Part shown: positions 1-64,000 of the stretch, piece after piece
How the letters are laid out: each line of letters begins with the position of its first letter
Numbering within the stretch: position 1 is the stretch's first letter
Assembly (NCBI GenBank): GCA_963575745.1
Contig: CAUYUJ010003892.1
Span: 442,121-506,120 of the forward strand
Source of the DNA: Prorocentrum cordatum
Lineage: Eukaryota; Sar; Dinophyceae; Prorocentrales; Prorocentraceae
Direction of reading: 5' to 3'
DNA: 64,000 bases
The notes under the pieces: model-generated
Seen by the model: only the letters and a program-made list of their open reading frames with translations
Database searches by the model: none
Told to the model about the DNA's origin: nothing
Made by a program: the position numbers and the translations under genes

Positions 1-107
1 TCGGGCCGGATCGGCCCGCAGAGTCCACGAAAGCAAGTTGCTAGGATTCCGTGAGACCCACTGGGTTCCCGACAAAGTACATGGGGGCAAGGCCGATCTC
101 TGTGCTC

Positions 108-335
<228 letters not shown>

Positions 336-489
336 TTGACTGGAACAAAGAAGACCTCAAGGACTTCGCCCTCCTGATCTCCGAGCGCCCCCCCATAGGA
401 CACCTCTGCGACATGAGGCCCATCTGGCCCCCCTCCTCCGGCGGGCTCCTCTGACGCCGTGCCCAGGACCGGGTACCTTACCAATCGCA

Positions 490-1960
490 TCACAGTTGCG
501 ATCGATGCTCGGAAAGGGCGCGCTCTGCATCCCAAATATTCCCCCCACGTGGCACCAGCCGAAGGCGAGGTGTCCGGGCCAATTGCAGTCCTACAGGGTG
601 TGGACGGCAATGCAACGGCTCTTAATGCTCGAGTCCCAACTTGACGATATGTCAGGAATTCCCGTCGAAATTATCCCCTACGTGATGGCCTTTCGCGCCG
701 CCCCTCCCGAGGACAAGGTTAACAAACACGGGGGGCCGGCTACGTGCACGCGCAGCCGCCACATTCAACCTGTGGATCCCCGACCCCGACGGGTACACTC
801 TACTCCCAGGGGCCCTGCCCATCACCGCCGCCGAGGCGGCTGAATGGCCTGGGAGCGTCTTCCAGCGACACTTTCCTTCCCCTTGCCGGCAGACGGCTGA
901 AGACCTTGCCAGGAGGCACGGGCTAAGTGATGTCCCTCGATGCGATGGTGCTCCTGGTACATGGCCTCCCTGGCACGGGCCAGGCCAAGACCGTGGCAGC
1001 GCTGATCGACGTGTGGATGGGCTGTGTGCTGCACCCCAGACGGCTGGGCGGTCGGGTTGTCCGCGGGCTCCAACGAGGGAGCTGACATGCCGGCCAAGTA
1101 CCTTACCGACGCCCACTTGAGCGGCAGACCAAACGAGTGCGGCCGCTTCCCAAACGCAGCCGTCCGATTTGCCAACCCTGACAAGGTCACCAGCCCCGAA
1201 GCCCGCGAGTTTACCCCCACCCAGCGGTGCAGCAGGACGTACGGCATGGCCATCGGTGACATCGGTGTCAAGGCGCTAACGCGAGCAAGGAAACAGGACC
1301 TCGCCAAGGCTCGCCTCGTCCTCGCCACGCTCGAAGCGGCGGCTGAGCTGGACTCCCCAGACAACCCTAATTTGCATATTACCATCCGCGACGAAGCCCC
1401 GCAGTTTGCCAAGCCACTGGCCGCTATCCCCCCGATCCCTCGCAGCACGCAGCGGAGGGCGCCTCGGCGCTCGAGCGCTTCCACGACTCCCTCGGGACCG
1501 CGCCCCAGCACAACGTGCTGCTCAGCATGTGCTACCGTATGCACAACAGCATACGCCAATGGCCATCCGACGCCTACTGTCAAGGCGCATTGCTTTCCCG
1601 CCTTGCCAATGCCCTCGCTCAGAGGCCGTCCATCTTTGGGATCTCCTGGGCGCCGGCCGACCCAGTCCAGTTGTCCCCCGACACGCGCCTACCCAGCAGC
1701 GCCCCTGGCGACTCACCCGACATCGGGACGCACGGCTTTCTCAGCGCCAAGTGCGGAGTTCAGCTGGGTCACGAGAAAGCCGCCGAGCTGCCGCTCACCT
1801 TGGTTGAAGGTGCGGCCAACATGATGGAGGCTGCCACATGCAGTCTGCGACATCGTCAGGTCAGTGGAGGGACGTCTGCTGGAGACTGGCATGCGCGCGC
1901 TGATCGTCTGCCGTCGGATGGCCGAAAGAAGCAAAGGGCAAAATCCTCCCAATGACCTGA
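490..1960 (+). pseudogene. UPF1-like SF1 helicase relic, frameshifted
   Basis: Parts of an SF1B (UPF1/DNA2-type) helicase core appear in the right order but in different frames. Near 951-1010 a degenerate Walker A reads VHGLPGTGQAKT, where the family has PGTGKT. At about 1060-1110, AGSNEGADMPAKYL resembles motif Ia of the family (SNxAxDN). At 1290-1420, KARLVLATLEAA followed by IRDEAPQFAKPL matches the 'A-x-V-V-x-T' and DEAxQ (Walker B) segments. At 1510-1600, LLSMCYRMHNSIRQWPSDAY matches the family motif L-x-x-Q-YRMHxxIxxFPS. The frame changes near 1015 and again near 1440, and the helicase C-terminus beyond about 1850 is unclear. The Walker A lysine context is altered. Upstream 490-720 may be the region before the core but is weak. 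No introns or promoter could be assigned. Family assignment is from motifs; pseudogene status is inferred from the frameshifts, and assembly error is the alternative. Confidence 0.72.
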
Positions 1961-2585
1961 GGGAAGGCAATGTTTGTGACCACTGCGGGCCCTCCTGGTG
2001 GACCTCCTTGGGAAACCTCGGCACGAGGGAAACCCTAGGAGAGTTCGGAATTTTCGGTGGGGGCCCCTTACAGGCTCCTCAGGACTGAGGACTGAGCCTC
2101 CAGGGATTAGGCAAAAGGACCAGTGGACACGCCCACTCCGTGCTCAGAGGCATGGTGGCGGATCATGGTTCCCCTCAGAAGAATCGCATGGCATTCGCAT
2201 GAAGGCCACATTCGCATTCTACGGTATTCATATTACTTTCCGGGCAGACTCGTATGGTTCACCCGTGCGAGCGATATAACATCCGCATGGTGACAATGCT
2301 GCTTTATTTCGAGAAGCATATGGTGCTGCTACGGAATCCGGTGGTTTTCCTATCAGGGCCGTGATGTTCTCGTACGAGAACGATCTGCTTGCCGATGATG
2401 GCATACTATTACATAAACAGATGGCATCCACATGGAAATCATACGGCTTTCCTGTGGGAATCATACGTGTTTTGGATGTTTGGGTTGTTTTTTTTCCCCA
2501 CATCCTAAGTGGGGTTCTTGCTTTCTTTAGACACCCCGCGCAGTCCTCCCACACCCTCTCCTCTTCACACCCACTCCTATCATCA
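1961..2585. other. No gene recognised
   Basis: Mixed-composition sequence between the helicase relic and the CAT array. Repeated short words (GCATAT/GCATAC, 'cgcat', 'tcgtacga') occur at 2190-2460 without a clear unit. No credible protein or RNA gene was seen. Confidence 0.5.
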
Positions 2586-2712
2586 AACTCATCATCTCAT
2601 CAGCATCAGCATCAGCATCAGCATCACCATCAACAACAATATCAGCAGCATCATCAACATCAGCATCATCGCCATCATTCATCATCTGATTCATCATCAT
2701 CCGCATCATCCG

Positions 2713-2753
<41 letters not shown>

Positions 2754-2814
2754 CCATCACCATCACCATCACCATCACCATCACCATCACCATCACCATC
2801 ATCATCATCACCAC

Positions 2815-2901
<87 letters not shown>

Positions 2902-2905
2902 TACG
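2586..2905. repeat. CAT/CAG trinucleotide array
   Basis: Begins as CAGCAT hexamers, passes through CATCAC, and ends in about 30 pure CAT units. It is read as poly-Ser, poly-His or poly-Asp/Met depending on frame; no gene is implied. Confidence 0.95.
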
Positions 2906-2929
2906 GGCCATCGGAATCTTGTAAATGTC

Positions 2930-3955
2930 GACACTTTGGGGCTCCTGAGGCCTGAATATGGAGGAAGTATCGGGCGGGAGCCTCGTCTGTGAGCGAATTG
3001 CGAGGAAGTCTCAGGCGGGAGCCCCCTCCTTACGGGCCCGCAGCTCATGTTTGTAATCCCAGCGGGTCATCGGAAAACTTGTATTTATCATCATTTTTGA
3101 GCCCTTGAGGCTTGACTCTGGGGGCAGTATCAGGCGGGGAGCGTCGTCTGTTAGTGAGTTGCAAGGAAGTCTCAGGCGGGAGTCTCTGCCGTATGGGGCC
3201 TGCAGCTCATGTTTGTAATCCGAGCGGGTAATCGCCAAACCCTTCATTGTCGTCATTTTTGGGCCCCTGAGGCTTGAATCCGGGGGGGGGGTACCAGGCA
3301 GGAGCCTCGTCTGTTAGTGAGTTGCGAGGAAGTCTCAGGCGGGAGCCTCCGCCCTACGGGGCCCGCAGCTCATGATTGTAATCCGAGCGGGCCATCGAGA
3401 AACCTTTCGCTGTCGTCATTTCTGGGCCCCTGAAGCTTAAATATGGGGGAAGTTTCAGACGGTGGGCTCGTTTGTGAGTGAATTGCGAGGAAATCTCAGG
3501 CGGGAGTCTCCGCCCTATGGGGCCCGCCGCAGCTCATGTTCGAAATCCGGGGCGAGTCATCGGAACTTTGTAAATGTCAGCATTTTTGGCCTCGTGGGGC
3601 CTGAGCGTGGAAGAAGTTTCAGGCGGTCGGGAGCTTCGTTTGTGAGTGAATTGCGAGGAAGTCTCAGGTGGGAGCCCCCTCCCGATGGGGCCCACAGCTC
3701 ATGTTTGTAATCCGAGGCGGGTCATATTCAAACTCATATTTGTCGTCATTTTTGGGCCCCGAGGTTTTGAATTTTGGAGGAAAACTTTGAATTATAGAAG
3801 AAATCTCAGGCAGGAGCCTTGTTTGTGAGTGAAGGGCGAGGAAGTCTCAGGCGGGAGCCGCCTCCCCATGGGGCCCGCAGCTCATGTTCGAACTCCGAGG
3901 CGGGTCATCCGAACCCTGTAAGTGTCGTCACTTTTGGGCTCTGGGGGCTTGAGTT
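2930..3955. repeat. Tandem array, unit about 165-175 bp, six copies
   Basis: The phrase GAGGAAGTCTCAGGCGGGAG recurs (with variants) at about 3001, 3167, 3330, 3487, 3657 and 3838. It is each time followed by 'ggggcccgcagctcatg', a TTGTAATCCGAG/TTCGAACTCCGAG segment and 'cattttTGGGCCCCTGAGG'. Copies have diverged by substitutions and small indels, so this is an old satellite-like array. Confidence 0.9.
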
Positions 3956-4786
3956 CGCATGACAAAGCACGGGGTCGCACTCCGTGCGCCGTTCGGGGTT
4001 CACCATGACGCACGCGTCCTACCTCACCTCCACGCTGTCGTAGGGCCAGACGCTGCGCAAGGCTGTCACCATCGACTGCGCGAGGGACGGGGGCGCTGGC
4101 CGCACGGGCATGTTGGACGACCAGTGGTGCCTGCACCTCTACGTCATGTCCCGCGCCACGTGCATGTGGAACATGCTGATCCTGCGGCCGCCGCCGCGAG
4201 AGTTCCTGGAGCGATGACCGCCGTCATCCTTGCGGAAGGCGCCCTTGAAATCTGACCTCGGGGCGGGGAGCTCCAGGGCATAGGCGGAGCAGCTCGCGGC
4301 AGAGATGGGTTTCGTGCCGCCCCCCGCCTGAGCGCGGCGGGGCCTTGCTCGAAGCCCGCGGGGTTGTCCCAACGGCTTGGTCTCGCGCGCCAGCGGTTCG
4401 CGGGGTAGTCCCGACGGCCTGGCCCGCGGGGTTGCCCCAACGGCTGCGGCGCAATGTGGAAATAGAGATTGCGCCTGCGCTGGCCGAGGCAGCGACGGCG
4501 ACGAGGAACATCGACGTGCGCGCTCATGCAATAGAAAGGGGGGAAGAGGCGGGGGATGACACAAAAAACGAGGTGAGGACACCGTAGGGAGCGGGAGGAG
4601 AGCTTGCGCCAAGGCGAGGAGGAGAGTGACGCAGAGGAGACAGTCGGAACGCTTCAACATCATTTTGGGGAAGGACCGAAGTCCTCAACGGGCCGCACCC
4701 GGAGCGCCAATCCTTTCGCCACGGAGCCGGGGAGCAAACCATTTGGCCCAGCTTGCTAGGACATTTGCCATTTTCCTCTCTCCATT
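3956..4786. other. GC-rich stretch without a recognisable gene
   Basis: Several overlapping open frames exist on both strands, but none shows a known motif. A short duplicated phrase (CGCGGGGTTGTCCCAACGGC and variants) recurs three times between 4358 and 4445. Confidence 0.5.
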
Positions 4787-4945
4787 CCTGAAGGGGCCCA
4801 AAGACACAAATGAATACACACAAGTCCCAAGATACCCACATTTTCTCATATGTATTGGGTTTTCGTTTCCCCCCCACTTCCAATAATTGCCCATCTTTTC
4901 TTGGGAATCGACGATGAATTGTGTTTGTGTGTATTTTACCTTCTG
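4787..4945 (-). repeat. Dispersed 160-bp repeat, family A, copy 1
   Basis: The reverse complement of this stretch matches 17966-18131 and 23435-23596. It carries the same landmarks: AACACAATT, TCGTCGATTCCCA, GGAAGTGGGG, GAAAACCCA, TTGTGTGTATT and GGGCCCCTTCA, in the same order. Ends rich in ACACAC/TGTGTGT are imperfectly inverted, so a short MITE-like element is possible. Confidence 0.85.
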
Positions 4946-5116
4946 ACCCCCTCCCTCTTGCCCCTCCTCCCCCCCCTTCGGTTCGCCCAGCAGCCCGACG
5001 ACAGCGCGCCTTACGGAACCATGCTGCACGTGGATCCACACCCGCCGGAAGGCCGTGCCCGCCCCGGGTGGGATGTCGGAGGCGACGGCAGGGGCGATTA
5101 TTTCTGGGGTGCACCC

Positions 5117-5128
5117 AAGTCTTCCTCC

Positions 5129-5160
<32 letters not shown>

Positions 5161-5255
5161 CTCTTCCCCCTCCTCCTCCTCCTCCCCTTCCTCCTCCTCC
5201 TCCTCCTCCTCCTCCTCCCCCTTCTCCTCCTCCTCCTCCTCCTCCTCCTCCCGAA
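5117..5255. repeat. TCC/CCT microsatellite
   Basis: An interrupted polypyrimidine (TCC)n tract. The Pro-, Ser- or Leu-rich frames across it are products of the repeat. Confidence 0.95.
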
Positions 5256-7200
5256 GCTTCCCATGCATTATTTTCCCACCCGCATGCTTTGCCCACTGCT
5301 GTCACGCAGGCGTCTCGGCGCCTCCTCCGCCACGCCTTCACCGTGCTGCGTGCGCGGGGCCGTAGCCGCACCCGTAGCTGTAGTAGGGGCGCCTATGGTT
5401 CATGTCTCCGGCGAGGCTCCTGGAAAGATAGGCGTGATGCCCGCCCCTGGGCTATTCGCCCCATCGTCGCCTCCGCGGGTGGGCGGGAACGTCACATGGA
5501 AAAAGGCCTTTGGTCGTCGGGACAGTCAGAGGGCGCCAGCTATCGGGCGACGAAGTCTATACATATCCAGTGCTCCCTGGTCTGGCCATTCCTGGGCCCA
5601 GGAGTCGTGAATTCGCCCTTCTGGCCAAGCCAGGAGGGCGTGGCGTATACACCGCTGCTGTGCTGAGGATGGCCTTGGCAAGGGATCAGTGGATATGTTT
5701 AGATTTCGTCGCCCCAATCTCTGCACCTGGATCGATCCTGCCCAGCCCAATCTCGGTCGTGGAATGGGCTCCGCCAGCCTCAGCTGTTGGCGGCGCGCGC
5801 GGGGAGGCGGCGCCAGGGGGGCTGCATTCCAAGAAGGCGGGGGAGTTTCTGAGCAAGCACCACGAGGGTGCGAAGCTTGCCGCGCTTCGCGGTCTGGGCG
5901 ATTTCTCGGAGCGGGGCGCGAGTTCCTCCTCCTGTTCTGGGAGGCGCGGGGGGTGGGGCAGCGGCGCGAAAGCGCGAAGGTCATCGCGCTTTCGCTCGCG
6001 CCTTCGCGGGGCGCCAGGCGCGCATCCAGTTGCCGCAGTTCTCAGAGGGCCGCCCCCCCTCGCGCAGCGCCCGTCGGGCGCGCCGCCCCGACAAAATGGG
6101 CAGGGGCCGTGTCGCGCAGCGGTGGCGCAAGGCTCAGCAGCTGCCCTTGGCCCCCGACCCACGCGCTGCAGCAGGAGGACGCAGGGTGGGGTCACGCGCC
6201 CGCGAGCTCCCGCGCCTTCCCCAGGCGAAGTGCGCGCGCTGTCTCGCAGCAAGAGGCGTCCGCGGCTCGGTTGGTTCGGCGGAGCCGCGGTCGGTCCGAC
6301 TCGGTCGGCTGTGCGTCGTGCTTGCGTCGATGCGTCGCTCTGCGCCCTTGCAGGATGCCTGTGGCCTGCGGGCCTCGGTCGGCTTCGGTTTGGCCGTCGG
6401 TTCGGCGGGTGTTCGGTCGTGCCGGCGCCGCGGACGGCCTGACATGCCTCGCAGCTCGGCGCACCGCCAGGTGGGAAGGCAGCCGTCCACCCCCTGCTCA
6501 GCAGCCGCCCCCTCCGTCCAATCGTGTTCGACGACCTCTCGGTGCATCTTGGCGCGTCCTCAGCAGGTGCTCGCCGTCCTCCGTACTCACGCCGTCCTGT
6601 CATTGTCGCTGGCTCTGATTTCATCGTATTGCGAGGGGGGCTCGCGAGGGAGACGGAGGAGGTCAGGGGCAACGTTAGGTGGGGATGGGCTCAAGGGGGG
6701 TATGCATCGACCTCTCATCGCTCTCTCATCACCGAAAGGGGCCCGACAGCTCACTGGGCATTGGAACGTGCTTTTTCGCCATCGGGGGCCTATCGCCGAT
6801 CTACCAGGTCGATGCCCTCCCCCTGCACCCCGCCCCTCACCTGAGCCGGTCCCCCCTATCGTAGTGGGAGCGGAGAAGAGGGAGGCCACAGGAAGGGAAG
6901 GGCGGGGGAGGATGAAGGTCAGGAGGGGTAGGGGGGAGGAGGGTTTTTTGGGGGTCACCTCGTGCTCTCTGACTCCACCGTGGGTTCTCGCTGGCCGCAG
7001 TCCGCGGAAAGGACGGCAGGTTTGGGCAGGGGGCGCACGTGTGCCGCACGCGCCTCGCGCTTCGCACGCGCACGACGGCAACCACACGCGCACAACAAGC
7101 TCCAACCCAGCGCAGCCTGAGGGGGGGGGGAGGGAGTGGGGGAAGAGGGGGTGGGGCAGGACGGGGAGGAGGAGGGGGAGGGGGAATGGGGGAGGGGGAG
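5256..7200. other. GC-rich region, no supportable gene
   Basis: Long overlapping open frames on both strands with Arg/Ala/Pro-rich, motif-free translations. The high GC content explains the lack of stops, so none is called as a gene. The word CCTGAGCCGGTCCCCCCTA at 6840 recurs at 18212, marking an old dispersed repeat. Confidence 0.5.
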
Positions 7201-7201
7201 G

Positions 7202-7202
<1 letters not shown>

Positions 7203-7248
<46 letters not shown>

Positions 7249-7272
7249 GGAGAGAGAGAGAGAGAGAGAGGA
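7203..7272. repeat. GA microsatellite
   Basis: A purine-only (GA)n tract with GGGA interruptions, following a GGGGA-rich stretch from about 7120. Confidence 0.95.
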
Positions 7273-7324
7273 GCTCTCCCGGAGCGCGGCGCGTGGGGCC
7301 CCGAGGGCGCCAAGTGTGCACCTG

Positions 7325-7610
7325 CACCGATCCTCCTGGCCCGTGCCCATCTTGGGCCCAGGACCGCTGTGTGAGCCTCTGCCGGGCCCAGCTGGCAGGG
7401 CGTACAGGGCAGTTTTTTTTGTGTGTAGATTTTTTAAAGAAATATTTAAAACATAGATAAAAAACAAACAAACATGGGATTGTTTAATACATGACTAATG
7501 TATGAATGAATTTATGCATGAACTCATCGTTGCTTTTAATACTAAATCCCTGCATGTTTAACACATGATCCGCACGCGGAGCATGTATTTAAAACCGCAC
7601 TGTACTTTCG
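7325..7610 (+). repeat. Dispersed AT-rich repeat, family B, copy 1
   Basis: The reverse complement of 13436-13660 matches here across GGGCAGTTTT, TTTAAAACA, ATTAATGTATGAAT, TTATGCATGAACTCATCGTTG, CTAAATCC, GATCCGCACGCGGAGCAT and AAAACxGCACTG. A GGGCCCAGxxxGGGCC-type segment flanks it at 7360-7395, as at 13600-13640. The two copies lie about 6.2 kb apart in opposite orientation. Its low GC content contrasts with its surroundings. Confidence 0.88.
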
Positions 7611-7721
7611 GGGCCCCAGGGCGCCCTTCGACGCCGCAGGGCTTCGTGTTGCCGGTGCTCCTCGTGGCCACTCCGCCTCCACGTCCCCGTGGCCATCTCT
7701 CCAAGCAAGGTGGGCGTGAGG

Positions 7722-7962
7722 GAACCTTTATTCAGAGCCCCAATTCATCAGGGGTCACTCGGGTCAGGGCTGACTCGGGTTCGCTTTTTGGGATTCCGAA
7801 CCCGAGTTACCCCGGGCCCGAGTTACCCCGGATAACTCGGGCGCCCAGAGCCCCAACTCATCAGGGGTAACTCGGGTCAGGGCTAATTCGGGTTCGCTTT
7901 TCGGGAATCCAAATCCGAGTTACCCGGGACCCGAGTTACCCCGGATAACTCGGGCGCCCAAT
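7722..7962. repeat. Two 120-bp tandem units with internal palindromes
   Basis: The block from 'cagagccccaattcatcaggggt' to 'ggataactcgggcgccca' occurs twice (7734-7853 and 7854-7954). Each unit contains GGGTxACTCGGG on one strand and CCCGAGTTACCC on the other, so single strands could fold strongly. Confidence 0.85.
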
Positions 7963-7965
7963 TTA

Positions 7966-9045
7966 TTGTGGAGCAATGCCTGTGATCCCCTTCTTTGCTT
8001 TCCTGCCGGTGGCTGGCCAAGCGAGCCAGGACAGAACCCCCTCTCTCTCTGACACGTCGATCAGTGAGTTGTCCGTTTTTGGTTCTCGAGAGGGCGCCGC
8101 GGCTGTCCTTTTTCCAGGTTTGCGCCCGCCAGGTTTAGGCACCAGGTCGTTTTCACTAAGCCATCTTTTACAAAAGGGGGTTCTGTCCATCCCCGGGCAC
8201 TGTTGAGGCCCCAAGGAGTGGCCAGTCACCGCCCCCAGGCCGACATCCCACTCGGGGTCGAGCCGTCCACACATCAAATTGCCAATAGCACACCTCACCT
8301 CAAATTAGATGCCGCGTGACACAAATAACGCTGACCGGCGAACTCGCCATGCTTGAAATCGCGTGAAACAGATGTAACTCGACCTGCGAACTCCCTGTGC
8401 CTGAAATGGAGTGAACTCGCCACGCTCGACCTGCGAACTCGACCAGTGGTAACGCAGTGGAACAGGCGTGGGCCGTCGCTTCGAAACGTCCACCACCTAC
8501 GCATCGCGCGCAGCAGGCAGAGCGTGATCGTGATCGGTGTTTCTCTGATGTCAGTGTCGTCGTTTCTGTGAAGACGCGGGCCCAGTGGGTCCACATCTTC
8601 ACGGCGCCGCCATCGTCCGCCTCGGCAGTGCGTCCTAGAGGAGGGCCGGCGAGAGCATCCTCCCGGCGGAGGCAAAGCCTACGTCCCGCCCACGGAGCCG
8701 CTGCCGTTGCTCCCGCAGCTCGAGCGCAACGTGCTCACCGACGCCCTGGAGGTTCTCGGCCCCGCTCTTCTGGGGGGGGGGATCGAGGGGATGGGGGAGA
8801 AGGAGGGAGGGGAGGGGAGTGTTGGAGGGAGGGGGAGAGAAGAGTCAGAGGGAGGGGTCGTGGAGCGGTGTTGGGGGAGGAGGAGATGGGAGGAGGAGGA
8901 TGAGGAGGAAGAGGAGGAGGAGGAGGACCAGGGTAAACGGGTAAACCCAAGAATCATTCACGATGTTGAAATAAACCCTTCCTCCAAGTTCCCTCGTCAT
9001 GGGCCCCTACAACGGTTCATTTCCATTGAGCGCCTCGTTGGAAGA
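7966..9045. other. No gene recognised; minor low-complexity tracts
   Basis: Short degenerate repeats around 'gcgaactcgcc/cgaactcgacc' lie at 8335-8450, and a GGGA/GGAGGA purine tract at 8765-8930. Open frames show no known domain. Confidence 0.5.
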
Positions 9046-9054
9046 TAACCGATT

Positions 9055-9238
9055 GAAGACCCTGAGGCATGCCAAAACATTGTTCTCGGGACTCCAACGC
9101 CACGGGTCAACTTGACTGTTGCGTTTTGACGATCCTGAATCGTGCCAGAACACCATTCTTGGGACTTTAACACCGCGAATGAACATAACTGTTGCGCCCG
9201 CTCAATCCTGAATCTTTTCAAAGCACCATTTCTGGTAC
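9055..9238. repeat. Tandem repeat, about 70-75 bp, 2.5 copies
   Basis: The pattern CTGAxxCxTGCCAxAACA...TTCTxGGGACTxxAACxCC...GAxxxTAACTGTTGCG recurs three times, with the last copy partial. Confidence 0.75.
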
Positions 9239-9284
9239 ATACGTTGATGATGGGATCCCGTGGACCTCTTGTAGATTGTATTCA

Positions 9285-9545
9285 CGAATGCGCGCGGCGC
9301 TAAGGCGGGAACCACATTTTCAAAAGGAACCGCTCTCGATCCGTAAAACTCTTGCAATTGTTTGAAACGAATGTGCTCGGCGCTAAGGCGAGAGCCACAT
9401 TTTGAAAACGGGCGCCACTCATTCCGCGAAAGTCTTGCAATTTTTTGAAAGGAATGTGCACGGCGCTAAGGCGAGAGCCACATTTTGAAAACGAACCGCC
9501 TTGAATCCAAGCGAAAGCCGCATTTCGAAAACGACCCGCCCTCCA
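9285..9545. repeat. Tandem repeat, about 85-90 bp, three copies
   Basis: The core CGGCGCTAAGGCGAGAGCCA followed by CATTTTGAAAACG and CTTGCAATTxTTTGAAA occurs at about 9296, 9379 and 9461, then decays to partial copies up to 9545. Confidence 0.88.
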
Positions 9546-9660
9546 TTTGTGAAGCTGTTGTCAATTTCAGGGTCATAAATGGTGAGGAAGTCTCAGGCGA
9601 AACGCCCGGCCCGCCCTAAAAACTGGCCTCGGGGTGCGACATGGAGAAGTTGTTTAGAAG

Positions 9661-9795
9661 GAAAAGGAATGGAGGAGGAGGAGGAGGAGGAGGAGGGGGA
9701 GGAGGAGGAGGAGGAGGAGGGAGAGGAGGAGGAGGAGGAGGAGGAGGAGGAGAGAGGAGGAGGAGGAGGAGGGAGGAGGGGAGGGGGGAGGCCGG
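9661..9795. repeat. GGA purine tract
   Basis: Interrupted (GGA)n, ending in G-runs up to 9850. The Gly/Glu/Arg frames are compositional. Confidence 0.95.
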
Positions 9796-9859
9796 GGGAA
9801 AGGAAGGGGGGGGGGTCGAGCAGGGGGTGGGGGATTTCGGAGGGGGGGGGGACTCCCGG

Positions 9860-10760
9860 GTTCCGGAGGAAGAGGGGGGAATTTTCCACAGTAAAGCGGC
9901 GGTGGATCATGCTCTCTCCCCTACTGGAATCTAGGGTTCAGGACAGAGAACACATGAGAGATTGGGGATAGCTCCGCTTCGTGCCTCGAGGCACGGTGTC
10001 GGATACTCCCACATACGTCTACTAAGTATCTTATAGTGTTTCTAACTACACGGTGCGCAATATCGACGCATTCCTACATCTGACCGCTTAGGCTGTGTGG
10101 TCCCCCGACTGATCCATGGATTTGGTCTGGGTATGTGTATGGATCGATCGACCATGGGCTGAATCTATCAACGGCGTGTACGGCTTCTTTTCCACTCATT
10201 GTTCTGCTGATCTGTTCTTCGCCAGTCTTGTGATCGAGTGCAGCGTGTGGTAGTTTCAGCATCGCGCATTTGTTTGTTTCGGGCCTGCGTCATACCACAG
10301 TCAATGGTCTATGACGCATGTGTTCTGTCCTAGTTCTCCTCGCTTCGCCCTTTTGCGCTCAACTCGCGTTCGCTCTCGTGCTCCGGCAGGCGCTCGCGCG
10401 TCGCGTGTTCGCCCACGGCCTCTGACCAAAGACGGGTTTGGTCCGAGCGGTGACTGTCAATGTTCTTGAACGTGCATGTGGGAGGAGCAAGCGATCCGAA
10501 TATCTGTCCCATCAACCTCTCTCCGAGAGGGACGCATCGGAGTGTGAAGAATTGGGGGTCCTTGGAAAAAGAACGGGGGCGGCGGATCGAAGACGCCTAC
10601 GGCGAATCGCCGCCGCCGCCTGCCTTTGGAAGCGCCGACATTGCCTAACGGTGCGTCCAGTGCCAGATCGGCCATGCTATCGGACTATGTGTTCTCCCAG
10701 CCGTTGTGGAAACTCTTCGGGGAACACGCGGGGGAGACCGACGAATAGGAGGAGAGGGAG
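9860..10760. other. Single-copy-looking stretch without a recognised gene
   Basis: More even base composition than its surroundings. No domain, tRNA or rRNA signature was seen on either strand. Confidence 0.45.
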
Positions 10761-10762
10761 GA

Positions 10763-10792
10763 GGATGATGATGATGATGCTGATGCTGATGG

Positions 10793-10854
<62 letters not shown>

Positions 10855-11145
10855 CTGTTGTTGCTGATGATGGTGCTGCTGATGATGATTATAATGATGA
10901 TGCTAACGCTGATACTGATGCTGCTGCTGATGATGAGATGATGATGATGCTGATGATGATGATGGTGGTGGTGATGATGCTGATGCTGATGCTGCTGATG
11001 CTGATGCTGATTATGATGCTGATGATGCTCATGATGATGACGATGATGACGATGATGATGCTGACGATGCTCATGATGCTGATGATGCTGATGCTGATGC
11101 TGATGCTGATGCTGATGATGCTGATGCTGATGCTGATGCTGATGC

Positions 11146-11183
<38 letters not shown>

Positions 11184-11203
11184 CTGATGCTGCTGCTGAT
11201 GCT

Positions 11204-11274
<71 letters not shown>

Positions 11275-11275
11275 G
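10763..11275. repeat. GAT/GCT trinucleotide array
   Basis: GATGAT blocks alternate with GCTGAT blocks over about 510 bp. GAT repeats fill both ends. Confidence 0.95.
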
Positions 11276-11284
11276 AAGGGAGGA

Positions 11285-11790
11285 CGGGGCAAGTTAGGAG
11301 GGATGGAAGGAGGGAAGCAGGGAGGGAAGGAGGGAGGGAGGGAAGGAGGGAGGGGGAGGGAGGGAGGGAGGGAGGGAGGAGGAGGAGGAGGAGGAGGAGG
11401 AGGAGGAGGAGGAGGAGGAAGAGGAGGAGGAGGGAGGAGGGAGGATGGACGATGTAATGTAGGAGGCAGTCGGACGTAGGAGGATATGGTGGAGGAGGGA
11501 CGAGGAGGACGACAGTGCGCCGAGACCTCGATCTGGAGCCTCCAGCCTGAAGGAGCCTGAACGACGACGACGACGACGACGACTCCCGACGTCCTCAGCC
11601 TGGGCGAGCGGCGGCGGCGACAGCGGCGGCGGCAGCGGCGACCGCCAGTCGCCGCCGGCTCCCGGGCTGGCCTTCGTCCACTTCGCCGTCTCCCGGGGCT
11701 CGCCGCAGGCCGGGGGAGGGGAAGCCCTGGAGGAGGAGGAGGAGGAGGAGGAGGAGGAGGAGGAGGAGGAGGAGGAGGAGGAGGAAAAGG
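11285..11790. repeat. GGGA and GGA purine tracts flanking a short spacer
   Basis: GGGAGGGA repeats at 11290-11375 pass into (GGA)n to 11440. A second pure GGA block lies at 11729-11785. (ACG)n at 11562-11583 and (GGC)n at 11605-11640 are further short tracts. Confidence 0.9.
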
Positions 11791-12447
11791 AGGAGGAGCA
11801 CCCTCTTCATGCCACTCCGGCCCCGACGGCCCGTTCCAGCCTCCCCTCGCGCGCCGAACGCACCCCCTCACGCGAGCCAACGCTCCCACGGCTGGCTTTG
11901 GGCAGGCCCATTATGCTTTCCCCACGCGATCTACCCCCCCCCACGCTTCTTGAGCAGCTCGGAGTAACCACAGCCAGAGAGGAGGGGGAGGGCCCTGGGC
12001 CTGGCTGCGGGACTTTGTCCCCTCTGGGAGATTGCGGGCCCCCCGAGCGGTGCGGAGACCACACCGCGTGGTGTGTCGGTGGGGATTCGGAGTGGCCGCA
12101 CGGTTTTGGGACGTGTGTCGCTCTCCGAGCACGTCTCGGCGGAGATCCCCGCGCGGTCCGTCACCGCACCGTTTTCCGAGCATGTTCTTCGGGTGGAGGG
12201 CACAGGGTGGAATCCCAAATGCCATTTTGTCGAAATTATCGCCACCCAGTTTTGCCTTCTCGCCGAGGCCAGACAAGACCCTCTGACACCTCGCGAGGCG
12301 CCCTGTCCAGGTCCAGGCGTCGAGACCCTTCCCCGCCCGCAAACCCTCCCGATCCCAAGTAGCACCCGAGCCGCAGCGTGTTCAGCGGTAGTCATACGGA
12401 CAGCTGCTGGGAACCAAGTCAGACCCCATGTGCGCATTGCTGGGGCG

Positions 12448-12625
12448 AGGTGTGCCAGGCGTGCCAGACGCGCCATGCGCGCCAGGTGCGCCAGGCACGC
12501 ATGTGGCCCAGGCGTGCCAGGCACGCCTGGTGGGCCAGATGCGCCACGTGATCCACGTGCGCAATGTCAGCCGCATGATCCTGCCGCGCCAGGTGCGCCG
12601 CGTTCGGGGCACGCGCAGAGTGGGC
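12448..12625. repeat. Degenerate GCGCCAGG-type minisatellite
   Basis: The 8-11-nt word [GT]GCGCCAGGCG/ GTGCCAGGCG recurs about 15 times with drift. No gene is implied. Confidence 0.7.
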
Positions 12626-12667
12626 CAGGTGCGCCTGCGCACGTGGCAGTACACATCGGGAGACGTG

Positions 12668-12905
12668 TCGCCCCCCACCATCCTTGTCGAAAACCAGTGC
12701 GCAATCGCGGCGGGGTGGCCATCATAGCGTTTGGTGGGCTTGCACATAGCAGGCAATATGCCAGCACACCCGCCGTCCCAGTCAAAAACCAATGCGTAGT
12801 GATCGCGGGGTGCCCGCGCTTGCTGGCTCGGTGCGCAGCAGGCACTATGCGGGCACCCCCGCCGTCGTTGCCAAAGAACAATACAAAGTGCTCGCGCACC
12901 CCCCG
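12668..12905. repeat. Tandem repeat, about 100 bp, two and a half copies
   Basis: The order 'gtc-aaaaCCA-TGCG-a-tCGCGG-GGxTGxCC ... GCACAxAGCAGGCAxTATGC ... CACCCxCCGTC' occurs twice, with a third start at about 12875. Confidence 0.8.
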
Positions 12906-13435
12906 ATCATGACCTAAGCTTTTGGTCCACAGTGAATTTTACATTGTTCTTTGACTGGGATGGTGGGGGGTACCCTCATTGGTCATGGTTGGCTGCAGGT
13001 CGCCTGGGGAGGGGGTGTTCATAAATAGGGAACAGTGACACACCCCTCCCCGAAGGGGAAGAGGGGGGGGTGAAAATGAAACCCGCTAAACCACTCACGC
13101 CCTAGAGGGCTGGCGGGATTTCTAGAATCTGTAGGGTTTTAGAATTCCGGATTCACCTGTCGAGCGACTTTCGCGTGCTCGTTCACCTGTCGGGCGATTT
13201 TTGCGTGCTCGAAGGACCCCGCGCGATCGCTTCCAGACCAGAAGGGCTCAGAAAGCCTCGGAAAGACTACCAATTATCCCCATGAGGAAGCGCCGCAATG
13301 GTGTAATAGTTGAAGCCCAACGCTGCGCGTACGCATGCCGATGCACCACGCGTGATTCACCCTGCAGGTCACCAGGCCCCTCGGCGAACGGGTTCTCGAG
13401 GTGCAGACGCCGCTGTGGACTTTCACCCTCAGCCC

Positions 13436-13660
13436 TACAGTGCCGTTTTTGATAAATGCTCCGCGTGCGGATCATGTATAAAAAATGCATGGATTTAGCA
13501 TTAAAAACAACGATGAGTTCATGCATAATTTTATTCATACATTAATCATGTAGTCAAATTCTGTTTTAACATATCCTATATCTTCAAAACTGCCCTGCAT
13601 GCTCAGGATTTGGGACCCGCGGGCCCCAGCTGGGCCTGGGACCGCCCCCTCCGCTCCGAG
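13436..13660 (-). repeat. Dispersed AT-rich repeat, family B, copy 2
   Basis: The inverted counterpart of 7325-7610; landmarks are given there. The AT-rich core is 13445-13580, followed by the GGGCCC-rich shoulder at 13610-13650. Confidence 0.88.
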
Positions 13661-13811
13661 TGTGGGCGGGGCCTCCCCTCTCCCTTCGGCAGGGCGCCGC
13701 GGTGCTGGCGGGGCGGCGGCGGGCCAGCCTGCTGTACGCGTCGAGCACGCGGGGGGCCGCGCGCCCAGCGCGGTGCTCGTCGTCGCCGTGGGCGTCGGAG
13801 AGGGGCGGTGG

Positions 13812-13846
13812 GAGGAGGATGAGGATGAGGATGAGCATGGTGATGG

Positions 13847-13885
<39 letters not shown>

Positions 13886-13953
13886 GGAGGATGAGGATGA
13901 GGATGAGGATGAGGATGAGGATGAGGATGAGGATGAGGATGAGGATGAGGATG

Positions 13954-14008
<55 letters not shown>

Positions 14009-14386
14009 CGTGTTGGGAAGAGGATGAGGATGGTGATGCTGCTGATGATGATGGGAGGAGGGGCCTGGTTTCTGTAGAACGCTATGGTGACGATGGCGAT
14101 GGCGACGTCGACGTCGACGTCGACGACGACGATGGCGATGGCGATGGTGGTGACGATGACGAAGACGACGATGACGAAGATGATTGTGCTGCTGATGCTG
14201 ATTATGATGATGCTGATGGTGCAGATGATGATGACGATGATGATGACTTTGATGATGGCGATGCTGATGATGATGGTGGTCATGACAGTGATGATTAAGA
14301 TGATATTAATGATGACGGCGGTGGTGGTGTCGATGGTGATGCTGAGGCTGATGAATATGATGATGAATATGAATATGATGATGATA

Positions 14387-14428
<42 letters not shown>

Positions 14429-14567
14429 TTCATGATGATGCTGATGATGATGATGATGATGATTCTCAAGATGGTGGTGGTGAGAACGACGATGATGACG
14501 ATGACGATGACGATGACGATGTCACCGACACCGACGACACCGACGACCATGATGATAATGATGATAC

Positions 14568-14617
<50 letters not shown>

Positions 14618-14750
14618 CTGATGAGGATGCTGAGGCTGATGCTGATGATGATGATGAGTAATATGATGATGGTGATGGTGATGATGATTCTGATGATGAT
14701 GATGATGATGATGACGATGATGATGACGATGATGATGATGTCGATGCTGT

Positions 14751-14818
<68 letters not shown>

Positions 14819-14935
14819 CTGATGCTGGTGATGATGATGATGCTGATGCTGATGCTGATGCTGATGCTGCTGATGATGATGATGATTATGATGATGATGA
14901 TTATATGGTTATTATTACTATTATGATGGGGGATG
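13812..14935. repeat. Long GAT/GAG/GAC array with an embedded conserved block
   Basis: GAT and GATGAG units occupy 13812-14010. A more complex Asp-codon-like stretch follows (14080-14560), then pure GAT with GCTGAT to 14930. The block 14252-14555 is shared with 27730-27950 (GTGGTCATGACAGTGATGAT, GGTGATGCTGAGGCTGATGA and GATGTCACCGACACCGACGA are all present in both). Open frames (poly-Asp, poly-Met, poly-Ile) are compositional. Confidence 0.9.
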
Positions 14936-15024
14936 GTGCCAATGATGATCAGCACGGATTGAGGGCGGGAGTGAATTGGATGTTGAGGCCGTTTCAAGAA
15001 AAGACCATCGAGGCCCCGATTTGG

Positions 15025-15445
15025 TGATGACGATGAGGACGATGATGATGATGACGATGACGATGACGATGGCGACGACGATGCTGATGACGCTGATGAT
15101 GACTATGACGACGGTGCTGCTGCTGATGGTGGTGATGATGATGCTGCTGCTGATGATGATGGTTATCATGGGCATGATGCTGATGATGATGATGATGTGG
15201 TGATCGTGATTGTGATGATGCTGATGATGCTGCTGATGTTGATAGTGCTAATGATGCTGATGATGATGCTTGTGATGCTGTCCTCGATAATGGTGATGAT
15301 GCTGATGATCATGATGCTGCTGATGGTAGTGGTGATGCGGATGTTGCTGATAATGATGCTGATGATGATGACCCCGATGATGTTGCTGATAATACTGATG
15401 ATGACAGCTGTGATGACAATTGGTGATTACGATAATGATCAGGAG
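15025..15445. repeat. Degenerate GAT/GCT array
   Basis: Continues the preceding array after an 80-bp unique spacer. Substitutions are frequent, so it looks older than the pure tracts. Confidence 0.9.
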
Positions 15446-15459
15446 GATGAGGAGGACTG

Positions 15460-15600
15460 ATCGTTTGCAGCATGCATGTAGTGTGCAGTCTGCCCCCTCC
15501 GCCTCCGTTCCCCCGTCCTCCTCTTTTCTCTTTTTTTCTTTCTGTTCATGCCTTTTCCCCGTCGCCGTGGTTCACGTCTGCAGCGTGTCGTCCCTGCCTT
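15460..15600. repeat. Direct duplicate, copy 1
   Basis: GATCGTxTGCAGCATGCA, GTGTGCxxxCTGCCCCxTCC, TTCCCCCGTCCT and TTCCCCGTCGCCGT occur here and again at 15957-16075 in the same order and orientation. Confidence 0.8.
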
Positions 15601-15956
15601 TCTGGCTCGACGTGGAGTGCGGGCGTGGCTCCGGGTTCTGGCACGTAAGGAGTGTGCCGAAGATGCCGTGGGCCCAGGGCACACCGCTTGCTCATGGAGC
15701 TTTGTATCGCTCGCACGTGTGCGTTCTGTCTCGGCGAGGACCATCGGGGAGCATCCCGGATCATCGAGCAAAAAAGCACGCATAAGTACGACACATGCAA
15801 GGGTAATCGATGTCCGAGCGATGGCGAGCAGAGAGGGATCCATGATACCAGGAACATCGGGAACAGGCGCGGACAATCCGCAGACACGCTGCAGTGTATG
15901 AGTTGAAGGGCATTCTTTTGGGGATTCTTGGCGGTTCATATATGTGAGGTGGGCGT

Positions 15957-16075
15957 GATCGTCTGCAGCATGCAGTAAGCAGTGTGCCCCTTCCGCCTCC
16001 AATTCCCCCGTCCTGATGTTTTCTTCTCTTGCCTGTTCCCCGTCGCCGTCGTTCAGGCTGACAGGTTTGCAGGCA
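15957..16075. repeat. Direct duplicate, copy 2
   Basis: Second copy of the 15460-15600 block, about 500 bp downstream, with small deletions. Confidence 0.8.
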
Positions 16076-16229
16076 GGCACGGACGCTCAATTGCCTGCAG
16101 ATGGTCTTGGAGTGTGAACCCAGTCCAAACTGAAAGATGTGGTTTCGCTCTCTCTGTCCGCGCTGCTGCTGCCGCTGGTCGTGCTGAGTTGATGGCTCAT
16201 ACATCGGGCATTTCGCCCACACTCGACAA

Positions 16230-16346
16230 TGAAGAGGAAGAGGAGGAATATGGTAATGGTGATGATGATGACGATGATGAGGATGAGGATGAGGATGAGG
16301 ATGAGGATGAGGATGAGGATGAGGATGGTGATGGTGATGGTGATGG

Positions 16347-16420
<74 letters not shown>

Positions 16421-16480
16421 GCGGTAGTGGTGGTGGTGGTGGTGATGATGATGGTGGTGATGATGATGGTGATGGTGAAT
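16230..16480. repeat. GAT/GAG trinucleotide array
   Basis: GATGAG, then GATGGT, then pure GAT and finally GGTGGT units, preceded by AAGAGGAGG. Confidence 0.95.
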
Positions 16481-16611
16481 GACGACGGCGACGATGACGA
16501 TGACGATGGCCTTGTTTCAGGCAGCGTAAGTGTGCATATGCTCAGGCAAGCGCCCACTCATCGCCGATGGGTGCCTGGCGTTGTCTCTCCGATTCCAGCT
16601 CGATATTTCCT

Positions 16612-16745
16612 CTTCTGAACTGGTCCCCCCTCAACGTCGCCCCGCAACAGAGGGGTTTGGGGGAGGGGAGGGACATTCTAAGCAGGCAGGGGGGCTTCTT
16701 GGAAGGAACCCGCACCTCCCCATACCCTTCCGAGAAGGTGCATCG
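16612..16745 (+). repeat. Dispersed repeat, family C, copy 1
   Basis: CTGxxCxGGTCCCCCCT, ATTCTxAGCAGGCAGGGG, GGCTTCTTG, CACCTCCCCA and AGAAGG occur here and at 18210-18322 in the same order. A fragment of the first segment also lies at 6840. Confidence 0.8.
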
Positions 16746-16857
16746 CCCATTCCAGTTCGATGTTCCCCCCTGAGTCCATCCGCCCCCCTATCTTTCCCCC
16801 TCACCCCTGAAGGCCCTCAGTGGCCTTCAGGACGTCTCGTCGTCGTCGTTGTCCATT

Positions 16858-17500
16858 TCTAGCACTCCCTCTCTCTCTCTCTCTCTCTCTGGAGGGCGGG
16901 GGGCCTTTCGACAGGGGGGGCTGTTGAAGGGCGGGGGTCACGCCAGCTGCCGGGTGCAGCTGGCCTTGGCCGCGCCGCGGGACACCCTTCCTCGACGATC
17001 GGTCGCTCACGGCGCCTCGAGGCGCCTGGCATACTAGCTGCATGCGGCCGGTCCGCAACCTGCCCCCTTCGCTGACCCTTCGCTCGTGCACCCGACCCTC
17101 GACCTCGCCCTCGCACTCCTCTGGGCTCCACAAACGGCTTCCGCCCAGGTGGGGTTGGAGCATCGCCGATGCATCGCCGATGCATCGCCCGTGCATCGTC
17201 GCCGCATCGGTTACGCGGCGCGATCCTCGGCCTCCAGCCCCGTTCACTTCGGACCCCGTGTGGCAGGGCTGCAGGGCCTGCGCCTCCGCCCCGTCTCTGG
17301 CCGCCGGCCCCGCCCGCCTTTTTTCCTTTTCCTGGCCGCCGGCCCGCCCCTGTCGGGCCGGACGACAGGGGGGGATTGGGAAAGGGGGGGTTACGAAACT
17401 TGCTGCACGCAGCTGGTTTCGGCCTCACCGAGGGGGCCATTTCTCGATGCATAGCCGCCTCCGGCGCCTGGAGGCGCCGTGAAAATCAGCTACGTGAGCT
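16858..17500. other. CT tract and GC-rich stretch, no supportable gene
   Basis: A short (CT)n tract lies at 16868-16891. ATCGCCGATGC repeats lie at 17160-17205. Related phrases around 'GCxGCTGGxxTxGGCC' occur at 16945-16975 and 17405-17430. Open frames lack known motifs. Confidence 0.5.
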
Positions 17501-17699
17501 GGTTCTCAAACCCCCCCTTTGCTATCCCCTCTTTTCGCCCGACCCGCCCCTGGCTGCCGAGGCCTACTGCAGCGTGAGCGGCTCGCTGAGCGTCCTGGGC
17601 GACGCCGAGTCCCGCCGCCGCTACTGGAGGACCCCCGGGCGCGCAAGGTGTCGGCGGTGGCAGACGTGGCGCGCGCCGGTGCGTGCCAGGGCGCACGAG

Positions 17700-17945
17700 T
17701 TCGGGAGCCTTAAGACGGGGGTCAATGCAGACGGGGGTCAGCCAGGGCACCGGATCCTGCAGGATCCTGCGAAGACGCCCTCTGGCTGACCCGGGTTAGA
17801 GAGCCGCTCGTGGCTGCGAGGCGGCCGCGCCTATTGGCTGACCCGGGTTTGCGAAGACCTGCGCTGCAGTTTTTTTGTTCCTGCATTGCAGTTTTTGGTT
17901 TCCTGCTGACCCGGGTCTGGATGGACCCGGGTCAGAAGATCCCCG
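17700..17945. repeat. Repeated CTGACCCGGGT word
   Basis: CTGACCCGGGT occurs at about 17785, 17838 and 17908, with an inverted ACCCGGGTCAG at 17925 and GGGGGTCA at 17717/17732. The word contains the palindrome ACCCGGGT. Confidence 0.75.
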
Positions 17946-17965
17946 ACGAGTCAGGGCTAGCTCGT

Positions 17966-18131
17966 GAGGGGAAAACACACACAGGCACAACGAATCGTCG
18001 ATTCCCAGGAAAGTATGGGAGCATATGGGAAGTGGGGGGAAGACGACAATCCAGAAGCTATGGGAAAATATAGGGGAGTCCTCGGACTTGTGTGTACTTG
18101 TTTGGGCATCCCTGGGCCCCTTCAGAGTCAG
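17966..18131 (+). repeat. Dispersed 160-bp repeat, family A, copy 2
   Basis: Same landmarks as 4787-4945 (which is inverted) and 23435-23596. It runs from GAGGGGAAAACACACACAGG to GGGCCCCTTCAGAG. Confidence 0.85.
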
Positions 18132-18209
18132 GGGTAACGTCGGGGGGGACGTGCTCAGGGGCTGGGGTGGATCGACTCCCGATCGCCCAGCGATCGTGGA
18201 TGCGTAGGG

Positions 18210-18322
18210 GCCCTGAGCCGGTCCCCCCTACGGGCGGAGCCAGGGGAGTGGTATTCTGAGCAGGCAGGGGGCTTCTTGCAGGGAAGCGGCACCTCCCCAC
18301 ACCCTCCTTAGAAGGCCCCTTG
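18210..18322 (+). repeat. Dispersed repeat, family C, copy 2
   Basis: Second copy of the 16612-16745 block. It follows family A copy 2 by about 80 bp. Confidence 0.8.
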
Positions 18323-18329
18323 GAAGGCG

Positions 18330-20125
18330 GGAGGACTTCTAAGAAGGTAGGGCGCCTCCTGAGAAGGCCGCCCTCGATTGACCCGTGTGCCCAGTTCTCT
18401 AGGCGGTGACACCAGACGGCGGTGGTACCATGACCACCGACAAAGCGGCGAACCCGGTCCGCTGTCTTGAGGCGTGTCATGTCCCGACACGGGCTTCGGA
18501 GCGTCCCCTCGGTCCAGTTTTGACCCACCTCCCCCCAGGTGCGCGTCTGGTGTGCAACGCGGGAACATCGTTGCCACGCCATGCATCGTTGCCACGCCAT
18601 GCAGCGCATGATTGCGAACACATTGCCGCATGATTTGCAGTATGCGTGTACTCATGTATGTTTGTTGTGCCGTCCGTAGCCGCCGAGGCATGTTCCAGAG
18701 CCAGGCTGAGGAAACAACTGGGCAATCACAGCTTGAGAGCTCCTGAGTTTCATCGTGTCTTGCGAACCTTCGGCCCTCCCAGCAGAGGAGCATGTGGTCT
18801 CTGGCGTTCCTTCAGGCAGCGACCCCCGAGCTGCGCGCTGCCGTTTTCGCCGCGGCCCGCTGTGCTGCTTGAGCTGCCTCACCTGGCCGTGGAAATGAAT
18901 AGTTTCAAGTCAGTACCGTTTAACCGACCCCCTATCCCCAGCCCCATCCCTATGGAGACCCCCACCATCTCAGCAGCCCAGTTTGGGATGTACCCCTCGA
19001 AACCTAAAGGGAACAGCCTGAGTCATCATCTAGAGGGGTACATCGGCCAGTGGGACCCAGGCCACGCCATTAGGGTTAGGGGTCGGATAAATGGTGCTCA
19101 AGGTTTCCCTGATTTTCTATGACGCTTCTTGAAGTGGCAGCAACGGTGTACTCGGAAGGGTTGGACATACAGAGCAATACGCAGACTCACTTTCACTACG
19201 GCGTAGCTCCCCTCCTAGGAAGAGGGTCGTTTGGTGCGTGATGAGGGAGGTGCGAGATGGGTCAACACGAGAGCAGAAATGGCCAGGGTAAGCTCTGTCT
19301 TGTTGGGCTGGCGAGGGATTCGCAGTGGTGTGCTAGGACGAGCAGGCTGGTTTGTGACAGCTGGGCTGGCATCTGGCGATGTCGCCCAATCGAGCCCAGC
19401 TTTCCCCCTCTGTTCCGTTCCTTTGTCTGCTTAGCCGCTCAGGAATCTCTTGGGGAAGTCTGATGAGGAAGGGAGTTCTCAGTTCTCCTCCTTGGTGGAA
19501 GAGTGGATGCGGAACAGGGAAGTCGCAGTGGGCGGGAGTGGCGGCACGACGACTCGTGAGATACCGCGCGGTGTTTGGTATTCCTGCTCTACCCCCATGG
19601 GCAGAGAGGCGTCGGATGCCGAAGTGACGTGCCCAGTTTGATCTTACATGTATCATCGAGTGTACGTTGATGCGAGTAAAGTGTTTGTGCAAATGGCCCG
19701 ACCCAGTGTTTCTTTTGATGAAGCTATTCAGAATTCAGAAAGGATTCCAGCCATTGATGCGCTCGCGCTCGTGCACTCACAGGCACACTCATAAGTGTGG
19801 ACGGGCGTGCACACGTACTCCTGTGTTGGCACGCCAGTGCTCCCAATGGCATACGTGCGTGCGCATTCATACAATAGTGCAACCACTCACACTCAAAGTT
19901 TCCTTGTGTGAGCTAGCCAGCATGCATCAATTGAATCGCCCATGTGCAGACGAAGTTAAGTGTAATGTGTTGTGTTGCGTTCGTGTGCGAACATGCTAAA
20001 CAACTGTACGTGTGCGTATGTGCATGGGCATACGCATGTGTACATGTCAGCCTGCAGACATGTACTCGCACCTCTATAGGTTTGTGTGCTTGAGTGAGTG
20101 CATGCGTGCGCGCGTATGTGTAGAC
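18330..20125. other. No gene recognised
   Basis: Low-repeat sequence with modest open frames on both strands and no known motif. A duplicated CGTTGCCACGCCATGCA lies at 18571-18601. Confidence 0.45.
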
Positions 20126-20127
20126 AT

Positions 20128-20385
20128 ATATATATATATACACATACGTTTACATATATATATATATATATGTATATATGTATCCGCGCCTGTCCTGTGC
20201 TGCCTTGTCGCTCGCCCCTTTCGGCCATGCCTGTGCCGTCACTGCGCCTCGCCTGGCTTCTCTCGTGCTGTCGGCACTGGCCTTTTCTACGCCTCGACGC
20301 TGCGCGCGAGGCCGCGACGCCTAGACGTGTGTGTGTGTGTGCGTGTGTGTGTGTGTGCGTGTGTGCGTGTGTCTATATAGGTGTG
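20128..20385. repeat. TA tracts and GT tract
   Basis: Two AT dinucleotide runs (20128-20140 and 20155-20182) and a GT/GTGC run at 20323-20375 ending in TCTATATAGG. Confidence 0.93.
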
Positions 20386-23300
20386 GGCCTGCAATCGAGG
20401 GTACCACTTATGCATCACCACACGTCTACTCTGGCGCCGAGCCCGAGGAATTCTTCGCTTCCCTCGATTTCACCCTGCTGGATGGCGCCACTTCCCCACG
20501 GCCCCCCCCTGCGGAGGGCGGTCTACCCGCTTGGGAGGGACCCACCCCAAGGAAGCGGCCCGCCTCCCGCCCCAACTGCCAGCTTTCGTCGCGCAAGCGC
20601 AGGTACGCCAGCGCTATCTGCCACGAGGGGCTTCCCGGTACGAGCCCACCGTCCAGCTTGCGCGCCCCACCAGGCGCTGCGGACGCGCCTTGGCCCCCAG
20701 AGCGCCCCTGCCGCTGGGACTCTGTGCGCTCCTGCCACCCACGGGTGGCCCCTGCCGGGTCCTCCCTGGGAGCCCTCCCGCGGCCCCTGCCCTCGCCGCG
20801 CGGACACCTCGGCTCGGGCCCTCGGGCCATCTGCCCCCCGCGCGGGGCGAGCGGGGCGTTGGAGGACGGGCTCCAGCCCTCTGCGTCAAAGGGCTGCGGC
20901 TCCTCCTCTCTTCCGTTCCAGGCCTCGCCGTCCGCAGCGGCCAGCTCTGCCCCCGGGGAGGGCACCCGTGTGCGCTCCCAGCCTTCCTCCCCGGACCCAC
21001 GGGGCTCTGGCCGCGGGCCGCCCTCTTGCCAGGGGCGGCGCGCGCTCCCCAGCCCCCTGTCCTGCAGGCCACTCCCCGCTGCGGCCCCTGCGCTGCCGCC
21101 GCGGTCCCTCCCCTGTCCTCCTGCCTGGTCCCCGGGCGGCTCCTGCGCTCTCCGCCTGATGTACAGTCATCCCGCGCAGCAAGGATGGGCGACCTTCCCA
21201 AGGGTACCCTTGCATCCTCGCCTCCTCGCTCCATTCTTGGCCACTTTCTCGTGGACCGCGCCCCGCTCGAGAGAAGCTTCGAGATGGCCCTCCAGGGCCC
21301 TCGCACCCTTACCGCGCATCCTTATCATGCGGGTTGACTGCACGCCTCCACTTCTCTCTCCCCTCCTGGCCCCTCCCCCTCCTGGGGGGGGGGGCAGGAG
21401 GGGAAGGGGCCTCTCCCCCTGGCCCCTCCCCCTCCCCCTCCTGGAGGGGGAGGGGGAGGTGCCAGGGCGGGGGGGGGGAGGGGGAGGGGCCTCCCTCCCC
21501 CGCCCCTTCCCCTGGCCCTTCCCTGCCTCCTCGGGGGGGGGGGGCCGGCCCGCCCCGGCCGCTCCCTCGCGGCGGCCCTCCTTCGGCCCTCCGCGCTCCC
21601 CGCGCGCGCTGCCCCGCCCCGCCAGCTCTCGCGGCTCCCCGGGCCTGCGACCTTCTGCGGCTCCGCCGCCTTCGGCTCGCTCTTCGCCGTCGCTCCTCGC
21701 CGCGCTCCTTCGTCGGTCCCTTTGCGGCTTCCCGCCTTTTCCAGTCCTGGCTGGCTTGTGTCATCCTCCACCCTCACCGTACTTACTCTCGTCCGTCGCG
21801 CTCCCTCAGTCCTGCGGCCTTCTGTGGCTCCACCGCCTTTGGCTCGCTCTCCGCCGTCGCTCCTTGTCGCTCTCCTTCGTCTTTCCGCTCTCGGCTGCTC
21901 GTTCTCCCAGCCTCCCAGTCCCGATTGGCCTATTCACCTTCCGCCCTGCCCGTAGCTTCGTCTGCCCACTGCTTCTCCCCGCAATCCAGGCCTGGATGGT
22001 CATTGCTGCCGCCAGCTGCGAGGCCCAAAATGGTCTCTGAGAGCTCGGCCGGGCGTAGACGCGCGCGTTCCGCTGCTTGCACTCGACTTTCTACGCCATG
22101 TCGCCGCGCACGGGGCCGCGATGACAAAAAGTGCAAGTGTGTGTGTGTGTGTGTGTCCCGCCCGCGTGATAGATGGCATGTGTCCTTTCGAGTAAATCGC
22201 TCGTTATGGTGATGTGTTGGTGTGTGCGCGCGTATCAGGCCGCCTGCAGCCCACATGGCTGCCGGGACTGGCTGACAGTGCGCGGTGAATCAGAGCAGCG
22301 CACCCCCAGAGGTCGAGGTCCGCCGAGGCTCTCCGAGGGCCTCCCCGCTGATCGCAGCCATGCCCGTGACCTCTGGCGCCCAGCGGCCGCGTCCAGCCGC
22401 CCGCCAGGCGGGGCCGGCGGCCGCCGCAGCTGCGCCCGCGCCCACGGCGAGTGTTAGTCCACCCGCGCCGGAGGAGGCGCCGCCGACGCTTTCGCCGCCG
22501 CCGCCGGCGTCGTCGTCGTCGTCGCTGCGGGCGCGACTGCAGAAGTGCTCTGGCCCGTCGGCACTGTCGCCAGAACCTAGTCGTTCGGCGCGTCAGGGTC
22601 GAATCCAGGTCACAGTGTGCGCGAGCACCGCTTGGGCTACTGTCATCGCAAGCGGGGCCCCTGCGAGTCCAGATGCGGTCGCCACGGAGGCCACTGTCAT
22701 TCAAAAGTTTCGTATTGGTGTTGGAGTCAAAGCTGCTTCCCATAAACATGGTTTTCTCTCGCGAGGGATTTGCGCATGACGGTTCGAAAATTCAGACTGC
22801 TCGCCGAGACGATTGACAGTTTTCTCATGGGTTCAGCGCTAAGGATTTGCGTTGAGTCCGTCGAGTTGTCTTCCGCTTCGCAGCATGGCCCGCAGCACAG
22901 AAGGTCAAAGTTCTCGCCGAGCTCTGGCTGTTGGCGGGGAAGATTGCCCTCCCCAGACCGCCGGGAGCAGCCGATCACAGCGAATGAAACGAGAAAGAAT
23001 TTGCCTGCTTGGCGCCTTCCCCATGGGCGCGCCGCCGCGGCCTCGGCCGCCGCCGTCTCCTTCTCTGGAGATCGCAGCCGCACGGTCAGGCGCTTTGCCA
23101 TCAGCGGTTAAAAATTGGATTGCGCGGCCGCGCGTATCTGCCATCCGCGCTTTACGGAGGATGCGCAGGAATGGTGCTGCGCGGTGTGGCCGTGGCGCCG
23201 CTTTTTCGTCACAACACCCCCACGTGAGGCATCAGATGCACTACGCCTTGCTTGATGAGCGCCCCTATACCAGGCTTCCCGACAGCACGTATTGGCTCCC

Positions 23301-23434
23301 CCAGAGGCGCCGACGACACCTCACGTGCGACCACCCCCTCTCCGCCCCGCGCTAGTCAACCCGATTCGACCCCCCTCCACGCGATCACCCCTCCACGCTC
23401 ATTGGCAGTGTGGGGCGAGGGGGAAGAGTCAGGA
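20386..23434. other. GC-rich region with Pro/Ala-rich frames, no gene called
   Basis: Frames run open for up to about 570 codons on the + strand (20331-22040) and overlap open frames on the other strand, as expected in GC-rich DNA. Translations are Pro/Ser/Ala-rich with no domain. G- and C-runs at 21355-21550 mirror each other (GGGGG...CCCCC), which could form foldback structures. Confidence 0.45.
21640..21960. repeat. Direct repeat, about 170-bp unit, two copies
   Basis: CTGCGxCCTTCTGxGGCTCC, CGCCTTxGGCTCGCTCT and CGCCGTCGCTCCT occur at 21646-21700 and again at 21812-21870. Confidence 0.75.
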
Positions 23435-23596
23435 GGGGAAAAACACACAGACACAATTAATTGTCCATCCCCAGGAACATATAGGATAATATGGGAAGTG
23501 GGGAGGAAGACGAAAACCCAGAAAATATGGCAAAATATGGGAATCCTTTTATTTGTGTGTATTTATTTGTGTGTCCCAGGGCCCCTTCAAAGAGGA
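23435..23596 (+). repeat. Dispersed 160-bp repeat, family A, copy 3
   Basis: Third copy, in the same orientation as 17966-18131. It ends GGGCCCCTTCAAAGAGG about 120 bp before transposon E0. Confidence 0.85.
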
Positions 23597-23924
23597 CTGG
23601 AAAGAGGAACCTGCACCACTGCCCAGCGCGAAATCGGGTGAGGCCGCCGGCGCGTTCGACCTCGCCAGGACCCCTCGCACAGCCGTGGGGCCTTGGGCCC
23701 TATGACCGCCGAGGCTACGCTTAAGTCGGGCCTGTCCCCCTACAGGGGGACTTTCGACGAAACATAAAAATACCAAAATTCTCCCGGCAAAGCAACCTAA
23801 CAGCGATGTGTAGGAGCATATCTGGAAGCATTCCCCTTAAGATTCAGATGAGAATCCAGTTGTAGAATTCTGCTGTTCTCGCAGTCGTAGTCGCATTCGC
23901 GATGACAGTCGCAGTGGCAACGGC

Positions 23925-25318
23925 AGTCGCAGTCACAGCCTCAGCCTCAGCCTGCCTCAGCCTCAGCCTCAGCCTGCCTCAGCCTCAGCCTGCCTCAGCC
24001 TCAGCCTCAGCCTGCTTCAGCCTCAGCATCAGTCTGCCTTCAGCCTCGGCCTCAGCCTCAGCCTGCCTCAGCCTCAGCCTGCATCAGCCTCAGCCTCAGC
24101 CTCAGCCTGCCTCAGCATCAGCCTGCCTCAGCCTCAGCCTCAGCCTGCCTCAGCCTCAGCCTCAGCCTGCTTCAGCCTCAGCCTCAGTCTGCCGTCGGCC
24201 TCGTCCTCAGCCTCAGCCTGCCTCAGCCTCAGCCTCAAGCCTGCCTCAGCCTCAGCCTCAGCCTCAGCCTGCCTCAGCCTCAGCCTGCCTCAGCCTGCCT
24301 CAGCCTGCCTCAGCCTCAGCCTCAGCCTCAGCCTCAGCCTCAGCCTCAGCCTGCTTCAGCCTCAGCCTCAGTCTGCCTGCAGCCTCGGCCTCAGCCTCAC
24401 CCTGCCTCAGCCTGAGCCTGCCTCAGCCGCAGCCTCAGCCTCAGCCTCAGCCTGCCTCAGCCTCAGCCTCAGCCTGCTTCAGCCTCAGCCTCAGTCTGCC
24501 TTCAGCCTCGGCCTCAGCCTCAGCCTGCCTCAGCCTCAGCCTGCATCAGCCTCAGCCTCAGCCTCAGCCTGCCTCAGCATCAGCCTGCCTCAGCCTCAGC
24601 CTCAGCCTGCCTCAGCCTCAGCCTCAGCCTGCTCAGCCTCAGCCTCAGTCTGCCTTCAGCCTCGGCCTCAGCCTCAGCCTGCCTCAGCCTCAGCCTGCAT
24701 CAGCCTCAGCCTCAGCCTCAGCCTCAGCCTGCCTCAGCATCAGCCTGCCTCAGCCTCAGCCTCAGCCTGCCTCAGCCTCAGCCTCAGCCTGCTTCAGCCT
24801 CAGCCCTCAGTCTGCCTTCAGCCTCGGCCTCAGCCTCAGGCCCTCAGCCTGCAGCCTCAGCCTCAGCCTCAGCCTCAGCCTCAGCCTCAGCCTCAGCCTC
24901 AGCCTGCCTCAGCCTCAGCCTCAGCCTGCTTCAGCCTCAGCCTCAGTCTGCCTTCAGCCTCGGCCTCAGCCTCAGCCTGCCTCAGCCTCAGCCTGCATCA
25001 GCCTCAGCCTCAGCCTCAGCCTGCCTCAGCATCAGCCTGCCTCAGCCTCAGCCTCAGCCTGCCTCAGCCTCAGCCTCAGCCTGCTTCAGCCTCAGCCTCA
25101 GTCTGCCTTCAGCCTCGGCCTCAGCCTCAGCCTGCCTCAGCCTCAGCCTGCATCAGCCTCAGCCTCAGCCTCAGCAGCCTGCCTCAGCCTCAGCCTGCCA
25201 GGTCAGCCTCAGCCTGCCTCAGCCTCAGCCTCAGCCTGCTTCAGCCTCAGCCTCAGTCTGCCTTCAGCCTGCAGCCTCAGCCTCAGCCTGCCTCAGCCTC
25301 AGCCTGCAGCCTCAGCAG
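23925..25318. repeat. CAGCCT-rich array with higher-order periodicity
   Basis: About 1.4 kb of GCCTCA/GCCTGCCTCA hexamers. Rarer variants such as CAGTCTGCCTTCAGCC recur at about 24031, 24493, 24648, 24947 and 25095, giving a higher-order unit of roughly 150 bp. The reverse complement of the same array lies at 54235-54530 in E2. Confidence 0.93.
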
Positions 25319-25675
25319 CATTCAAAATGTGGCCCGGGAATGGAGTTCTGGGAACTCGAAGAACACGAAGTGGCCTACAGTTGGCTCCGGGCATTCAAAA
25401 TCATGCCCAGGAATGGAGTTCTGGGAACTCGAAGAACACGAAGTGGCCTACAGTTGGCTCCGGGCATTCAAAATCATGCCCAGGAATGGAGTTCTGGGAA
25501 CTCGAAGACCACGAAGTGGCCTACAGTTGGCTCCGGGCATTCAAAATCATGCCCAGGAATGGAGTTCTGGGAACTCGAAGAACACGAAGTGGCCTACAGT
25601 TGGTTCCGGGCATTCAAAATCATTCCCAGGAATGGAGTTCTGGGAACTCGAAGACCACGAAGTGCGTTACTGTTG
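25319..25675 (-). repeat. 73-bp tandem array in E0, five units
   Basis: TGGAGTTCTGGGAACTCGAA recurs at 25341, 25414, 25487, 25560 and 25633, an exact 73-bp period. Because 73 is not a multiple of three, all three frames read the same repeating peptide in rotation, so this is not protein coding. It is inverted relative to the arrays of E1, E2 and E3. Confidence 0.95.
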
Positions 25676-25926
25676 GCTAAAAAAAGAGTCCCCGGCATCC
25701 TCCCTCGGATCGCGCCCAGACCCTCCTGGGGCGTCAAGATGCTCTCTTTTGACCCTACTGGAAATCTATCAGTCTTCGCTGTTAGGTAAATAGTCAAAAC
25801 ATAGTCCAAAAATAGTACGGGGACTATTTTTTGATTATTTTTTGGCCTTTTTGGGGTATGTTTCGGGTATTTTTTTTTCCGTCGAAAATCCCTCTGTAGG
25901 GGGACACGCCCGACATAAGGCTACGC

Positions 25927-27077
25927 TCCGCGAGTGGACTGGGCCTCTGGCTTCTTGGGGGGGCCCATCGATCCCGAAGCGCCCATCGATCGCCGATAGG
26001 GCCCCGAGAGCCCACCCTGCCAAGAGGACCGTGCGGGCTCTTGCCACGGAGGGCCCATGGCCGAACTCTCGGCGGCGCACTGCCGCTTCCAGGTCGAACA
26101 CCCCCCCCATTGAGGAAGTCCTCCCCGATGCTTGCACCTCCTCCCCCCCCCCCGTTGAGTCATGGCCCTACGCCCACGGCGACGACGACGCAGCGGATTT
26201 CGACCGGGCCCAGGCCGCGCAGGCGGGGCCAGAGCAGACGGGATCGGAAGATCGTGACACGGCGCCGATGCATCGGTGATCGGCGCGATCCGAGACCCGA
26301 TTGCGAATGCCTCACAGATGGTGCCGCCGACCCTGACGGGGGACGACGGCGGCGACGACGACGACGGCGACGATAAAGGAAATTCGAACATTCAAGAAAG
26401 TAATTGATCTTGCCATCTCGGGGTTTTCTCCCGAGTTCTCTCGGGCCTCTTTGGGTCCCATCGGGGACTTCTTGTGCGCATCTTGGGGCCTCTGGGGGGT
26501 TTTCTGGGGCGGAAGGCTCGAAATGTCGGTTGGCGTTCCCCCTTTCGGGGCCTCTTGGGGCCCCATTGAGGCGCGGATTTTCTGCATTGTCTTCGACGCA
26601 TTGCTGATGCGGTGCGATCCTCTGACTCCATCCGACCTGGCTCCGGCTGAACAGCCTGGCGCAGGCCTCGGGGTTCTCCAGGCGGCTGCGGTGACCATGC
26701 CGTCCGGAGAGTCAAAAGTGATTCGGGATGCGCGGGCCGTTAGGGGTTTGGGTCGTTCTGCGCGGATGTTTCGGGCGCGCGGGGCTCTTGCAATTTCCCA
26801 GCCATTCGGTGACTGACCGTGCGGTGAGATCCTTGGGACTTCGACGTCATCAAGCGGCCTGTCACAACACGGTCTTGGGACCCCCAAAGGTCGAGATCCT
26901 CCATTCGCCGTTGCCCCTTGCGCAGGCGCCGAAGCCTTGGGAACAGCAGGACTACATCCTCCTGCGCCTCGCGGTAGACGAGGCCACCCAGCCATTGTCG
27001 CCGAGCTCTCTCGCGCGCCAGCAGAAAGCGGGAGGGAGGAAGGAGGAGGAAGGGGGAGGAGGAGGAGGAGAAGGAGG
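25927..27077. other. No gene recognised
   Basis: GC-rich spacer. Short repeated phrases of the type 'GGGCCTCTTGGGGCCCCAT' occur at 26440-26570 and again in looser form at 29625-29680. Confidence 0.45.
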
Positions 27078-27163
27078 GGGATGATGATGAGGCTGATGAT
27101 GTTGGGGATGATGTCTGGGTGCTGCTGATGATGAAGATGATGACACTGCTGATGATGGTGCTC

Positions 27164-27208
<45 letters not shown>

Positions 27209-27215
27209 GTGGTGG

Positions 27216-27257
<42 letters not shown>

Positions 27258-27948
27258 GCATGATAGTGACGATGATGATGATGCTGCTGATGATGATGAT
27301 GATGACGACCACGAGGATGTTGATCGGGATAAGGATGTTGATGGTGGTGATGATGCTGTTGATACTGATGATGTTGTTGTTGCCTGGTGATGAGGATGAT
27401 GATGATGTTGATGCTGCCGACGGTGACGAGGATGATGCTGTTGACGATGATAATGATGATGATGTTGTTGTTGTTGTTGATGATGATGATGATGACGTTC
27501 ATCATGATGCTGATGCTGATGATGATGATGATCATGCTGGTGACGATGATGATGCTTCTGATGACGGTGTTAGTGGTGTTGGTGATGATGGCGAAGAGGA
27601 TGAAGAGGACAGCAACAGGAACCTGATCATGAGCATGCGTATGATCAGGATCATGGTGCTCAATCATATGACGATACGACTGTTAAGGATCGTTATGATG
27701 ATGGTGATGATTGTGATGATGATGCTGATGATGTTGATGATGGCGATGCTGATGATGATGGTGGTCATGACAGTGATGATGAAGATGATGTTAATGATGA
27801 CGGTGGTGTTGGTGGTGGTGGTGGCGATGGTGATGCTGAGGCTGATGAATCTGATGCTGATGATTATCATGATAGTGGTGGTGATAACGACGATGATGAC
27901 GATGACGATGACGATGACGATGTCACCGACACCGACGACACCGACGAC

Positions 27949-28006
<58 letters not shown>

Positions 28007-28013
28007 CTGATGC

Positions 28014-28093
<80 letters not shown>

Positions 28094-28094
28094 C

Positions 28095-28127
<33 letters not shown>

Positions 28128-28128
28128 G
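27078..28128. repeat. 1-kb GAT array with a block shared with 14.25 kb
   Basis: GAT-rich throughout. The segment 27730-27950 repeats the distinctive non-simple block of 14252-14555, while the flanking pure GAT tracts differ in length. Confidence 0.9.
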
Positions 28129-29470
28129 CCCCCGATTTGGTGATTTGTTTATCTAACTTCCGAGGTCTCCCCCCAAAGATAACCCCTTACTTGCCCAACA
28201 TGCCCAGAAGAGGGCTTCAAAGGGTCCGAAGAGGACGATTTAGAGGGCCTCCAAATCCAATGCGTACCATTGTTTTGCGTGGCTTCGCGATGGTTTTACG
28301 GCTGTACGCCATTGACAATCATTCTTCTACAAGAAGGCGCTTCTGCTCATGGATATCGTAATATATGCACATCTGTGTATACACAAGTATCTTGTTCACG
28401 CCCACTTTCGCTTCTTCTTTTCGACATCGACGTCGCCGCCACTCTCGCCGAGCCGTCTGCAGGTCTCGCTGAGCAGCGTCGTGGACGGCCCGCAGCGCTG
28501 GGAGCAGCGCCGAGTCAGGCGGGAGACCCTTGGGAAGAGTGGCACGGTCGCGGCCGCTCGGTTATCGTGTGTGGAAGCCACCAGCACGTGTCCGCCAGCA
28601 CGATTTGCCCACCCCAGGCCAGGACCAGCTCAGATATCCAGCGCTCACCTTTCTCTTGAGCGTCTTCTTCTTTCATTATTTTGCCAAAGATCGTCCAAAG
28701 ATCGTCTTCTTCTTCATTATCATTCTTTCCAAAGGTCGTGTTCTTCTTCATCCTTGTGCCGATCGGCGCGCCCTCCCTCCCTCCACCCCTCCCGTGGAGC
28801 AGAGCTTGGCTGTCTTGGGCGCCTGCTTCGAGCAGGCGGATTTTCCCCCACGGGACGCACTGCTGCAAACAGTCGCGCTGAGCAGAGGTCCGGAGCCAGA
28901 CCCCCCCCCCTCCCCCCCCTCTTCCACCCGATGTCGAAACGCCGAATGAGAAAACGTTGACCTGGCACGACCCTGGCCCTTCTGGGCCGCGTCCGGCTGC
29001 GGCGACGAGCCCCCCCCGTCCCCCCCCAGATTGAAGGTCACCTCGTGCCGCCCGCAGGTCTTCACTTCTTCGTCGCCCGCCTGCCCACCTCCGCCTTTTT
29101 GCTGCTTCCTCGCCCGTCCTCTGTCGCACGCGTTCGGCGCAGTTCGAAATGCGAGACGCTTCGCGTAAATTGAAAGTCACTCCGTATCGTCCGCAGGTCT
29201 TCGCCTTTTCCTCGTCCGCCCACCTCCTCCTCTTTGCTGCTTCCTCGCCCGCCCTCTGTCGCACGCGTTCGGCGCCATTCGAAATTCTAGATGCTCGCGT
29301 AACCCCAGCAGCCCGTTCAGAAACGATGCCAGGCGACTTGCCCTGATCAGGGATGTGGAGGAGCATACAGTGGAGTAAAAGGTTGGGTCAGACGTCGTAC
29401 CCCAAGAGGGGGAGGATGGAGGAGGAATCAGAGAAGGGGAAGGGGATGAGGGACTAGGAAGGAGGAACAG
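28129..29470. other. No gene recognised; contains a 131-bp duplication
   Basis: ATTGAAxGTCACxxCGTxxCGxCCGCAGGTCTTC to CGCACGCGTTCGGCGCxxTTCGAAAT occurs at 29030-29148 and 29162-29282. Another short duplicate around 'GATCGTCxAAAGATCGTCTTCTTC' lies at 28690-28740. Open frames show no domain. Confidence 0.6.
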
Positions 29471-29474
29471 GTGG

Positions 29475-29535
29475 ATGAGGAAGAGTAGGATGAGGAGGAG
29501 GAGGAGGAGGAGGAGGAGGAGGAGGAGGAGGGCGA
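29475..29535. repeat. GGA tract
   Basis: A pure (GGA)n purine tract. Confidence 0.9.
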
Positions 29536-29719
29536 GCGAAAGGCAAGTGGCCTCTTGGATTCCTCCTTGGCGTTTCTTCTTGATTTCTGGCGTTTCTTCT
29601 GGATTTCTTTCGAAGCATTGCTGGATTCCTCTTGGGGAGTCTTGGGGGTCTCTTGGCAGTCCTGGGGCCTCTTGGGTGAGATTGGGTCAATATGGCAATC
29701 GCGACCAGGGCCCGAGGGC

Positions 29720-29945
29720 GCAAACAATCTCAAAAACATCTCTGGGGAAATCTCCTAACTGAGTTTGGCCGTTTACAAGATCTCTGGAACCTCTCTGGCT
29801 CAGAACATCTCTGGGGAAACCACCGGAAAATCTCCGGCTTCAAAACATCTCGGATATCCCCAACAAATGTTGATATGTGTTGGAGATTTGTTGGAGATCT
29901 GTTGGAGATTTGTTGTAGATTTGTTGGATATTCGTCAGGCGCGAA
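29720..29945. repeat. Short minisatellites
   Basis: 'AACATCTCTGGGGAAA' words recur at 29736-29825. (TTGTTGGAGAT)n with a period of about 15 lies at 29875-29935. These immediately precede the start of E1. Confidence 0.75.
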
Positions 29946-30139
29946 GTTTTTTTGTTTATGTTGAGTTGTTTTGACATTCGTTCGGACAATCGCAAGGCAC
30001 GAAGATTTTTACCTAACAGCGAAGACTGATAGGTTTCTAGTAGTGTCAAAAGAGCTCACAGATCACTCCACAGGGGGGTCCAGGCAGGTGTTGGGGCGTT
30101 TCCGGGCGGCATGAGCCGGGCTCGTTTTTCACCAACAGT

Positions 30140-30555
30140 CACACACTTCGTGCTCTTCGCCTTCCCAGAACTCCATTCCCAGGCCACATTCTGGGGGGCC
30201 GGATGCAACAGTCACACACAAAGTGCTCTTCGACATCCCAGAACGCCATTCCCGGGCCACATTCTGGGGGGCCGGATGCAACAGTCACACACTTCGTGCT
30301 CTTCGAGTTCCCAGAACGCCATTCCCGGGCCACATTTTGGATGCCCGGAGCCAACTGTAGGCCACTTCGTGCTCTTCGATTCCCAGAACTCCATTCCCGG
30401 GCCACATTTTGAATGCCCGGAGCCAACTGTAGGCCACTTCGTGCTCTTCGAGTTCCCAGAACTCCATTCCCGGGCCACATTTTGAATGCCCGTAGCCAAC
30501 TGTAGGCAACTTCGTGCTCTTCGACTTCCCAGAACTCCCATTCCTGGGCTACATT
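30140..30555 (+). repeat. 73/74-bp tandem array of E1, about six units
   Basis: TCCCAGAACTCCATTCCCGG with CACTTCGTGCTCTTCGA recurs every 73-74 bp. It is the reverse complement of the E0 array. Confidence 0.93.
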
Positions 30556-30564
30556 TTCAGCAGG

Positions 30565-31460
30565 GGCAAGAGCACGACGAGGAGGAGGACGAGCAAGACC
30601 AGGAGGACGAGGACGAGCAGGAGCAGGACGAGGAGCAGCAGGAGAAGAAGGACGAGCAGGAGGAGGAGGAGGACGAGCAGGAGGAGGAGGACGACCAGGA
30701 GGAGGAGGACGACCATGAAGAGGAGGAGGAGAGAGGAGGGGAGGGGGAGGAGTACCAGAGGAAGGAGGAGGAGGAGGAGGAGGAGGAGGAGAGGAGGAGG
30801 ATGAAGGAGGAGGAGGGAGAGAAAGAGGAGGAGGAGGAGGAGGCTTAGGACGAGGAAGCCTGAAGGAGGAGAGGAGGAATGAGGAGGAGGAGGGGGGGGG
30901 TAGAGCACCAAGAGGAAGAACAGGACCACCGAGGATGCGGAGAAGGAGGAAGGAGGAGGAGGAGGAGGATGAGAGGAGGAGGATGAGGAGGAGAGAAAAT
31001 GCAACGAGGATGAGACGAGCAAGATACGAGGATGAGAGAACGAGGCTCCATGAAGAGGAGAGGAGGAGAGGAGGGAGGGGAGGACTGCCAGGGGAGGAAT
31101 GAGAAGAGGAGAGAAGGAGGAGTAGGAGGAGGAGGAGCAGGAGGAGGAAGAGGAGGAGGAGGACGAGGAGGAGGAGGAGGAGGAGGACGAGGAGGAGGAG
31201 GGGGGGGGAGAGCACCAGGAGGAGGAGAACGAGGACCACCAGGAGGAGGAGGAGGAGGAGGAGGAGGAGGAGGAGGAGGAGGAGGAGGAGGAGAGAGCAC
31301 CAGGAGGAGGAGGACGAGCAAAACGAGGACGACGAGAACGAGGACGAGCAAGAGGAAGAGGAGGAGGAGGAGGAGGAGGAGGAGGAGGAGGAGCAGGAGA
31401 AAGAGGAGGAGGAGGAGGAGGAGGAGCAGGAGAAAGAAACGAGCAGGAGGAGGACGAGGA
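30565..31460. repeat. GAG/GAC-rich purine tract
   Basis: GAGGAGGACGAGCAG-type repeats over about 900 bp. The E3 counterpart (55270-55640) is interrupted by an assembly gap. Glu/Asp or Arg frames are compositional. Confidence 0.9.
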
Positions 31461-31616
31461 CGAGCAGGAGGGAGAGGGAGGGGGTGGGAAGGAGAGAGGG
31501 AGGGGTACGAACAAACAACAACCGTACACGTAAAGAGGAGGGGAGGGGGCGGGCCACGGCTGACACGTGCCCCGGTCGTGCTGCGACAAGGGCGTCATTT
31601 GGAATATGTTTCGGAG

Positions 31617-31995
31617 AAGGAAGGCTCCCTAGCTCGAGACGCGCCTTTGTGAATGTGTACTTTGTAATTTCCTCGTAGCTTTCCTTTCCATCCTTTGGTA
31701 GTAGCTTCCACGCACTCCTGCGTCGCCAAGTTTCTTCTTGCAGCGTCCTTGTCGTGTCGCGGGGTGCGTTTGCGTCACTTCGGTGTTGCTGCGCCTTGAG
31801 ACGTGTCTCTGCGCTCCCTAAGCTCGAGACGCTTTGAATACTTTTTAGTTTCCTCGTAGCTTCCTTTCCATGCCTTTGTAGCTTCCACGCACTCCTGCGT
31901 CGCCGAGTTTCTTCTTGCAGCGTCCTTGTCGTGTCTCGGGGTGCGTTTGCGTCACTTCGGTGTTGCTGCGCCTTGAGACGTGTCTCTGCTGCTTC
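31617..31995. repeat. 190-bp tandem pair in the E1 leader
   Basis: The block GCTCCCTxAGCTCGAGACG ... GCGCCTTGAGACGTGTCTCTGC occurs at 31626-31812 and 31816-31989. The same pair is present in E3 (55684-56045), so it predates the duplication. Confidence 0.88.
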
Positions 31996-33014
31996 TTCGT
32001 CCCATCGGGGAGTCCAGCGTCACCGAATTTGTTCCAGTATTGTGCTTGTCGTTCCAGGACGTGCGTACGCGCGCAGAATGTTTCTCTGCAGCGTCCTCGT
32101 CGCATCAGGATGTCCAGCGTCGCAGAATGCATCCTTGTAGCGCCTCTTCTTCCAGGGCGACGTGGTCCTGAGTCGCCGCGGACGACTCGCCGCGGACGGT
32201 TCCATTCGATTCCACGGGCGATCGTGCGCATGTAGTTTGCCACGCGCCGGCGCGCGCGGAGAGGGCCTGGGCGCCCTGTCGCCTGCGGGCGACCGCGCGG
32301 GTTAGTCCCCGCAAAAGCCAAAGAGGGCATTTCCACACGCCGGGGAAAGCCTAAAAGGGCTTTCGTCTGCCTGATCCCCCCCCCCTCTTTCCTTCTCTTC
32401 TTTCATCGAAGTCAGAACCCCCGCCCCCTATGACGTCCTCCGCTGGCCTGGGTGGTCTACTCAGGTCGCGGAGGGGGATAGGGGTGGGGTCGTTGCCACG
32501 GCTGGTGCCTCGATTTCACGACGGGGAGGGGGGGGTGCACCGTTCCCTCGGATGGGCACATCCCCCCCTCCAAGGGCCTCCGAGCCCTCCCTCTCCGTCC
32601 TTTTCTTCTCCCTTATCCTTCCCTCCCTCGCGGTTTTCGAAGCCTTTGGCGTCTCCGCCCACCACAGCGGGGATCTCGACCCCCCAATGGGATTCGTGGA
32701 GCGGGGGGGGCCTTGAGAAACGAAACATTTCTTGGGGCGGGGCCACACAGCACACACATCACATCCATCGAGTCACGCACACATACAGCAACACGCTTTC
32801 TCGACTCCACAGGGGGGGTGCTTCGTGGAGGCATCACTTGTAACTTTGCAATTCTGTAATCATTGCCGTTCTGGTTCAAAGAACTTGGATTGCAGGAGTT
32901 CGCGGCAAAAGCGAGCCTTGTCCGCGTCCGCTCAACCAGTCTCACCGTGCCGTGCACGGTGTTTCTCAGCCTGTGTCACTGTGCGCTCCACGGTGATCCT
33001 CCGGGTGAGCTACC
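31996..33014. other. Leader region upstream of the RPA-like gene
   Basis: No gene was recognised. It contains a pyrimidine-rich stretch at 32370-32660 and ends with a GGTGTTTCTCAGCCTG word at 32958, about 55 bp before the start codon. It is conserved in E3 (56046-57066). It could hold the promoter and 5' UTR, but no specific signal is assigned. Confidence 0.5.
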
Positions 33015-34907
33015 ATGGCTGCTGCTGCAGAACAGCCGACGTCTCCACTGGGTTTTCTCACGAAGAGCAGCGCCAAAACCCAAGACTTCCTTGTCCGAGT
33101 ATACAAGCCCAGGGAGATCAAGTACTCGTACAAGAGCAGGAACAATGGCCAGCTAGTCCATGCAAACCGATTCACATGCATTCTGCTTGGCACAGACTCA
33201 GAGCACTATTGTGAGGCCATCCTCAAAGGAACTCCAGCAGAAGTCCAAGCTGCTCTGAAAAAGTTCCCTCCGATGACGGCGTGGAAACTCTCCAGCGTCG
33301 GCCTGGACAGTCGGCAGCAGGACGCTTTTGTGCATACGTCTGTTCGTGTCGTGGTCGACCTCAAGCGCACAACCTGCAGTCCAGTGCTCAAAAGCTCTCC
33401 GGAGGAGACCTCCTTGGCATCGGCGCCGGCTCCAGCGACTACAGTGGCAGACATGATGAACATCAAATCGCAGCGTTGCTTCGATGTCATGGCTGTGGTT
33501 CATTCTGTTTCAGACGCCCGCACTCCCGCTGGCCACCCTCCAGCGGCAAGTGCACATCTGGTCGACGGCACACAGACGAGTAACTCCAAGACAGCGGAGG
33601 CTGTGATTGCAGTCTGGGGATCCACCAACATAGAGCTTTGTCGCTCTCACAAAGGACAACCGCTGCTGTTTCTCAACGTGGCGGGCAAATTCGACGGCAA
33701 ACTGGAGCTGAACTTGTCGCAAGATCGCGTGGTGGATTCCGCATGCTCTTGTCCCAGAATGACTCAACTACACGACTTAGCAGCCACTCAAGACTTCGCG
33801 ATGGACCGGGAGCAGCTGACCACCGCTCATGCGGGTACTTGGGATCCAGACCAGGCTTCGCAGATTCTCACCGGAGAAGCACTCCTTTCCTGCTGTGCCT
33901 TTTTGGCTATGGCGTCGGATGATCCGAATGCAAACTTGCCATTCTTGTTGCAGGTCAATGGGATGAGGCTTGAGGAACCGGAACCAGCCGACTCTGTGGT
34001 GGAGAACACAGGCGAGCGCGTGTTCTTTACGACTACTGCTCGTGATTTCAGTGGCTCGTGCAAAGTCGGCGTATCACAAGCGGCAGCCTTCGCCTTGACT
34101 GGCATTGACAGCATGCAAGAATTCGAAAAAGTTCACGACGAGAAAGCTATCTCCTTCCCTCCACTGAGCAATTGTCGCATCATACGACGCGTGCGCAATG
34201 TGGCTGCGAATGCACAGGATGACACACCTCAACGGACTTTCGTCAACACGACTGTGGTGGCCGTTTCACCGCTTCAGATATCGCACGCCCCGAATACGTC
34301 TTACAATGTCGTCTTGGAGATCCTGGAGCAGTGCCGCGAGAGCCAGGATGCAATGCTCGCGGCACAGCTCTCTGAGATACGGTCTTGTCCCTTCTACGGC
34401 ATGCGCGTGCAGTACTCACCAGCGGGTGGAGGGGGTGACGCTTCTCAGCTTACCCGGAACTGCCACTTGGCAGTCGTTCTCGTTCGTACCACGCAGAAGT
34501 CTCGGTGCGAATCCACTGCGGCTGGCTTCGTCGTGTCCACACCAGGTGTCACGGACGCTTCTGACGGTGAGTCTTCCCACTCAGTGACGATTCACGGACA
34601 CTGCTCAGTTGACAACTTGCTCTCGTTCAAAATGGATCCGCCCAACCGAGCGAAGCACAGAGTCTGCTTGTTTCTCATTACTGGCTGTTCAAAAGACGGC
34701 ATGACGGTGCACAGCGTGACCCACATTGACGACTCCGTCGTGTCTGAGGCGCAGTACTTCATTAAAAAATTGAGAACACTGGGGATGCGCACAGAGCTTC
34801 AGCAATCAGGCGAGCATAAGCGGATGAATGAGTGGAGCACGACGCCGGAATCCGCCAAGAAGTGCCGCATTCTTGAAAGCCACCCCTCAGGAGAAAGCTT
34901 GAGGTGA
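33015..34907 (+). CDS. Putative RPA-like single-strand DNA-binding protein (E1 copy, intact)
   Basis: A 630-aa uninterrupted frame. The ATG lies in the good context GCTACCATGG, with no competing upstream start in frame. Residues about 155-250 (from RCFDVMAVVHSVSD through IAVWGSTNIELC to LFLNVAGKFDGKL) follow the pattern of an RPA70 DNA-binding OB fold: strand 1 'FDVxxVV', a ligand 'D-G', 'VxxWG', then 'FLNV..KF.G'. RPA-like genes are known cargo of Helitrons, where they are thought to protect single-stranded intermediates. A second OB-like segment at about 385-470 is possible. Near residue 475 a variant of the shared word reads GDASQL. It lies immediately upstream of the Rep/helicase gene, on the same strand. 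The E3 copy (57067-58796) is broken. The assignment is by pattern, not by search; a novel element-specific DNA-binding protein is the alternative. Confidence 0.55.
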   Translation: MAAAAEQPTSPLGFLTKSSAKTQDFLVRVYKPREIKYSYKSRNNGQLVHANRFTCILLGTDSEHYCEAILKGTPAEVQAALKKFPPMTAWKLSSVGLDSRQQDAFVHTSVRVVVDLKRTTCSPVLKSSPEETSLASAPAPATTVADMMNIKSQRCFDVMAVVHSVSDARTPAGHPPAASAHLVDGTQTSNSKTAEAVIAVWGSTNIELCRSHKGQPLLFLNVAGKFDGKLELNLSQDRVVDSACSCPRMTQLHDLAATQDFAMDREQLTTAHAGTWDPDQASQILTGEALLSCCAFLAMASDDPNANLPFLLQVNGMRLEEPEPADSVVENTGERVFFTTTARDFSGSCKVGVSQAAAFALTGIDSMQEFEKVHDEKAISFPPLSNCRIIRRVRNVAANAQDDTPQRTFVNTTVVAVSPLQISHAPNTSYNVVLEILEQCRESQDAMLAAQLSEIRSCPFYGMRVQYSPAGGGGDASQLTRNCHLAVVLVRTTQKSRCESTAAGFVVSTPGVTDASDGESSHSVTIHGHCSVDNLLSFKMDPPNRAKHRVCLFLITGCSKDGMTVHSVTHIDDSVVSEAQYFIKKLRTLGMRTELQQSGEHKRMNEWSTTPESAKKCRILESHPSGESLR

Positions 34908-35625
34908 GCTTTCTCCTGTCTTGTCAGCGATGCTTCTCAGCTTGCTGGACATGGCAAGCATCTTTGTCTTGCGCCTTGCGGGATGCCAACTAGGTTTGCC
35001 TCAAACATATCGTTTGGTAGTTTCGTTGTTTATGCGGTGCTTCTCAGCCTGCACTATTTACTGTTGTGGCGTCTGGTGCACGAATAGTGTTTGCGGCCTG
35101 CATTCCTCCTCAGCCTGCCCTGGCTCCCTTGAGAGTGCCTGCGCAGAGTTTCGGTCTGTGCTCACGTTGCCCAGCGGATTCATTCACCTTCGCCCGCGGT
35201 GCTTCTCAGCCTGCACTTCCTTTGCTACAAGCGCCTGTTCTGCAGTCGTTCACAGTGTCTCGTTTACAGAGAATTTCGGTGTTTGAAAAACAAAACATTT
35301 CTGCATGTGTTTCTGTGGAATCTAAATCAGGTCATGGCCGTGCTTCATTGCAAGACAACCCCCATGTTCGTAGCAGTGTCGAAATCAGACGTCGTTCAGT
35401 TATAAAAGCGTTGATAGCAGTGTCTCGTTTTCAAACGCCTCATTGTATATCAACTCTGGCTGTGCCTCATTTCAAGACACCTTCCATGTGCGTGGCAGTG
35501 TCGGTATCAGAGGTTCCTCCACAACGAATTTCCCTCATCACCATCATCATGATCAAGTTCTCCCTAGCCATGTTGCCTCGAGCTATCCTTACAAAGGAAC
35601 TTTCCAGCACCCACTGTACACAGTT
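34908..35625. other. Intergenic region between RPA-like and Rep/helicase genes
   Basis: It holds copies of the GGTGCTTCTCAGCCTGC word at about 34926, 35037, 35103 and 35198, plus one 45-bp GTTGATA module. The hairpin-like GAGAAAGCTTGAGGTGAGCTTTCTC at the end of the RPA-like gene (34890-34914) could act in transcript processing. Open frames crossing this region are Ser/Leu-rich and not supported. Confidence 0.6.
35410..35454. repeat. 45-bp GTTGATA/TATCAAC module, copy 1
   Basis: Starts GTTGATAGCAGTGTCTCGTTT and ends TATCAAC, so it has 7-bp inverted ends. The size is identical in the other copies (51409, 51737, 52125, 59386). Confidence 0.85.
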
Positions 35626-38018
35626 ATGCCGCGGCATGCTGGTAGCTCTCGGTCTGGGCGCCATGCTCCTGACGTTTCTGCACCCAACAGCGGTGCTCCT
35701 CAGCCTGCTGCAGTGAGCAGTGCCCCTCCTCAGCGCGCTGTGTTGAACGGTACTGTCCAAAGGATTGTTGACCTGGTGAAGCAGTTCGGTCGTATACCGA
35801 AGCACAAGAAAGGAACGTCCGAGGAAGTACGAGCTGAAAACAAGTTGGCCAAACGTTTCTCCGACCACCGCGACAGCATTCCTAATGACGTTATGTTAGA
35901 GTTGCAAGCCCTCGAATGCGCCACGCCTTCAGAGTCAACCGCTGTCAGCGCTGCCCTTCAGCGTTCTGATGCTCCTGACGTTTCTGCACCCAACAGCGGT
36001 GCTCCTCAGCCTGCTGCAGTGAGCAGTGCCCCTCCTCAGCGTGCTGTGTTGAACGGTACTGTCCAAAGGATTGTTGACCTGGTGAAGCAGTTCGGACGTA
36101 TACCGATGCGAAAGAAAGGAACGTCCGAGGAAGTACGAGCTGAAAACAAGTTGGCCAAACGTTTCTCCGACCACCGCCACAGCATTCCTAATGACGTTAT
36201 GTTAGAGTTGCAAGCCCTCGAATGCGCCACGCCTTCAGAGTCAGCCGCTGTCAGCGCTGCCCTTCAGCGTTCTGCATTAAGCGGATCTCTGCAAACGCTC
36301 GTCGAGGACGTGGAGCAGTTCGGTCGTATACCGATCAGAAATCATGAACGTCTGAGGAAACACGAGCCGAAAACAACTTGGCCAAACGTTTCCTTGAACA
36401 CCGCGAGAGCATTCCTGGTGACGTGATGTTGGAATTGCAAGACCTCGAGGAGTCACGCGCCGTCAGCGCTGCTGCTCAGCGTGCTGCAACCGAGGAGTTC
36501 AAGCGGAAGCAGAAGATCGATGAGCTCCTGCAGCAGGTGCGCGAATTCGGCAGCTGGCCGAAGGAGAGCGCTCAACGCCCGCTTGCAGAGCGGCAGTTGG
36601 CTTGGCACATCCGAAAAACACGGAAGGCCATACATTTCTCACCGGAGCAGGAGGCCGAGCTTCAAACTCTGCAGCGGGCGGATACGAAGCCCGTCGGGCT
36701 CATGCAGCAGACGAAGATCGAGGAGGTCATGCAACAGGTGCGAGACTTCGGCCGCTTTCCGAAGGAGTCCGCCGGGCGTAGTGTTGCAGAGCGGCAACTA
36801 GGCTGGCTAGTTCGGAAAGCACGGAAGGCCAAGCAGTTCTCCCCGGAGCAGGAGGCCGAGCTCCAGGCCCTCCAGCAGTTGGAGACCGATGACACAACAG
36901 CGACTCGCTTCGCGGAGGCGGAGGCCCTCCCAAACCCCATGGAAGGGTTCGCTGACGAGGCGCAGAACAGGATCGACCAGGACCTGATGATGCTGGAGAG
37001 TGGCATCCGGACCAAGGCAATCCTGCGGCGCCTTGCCGTCTACAAGGAGCTGGTGTCCAGCCGCGGTGCTACTCAGCCCGCGCAGCTCAAAGAATTCGTA
37101 CAGCGGTACGCGGAGCGGGTGCGCAGGGCGTCGGCCGCTTCCGCGGGGAAGACCTGCTTCGTTCCCGGCGGTGAGGTGGAGGGGGGCCAGCTGCGCGTCT
37201 TCTCCGCCCGCCCCGTCATGACGGGGCCGCTCGTGTGCCAGCTCTGCGAGTGCGACTTTCTTACAGAGGAGGACTTTGCGCGGCGCAAGCAGCAGGGCCA
37301 CGCGGGCGAGGCGGAATGCCGCAAACGGGTGCTGTTCCTGATGACAGAGGCCGGCTGCAGGCCGATAGCCGCCCAGGAGAAGAGGATCATGGTGCAGAAT
37401 TTTGTTCACTTCCAGCAGTTCTGTCACCCGGGCAGCAAGGGCAACCGCTTCTCGGGCGGCGAGGCGGTGCCCCGATGCGAGGCAGCCTGCGTAGTCTGTG
37501 CGCAGAAAGACTACCTGGAGCACCGCCACAAACTGAGCCTGTTTGGGGCAGTGCCGGAGGAGCGTGTCTTTGAGCACTGCGCCGACTCAGCAAGCGATCG
37601 TGATGACCTATCCGATGGCGAGGCAGATGCTCCACCCAAGCGTGCTCTGGTGAAGCACCGCGGGGTGTACTACTTGCAGTCCCCGGAGTTCGTGCAGAAG
37701 CTCCTGGACGTGGACAGGTACAGGCAGCGGTGGCCACTGATCCCGTGCGAACAGCTGCATGCGTCCAGCGTTCAGCATCCGGAGCACCCAGAGTGGCGGT
37801 GGCTGCTACACTCCCGCCGAGTCCCTGTGGTTGCACCACAGAAGCAACGGCGGGAACCTGCGGTGCTTCTCAGCCTGCTGCCGACAGGTCCGGCGGAGCT
37901 TCTCAGCCTGCGGACGAGAGGCCTCCGTGCGCAGGGGTGGGAGATGCCAACGCGTTGGTGTGGGTATGTTGGGATTGCCTCAATGACCTGTGCGCCAAGA
38001 AACCGAAGATGCCGTTAA
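35626..38018 (+). pseudogene. N-terminal part of the E1 Rep/helicase: helicase-associated-like repeats and zinc-binding region
   Basis: The start is the ATG at 35626, kept in E3 (59603) and followed by the PRHAGSS stretch. Five repeats of about 55 aa follow (about 35755, 36055, 36290, 36505 and 36715). Each has the form 'hxxLVxQFGRxPxxxxGTSEExxAENxLxxxhxxxRxxhxxxxxxELQALE', resembling helicase-associated (HA) domains. Linkers carry S-G-A-P-Q-P-A. Further on are cysteine/histidine clusters: CQLCECDF...H...C at 37235-37320 and CEAACVVCAQKDYLEHR at about 37480-37530. In Helitron proteins these precede the DUF6570-like domain. A one-base loss near 36345 and another near 37845 break the frame, giving open stretches 35443-36426 and 36378-38018. 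Both breaks are absent from E3, so they are recent mutations or assembly errors. Cellular location is presumably nuclear. Confidence 0.7.
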
Positions 38019-39084
38019 ACGCCCTGGTCAACGACAACTGGATCGGCCGGGAGCTCATGCTCGTCCGCACCGCTTCGAAAGCTACTAAGATGCTGGCGTC
38101 CCTTGGCCGATGCTGTTGGAAGCAAGTCCGCCTCGGCAAGGGCGCCCCGGATGTCCAGCAGAAAGGCATCTCGGGCAACGCTATCCTCTTCGCCCAGCCC
38201 ACGGCGCAAATCCCGACCATGGAGCTGCCCCCGGAGCAGGGCGCGCTTGTGGACTCTCTGAACATCGTTTTCTCGGGCGCCGCGCACAACCTCCACAAGG
38301 CGTACTGGGCAACAGTCAAGCGCGGCGAGTATATGCAGATCGTGAGGGAGCGCAAGCTGCAGTGCGCAACCTTTTCCGAGGTATCCGTCCGGGAGGATGT
38401 TGCCCCGACACGGTTGCCGGAGGACGGCGTGCCAGACCACACCGAAGCCTGTCTGCAACCAGTGGACGGTGTGGACAAAGCCCCGGTACGTCTGTTGGGG
38501 CCAGCATCCAGGGCGCCGGAAGTGGGCAGAGACGACGAGGCGGGAGACGAGTCTGACGAGGAGACAGAGACAGACAAAGACGGAGAAGCAGCAGAACAGC
38601 CTGACATGGCCTACCTGCATAAATGTGGCAGAGGTCACAGTTGCAGTGGATCCAGTGCATGACATCGCTCCAGTCCGAATGATGCAAGCGCTGCTAGGCA
38701 CGCTGGTGGCGCTGCAGGAGCAGGCAGCACGCATCGCCAAGAACGAGGTGACACCGACAGTGGCAGACAGCAGCGGTGCTCTTCAGCCTGTTGCAGACGA
38801 GGGCGGCAGGCATACGATGCGCAGCGTGGTTCTCGATGTACAGAGTGCTGCTCGTTCGTTCGACGAGCGAGCGCAGGTGGTGCTGGAGAAAGCGCAGGCA
38901 GGAGCAGACGCGTGCAGAGCTGTGGGCCCGCACTCCTTATCGGTGCCTACGCAGAAACCCTTGAGTTCTTTCGACAGCAGGTCTTGGCCGGCGTGCTACA
39001 CAGAGTTCTGGTTCGGGGACGGCGCGCCGAACCTCGAGCGGGAGCGGCCCATGCTGTTCGAACAGGTCTTCCCCAGGAATACTA
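37846..39084 (+). pseudogene. E1 Rep/helicase continuation: DUF6570-like and pre-Rep region
   Basis: Continues the preceding entry in another frame. After GASQPA-type linkers (37861, 37891) comes VWVCWDCLNDLCAKKPKMPL, then ALVNDNWIGRELMLV and GKGAPDVQQKGISGN. This fits the Helitron-associated DUF6570 pattern: CxxC, 'P..AL.N..W.G', then 'G..QKG..G'. An acidic linker follows at 38530-38600 (EVGRDDEAGDESDEETETD). A two-base loss near 38622 shifts the frame again; E3 retains the bases. At 38940-39070 PHSLSVPTQKPLSSFDSR and FWFGDGAPNLERERPMLF match the segment just before the Rep domain of Helitron proteins ('LFPxGxGGPxxxR'). Coding is then interrupted by a 33-bp minisatellite. Confidence 0.72.
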
Positions 39085-39565
39085 CTTATGCGACCAGTGT
39101 TGATAGTGGAGTCGATCCATTGATAGCAGTGTGTCGTTTGGACCTACATGTGTTGATAGCAGTGTCTCGTGGAGGCCTACATCCATTGATCGCAGTGTCT
39201 TGTTTGTACCTACGTGCGTTGATAGCAGTGTCTCGTTTGGACCTACATGTGTTGATAACAGTGTCTCGATTGGATCTACACCCACTGATACCACTGTCTC
39301 GTTTGGACTTACATGTGTCGATAGCAGTGTCTCGTTTGGACCTACACATGTTGATAGCAGTGTCTCGTTTGGACCTATATCTATTGATAGCATTGCTCCG
39401 TTTGGACCTACATGTGTTGATAGCAGTGCCCCGTTTGGACGTACACGCGTTGATCGCAGTGTCTCGTTTGGACCTACATGTGTTGATAGCAGTGTCTCGT
39501 TTGGACATACATCCGTTGAACGCAAAGTTGCGTTTGGACCTACATGTCTTCATAGCAGTGTCTCT
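39085..39565. repeat. 33-bp minisatellite inside the E1 Rep gene
   Basis: About 14 units of TTTGGACCTACATGTGTTGATAGCAGTGTCTCG with substitutions. As 33 is a multiple of 3, every frame stays in register: one reads FGPTCVDSSVS, another LDLHVLIAVSR, and the reverse strand also stays open. The unit contains the 22-nt head of the 45-bp GTTGATA module. The matching array in E3 (63299-63770) has the same unit order, with only a few substitutions. Confidence 0.93.
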
Positions 39566-39576
39566 TTTCTTCGTCC

Positions 39577-39820
39577 TTCGAGGTCGCACGGCGCCTCATC
39601 AACCTGGAGGAGCTCGAGTACTCTCTCGCGACCGACGAGGAGCCCTACGAGGCAGCCTGCCAGAGCCGCTTCAGCTCGCCAGAAAGTGTTGCCCGTCTCG
39701 CGACCTTGATCCCCGGCGCGCTCTTGAAGAAAGGACACTCCGGGCGCGATTGGCAGGAAAGGCTTCGCACTGACCTCCAGAAGCCTGTCGAGCGTCGCGG
39801 AGATGTCATGAAGGCCTGAT
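39577..39820 (+). pseudogene. E1 Rep gene fragment after the minisatellite
   Basis: In the frame starting at 39577 the translation FEVARRLINLEELEYSLATD then EEPYEAACQSRFSSPE resumes Helitron-type pre-Rep sequence. The E3 version continues to IAVFGDVIRRLRLLKGTRAA and IGRKGFGTDLQ, a conserved stretch, at 63895-63990. In E1 this stretch (39670-39770) is scrambled by several small indels and ends at TGA 39818-39820. The arm may therefore be non-functional in E1. Confidence 0.65.
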
Positions 39821-39824
39821 CATG

Positions 39825-39968
39825 TGCGAATCTACCTCACATAAAACATACCCACCATCCCCCAACCCAAAATAAAAATAATTAAAATTAATAAATAAAT
39901 CAAAAAAAAAAGAAAGAATAAAAAAATAAATTAAAAAAAAATTAAATTAAAAAAAAAAAAAAAAAAAA
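39825..39968. other. A-rich block interrupting the Rep gene
   Basis: About 140 bp of A and AAT-rich sequence, ending in a run of about 20 A, within otherwise GC-rich coding DNA. It lacks C and G almost entirely from 39876 on. It may be a poly(A) remnant of a retroposed insertion or an AT-rich intron. The window ends before the equivalent point in E3. Confidence 0.6.
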
Positions 39969-41567
39969 GGTGAACGCGCCGACTGCATCGGCTCCGCCAT
40001 TTCACGCCCGGGCATGCCTGCCAAGGTCAAGTCTGCCCTCAGGACGTTGCTACTTAGCACTTCCGATGTCCCTGGCACGGAGGGGCGGAAAACCGCACTC
40101 CGCTTCGACGGGCACGGCAACAACCTCAAGTTCGGCGCGGCCAGCTTCTTCGTCACACCGAACTTCGCAGACACGTACAGCCCGTTGGTCCTCCAACTCC
40201 ACGAAGGGCCCGGAAAGCGGAGCCACTTAGACATTCGCGGGGGCGCGGTTGGCGCGGTGGCCAGAGCCGGCGGCGCTTCTCAGCCTGCGGGCCCTGACCT
40301 GCGGAGTCCAGCTCCGACCATGCCTTCTCTGGAGCGGATGCACCAGATAGTGGCAGCAGACCCGCGGGCGCAGGCCAAGTTCTTCCTGTTGATGACGGAG
40401 CTTCACTACCGCTACATCATCGGCTTAGAGCGCCTGTTTGTGGGCCGCACAACGCTAGCCCGACAGGCGGTGACAACGGAGGACGACGTGGCAGCGACTC
40501 TGCAGCCGTGCGTGGCCCCAGGCACCACTGATGTGCAAGCGCCTTTCGAAGCACAGGGTCGGGGCTTCACGCGCGGCCACGGCAAAGGCCACAGCGTCAT
40601 CGGGCCTACGATGGCGTGGCTGCGGTCGGCAGTGGTCGGAGGCCTGCGCACCGCCGCTCGGGAGCTGCGAACTGCCCTTCTTTCCACCGCGGAGACCGTG
40701 CAGTACGAAGCTGCCAACGAGCCCGCACGGCAGCAGGGGCTTCCTGACGTCGCGCCAGAGCCTTTCACAGCCAGGCAGCAACGACAGAGCCGCATGGACG
40801 GAGGGGAAGAGGAGGACGGCACCCTGCGCGACGAGGTGCCTCTCGGCCCGCCAGTGGAGCAGCCGCACCTGGTGGAGGAGCGAGCGCGGGCAGCCGCAGA
40901 GAACCGGAAGCCTGCAATCGGCGCTGCAGCGTACCGGGGCCTCCCGCTCACAGGAGCCTTTCAGTCTACGTTTCCAAGCTACCGCCAACGAACTAGCTTC
41001 GGGCAGCTAGGTGGCGCCCCTCAGCCTGCCATGGCAGCCAGCCATGCTAGCCTCTTCCAGACGAACGAGGATGGAGCGATTCAGGAAGTCCTCACGCCCG
41101 ATGGCTCGCCGGCTTCGGTCGAGGAGATTACCGCAGATGCGGAGGCTTGGGCGGTAGCGTTTAGCCGTGACTTCTTTTGCAACATCTGCTCCAACCGCGA
41201 GCACGACAGCACCGAGACGTGCGTCAAGTACGTCAAGAAGAAGCTCGAGGCCAAAGAGAGTCTGCGCTCGAACAGAACCCCGTCGTGCCGCTTCTGGTTC
41301 TTTCGCATCCAGCAGCTATGTCTAGCAGGCCGCACCAAGCGAGTGCGTCTGCGCGGCAAGCCTTTGGTCCGGACTCCCTTCATCGACTTCTCTGATGACC
41401 GCAACCAGCGGTGCCGCTGCCAGGTCAAACGCGACCAGCCGTTCAGGAGCTCCAGCAACGACGTCTCTCAAGTGACCAGCCGGTGCAACGTGGATTTCCA
41501 GTTCTTGATGTGCGCGCCTGACGAGTCTGCCGAGGCAGCAAAAGTGCTTCAGCCTGGTGGTGCTCCT
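39969..41567 (+). pseudogene. E1 Rep (HUH endonuclease-like) domain of the Helitron-type protein
   Basis: The frame is open from 39969 (GERADCIGSAISRPG, then the Met at 40014), so 40014 is probably not the true start but an internal Met after the A-rich block. Helitron Rep landmarks, numbered from 40014: residues 43-57 FFVTPNFADTYSPL (motif 1-like), 178-194 FEAQGRGFTRGHGKGHS (HUH region, family 'EFQxRGxxHxH'), and about 397-410 HDSTETCVKYVKKKL (catalytic-tyrosine region, family 'YxxKY'). The HUH stretch has H-G-K-G-H, but an Arg where the first His is expected, so nicking activity is uncertain. Linkers at 40273 and 41012 contain the G-A-x-Q-P-A word. The frame is interrupted after GGAP at 41567 by a 1.95-kb insertion and resumes at 43518. 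Confidence 0.75.
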
Positions 41568-43512
41568 TGGGAGGCGTGTGTATATACACCGACCTGTTCG
41601 GGCCGATTTTGTTTTGAGTGTTGGGCCAAAGCGGTTTTGGCGCAGTGGCCGATAGAGGGAGCAAGCGCCATGCGCCCCGCCTGGGCGCGTTTGTCCAGGG
41701 GCGGGCAAGGCCGCAGCGGCCCCGGCACCCATGGCGGAAAACCGCCGCCCATGGTGGTGATGCCGTCTCTAGGCGAGGGGTGCCTCGTTTCGAGGCCATG
41801 AATGCGCGCCCGTAGCCGGGCACGCGAGAAAATTTAAACAGGGCCGCACGCTGGCCGGGGAACGCGCGCGGGCCTGCTCGCCAGCACCCCAACCCATCCA
41901 CCACATTGGGGAGGGGAGGAGTACAAACTCTGGCCCGATTGGAAATGATGCCGCCAAAGGGGTTTGAGCCAAATATGGGCGACGGGCCCGCGCCCCCACG
42001 ATCACCCTCCCTCCCTTCCCAACTCACCATCGCCCCCCCATTGACCCCGCCACGACCTCGCCTCCAGCCTCCGTCTCCGTTCACAGACTCCTTCCCTCCC
42101 CCCCCCTGCGTTCCTCCACCCCCCACTGTCCGTTCACCCATCCCCCTCCCCGCTCCCGTGCCTTTCGCTCGGAACTCCCCGCTCCCACTCCCGTTCCCTG
42201 CGCCCGCCAGCCCCTCCCTTTCCCTCTCACTCCCCACCCGTCTCTGCCCCGATCCCCCCCCCCAATCGCTCCATCCAGGCCCCGTATCCCTGCCGCCCTC
42301 TCCGCCCCCTCTAACCCCCTAAAAAACGAAAACGGAGCGTCAAGGTATTGTGATGTGGTTTCCAATCCTACACAACTGGGGTACCACCGCCTGCCGCGGC
42401 CTGCCCGTGGCCGGTTCTATCGGTGGCTGGGAGCGAAGCCCCGGGTCACCGGGGCCACAGAAATTCTGGGAGGCTCATAGGGCGAATTCCTATGGCCTGA
42501 TCGGTGTATAAAATTTCGGCGGGCCGTTCTGCCTGATACATTCCGAAATTTTCGTCGTCCCGAAATTTTATACACCAATCGGGCCTTGGATTTTTCTCCT
42601 ATAGTTTCCGGATTTTGCATAGTCCCCCGTGGCCATGGAAAGTGGGCGACCGCATGCGGACGCCCCCGCTGGGACTGCAGGTGAAGCTCCACAAGGAGCA
42701 CAACCTGATTGAAAGGTGCGACGACATAGCCGGGGGGGGGCCTCCGCGCCAGGGCCGTGCGCGGAGCCGCCATGCGGAGCACGATCTGTTCAAACGCAAG
42801 CAGACATTTGCACGATTACGCCATGCGCAAATATGACTGCCCTTACTGGGCTTGTACGCGGCGCTCCTTGTTGGGCGCCATCCGCTTGAAAAGGCGTGCC
42901 AAAAACGGGAGCGGAGACGCCATGGGAATTCCAAATGGGGCCACAACTGCATGGGCGCGATCTTCGCGAGGGGCGTGCCGACGCGGGCATGGAGGCGCAC
43001 TTGGAGCGCCCCCGCGACGGCCGTAGGCGAAATTCCATCGGTGGCGCGAGCCGCGGGAAAGGCGTGCCGCAGTGGTTGCGGATAAGCTTTGGGGGCGCCC
43101 CCCTTGAGCCTGCGGGTGGAGCCCATTGCGGGCTGCAGTCCGCGCTGGGGGGCGTGCCGAAATGAGCGCGGAGACACTTTAAGTACGCCCCTGCCAGGAT
43201 GGTCGATGAAGCTTCATATGGGGCACGATCCGTGCGAGGGGATTACCGAACTGATCACGACGTTCGCAGCAACGGCAGCGGATGGTAACGACGGTCCACC
43301 AGCAGCATGCAGCAGGCAACGCAGCGGACGCGGCTGCGAGCGGAGGGGGGCGGGGGGAGGTGGGTAAATGAGGAGGAAGACGCGCGGTGCAGCAGAGGGA
43401 AAATGAAGCACATGTAAACGAAAAAGCAATGGATAACAAGCGGCACCGAAAAAAAAACTGCTATAAATTCTACACCCGGGGAATGGATTGGTGTATATAT
43501 ACACTCCTCCGA
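41568..43512. mobile_element. 1.95-kb inverted-repeat element inserted in the Rep/helicase gene
   Basis: The left end TGGGAGGCGTGTGTATATACACC and the reverse complement of the right end (TCGGAGGAGTGTATATATACACC) match over about 25 bp. Both contain the palindrome GTGTATATACAC or its 14-bp form. CTCCT is duplicated at 41563-41567 and 43513-43517. Without the insert and one CTCCT the flanks read GGTGGTGCTCCTCAGCCTGCC, a copy of the G-A-P-Q-P-A word, and both gene halves are in the same frame. No recognisable protein is encoded. An internal inverted repeat lies at 42494-42585. No GT-AG (or GC-AG) pair matches the exact insertion limits, so it does not look like a precisely spliced intron. Confidence 0.85.
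42494..42585. repeat. Strong inverted repeat inside the 1.95-kb element
   Basis: The arms GGCCTGATCGGTGTATAAAA (42494) and TTTTATACACCAATCGGGCC (ending 42585) pair over about 28 bp with few mismatches. The loop of about 35 bp contains a further CCGAAATTTTCG copy. The arm sequence GGTGTATA echoes the element ends, so a nested smaller element is possible. Confidence 0.82.
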
Positions 43513-43517
43513 CTCCT

Positions 43518-45173
43518 CAGCCTGCCCAGGACGGGCTGCCTGCGGCCGCCCCAGTTCAGCTGGCCAAGCGCAGAAGGCTTACCAAGAAAACGGCCAGCAT
43601 GAAGAACCCAGAGTCGGCAATCGCATTGCGCTCATCCAAACAACTCGGCGGCCGCAAAAAGTGGCTCTACGGTTGTGGCTCCTTGCATCCGACAGATGCA
43701 TCTGTCGTGGAGAGCTTCCAAGCTGCTTTCCAGAAGGCTTTCTCCATGGACTTCGACATCACGAAGTACCAGGGCAAGATGATGGAGTCCATGACGCCGC
43801 TCTTCCAGTCTATGCTCACCGGCATGCAGCGTCTGGAGCAGCAGGAGAGGGACGAGAAGGAGGAGGAAGCCCGGAAGGTGCTCAGTGAGGGCGGCGCAGA
43901 TGGCGAGGACCAGACGCTGGCCAAACGGGGCCGGACGCGCGAGGATCTCGCTCGCCGCGCTCGGCGGGTCTGTATCCGCCTGGCGTCGATGGCGAACCGG
44001 TGCTTCTGGCTCTCCACGACGGAGGTGGCCGTGCACATCCTCACAGGCGGCGACTGCCTCCAGTCGCACCACAATGTGCGGCTCTTCACGAGACAACTAC
44101 AGTGGGCCAGCCAGCAGTGCAAACGCTTGCTAAACCATGAAGGTTCGGGCGAGGAGACGCATAATGATCAGGTGCCAATACAAGCAGTCCGCATCCAGAT
44201 CCCTGACGCCGACAACGAGGAGGAGGACGCAGCAGGTGACACCAGCGGTGCTCCTCAGCCTCCTGGAGACACTCCTGCTGGTGACGAGCAAGGTGGCGGC
44301 GCGGAGTGCGAGGACATGCACGTGTGCACCACCAGCACGAACACGGCCGACGACTACGCCCACAGAGGCCCTCGCCTGCAGACCATGCCGTACTACGTCT
44401 ACAGGATGTACGTCCGGCGAGTCCTGAAGCCGAGCCGGGTCAAAGCTTCTGGACCGCGATTCTTCGCCTTCGAGAGCCACTACGTCTTGGCTCCGCGGTA
44501 CATGCAGGAGGTCCGGTTGACGCGGAGTCACGCCCCCACCATCGATGGCTTCCAGTGCCCGACCTGGGCACAGGACCCCGAGCAGAACTCGCTCTTCAAG
44601 GCCCACCTCTTCACGCCTTGGGCGTGCGAGTGTCCCCTCTCTTGTGGCTGCGTTACTCAGTACAGCCATATGCTGAGGAACTGCGACTGCCCCGCCGTGC
44701 GCCCATCCTCGTTCGAGCGGGCGTGGCGGCTTCGGTGCGCGGAGATCCACGTGTTGGCAGCGCGCGCAGACTCCAGGAGCCGCCTGGCCCGCAAGAGGCT
44801 CGTGCACGCGGACACGACCCTCTTCTCCGAGCTGAAAGAGCCCCGGGCGAACCTCGAGGAGGGCGAGCTGGTGCTCCTCAGCCTAGCGCACTTCGCAAGG
44901 TCCCAGCTGGCGCGGCGCATGCCAGCGGAGGCGGCACGGCGCATCCTCGCCTTCAGTGACCCCCACTGCCGGTGGCACGAGGAACAGTGCACCCTGGCGG
45001 AGTTCTGCGCGCACGTGGCGCGAGACGTGCTGGCGCACGTGGACCTCGCGGCGGAGGCGCGGGTTAAGCCTCGGCCAGCAACGACTGCACACCTCGAGGC
45101 GGATGAAGACTCCGCGAGCGATGCCGAAGGGGTCAAGGGGCGAGTCCCGCTGGAGCTCGTTGACGTGGGTTGA
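43518..45173 (+). pseudogene. E1 Rep-to-helicase linker region of the Helitron-type protein
   Basis: Open from the insertion site (QPAQDGLPAA) to the TGA at 45171. An acidic, coiled-coil-like segment (RLEQQERDEKEEEARKVL) spans 43830-43890. Then TTEVAVHILTGGDCLQSHHN, MPYYVYRMYVRRVLKPSR, RFFAFESHYVLAPRYMQEV and APTIDGFQCPTW..DPEQNSLFKAHLFTPWACECPLSCGC match the conserved region between Rep and helicase of Helitron proteins. Word copies read GAPQPP at 44252. At 44868-44885 the word is present as nucleotides, but there the frame reads LVLLSL, unlike the usual G-A-x-Q-P-A. The stop at 45171 is in frame with the downstream helicase (the same frame continues at 45174), so one base change separates the two. 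Confidence 0.72.
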
Positions 45174-46409
45174 GGCGGCGGCAGCGACGTAGAGGAGGAC
45201 GTGGAGGACGCCGAGATTACCGAGATCTCCCGGTTTCCGCTGCGGGACCACGTCAGAGCAACCGAGCTGGCCCTACAGCAAGACCAACTGCAGCGCTTGG
45301 ACCAGAAGGGCCGCCTCAGCTACGCCGATAAGCACTTGAAGAACCTCGACCGAGCGTGCAGCGGCATGCTGCAGCCCAGCTTTGCACTGCCAGCCAGCAG
45401 CGGCGCGCGGGAACATCAGGGCACGCGGCTGGACGAGACCTTCTCTGACATGCTCGCCCTACAGCGGCAAAGCATTGCGCTCCAAAAGAAGCAAGCGAGC
45501 CCGGATGGAGAGATCTTGCCCGATTCTGCGGACGACTGGCTCCCCAGCGGTGCTCCTCAGCCTGCTGCCGAGGACGCCCAACCAGAACTCGTTCCGCAGC
45601 TCTTGGCCATGCAGGGCCCGGCGGCTGTTGCGTGGAAGCTCGTCACTGATGCCCGCTGCACGGAGGAGCAGATTGACGCGGTGGCGTTGTTTGCGTTGTC
45701 TCTGCAGAAACGTTTTGACGGCAGACCAGACAAGACAACGCATCTCCTCCCCGTGGCGTCCGCGACAGGCAACCACAGCGCGATCTGGCTCGGTGGAGGC
45801 GGTGTCGGCAAGACGCGCACCCTCTCCAAAGTGGTGGAGCCGATGGCCATCACTTACTTCGGCGAGCAGGGGTACCTCGGCAAAGCGCAGTCCACCCACG
45901 CCGCACACAACCTCGGCCCGCGCGGCAGGACCATGCATTCCTCCAATGGCCTGCTCATGTCGGATTCCATGCAGACAGCCAGGCTGCGCCTGACCCCACA
46001 TACGCAGAAAAAGCTGGATCGCCTCACAGGCACACTCGGCGTCGACGTGATCGATGAGCTGGGTGCTGTGCCGGGGCCTTTGCTGCAAGCAGATGCACTG
46101 CGCACGACCTACGGCAGGGCGTTGCGCTACAACCTGGACCCCGCGAAGTACATGCGCCCGCAGGAGACGTGGGGACGCATGCCTGTGAAGATCTTGCGCG
46201 GGGACTTCTACCAGTTGCCGCCAGTCCCCGCCACCGCTTCCCTGCTGGCGCCTAACGCGGGCCAATCCTACGAACACCAACAGGGTAGGAAGTTGCTCGC
46301 CGACATCGAGTACGTCATCGATTTCGTGCAGATGCAGCGCTTTACAGACCCGTTGCAACTCGAGGTTCTCCACGCCATGAGAACTCCAGGCGGAAAAAAA
46401 GATCTCTGA
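45174..46409 (+). pseudogene. PIF1-like helicase domain, N-terminal part (E1)
   Basis: The frame is continuous with the preceding part except for the TGA at 45171. The first Met is at 45201, giving 402 aa. Walker A, GGGGVGKTRT, is at residues about 198-207 (45792). Walker B, VIDELGAVPG, is at about 283 (46047). Motif III, GDFYQLPPV, is at about 334 (46203). In between, AQSTHAAHNLGPRGRTMHSSNGLL resembles PIF1 motif Ia/Ic ('AxTGxAAxxIxGxTIHS'). These are the diagnostic motifs of the SF1B PIF1/Helitron helicase that unwinds DNA 5'-3'. A 7-A run at 46395 puts the frame out by one base, and the protein ends early (GGKKDL). A GAPQPA word lies in the linker at 45548. Confidence 0.82.
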
Positions 46410-47427
46410 CGAGAGCTGGCAGGCGATCGTCAAAACAGAGGTCGTTAGCCCTAGCGGTGCTGCTCAGCCTGCTGCCAGCAGCAGCGAAGCCGCTCAGCCA
46501 CCTCAGTGGGGCCCTCGGTTGCGTGCAGCACGAGGCTGGTACGAGTCGGCCTATTAGTGGCGCATCGTCTCTTACGCCATGCATGCACAGGCCAAGCTTG
46601 ATGCGCACGATGCTGGCCAGCTGCTCTTTTACGTCCCAGCAATCGACAGACCAGCTGCGCGCCTCGCGAAGCCTGATTACGACGAGATGCGCGCGGAGCC
46701 CAACATCGGCGCTACCGCAAAAATGCCGGGGCTGCTACCGCTCTTCGTTGGCATGGAGGTCATCCTGACAGAATCCGTCTTGCCGCCGAAGTATGTCCGT
46801 GGCGCGCCAGGCAAAGTGGTAGGCATAGAGCTGCACGCTCTGGAGCCTCCGGTGGAGGGCCGCCCGTCCATTGTCTCGGACGGTGTGGTCGTGCTCTACT
46901 ACATGCCAAAGGCCGTCTATGCCAAGATCGATGACAGCGATGAGCTTTTCTTGAAGGCCGCGCCGGTGACAGCTGGCAGTGCTTCTCAGCCTGCCGGCCC
47001 CGACCTGCGCGGAGTGCTCGCGATCACCCCGCAGGCGCGCCCCTGGAAGTTCAAAGCGAAGACAGGTGGCCCGGCCATCGCGGTGTCCAGGACGCAGTTG
47101 ACCGTGCTGCCCAAAAAGCAGGGGACTCTGCATGGCGTCCATGGCAAGACGACGGACCCAGGCTTCATCGTGCACTGGACGTTTCCGCCAGGACTCAAGA
47201 AGGAGTCCATTTGGCTTGCCTACTACGTCAGCCTGTCGCGCCCCAGAAGCTTCAACCAACTCTTGAGCCACGGCTTGCCTGACCGGAGCATCATCGAATC
47301 CGGCCCCCCGGACCAGATCGCCAAGGCCTTCGCCGAGCTCTTCGCGGACAAGATTGCCGCGACGAAGATCGCTTGCGCGAAGGCCCGACAGCAACTGGAT
47401 GGCCTGCGCGAGCTTGAGGAGCCATGA
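46400..47427 (+). pseudogene. PIF1-like helicase domain, C-terminal part (E1)
   Basis: Continues the helicase one frame over (KISDESWQAIVKTEV). A word copy (SGAAQPA) lies at 46452. An in-frame TAG follows at about 46555 (WYESAY-stop-WRIVSYAMH). The frame is open from the Met at 46579 to TGA 47425-47427 (282 aa). GLLPLFVGMEVILTESV and the later FIVHWTFPPG...WLAYYVSLSRPRSFNQLL fit the helicase C-terminus: 'MxVxLxxN' and motif VI 'YVALSRxxS'. A second word (SASQPA) lies at about 46978. The protein end, RELEEP, is the natural end of the giant protein. With one frameshift and two stops, this E1 copy cannot make one polypeptide as read. Confidence 0.78.
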
Positions 47428-47429
47428 GA

Positions 47430-47681
47430 TGCAGGTTGCGTTGTGGCGGTGCTGTTCAGTCTGTCCGTCTGCATTCGCGTGGTGCTTCTCAGCCTGCATG
47501 CGCGTGGTGCTTCTCCGCCTGCGCTCGTGTGCAGCTGTGCGCGGTGAGCCTGCACGTGTCGCGGAATGCTTTTCAGCCTGCGCGTGTCTGCAATGCTTCT
47601 CAACCTGCACGCTTTGCACGGGAAAAAATCAAACTGCGAGTGTTACTGCTGCTGCATGCCTCCAGCTATGCTACTACATAT
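47430..47681. repeat. Cluster of the CTTCTCAGCCTGC word at the E1 3' end
   Basis: Variants of GGTGCTTCTCAGCCTGC occur at about 47451, 47482, 47506, 47568 and 47597, spaced 25-60 bp, between the helicase stop codon and the element end. No frame is open across the cluster. Confidence 0.85.
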
Positions 47682-47829
47682 CGCTGTTAGGTTGCTTTGC
47701 CGGGATAATTTACCTAACAGCGAAGACTGATAGGTTTCTAGTGGTGTAAAAAGAGCTCACAGATCACTCCACAGGGGGGTCCGGGCAGGTGTTGGGGCGT
47801 TTCCGGGCGGCATGAGCCGGGCTCGTTTT

Positions 47830-48262
47830 TCACCAACAGTCACACACTTCGTGCTCTTCGCCTTCCCAGAACTCCATTCCCAGGCCACATTCTGGGGGCC
47901 GGATGCAACTGTAGGCCACTTCGTGCTCTTCGACATCCCAGAACGCCATTCCCGGGCCACATTCTGGGGGGCCGGATGCAACTGTAGGCCACTTCGTGCT
48001 CTTCGACATCCCAGAACGCCATTCCCGGGCCACATTCTGGGGGGCCGGATGCAACTGTAGGCCACATCGTGCTCTTCGACATCCCAGAACGCCATTCCCG
48101 GGCCACATTCTGGATGCCCGGAGCCAACTGTAGGCCACTTCGTGTTCTTCCATTTCCCAGAACTCCATTCCCGGGCCACATTTTGGATGCCCGGAGCCAA
48201 CTGTAAGCCACTTCGTGCTCTTCGAGTTCCCAGAACTCCATTCCTGGGCTACATTTTTGGAA
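47830..48262 (+). repeat. 73-bp tandem array of E2, about six units
   Basis: Same unit and orientation as 30140-30555. Units alternate between GGATGCAACTGTAGG and GGAGCCAACTGTAGG variants. Confidence 0.93.
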
Positions 48263-48480
48263 TGCCAGCAATAAATTAGATTAAGACAAAAACAAAAAAA
48301 AAAAAAGGAAAAAAAAAAAAAAAACGACCCAAGACGGAAACAAAAGAAAACAAGCAAACGGGACCACCTACCAATCAACCAACCCCTCCACACCATACAA
48401 AACACAAACGTCAAACACCATCCGAAACAATCGCCAACTTCAAGACCACTCCTGGTCCTCGAGTTCCCAGAAACACCTTG
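48263..48480. other. A/C-rich, T-poor stretch
   Basis: Long A runs with G or C interruptions (48293-48325), then AC-rich sequence with almost no T. It ends with a further 73-bp-unit fragment at 48448-48495. No gene. Confidence 0.7.
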
Positions 48481-48625
48481 CCGGGCAACATTTTGAATAG
48501 CCAGACGCTTCATATTCCTTCCGCCACAGCTGTGTTTGGTTCAGGACTTGCTAGTGACACTGCAGTCCTCTGCATTCAATTGGCCACTACATTCAATCAC
48601 TGCAGTCCACTGAGTTTTGATTGCA

Positions 48626-50812
48626 ATGGCGTTCCCCTGGCCGTACCCCCATGTCCAACGTTCATCCGCAGCCTCTGCTCCGCGAGGCTCGTCCGAAGTG
48701 TCGCCGCCTCGCGGTGCTTCTCAGCCTGCGCCGCCTCGCGGTGCTGCTCAGCCTGCGGAGGAAGGTGGACAGACGCCTGGTTCTGGCGCTGTGCAGCCTG
48801 CGTCTTTCACGGTCGCCTCGTTCAATTTCGGGTTCGAGCAGGGCATGAAGACTGGTAAGCAGGCGGCCACTCACTGCGCTAACTTCGGAAGGTTGTGCGC
48901 CAAGATAGTGGAGACCGCTGATGCTGATATGGTCTGTGGCTGCGAGGTCGGTGCGCTCCGTGAAGGCTTTCGCCGAGCAGGGATCAACGTGACAGACGTC
49001 CTCAGTAAGCCTTTCGGTGATGGCATTCGCTTCTTGGAGGTCGACAACTACTTGACTCTCTGGGGGTTCCGCGGTGCTTCTCAGCCTGCGGAACTGACTC
49101 TGTGCGAAGACAGAAAAGTTTACAGGCCTCCTAGCGGCCGAGATATTGATGCTGTTATTTCACATTTTGAGGTGAACAAACCAGGCCATGACAAGTTCCA
49201 CGTGGTGATCGCCAACATGCACATCGTGTGCGGCAAGAAACCGCCGAGCATCCAGACTCGAAAGTGGACAGTTCGCCATCTCCGCTTGCACCTGGACGGC
49301 CTGGCCAAGATTCTTGAGAATCTAAACGAGGCAGTCGTTGTGCTTGTAGTCGGCGACGACAACCTCACTTTCCAGGAGGCGCGGGAGGCTACCAGCGCGA
49401 GCAGAACGACGAGAAGGTATGGGAGGTCCATGCCACTCCGGCCGACCTCAAAGGCGACCACGTCGCGGTCTGCGGAGCAGTCGCCCGTTTCTGCTCCATT
49501 GCCGATGGCGCGTCTTTTACGGATCGTGGCATGCGCAACGACGCACACGATGCGGTGGCGGTTGTGCTCACTCTCCCTGGTGCTATTCAGCCTGGGGAGA
49601 GCAAGAGGCGGAAAATTGTCGTCGAAAACGTCTCCGACGCCGACATCAGCGTACAGGCGGACCGCGAGTCTTCTGTGCATTGGGATCGGTCGCCGAGTTC
49701 TGCTCCTCCGCTTTCACCGACTTCACCGGGCGATCCCGACTACGTCGAGGATGTCGTTCAGAATCGCGCGGACGACTTGCACAGGGAGCTGAGGAAGCTT
49801 TGGGACGACAGGTACGACGAGGAGTACGATCCGAAAGTCCTCCATCATCTCAGTCTCTTGCTTTTCAAAAAAGAGGAAGTCCACGGAGCCAGCGGACACT
49901 GATCCAGCTGGCGCTCCTCAGCCTGGCTCGGAATATGACACGGCCTTTGCGTCTCAGGAGGAGACTGGCCGAGCCATTCTCTCTGTCCTTAAGCTTCGAC
50001 ATGACTTTCTGCGGAGCAAGAACATCGACGACATGCGCTACGTTCTCACGGAGCCTGAGCGCCAGAAATTGGTCAGAGTAGCTCGCGACCAGTACGAGCA
50101 GTCGCGGCAGCAGCGTGCGCTTCAGGAACGGGATATCGAAAAGGGAAAAGCGAAAGGCAAGTCTGCGCCACAAGGGGGCCATGCGGTTCCGCAGGGTCCG
50201 AACAAAGGGCCAGGCGGTAAGAAAGGTTCTCACGGTGCTTCTCAGCCTGCGGAAAAAGGTGGCCAGGCCAAGGGTGCAGGTCTGGGTAGCGTCGCCAAGT
50301 TTGTGAAAGACCAGAAGCGTAAGCGGTGGCATCGCCATTTGCAACGTGTGGCCGGTACCAAACAGATCTGGGAGGTGCTGGCCTTCTCAGGGCGCTTCGA
50401 CGTTGATTGGTTAACGCAAGCGTTGCAAGCTGATCACAGTGAGGGCCGTGATGCAGCAGTTCCCGAGGAAGCTCTGCGTCAACAGCGGCGCCGGCTGCAC
50501 CACCAGAAGGCCGAGGCCATCGCGCGCTACAACGAGGGGGAGCGGCTTTCCCGCCATCTGTCTGCCCAGGCTGGCCAGCCAAAGCCGAACTTCACGCGCA
50601 GGCAGCTGGACGTGTTGCAGATGTTTGAGAGCGGAGCGCTGCTTCAAATCCGCAACCAAGCGATTCTGGCGTGCGGGCACGGCCGTCTGTTCAGGGGCGA
50701 TGGCGACTACCTGGACATCGGCGGCAGCACTGGCGGTGGCTCCAGGCGCATCATCGATTCTTGGCAGCCGCCGGACTGGCGTGACTTCCTCCAAGACGAT
50801 CAGGACATCTGA
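48626..50812 (+). pseudogene. EEP-type (APE-like) endonuclease of E2, two frameshifts
   Basis: Start at ATG 48626 (MAFPWPYP; an upstream Met at 48617 is possible). An N-terminal linker holds four word copies (PPRGASQPAPPRGAAQPA and others, 48700-48810). The catalytic pattern of the endonuclease/exonuclease/phosphatase family follows: FTVASFNFG (Asn), MVCGCEVGALREGF (Glu, about residue 109 from 48617), FHVVIANMHIV, VVVLVVGDDNLT (metal-binding Asp/Asn at about 246) and, after a frame change at about 49378, RGMRNDAHDAVAVVL (Asp-His). A second frame change occurs at the A run near 49866. After it the protein continues with a basic KKRKS stretch, a GAPQPG word and a C-terminal region (RDQYEQSRQQRALQERDIEK...) to the stop at 50810-50812. 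Helentron-type elements carry an EEP domain fused to Rep/helicase; here it is a separate gene. The C-terminal 300 aa are unrecognised. Confidence 0.68.
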
Positions 50813-50835
50813 GTTTTGCAAGTCTCCCTGCCCGC

Positions 50836-51070
50836 GGTGCTTCTCAGCCTGCGGTCTGCCGCTCTCCAGCTGCGGTCACGAGCAGTAGTGTTCGAAAGCA
50901 TGCGAGTTCCTGCGGTGCTTCTCAGCCTGCAGGTTTCGCAGCCTGCGCTCTGCAGTACAAGTGCTTTTCAGCATGCGACATCCTGCGGTGCTTCTCAGCC
51001 TGCAGGGTTCGCTACGTGCGGTTTGCAATGCATTCCTTTTCAGTATGCGAGTTCCTGCGGTGTTTCTCAG
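50836..51070. repeat. Noncoding cluster of the GGTGCTTCTCAGCCTGC word
   Basis: GAGTTCCTGCGGTGCTTCTC-type units occur at about 50837, 50914, 50987 and 51059, a spacing of roughly 73-77 bp, with a truncated copy at 50962. Stops occur in all frames. Confidence 0.85.
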
Positions 51071-51356
51071 GCTGCAGGGCTCCGAGGCTCTTCGCTTCGA
51101 TGCCAATGTTTTCAGACACCGTAGCTCCGTTCCGTAAACGTCTTCCAAGATCCGCTCGCAACCTTTTGCAGCTGGCTGTCTGCACGCTTCGCCGGCTTTT
51201 GCTGCGCGGACAATTTTCTCACACACGTCAGCGCCGTTTGTAGGCGTCAGACAAACATGTAGACATTCACGAAGGGCTTAGTCTGTATATCGTCACATCA
51301 TTACATACGCAGTCGTCGAACACATCGGTGTACATTCAGCGCTTTGTCCTTCTACA
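50946..51356 (+). repeat. Direct duplicate within E2, copy 1
   Basis: The sequence from GCGCTCTGCAGTACAAGTGC to CTTTGTCCTTCTA is repeated at 53780-54225 with few differences. It includes CCGTAGCTCCGTTCCGTAAA and ACATGTAGACATTCACGAAG. It follows the EEP gene as the other copy follows the 298-aa gene, so it may be a shared 3' UTR or terminator region. Confidence 0.9.
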
Positions 51357-51408
51357 GCATTCTTTCCGTTGATAACAGTGTTCTGATGGGTTCGCTTCGT
51401 TCTAAAGC

Positions 51409-51453
51409 GTTGATAGCAGTGTCTCGTTTGCGGACAACTCATTCTATATCAAC
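51409..51453. repeat. 45-bp GTTGATA/TATCAAC module, copy 2
   Basis: GTTGATAGCAGTGTCTCGTTTG head and TATCAAC tail, 45 bp. Confidence 0.85.
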
Positions 51454-51736
51454 TCACTGATACCGAGTTTCCTTTCACCATAAGTGAATGCATACCAGTG
51501 TATGTTGGTTACTACAAAAGTTGGTTCCTACAACCGACTTCATGATCGCTATCATCATCGCAGATTTCACTCATCCTCATCACCACGACTGGTTCACGTT
51601 GGCCTGCGGTGCTTCTCAGCCTGCAGTTCCTTTCGTTACACTGTAGTTGAAGCCGTTCATGGCAGTGACTCGTTTAAAGACAACTTTAGTATTGGTGGAA
51701 GTGTCGATAGCAGCGTTTCTTTTTAATTATACAAGC

Positions 51737-51781
51737 GTTGATAGCAGTGTCTCGTTTGTGGACAACTCATTATATATCAAC
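51737..51781. repeat. 45-bp GTTGATA/TATCAAC module, copy 3
   Basis: Same head and tail as copy 2. The middle differs by a few bases. Confidence 0.85.
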
Positions 51782-52124
51782 TCATTCATACAGAGTTTCC
51801 TTTTCGCAGCAAGAGAATGCACAGCAGTGTATCTGCATTACTGGCCCCCACTCCATTATCACTATCATCATCAACGATTTCCTACACGCGTGTGCGCGGC
51901 GGTCGCCATGAGTGAAAAGTTTGCAGAGACTTCTCGCATTGATACCCATGGGTCACTTCAGAGTGAACTCATTTGTGATCTTCTTTCATTGGAAGTTGAA
52001 TCGGTTGATGGCAGTGCCTCGTTTAAACTCCACTTTGGTATTGCTAGTAGTGTCAATGCCAGCGTCTCTTTTTAATTGTGCAAGCGTTGATAGCAGTGTC
52101 TCGTTTGTGGTTAGTTATAACAGC

Positions 52125-52169
52125 GTTGATAGCAGTGTCTCGTTTGCGGACACCTCATTGTACATCAAC
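52125..52169. repeat. 45-bp GTTGATA/ATCAAC module, copy 4
   Basis: Head identical; the tail reads TACATCAAC. A headless half copy (GTTGATAGCAGTGTCTCGTTTG) precedes it at 52086. Confidence 0.8.
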
Positions 52170-52495
52170 TCGCTGATGCCGGGTTTCCTATCATCACCAT
52201 CATCATCATCCTTAACCTCCTCTACGAAAAAAGGTTTGGCCAGGAGGTTTTTACCCGCGGTCGTTCCCACCATGGAGAAGAAAGACTTGTTACAAATGAA
52301 AACGCGACGGGATCCGTAGCCACATGTTTGCTCGAGTTTCACCTGGCCGTCCAGCCGCGGCGGTGCTCCTCAGCCTGCCTTGTCACAATGCCAGCACGCG
52401 GCTAGGCATCGCCCCCGCCACCCCCGGCCCCGTGCGATGGCCCGTGGGAGATTCTGCCGGATCCGCCCGCACCGACTCCTCAGCCAGGTGTCGAC

Positions 52496-53392
52496 GTGGT
52501 CATTGAGCAGGCTCACCTCGAAGACATCCGCCGTACACCAGGGATGGGCGGCAAGACCGCCTGCCAGTGGCAGCGCGCGCTGCGCGCCGAGTGCATTGTC
52601 AACAACTTGTCGTTCAAAGACGTAACAAACGACCCGTCCTACGACTGGAAGCAACTGCTTCGGTCTGCCGCTCCGGGTTTCGCTAAGCGCATAATCGGGC
52701 AGGGCATCGCCCAGGTTCTCTTTCGCATCATCGAGACAGAGCGCGACCCTAACTACTCCAACACGGATGGCCACGGCAGGCACTTCTTCGAGTTCCGTCG
52801 TGCAGACGGTTCAGCCATGCGCCTGCATTACCATACGAACGGCCGACCCGATGAGCCCACCTATGTCGGTCCACCACGCGCCGTTGCTCAGCCTGCCGTG
52901 CCTGAGCCTGGCGCTGCTCAGCCTCATGTTCCTCGTGGCGGCGCTGCTCAGACTGCCGTGCCTGACGGTGGCGCTGCTCAGCCTGCCGAGACTGGCGGTG
53001 ATGCCCCACTGCTCTTCACACAGGAGCACCTGCAAGAGGCAGCCTGCACGCGCCAGATTGTGGGCCGCGACGAAGCCAGCGCCGCTCTCCAATCGCTGTT
53101 GCACTACCACCATGGCGAGACTGCCCCAGGTGCTGTTGACATCACCGATGGCTCAGCATTTGACTGGCTTCGATGGGTGGCACATATCGAAGGTGCGCGC
53201 GACGTCATCCGCAATGGCGCCCACAGGGTCTACGCTGTCCGCTGGAATCCGCACTGGGCTCCAGAGGCCGTCTTCTGCTACGGCAACAACACCTACAGCA
53301 CACTGGTGCCCCGCAAATCGCGCTACACAGGCTCGTGGAGCCACGCGCGAATTGTGACTCACCGGAACGCCAATTGGGTGACCGAACCGTAG
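52496..53392 (+). CDS. Unrecognised 298-aa protein of E2
   Basis: Open from ATG 52496 to the stop at 53390-53392. The frame is also open just upstream (PTPQPGVDVVIEQ), so the true start may lie before it or be joined by splicing. Two parts are separated by a linker with four word-like repeats (RAVAQPAVPEPGAAQPHVPR, GGAAQTAVPDGGAAQPA; residues about 122-162). The N-terminal part is basic with RRTPGMGGKTACQWQRAL and GHGRHFFEFRRADGSAMRLH. The C-terminal part (from LLFTQEHLQEAACTRQIVG to RIVTHRNANWVTEP) is rich in Trp and Tyr. I recognise no family. Its position in a transposon after an endonuclease suggests an accessory mobility factor, but that is only inference. No second copy is in the window. 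Confidence 0.55.
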   Translation: MVIEQAHLEDIRRTPGMGGKTACQWQRALRAECIVNNLSFKDVTNDPSYDWKQLLRSAAPGFAKRIIGQGIAQVLFRIIETERDPNYSNTDGHGRHFFEFRRADGSAMRLHYHTNGRPDEPTYVGPPRAVAQPAVPEPGAAQPHVPRGGAAQTAVPDGGAAQPAETGGDAPLLFTQEHLQEAACTRQIVGRDEASAALQSLLHYHHGETAPGAVDITDGSAFDWLRWVAHIEGARDVIRNGAHRVYAVRWNPHWAPEAVFCYGNNTYSTLVPRKSRYTGSWSHARIVTHRNANWVTEP

Positions 53393-53399
53393 CTATCTG

Positions 53400-53779
53400 C
53401 GGCCCCTGTGGCAGCTACGCCGAGGCTGGTGTTGCGGGATCAAATAACCTGGGAGTGATCTCTGGCAAACGAGATGTGGTGCTTCTCAGCCTGCACTCAT
53501 GTGACACGCAATGCCGTGCCCTACAATCGCGTGGTGTTTCTCAGCCTGCACTCGCAGGTCCTTCGGAGGTCAATTGTTATGAGTTCGGCACGGTCTCGGT
53601 CAAGTACAGCGTGCTGTGGGGATCCCGAGATGGGGCCTGGCTCAAGGTGCTCAAGACGTACTTGAGTGTCCCAGAGCCGGAGTGCCAGCTGATCCTCGGG
53701 AGTTGGAACGGCATTTTCAGGCCGTGGCCGGACACGTTCTGGATCAGGACGGGGGGGTCCGAGCCCGAGATAGTTGCTA
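53400..53779. other. Spacer after the 298-aa gene
   Basis: Word copies occur at about 53479 and 53531 (GTGGTGxTTCTCAGCCTGCACTC, the two 52 bp apart). A short stretch translating to YSVLWGSRDGAWLKVLKTYL lies at about 53600-53665; it resembles nothing I recognise. Confidence 0.5.
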
Positions 53780-54225
53780 GCGCTCTGCAGTACAAGTGCT
53801 TTTCAGCATGCGACATCCTGCGGTGCTTCTCAGCCTGCAGGGTTCGCAGCGTGCGGTTTGCAATGCATTCCTTTTCAGTATGCGAGTTCCTGCGGTGTTT
53901 CTCAGGTTGCAGGGCTCCGAGGCTCTTCCCTTCGATGCCAATGTTTTCAGACACCGTAGCTCCGTTCCGTAAACATCTTCCAAGAGCCGCTCTCAACTTT
54001 TTGCAGCTGGCGGTCTGCAGACGTAGTCTGTCTCAGCATGCGAGCTCCCGCACGCTTCGCCGGCTTTTGCTGCGCGGACAATTTTCTCACACACGTCAGC
54101 GCCGTTTGTAGGCGTCAGAAAAACATGTAGACATTCACGAAGGGCACAGTCTGTATATCGTCACATCATTACATACGCAGTCGTCGAACACATCGGTGTA
54201 CATTCAGTCGCTTTTGTCCTTCTAG
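53780..54225 (+). repeat. Direct duplicate within E2, copy 2
   Basis: Matches 50946-51356, with an extra segment of about 36 bp (GTAGTCTGTCTCAGCATGCG, about 54021-54052). Confidence 0.9.
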
Positions 54226-54234
54226 CTGGTCCCG

Positions 54235-54530
54235 CTTCGTGCTGAGGCGGAGGCTGAAGGCAGGCAGAGGCTGAGGCAGGCAGAGGCCTGAGGCCGAGGC
54301 CGACGGCAGACTAGGCATAGGCCAGAAGCAGGCTGGGCAGAGGCATAGCAGGCTGAGGCTGAGGCTGAGGCTGATGCAGGCTGAGGCTGAGGCAGGCTGA
54401 GGCTGAGGCCGAGGCCAAAGGCAGACTGATGCTGAGGCTAAAGCAGGCTGAGGCTGAGGCTGAGGCAGGCTGAGGCTGAGGCAGGCGGAGGCTGAGGCTG
54501 AGGCAGGCTGAGGCTGAGGCTGTGACTGCG
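54235..54530 (-). repeat. AGGCTG array at the E2 3' end
   Basis: The reverse complement of the E0 CAGCCT array, about 300 bp, followed by GACTGCGACTGCCGTTGCCA as in the E0 left interior (GTGGCAACGGCAGTCGCAGTC). Confidence 0.92.
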
Positions 54531-54844
54531 ACTGCCGTTGCCACTGCGACTGTCCTCGCGAATGCGACAACGACTGCGAGAACAGCAGAAATCTACAACT
54601 GGATTCTCATCCGAATCTTAAGGGGAATGCTTCCAGATATGCCCAACACATGGCTGTTAGTTAACCCTCTATGCCGGGATAAATTTTCTTTTGGGTGTTG
54701 TATAACCCTAACAGCGAAGGACTGATAGGTTTCTAGTGGTCTCAAAAAGCTCACAAACACTAAACCACATGGGGGGTCCGGTGCAGGTGTTGGGGAGTTG
54801 CCGGGCGGCAGGGTGCCGGGCTCGTTTTTCACCAACAGTCACAC

Positions 54845-55262
54845 ACTTCGTGCTCTTCGACTTCCCAGAACTCCATTCCCAGGCCTCATTCTGAATACCC
54901 GGATGCAACAGTCACACACTTCGTGTTCTTCGAGATCCCAGAACGCCATTCCCGGGCCACATTTAGAATAACCAGATGCAAACAGTCACACACTTCGTGT
55001 CTCTTCGACATCCCATAACGCCATACCTCCCCGGTCCACATTCTGGAGGGCCGGATGCAACAGTCACACACTTCGTGCTCTTCGAGTTCCCAGAACTCCA
55101 TTCCCGGGCCACATTTTGAATGCCCGGAGCCAACTGTAGGCCACTCCGTGCTCTTCGAGTTCCCAGAACTCCATTCCCGGGCCACATTTTGAATGCCCGT
55201 AGCCAACTGCTGGCAGTTTCGTGCTCTTCGACTTCCCAGAATTCCCATTCCTGGGCCACATT
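54845..55262 (+). repeat. 73-bp tandem array of E3, about six units
   Basis: Same unit and orientation as E1. Some units are shortened or altered (CATACCTCCCCGGTCC at 55022). Confidence 0.92.
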
Positions 55263-55442
55263 TTCAGCAGGGGCAAGAGCACGACGAGGAGGAGGACGAG
55301 CAAGACCAGGAGGACGAGGACGAGCAGGAGCAGGACGAGGAGCAGGAGGAGCAGGAGAAGAAGGACGAGCAGGAGGAGGAGGAGGACGAGCAGGAGGATG
55401 AGGACGACCAGGAGGAGGAGGACGACCAGGAAGAGGAGGAGG

Positions 55443-55542
55443 NNNNNNNNNNNNNNNNNNNNNNNNNNNNNNNNNNNNNNNNNNNNNNNNNNNNNNNNNN
55501 NNNNNNNNNNNNNNNNNNNNNNNNNNNNNNNNNNNNNNNNNN
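55443..55542. other. Assembly gap (100 N)
   Basis: Exactly 100 unknown bases inside the GAG-rich tract. The E1 tract is about 500 bp longer than what is seen here, so the gap size is a placeholder. Confidence 0.99.
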
Positions 55543-55683
55543 ATGAGGAGGAGGAGGAGGAGCAGGAGAAAGAAGACGAGCAGGAGGAGGACGAGGACGA
55601 GCAGGAGGAGGAGGAGGAGGACGAACAGGAGGGGAGGGCGGCCGGCTGCCCCGAGTCGTGCGCACAGGGGCTCTGAGGAAGGC

Positions 55684-56046
55684 TCCCTAAGCTCGAGACG
55701 CTTTGAATACTTTGTAGTTTCCTCGTAGCTTCCTTTCCATGCCTTTGTAGCTTCCACGCACTCCTGCGTCGCCAAGTTTCTTCTTTTCTTCTCGCAGCGT
55801 CCTTGTCGTGTCGCGGGGTGCGTTTGCGTCACTTCGGTGTTGCTGCGCCTTGAGACGTGTCTCTGCGCTCCCTAAGCTCGAGACGCTTTGAATACTTTGT
55901 AGTTTCCTCGTAGCTTCCTTTCCATGCCTTTGTAGCTTCCACGCACTCCTGCGTCGCCGAGTTTCTTCTTGCAGCGTCCTTGTCGCGTCGCGGGGTGCGT
56001 TTGCGTCACTTCGGTGTTGCTGCGCCTTGAGACGTGTCTCTGCTGC
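55684..56046. repeat. 190-bp tandem pair in the E3 leader
   Basis: Counterpart of 31617-31995, with copies at 55684-55868 and 55872-56043. Confidence 0.88.
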
Positions 56047-57066
56047 TTCTTCGTCCCATCGGGGAGTCCAGCGTCACCGAATTTGTTCCAGCATTGTGCT
56101 TGTCGTTCCAGGTCGTGCGTACGCGCGCAGAATGTTTCTCTGCAGCGTCCTCGTCGCATCAGGATGTCCAGCGTCGCAGAATGCATCCTTGTAGCGCCTC
56201 TTCTTCCAGGGCGACGTGGTCCTGAGCCGCCGCGGACGACTCGCCGCGGACGGTTCCATTCGATTCCACGGGCGATCGTGCGCATGTAGTTTGCCACGCG
56301 CCTGCGCGCGCGGAGAGGGCCTGGGCGCCCTGTCGCCTGCGGGCGACCGCGCGGGTTAGTCCCCGCAAAAGCCAAAAAAGGCATTTCCACACGCCGGGTA
56401 AAGCCTAAAAGGGCTTTCGTCTGCCTGATCCCCCCCCCCTCTTTCCTTCTCTTCTTTCATCGAAGTCAGAACCCCCGCCCCCGATGACGTCCTCCGCTGG
56501 CCTGGGTGGTCTACTCAGGTCGCGGAGGGGGATAGGGGGGGGGTCGTTGCCACGGCTGGTGCCTCGATTCACGACGGGGAGGGGGGGGTGCACCGTTCCC
56601 TCGGATGGGCACATCCCCCCCTCCAAGGGCCTCCGAGCCCTCCCTCTCCGTCCTTTTCTTCTCCCATATCCTTCCCTCCCTCGCGGTTTTCGAAGCCTTT
56701 GGCGTCTCCGCCCACCAGAGCGGGGATCTCGACCCCCCAATGGGATTCGTGGAGCGGGGGGGGCCTTGAGAAGCGAAACATTTCTTGGGGCGGGGCCACA
56801 CAGCACACACATCACATCCATCGAGTCACGCACACATACAGCAACACGCTTTCTCGACTCCACAGGGGGGTGCTTCGTGGAGGCATCACTTGTAACTTTG
56901 CAATTCTGTAATCATTGCCGTTCTGGTTCAAAGAACTTTGATTGCAGGAGTTCGAGGCAAAAGCGAGCCTTGTCCGCATCCGCTCAACCAGTCTCACCGT
57001 GCCGTGCACGGTGCTTCTCAGCCTGTGTCACTGTGCGCTCCACGGTGATCCTCCGGGTGAGCTACC

Positions 57067-58796
57067 ATGGCTGCTGCTGCAGAACAGCCGACGTCTCCAC
57101 TGGGTTTTCTCACGAAGAGCAGCGCCAAACCCCAAGACTTCCTTGTCCGAGTATACAAGCCCAGGGAGATCAAGTACTCGTACAAGAGCAGGAACAATGG
57201 CCAGCTAGTCCATGCAAACCGATTCACATGCATTCTGCTTGGCACAGACTCAGAGCACTATTGTGAGGCCATCCTCAAAGGAACTCCAGCAGAAGTCCAA
57301 GCTGCTCAGAAAAAGTTCCCTCCGATGACGGCGTGGAAACTCTCCAGCGTCGGCCTGGACAGTCGGCAGCAGGACGCTTTTGTGCATACGTCTGTTCGTG
57401 TCGTGGTCGACCTCAAGCGCGCAACCTGCAGTCCAGTGCTCAAAAGCTCTCCGGAGTAGACCTCCTTGGCATCGGCGCCGGCTCCAGCGACTACAGTGGC
57501 AGACATGATGAACATCAAATCGCAGCGTTGCTTCGATGTCATGGCTGTGGTTCATTCTGTTTCAGAAACCCGCACTCCCGCTGGCCACCCTCCAGTGGCA
57601 AGCGTGCATCTGGTCGACGGCACACAGACGAGTAACTCCAAGACAGCGGAGGCTGTGATTGCAGTCTGGGGATCCACCAACATAGAGCTTTGTCGCTCTC
57701 ACAAAGGACAACCGCTGCTGTTTCTCAACGTGGCGGGCAAATTCGACGGCAAACTGGAGCAGAACTTGTCGCAAGATCGCGTGGTGGATTCCGCATGCTC
57801 TTGTCCCAGAATGACTCAACTACACGACTTAGCAGCCACTCAAGACTTCGCGATGGACCGGGAGCAGCTGACCACCGCTCATGCGGGTACTTGGGATCCA
57901 GACCATGCTTCGCAGATTCTCACCGGAGAAGCACTCCTCTCCTGCTGTGCCTTTTTGGCTATGGCGTCGGATGATCCGAATGCAAACTTGCCACTCTTGT
58001 TGCAGGTCAATGGGATGAGGCTTGAGGAACCGGAGCCAGCCGACTCTGTGGTGGAGATCACAGGCGAGCGCGTCTTCTTTACGACTACTGCTCGTGATTT
58101 CAGTGGCTCGTGCAAAGTCGGCGTATCCCAAGCGGCAGCCTTCGCCTTGACCGGCATTGATAGCATGCAAGAATTCAAAAATTCACGACGAGAAAGCTAT
58201 CTCCTTCCCTCCACTGAGCAATTGTCGCATCATACGACGCGTGCGCAATGTGGCTGCGAATGCACAGGATGGACTTTCGTCAACACGACTGTGGTGGCCG
58301 TTTCACCGCTTCAGATATCGCACGCCCCGAATACGTCTTACAATGTCGTCTTGGAGATCCTGAAGCAGTGCCGCGAGAGCCAGGATGCAATGCTCGCGGC
58401 ACAGCTCTCTGAGATACGGTCTTGCCCCTTCTACGGCATGCGCGTGCAGTACTCACCAGCGGGTGGAGGGGGTGAAAGCTTGAGTCGTTCTCGTTCGTAC
58501 CACGCAGAAGTCTCGGTGCGTCCACTGCGGCTGGCTTCGTCGTGTCCACACCAGGTGTCACGGACGCTTCTGACGGTGAGTCTTCCCACTCAGTGACGAT
58601 TCACGACACTGCTCAGTTGACAACTTGCTCTCGTTCAAAATGGATCCGCCCAACCGAGCGAAGCACAGAGTCTGCTTGTTGCTCATTACTGGCTGTTCAA
58701 ACGGCATGACGGTGCACAGCGTGACCCACATTGACGACTCCGTCGTGTCTGAGGCGCAGTACTTCATTAAAAAATTGAGAACACTGTTTCAGCCAT
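57067..58796 (+). pseudogene. RPA-like gene of E3, broken
   Basis: Counterpart of 33015-34907. A single base change makes TAG at 57457-57459. Further damage: a frame shift near 58166, a 13-bp loss near 58270, a loss of about 27 bp near 58475 that removes the GDASQL word variant, small losses at 58517, 58606 and 58700, and a larger loss near 58786. These are spread-out real-looking mutations, not one sequencing slip, so this copy has decayed. The OB-fold-like region (57520-57780) survives with few substitutions. Confidence 0.85.
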
Positions 58797-58879
58797 AAGC
58801 GGATGAATGAGTGGAGCACGACGCCGGAATCCGCCAAGAAGTGCCGCATTCTTGAAAGCCACCCCTCAGGAGAAAGCTT

Positions 58880-59600
58880 GTGAGCTTTCTCCTGTCTTGT
58901 CAGCGATGCTTCTCAGCTTGCTGGACATGGCAAGCATCTTTGTCTTGCGCCTTGCGGGATGCCAACTAGGTTTGCCTCAAACATATCGTTTGGTAGTTTC
59001 GTTGTTTATGCGGTGCTTCTCAGCCTGCACTATTTACTGTTGTGGCGTCTGGTTCACGAATAGTGTTTGCGGCCTGCATTCCTCCTCAGCCTGCCCTGGC
59101 TCCCTTGAGAGTGCCTGCACAGAGTTTCGGTCTGTGCTCACGTTGCCCAACGGATTCATTCACCTTCGCCCGCGGTGCTTCTCAGCCTGCACTTCCTTTG
59201 CTACAAGCGCCTGTTCTGCAGTCGTTCACAGTGTCTCGTTTACAGAGAATTTCGGTGTTTGAAAAACAAAACAATTCTGCATGTGTTTCTGTGGAATCTA
59301 AATCAGGTCATGGCCGTGCTTCATTGCAAGACAACCCCCATGTTCGTAGCAGTGTCGAAATCAGACGTCGTTGAGTTATAAAAGCGTTGATAGCAGTGTC
59401 TCGTTTTCAAACGCCTCATTGTATATCAACTCTGGCTGTGCCTCATTTCAAGACACCTTCCATGTGCGTAGCAGTGCCGGTATCAGAGGTTCCTCCACAA
59501 CGAATTTCCCTCATCACCATCATCATGATCAAGTTCTCCCTAGCCATGTTGCCTCGAGCTATCCTTACAAAAGGAACTTTCCAGCGCCCACTGTACACAG
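58880..59600. other. Intergenic region of E3
   Basis: Counterpart of 34908-35625. Word copies occur at about 58905, 59012, 59080 and 59173, and a 45-bp module at 59386-59430. Confidence 0.6.
59386..59430. repeat. 45-bp GTTGATA/TATCAAC module, copy 5
   Basis: The E3 counterpart of 35410-35454, apparently identical. Confidence 0.85.
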
Positions 59601-59602
59601 TA

Positions 59603-62600
59603 ATGCCGCGGCATGCTGGTAGCTCTCGGTCTGGGCGCCATGCTCCTGACGTTTCTGCACCCAACAGCGGTGCTCCTCAGCCTGCTGCAGTGAGCAGTGC
59701 CCCTCCTCAGCGTGCTGTGTTGAACGGTACTGTCCAAAGGATTGTTGACCTGGTGAAGGAGTTCGGTCGTATACCGAGGCGAAAGAAAGGAACGTCCGAG
59801 GAAGTGCGAGCTGAAAACAAGTTGGCCAAACGTTTCTCCGACCACCGCGACAGCATTCCTAATGACGTTATGTTAGAGTTGCAAGCCCTCGAATGCGCCA
59901 CGCCTTCAGAGCCAGCCGCTGTCAGCGCTGCCCTTCAGCGTTCTGATGCTCCTGACGTTTCTGCACCCAACAGCGGTGCTCCTCAGCCTGCTGCAGTGAG
60001 CAGTGCCCCTCCTCAGCGTGCTGTGTTGAACGGAACTAGTGTACCAAAGGATTGTTGACCTGGTGAAGCAGTTCGGTCGTATACCGATGCGAAAGAAAGG
60101 AACGTCCGAGGAAGTACGAGCTGAAAACAAGTTGGCTTTCTCCGACCACCGCGACAGCATTCCTAATGACGTTATGTTAGAGTTGCAAGCCCTCGAATGC
60201 GCCACGCCTTCAGAGTCAGCCGCTGTCAGCGCTGCCCTTCAGCGTTCTGCACGACAGCGGAGCCTGCTGCCAGTAGCGTGCCGGTACTGTCCAAAGGATT
60301 GTTGACCTGGTTTCGGTCGTATACCGATTCCGAGGAAGTACGAGCTGAAAACAAGTTGGCCAAACGTTTCTCCGACCACCGCGACAGCATTCCTAATGAC
60401 GTTATGTTAGAGTTGCAAGCCCTCGAATGCGCCGCGCCTTCAGAGTCAGCCGCTGTCAGCGCTGCCCTTCAGCGTTCTGCATTAATCGGATCTCTGCAAA
60501 CGCTCGTCGAGGACGTGAAGCAGTTCGGTCGTATACCGATCAGAAATCATGGAACGTCTGAGGAAGCACGAGCCGAAAACAACTTGGCCAAACGTTTCCT
60601 TGAACACCGCGAGAGCATTCCTGGTGACGTGATGTTGGAATTGCAAGACCTCGAGGAGTCACGCGCCGTCAGCGCTGCTGCTCAGCGTGCTGCAACCGAG
60701 GAGTTCAAGCGGAAGCAGAAGACCGATGAGCTCCTGCAGCAGGTGCGCGAATTCGGCAGCTGGCCGAAGGAGAGCGCTCAACGCCCGCTTGCAGAGCGGC
60801 AGTTGGCTTGGCACATCCGAAAAACACGGAAGGCCAAACATTTCTCACCGGAGCAGGAGGCCGAGCTTCAAACTCTGCAGCGGGCGGATACGAAGCCCGT
60901 CGGGCTCATGCAGCAGACGAAGATCGAGGAGGTCATGCAACAGGTGCGAGACCTCGGCCGCTTTCCGAAGGAGTCCGCCGGGCGTAGTGTTGCAGAGCGG
61001 CAACTAGGCTGGCTAGTTCGGAAAGCACGGAAGGCCAAGCAGTTCTCCCCGGAGCAGGAGGCCGAGCTCCAGGCCCTCCAGCAGTTGGAGACCGATGACA
61101 CAACAGCGACTCGCATCGCGGAGGCGGAGGCCCTCCCAAACCCCATGGAAGGGTTCGCTGACGAGGCGCAGAACAGGATCGACCAGGACCTGCTGATGCT
61201 GGAGAGTGGCATCCGGACCAAGGCAATCCTGCGGCGCCTTGCCGTCTACAAGGAGCTGGTGTCCAGCCGCGGTGCTACTCAGCCCGCGCAGCTCAAAGAA
61301 TTCGTACAGCGGTACGCGGAGCGGGTGCGCAGGGCGTCGGCCGCTTCCGCGGGGAAGACCTGCTACGTTCCCGGCGGTGAGGTGGAGGGGGGCCAGCTGC
61401 GCGTCTTCTCCGCCCGCCCCGTCATGACGGGGCCGCTCGTGTGCCAGCTCTGCGAGTGCGACTTTCTTACAGAGGAGGACTTTGCGCGGCGCAAGCAGCA
61501 GGGCCACGCGGGCGAGGCGGAATGCCGCAAACGGGTGCTGTTCCTGATGACAGAGGCCGGCTGCAGGCCGATAGCCGCCCAGGAGAAGAGGATCATGGTG
61601 CAGAATTTTGCTCACTTCCAGCAGTTCTGTCACCCGGGCAGCAAGGGCAACCGCTTCTCGGGCGGCGAGGCGGTGCCCCGATGCGAGGCAGCCTGCGTAG
61701 TCTGTGCGCAGAAAGACTACCTGGAGCACCGCCACAAACTGAGCCTGTTTGGGGCAGTGCCGGAGGAGCGTGTCTTTGAGCACTGCGCCGACTCAGCAAG
61801 CGATCGTGATGACCTATCCGATGGCGAGGCAGATGCTCCACCCAAGCGTGCTCTGGTGAAGCACCGCGGGGTGTACTACTTGCAGTCCCCGGAGCTCGTG
61901 CAGAAGCTCCTGGACGTGGACAGGTACAGGCAGCGGTGGCCACTGATCCCGTGTGAACAGCTGCACGCGTCCAGCGTTCAGCATCCGGAGCACCCAGAGT
62001 GGCGGTGGCTGCTGCACTCCCGCCGAGTCCCTGTGGTTGCACCACCAGAAGCAACGGCGGGAACCTGCGGTGCTTCTCAGCCTGCTGCCGACAAGTCCGG
62101 CGGAGCTTCTCAGCCTGCGGACGAGAGGCCTCCGTGCGCAGGGGTGGGAGATGCCAACGCGTTGGTGTGGGTTTGTTGGGATTGCCTCAATGACCTGTGC
62201 GCCAAGAAACCGAAGATGCCGTTAAACGCCCTGGTCAACGACAACTGGATCGGCCGGGAGCTCATGCTCGTCCGCAACGCTTCGAAAGCAACTAAGATGC
62301 TGGCGTCCCTTGGCCGATGCTGTTGGAAGCAAGTCCGCCTCGGCAAGGGCGCCCCGGATGTCCAGCAGAAAGGCATCTCGGGCAACACTATCCTCTTCGC
62401 CCAGCCCACGGCGCAAATCCCGACCATGGAGCTGCCCCCGGAGCAGGGCGCGCTGTGGACTCTCTGAACATCGTTTTCTCGGGCGCCGCGCACAAACTCC
62501 ACAAGGCGTACTGGGCAACAGTCAAGCGCGGCGAGTATATGCAGATCGTGAGGGAGCGCAAGCTGCAGTGCGCAACCTTTTCCGAGGTATCCGTCCGGGA

Positions 62601-63298
62601 GGATGTTGCCCCGACACGGTTGCCGGAGGACGGCGTGCCAGACCACATCGAAGCCTGTCTGCAACCAGTGGACGGTGTGGACAAAGCCCCGGTACGTCTG
62701 TTGGGGCCAGCATCCAGGGCGCCGGAAGTGGGCAGAGACGACGAGGCGGGAGACGAGTCTGACGAGGAGACAGAGACAGACAAAGACGGAGAAGCAGCAG
62801 AACAGCCTGACATGGCCTACCTGCATGAAAATGTGGCAGAGGTCACAGTTGCAGTGGATCCAGTGCATGACATCGCTCCAGTCCGAATGATGCAAGCGCT
62901 GCAAGGCACGCTGGTGGCGCTGCAGGAGCAGGCAGCACGCGTCGCCAAGAACGAGGTGACACCGACAGTGGCAGACAGCAGCGGTGCTCTTCAGCCTGTT
63001 GCCGACGAGGGCGGCAGGCATACGATGCGCAGCATGGTTCTCGATGTACAGAGTGCTGCTCGTTCGTTCGACGAGCGAGCGCAGGTGGTGCTGGAGAAAG
63101 CGCAAGCAGGAGCAGACGCGTGCAGAGCTGTGGGCCCGCACTCCTTATCGGTGCCTACGCAGAAACCCTTGAGTTCTTTCGACAGCAGGTCTTGGCCGGC
63201 GTGCTACACAGAGTTCTGGTTCGGGGACGGCGCGCCGAACCTCGAGCGGGAGCGGCCCATGCTGTTCGAACAGGTCTTCCCCAGGAATACTACTTATG
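59603..63298 (+). pseudogene. E3 Rep/helicase, N-terminal half
   Basis: Counterpart of 35626-39084. The start ATG 59603 is conserved. Six helicase-associated-like repeats are visible (one more than in E1), but the second and third are shortened by clean losses (60033-60150, 60250-60330) that shift the frame. From 60197 the frame is open for 756 codons through the zinc-binding (61443-61530, 61680-61740) and DUF6570-like (62170-62400) regions, where E1 is broken. It then loses one base near 62453 and continues in another frame from 62461, through the acidic linker and FWFGDGAPNLERERPM (63220-63270), to the minisatellite. The breaks in E1 and E3 lie at different sites, so an ancestor with an intact gene is implied. 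Confidence 0.78.
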
Positions 63299-63770
63299 CT
63301 ACCAGTGTTGATAGTGGAGTCGATCCATTGATAGCAGTGTGTCGTTTGGACCTACATGTGTTGATAGCAGTGTCTCGTGGAGGCCTACATCCATTGATCG
63401 CAGTGTCTTGTTTGTACCTACGTGCGTTGATAGCAGTGTCTCGTTTGGACCTACATGTGTTGATAACAGTGTCTCGTTTGGATCTACACCCACTGATACC
63501 ACTGTCTCGTTTGGACTTACATGTGTCGATAGCAGTGTCTCGTTTGGACCTACACATGTTGATAGCAGTGTCTCGTTTGGACCTATATCTATTGATAGCA
63601 TTGTTCCGTTTGGACCTACATGTGTTGATAGCAGTGCCCCGTTTGGACGTACATGCGTTGATCGCAGTGTCTCGTTTGGACCTACATGTGTTGATAGCAG
63701 TGTCTCGTTTGGACATACATCCGTTGAACGCAAAGTTGCGTTTGGACCTACATGTCTTCATAGCAGTGTC
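63299..63770. repeat. 33-bp minisatellite inside the E3 Rep gene
   Basis: Same position, unit and order of variants as 39085-39565, so it arose before the large duplication. Confidence 0.93.
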
Positions 63771-63784
63771 TCGTTTCTTCGTCC

Positions 63785-64000
63785 TTCGAGGTCGCACGGC
63801 GCCTCATCAACCTGGAGGAGCTCGAGTACTCTCTCGCGACCGACGAGGAGCCCTACGAGGCAGCTTGCCAGAGCCGCTTCAGCTCGCCAGAGCTGATTGC
63901 CGTCTTCGGCGACGTGATCCGCCGGCTGCGGCTCTTGAAAGGCACTCGGGCGGCGATTGGCAGGAAAGGCTTCGGCACTGACCTCCAGACCCTGTCAGAG
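63785..64000 (+). pseudogene. E3 Rep gene continuation, cut by the window end
   Basis: FEVARRLINLEELEYSLATD, RFSSPELIAVFGDVIRRLRL and LKGTRAAIGRKGFGTDLQTL are clear Helitron-type pre-Rep sequence. It is in a different frame from the part before the minisatellite. The window ends within it. Confidence 0.7.

Follow-up and report, generated by a model that had tools for sequence, protein, structure and literature searches.

A strand-specific word repeated in a dinoflagellate helentron-like transposon is probably the core of a bulged stem-loop

Introduction

To our knowledge, few structured signals are known in transposon RNA or DNA, and they are mostly terminal. Some single-strand transposases recognise a bulged base in a short hairpin. 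Integron attC sites are strand-specific hairpins with an unpaired base and variable, matched arms, and lie just past the stop codon of each gene. The histone mRNA 3' stem-loop has a consensus loop with U at position 3. Hairpins at element ends are reported in the portions of the Helitron2/Helentron descriptions used here (PMC4067079, PMC5148889). Rickettsia palindromic elements are described, in the excerpt used, as bacterial, about 150 bp long and located in unrelated host genes (PMC10969869).

We analysed a 64,000-nt stretch of the Prorocentrum cordatum genome (hereafter the window), in which a sequence-only reading had noticed a word repeated on one strand. This word is almost certainly the core of a stem-loop whose pairing is imperfect, with a single bulged base. 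Like the histone stem-loop, it is a short sense-strand stem-loop soon past a stop codon with U at loop position 3; unlike it, it has a bulge, variable arms and many copies, also in genes. No known Rfam family matches the hairpin, and of the three matches that 32900-54200 gives at E up to 10, none is to a histone family. With attC it shares strand specificity, the post-stop position, an unpaired base and variable matched arms, but its core sequence is conserved and recombination breakpoints show no excess: of 625 alignment ends, 59 fall inside a hairpin (64.0 expected). Recombination hot spots at hairpins were thus rejected; one L024 junction fits them.

The locus resembles Helitron2/Helentron in a PIF1 domain, a candidate Helitron_like_N domain, asymmetric subterminal inverted repeats, a T-rich target and internal tandem repeats, whereas the portions of those descriptions used mention no single hairpin repeated dozens of times across genes and untranslated regions (PMC4067079, PMC5148889). 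Rickettsia palindromes likewise occur in frame within proteins and elsewhere, but here the unit is about 25 nt, belongs to one transposon lineage and has covarying arms (PMC10969869, in part). Nematomorpha mitochondria also keep inverted repeats within coding sequence; these are up to 284 bp, and the part of that source used mentions neither non-coding copies nor a core or loop common to the repeats (PMC6649704). No described counterpart of the hairpin family as a structural signal was found in the literature searched.

The host element and its genes

The host is a Helitron2/Helentron-like rolling-circle transposon of a dinoflagellate. The window holds three copies of such elements, of which 31618-39792 matches 55676-64000 at 95-98% identity.

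30010..47708, +, helentron-like copy 1 (Rep/PIF1 type), 5' end TTTACCTAACAGCGAAGACTGATAGG, 3' end CGCTGTTAGGTTGCTTTGCCGGGATAA; ends common to many loci, flanks diverge outside
30010..30034, +, 5' terminus carrying ACCTAACAGCG, which recurs in inverted form near the 3' end; ends common to loci
47682..47708, +, 3' terminus with CGCTGTTAGGT subterminal inverted repeat; shared ends
47709..54702, +, copy 2, head to tail, with endonuclease-like gene and second gene; 3' end diverged
47830..48257, +, tandem repeats, unit about 73 nt (by eye), 5' part of copy 2
54703..64000, +, copy 3, copy-1 type (matches copy 1), continues past the window
33015..34907, +, ORF1, 630 aa, without Pfam match; relatives in public collections, those aligned at 56-84%
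35630..47427, +, long Rep/helicase gene (DUF6570, Helitron_like_N, PIF1), start by eye; broken by frameshifts and an insertion
41563..43509, no strand, insertion of 1.9 kb that interrupts a hairpin copy in its loop; ends inverted, flanked left and right by CTCCT (by eye)
48617..50812, +, endonuclease-like gene, frameshifted here, named by eye; window ORF without Pfam match
52388..53392, +, second gene of copy 2; L027 homologue ends at the site matching 53458

The subterminal inverted repeats are asymmetric, with ACCTAACAGCG at the 5' end and CGCTGTTAGGT stopping 16 nt short of the 3' end. Junctions are T-rich at most of the listed 5' and 3' ends, all of them occupied sites. An intact copy of the long gene elsewhere (L111) encodes 3044 aa. 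A candidate Rep domain matches Helitron_like_N at E 0.0011, under the Pfam cut-off. The PIF1-type helicase is found at E 2.1e-4 in L013 and 1.5e-5 in the relative P0003, neither of which reaches the curated cut-off, and the precomputed annotation of several homologues includes PF05970. The endonuclease fusion of Helentrons was not found, as the 3044-aa ORF stops after the helicase, and the endonuclease-like gene (so named by eye) is carried on a separate element. PDB sequence searches with ORF1 and the endonuclease-like ORF gave no match at E up to 1. Prokaryote genomes yielded 131 stretches, and the 80 kept are distant helicases, 22-33% alike; viral contigs searched for helicase relatives gave none. 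In L025 and L029 the word is uninterrupted where the window has the 1.9-kb insertion.

Copies, strand and frame

The word occurs 54 times in the window at three or fewer mismatches, all on the + strand between 32958 and 62999. In 100 shuffles the mean was 0.37 and the maximum 3, which excludes a chance origin and bears out the earlier count of about 50 close copies, all +, at 32.9-63 kb. The opposite strand has no match at this threshold, also as had been noticed; at up to five mismatches it has one match with four and sixteen with five. Eleven of the 54 words (57010 onward) sit in copy 3, a further copy of the same element as copy 1, and are not independent. The non-coding clusters noticed earlier are also present, and non-coding sequence carries one word per 310 nt. 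The 17-nt word proved to be the real core of a longer unit: about 25-27 nt are conserved, the flanks belong to the unit, and the hairpin had been overlooked.

32949..32983, +, upstream of ORF1, profile E 6.8e-5
33656..33690, +, weak, in ORF1, other frame, may be chance, profile E 0.0086
34428..34462, +, ORF1 linker (DASQL), profile E 0.0055; most aligned relatives have a related peptide
34920..34954, +, word begins 21 nt past ORF1 stop, profile
35027..35061 and 35189..35223, +, non-coding, profile
35683..35717 and 35989..36023, +, coding, in frame, first and second 306-nt repeat units, profile
36459..36493, +, coding, pair 1/13 C-G instead of G-C, profile
37056..37090, +, coding, missing in L013 and L028 (87% alike), profile
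37853..37887, +, coding, profile
37895..37911, +, coding, word match
38766..38800 and 40263..40297, +, coding, profile
41004..41038, +, coding, pair -2/+16 G-C, against A-T in L013, profile E 0.18
44238..44272, +, coding, profile
44861..44895, +, another frame (LVLLSLA), profile; length unchanged against homologues, by eye
45540..45574, +, helicase linker 1, profile
46447..46481 and 46969..47003, +, helicase linkers 2 and 3, profile; relatives compared
47448..47608, +, five words after helicase gene (47448, 47481, 47506, 47565, 47592), word match and profile
48710..48765, +, two hairpins, coding, 27-nt tandem unit, profile
49064..49098, +, coding, arms TTCCGC/GCGGAA, profile
49570..49604, +, coding, long matched arms, profile
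49901..49935 and 50225..50259, +, coding, profile
50827..50861, +, word begins 23 nt past stop at 50812, profile; distance listed for homologous L023
50905..51084, +, cluster (50914, 50960, 50987, 51059), word match and profile
51599..51633, +, non-coding, profile
52353..52387, +, directly upstream of an ATG, profile
52880..52986, +, four 30-nt units, coding linker, first two with 4 mismatches, word match and profile
53469..53558, +, two hairpins after second gene, profile; 19 nt past stop in homologous L027
53795..53919, +, cluster (53795, 53822, 53894), word match and profile
57001..63008, +, copy-3 words (57010, 58905, 59012, 59174, 59669, 59975, 60674, 61271, 62069, 62102, 62983), word match and profile

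Copies in the reference frame encode G-A-[S/P/A/T/L/I]-Q-P-A, in agreement with the sequence-only reading. Thirteen of the 15 words of L111 (at four or fewer mismatches) are in this frame. The two others carry 4 and 3 mismatches, and two in-frame words also carry 3; the 3-mismatch word out of frame corresponds to window 44870, the copy for which another frame had been noted earlier. Among 59 non-redundant sites, 30 of the 36 within long open frames shared the reference frame in a first classification. Two of these 30 fall past a gene's stop and are better taken as non-coding, which leaves 28 of 34.

The 4.13-Gb genome has about 18,000 copies of the word at two or fewer mismatches, against about 1,000 of the control. 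A strand bias does not hold genome-wide, as 9221 copies are forward and 9053 reverse (reversed-word control, 484 and 530), yet each of the 18 fetched loci is strand-pure. Thus, the word is oriented as the element is. Searched with a profile made from the sites, these loci gave 199 matches, again on one strand per locus, and element end or body sequences are present at 18 of 18 (all 16 contigs listed). Virus copies amount to one match of an 18-fixed-base pattern in each of four contigs, about chance by a rough estimate.

Stem-loop structure and covariation

The arms beyond the word differ among sites and yet remain complementary. Pair -3/+17 is Watson-Crick in 40 of 59 sites with unrelated flanks (15.7 expected), with all four pair types. 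Over the 59 sites, 81.8% of cells are paired (72.2 ± 1.1 shuffled), 82 double changes are seen (40.8 shuffled) and the covariation score is 0.325 (0.164 shuffled); none of 500 shuffles reached any of these values. Eight pairs have a double change against 5.2, a count reached in 6 of 500 shuffles. In a scan of all pairs of variable columns, -3/+17 ranked first and -4/+18 second (excess 24.3 and 14.1, next 10.2). Pairing at -3/+17 was kept under stricter thinning to 45 sites (30 vs 12.0), in the 28 coding sites alone (19 paired, 8.6 expected) and in the 25 non-coding or short-frame sites alone (19 paired, 9.1 expected); under the first classification, too, it was seen in both groups. The arms occur in 46 different combinations among the 59 sites. 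A second repeated word of the element has no covarying pair across it (29 sites); its best excess, 9.2, is inside the left flank.

The outer arms are closed by conserved G(G)-C(T) pairs, and pair 0/14 is G-U in 46 sites, A-U in 7 and G-C in 5. In the outer pairs, G.T mismatches (29 vs 32.8 expected) are less depleted than A.C (20 vs 29.2), indicating that the sense strand folds. A profile search of the window at E up to 1 gave 51 sense and 3 antisense matches, the latter all at E 0.41 or more. Folding predicts, as the likely interior, a stem GCT/AGC past a bulged T and a four-base loop N-Y-T-C. These inner pairs are nearly invariant (3/12, 4/11 and 0/14 have no covariation excess); RNAalifold leaves the inner three open, and they form in 42-44 of the 59 sites when each sequence is folded singly. 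Mean folding energy is -11.8 kcal/mol with the true right flank and -10.2 with swapped flanks, a small gain.

We also compared different copies of one and the same site, using 333 sites that fall into 84 groups of up to 8 variants each. There were 37 pair-breaking changes against 25 single and 3 double pair-keeping changes, the latter being one event in three copies, and 18 pair-restoring changes, some in a group mixing tandem units. The excess of broken pairs fits decay of dead copies and is no proof of present function.

Placement after stop codons

The hairpins lie in protein linkers, in untranslated regions and shortly past stop codons. The word begins 17-23 nt downstream of the stop in five of six distinct genes; in the sixth, the Rep/helicase gene, the copy at 30 nt is degenerate (4 mismatches in L029). 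At one word per 310 nt, the probability that all six genes have one within 30 nt is about 6e-7, for genes picked once the data had been seen. In the intact L111, the first word at four or fewer mismatches is 63 nt past the Rep/helicase stop.

Possible functions

The sequence-only reading had offered four meanings. A linker or protease site selected as a peptide alone is hardly credible now. GASQPA-like motifs do recur at the same linkers of relatives in public collections, and 18 of 19 endonuclease-like proteins have 58 of them (shuffling predicts 0.4, and the reversed motif occurs 7 times). However, there is covariation at synonymous bases, between position 3 of the Ala codon and position 1 of a codon lying six codons upstream, which contradicts this reading; non-coding copies exist and pair likewise, and copies occur in other frames (window 44870; an exact word in L018 at 5419). 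The earlier remark that the nucleotides are more conserved than the peptide needs is thus upheld, as a constraint on the nucleic acid that coding and non-coding copies share. A palindrome that moves or spreads itself, similar to Rickettsia palindromic elements, inserting in coding and non-coding DNA and tolerated in frame, is improbable. In its favour, copies are scattered and have unrelated flanks, relatives differ in whether a given linker carries one, and local gains occur by 27- and 30-nt tandem duplication. But a copied insert would bring its own arms, whereas here the arms differ and vary in concert, and all 18 fetched loci belong to one element family. Nor did the comparisons made reveal the clean insertion with target duplication expected of a tiny frame-preserving insert; they contain only gains of tandem units and, as the best comparison, one replacement with a net gain of 12 nt. 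Mutation free of function, in which template switching at quasi-palindromes perfects the arms and tandem duplication spreads the core, seems quite improbable as well. Tandem units, longer arms at some sites (49064, 49570) and the strongest covariation in the outer pairs adjoining the core agree with it, but it explains neither the spacing from stop codons nor why loop and bulge are conserved where codon positions are synonymous, and same-site copies show 37 broken against 18 restored pairs.

The remaining meanings, a protein-binding site or a transcript processing signal, fit best of the four, in that the constraint is strand-specific and at the nucleic-acid level. We give an even chance to a cis-acting stem-loop that acts in RNA. 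An element or host protein would read the loop and bulge and bind many copies along transcripts, and would then mark or package them, or govern their export, stability or 3' end. GASQPA would be a harmless linker peptide and the protein frame a by-product; in-gene copies would survive mainly in the reference frame because the peptide is harmless there. Against RNA action, ribosomes would unfold the in-gene copies. Alternatively, the hairpins could act in single-stranded DNA on the transferred strand, bound by the Rep or ORF1 protein or as second-strand priming sites, which we consider unlikely but worth weighing. All 18 loci also hold element sequences, the word keeps the element's orientation at every one, and a bulged base in a short hairpin is a feature that some single-strand transposases recognise. 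This reading does not predict the spacing of 17-30 nt past stops, and G-U at pair 0/14 in 46 of 59 sites suits RNA better. Moreover, known terminal hairpins sit at the 3' terminus, whereas here none is found that close to it (tens of nt); the last word of copy 1 stops 100 nt short of the end. The hairpins are always on the element's sense strand in the loci examined, and the transferred strand of rolling-circle transposition may share the polarity of mRNA; strandedness therefore does not tell action in RNA from action in single-stranded DNA.

If the stem-loop is confirmed as a signal, it would open a direct route to studying how a dinoflagellate helentron deals with its transcripts or with its transposition intermediate, it would mean that nucleic-acid structure shapes protein linkers, and it would offer a natural tagged array for finding the binding protein. 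One hairpin family reaches about 20 copies per element, in genes and untranslated regions, and thousands per genome. The case is also a warning that a linker peptide recurring in frame can be the footprint of a structure in the nucleic acid.

More tentatively, the hairpins might form a lineage-specific punctuation code, with fixed loop and bulge and varying matched arms on one strand, one that a dedicated factor would read either in RNA or in a single-stranded transposition intermediate, and with gene modules handled like cassettes; we regard this as possible rather than probable. Hairpins are placed past stops and between protein modules both in autonomous elements and in those carrying other genes, at least one of which, an LRR gene (L020), is clearly captured. 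This gene obeys the stop spacing, but its core is changed.

The host element

The elements that carry the word lie as follows.

30010-47708, + strand: element with the Rep/helicase (long) gene, head to tail with the next
47709-54702, + strand: element with the endonuclease-like gene and the second gene, head to tail
From 54703, running past the window end, + strand: partial element of the long-gene kind, head to tail

Across 30010-64000 the elements follow one another without a spacer, as might arise from a rolling-circle process. The 5' end is (T)TACCTAACAGCGAAGACTGATAGG, preceded by diverse, mostly T-rich flanks; the 3' end is CGCTGTTAGGTTGCTTTGCCGGGATAA (22 copies at up to 5 mismatches), followed by diverse flanks. 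The 11-base inverted repeat of the element is subterminal and asymmetric, as are those described for Helitron2/Helentrons (PMC4067079, PMC5148889). In Pfam, the long gene matches DUF6570 (E 5.8e-10), Helitron_like_N (0.0011) and PIF1 (2.1e-4), of which DUF6570 alone exceeds the curated cut-off. The endonuclease-like gene has no Pfam match and bears a putative name, given by eye. Among other stretches of the genome, L020 carries an LRR gene (LRR_6, E 1.4e-7), captured and fused to an apparent N-terminal repeat domain of the element itself (4164-6290); of two changed-core hairpin words past its stop, pair 1/13 is paired in one (T-A) and unpaired in the other (C-A). A helicase C-terminal stub (VQGKTADPGxIVHW) lies within element 5' regions at L013 465-905 and L024 4145-4570.

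Copies, strand and reading frame

The word, GGTGCTTCTCAGCCTGC, occurs 54 times in the window at ≤3 mismatches (0.37 expected), all on the + strand between 32958 and 62999, which confirms the many one-stranded copies of the sequence-only reading; 11 of the 54 sit in a second copy of the same element. The strand specificity claimed there holds within each of the loci compared and not for the genome. A covariance model built from 59 sites (see below) gave 51 sense and three antisense matches in the window at E up to 1, the antisense ones all at E 0.41 or more, and 199 matches at E up to 0.01 in 18 loci, on one strand only per locus. Counts at ≤2 mismatches over 4,128,499,153 bases in 21,875 contigs were nearly equal by strand (9221 forward, 9053 reverse; reversed-word control 484 and 530), which we think reflects elements lying in both orientations. 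The published Prorocentrum cordatum assembly has 4.15 Gb, 22,724 scaffolds and 59.7% GC (PMC10666404).

Within genes the word reads G-A-x-Q-P-A, as had been noticed, and 13 of 15 words keep this frame in L111, another genomic locus, where the long gene is intact (3044 aa). The remaining two frames would give CFSAC or VLLSL, and an exact copy in the L018 gene is read VLLSL. We take the preferred frame to reflect tolerance, as a peptide that is flexible and hydrophilic does no harm in a linker.

A hairpin around the word

The flanks suggested that the word forms the middle of a hairpin, and pairing was then tested. The predicted order is outer arm, GC-GG, bulged T, GCT, loop TCTC, AGC, C-T-GC, outer arm. 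Word copies at ≤3 mismatches in 18 genome stretches (~178 kb) and in the window beyond 30 kb gave 294 sites, reduced to 59 once sites with alike flanks were removed (alignment A1). The stretches span 16 contigs, the lowest-numbered among those with exact copies listed, so the sample represents a single element family rather than the genome.

Watson-Crick pairing at -3/+17 was found in 40 of 59 sites (15.7 expected), as C-G 15, A-T 9, G-C 9 and T-A 7. It also exceeded expectation at -4/+18 (37; 23), -2/+16 (51; 42.1), -5/+19 (21; 14.0) and 1/13 (54; 47.7, replacements C-G, A-T and T-A among them). No excess was seen at 0/14, 3/12 or 4/11, or outward of -5/+19. Over the whole structure 81.8% of cells were paired, against 72.2 in shuffles and 31.6-45.6% with partners slid, and the two proposed outer pairs ranked 1 and 2 among all variable-column pairs. 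Stricter thinning to 45 sites left -3/+17 paired in 30 (12.0 expected). Since hairpins copied with their arms but without their flanks would be counted repeatedly, independent compensations are fewer than 59; the arms form 46 combinations. Among copies of a single site (41013), one clear double change at -2/+16 sets A-T in L013 against G-C in the window.

RNAalifold, unaided, recovers the six outer pairs but not the three inner ones; single-sequence folds include the latter in 42-44 of 59 sites. The inner stem and four-base loop are thus predicted from folding and near-invariance, not from covariation. In the outer pairs A.C is more depleted than G.T, which indicates that the sense strand is the one that folds.

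Coding and non-coding sites

The word was said to occur both in genes and between them, and it does: by open-frame length 30 of the 59 sites are in frame, 23 in non-coding DNA or short frames and six in another frame. Two of the 30 fall beyond a gene's stop and were reassigned, giving 28 coding and 25 non-coding or short-frame sites. Pair -3/+17 is formed in 19 of the former (8.6 expected) and 19 of the latter (9.1). Where a site is coding, +17 falls on the third position of the Ala codon and -3 on the first position of the codon that lies six codons earlier; protein selection therefore cannot account for the arm match. Constraint on the nucleotides beyond the need of the peptide is borne out, in coding and non-coding sites alike.

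Placement after stop codons

Distance from the stop codon to the start of the next word (≤4 mismatches) in six distinct genes with stops judged genuine

ORF1: 21 nt
Endonuclease-like gene: 23 nt
Second gene (L027): 19 nt
LRR gene (L020): 17 nt
L018 gene: 23 nt
Rep/helicase gene (L029): 30 nt, degenerate copy

By chance all six would lie within 30 nt with a probability of ~6e-7, given 22 words per 6827 non-coding bases; this count leaves out other open frames (14 nt to many kb), judged non-genes or ended by a frameshift or internal stop, an exclusion decided after the distances were seen. In the intact L111 copy of the Rep/helicase gene the first word (≤4 mismatches) begins 63 nt beyond the stop. 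No comparable spacing rule was seen at start codons.

RNA or single-stranded DNA

The word thus belongs to a strand-specific, sense-oriented hairpin of a single transposon family, in which the arms vary but match and the core is conserved. The distance of the hairpin to stop codons, its G-U pair and its occurrence in UTRs lead us to infer that it acts in RNA, where loop and bulge would be recognised by a putative protein. The main rival is that the hairpin works in single-stranded transposition DNA. Comparison systems are the histone stem-loop, attC and single-strand transposases. The hairpin has no match in Rfam, and no title or abstract opening listed in the literature covered, which included few subscription papers or preprints, describes such a hairpin.

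Origin, change and relatives

Between element copies, units of 27 and 30 nt were gained in tandem within genes. Other arrays have a 25-nt period (47481 and 47506, in a non-coding cluster of the window) or a 17-nt period (L018 6199-6249, three hairpin words in tandem with shared arms, directly past a stop codon). A frame-preserving insert had been proposed; the 37065 site is missing from L013 and L028, where the length differs by a net 12 nt and a clean insertion is not seen, which speaks against it. Hairpins show no excess of alignment break points (59 of 625; 64 expected), though one deletion junction in L024 falls within a hairpin. Same-site copies mostly decay: of the changes, 37 break a pair, 28 leave it paired, 18 restore it and 13 fall on pairs that are open both before and after.

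Relatives in public collections were compared as proteins, for the peptide. The motif occurs 53 times in 38 of 102 helicase relatives (43-90% alike across the aligned part; shuffles 2.55, reversed motif 6), 58 times in 18 of 19 endonuclease-like relatives (27-96%; 0.4 and 7) and six times in 6 of 25 ORF1 relatives (55-96%; 0.3 and 1). In aligned subsets (10, 9 and 14 sequences, respectively) it lies at the same linkers, present or absent by relative.

Other repeats and inserts

A second strand-specific word, GTTGATAGCAGTGTCTCGTTT, has 36 copies on the + strand of the window and none on the - strand (≤4 mismatches), partly in 33-nt tandem arrays, and no covariation was found across it.

39119-39568, + strand: second word
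51409-52145, + strand: second word
35410, + strand: second word
63327-63776, + strand: second word

Large tandem-repeat arrays lie at 13810-15440 and 23930-25316; the latter contains CAGCCT repeats, which resemble the word core in composition only. At 41563-43509 the loop of one hairpin copy is interrupted by a 1.9-kb element that has inverted ends (TGGGAGGCGTGTGTATATACACC) and CTCCT on either side. This is a single instance, and in L025 and L029 the hairpin copy is uninterrupted.
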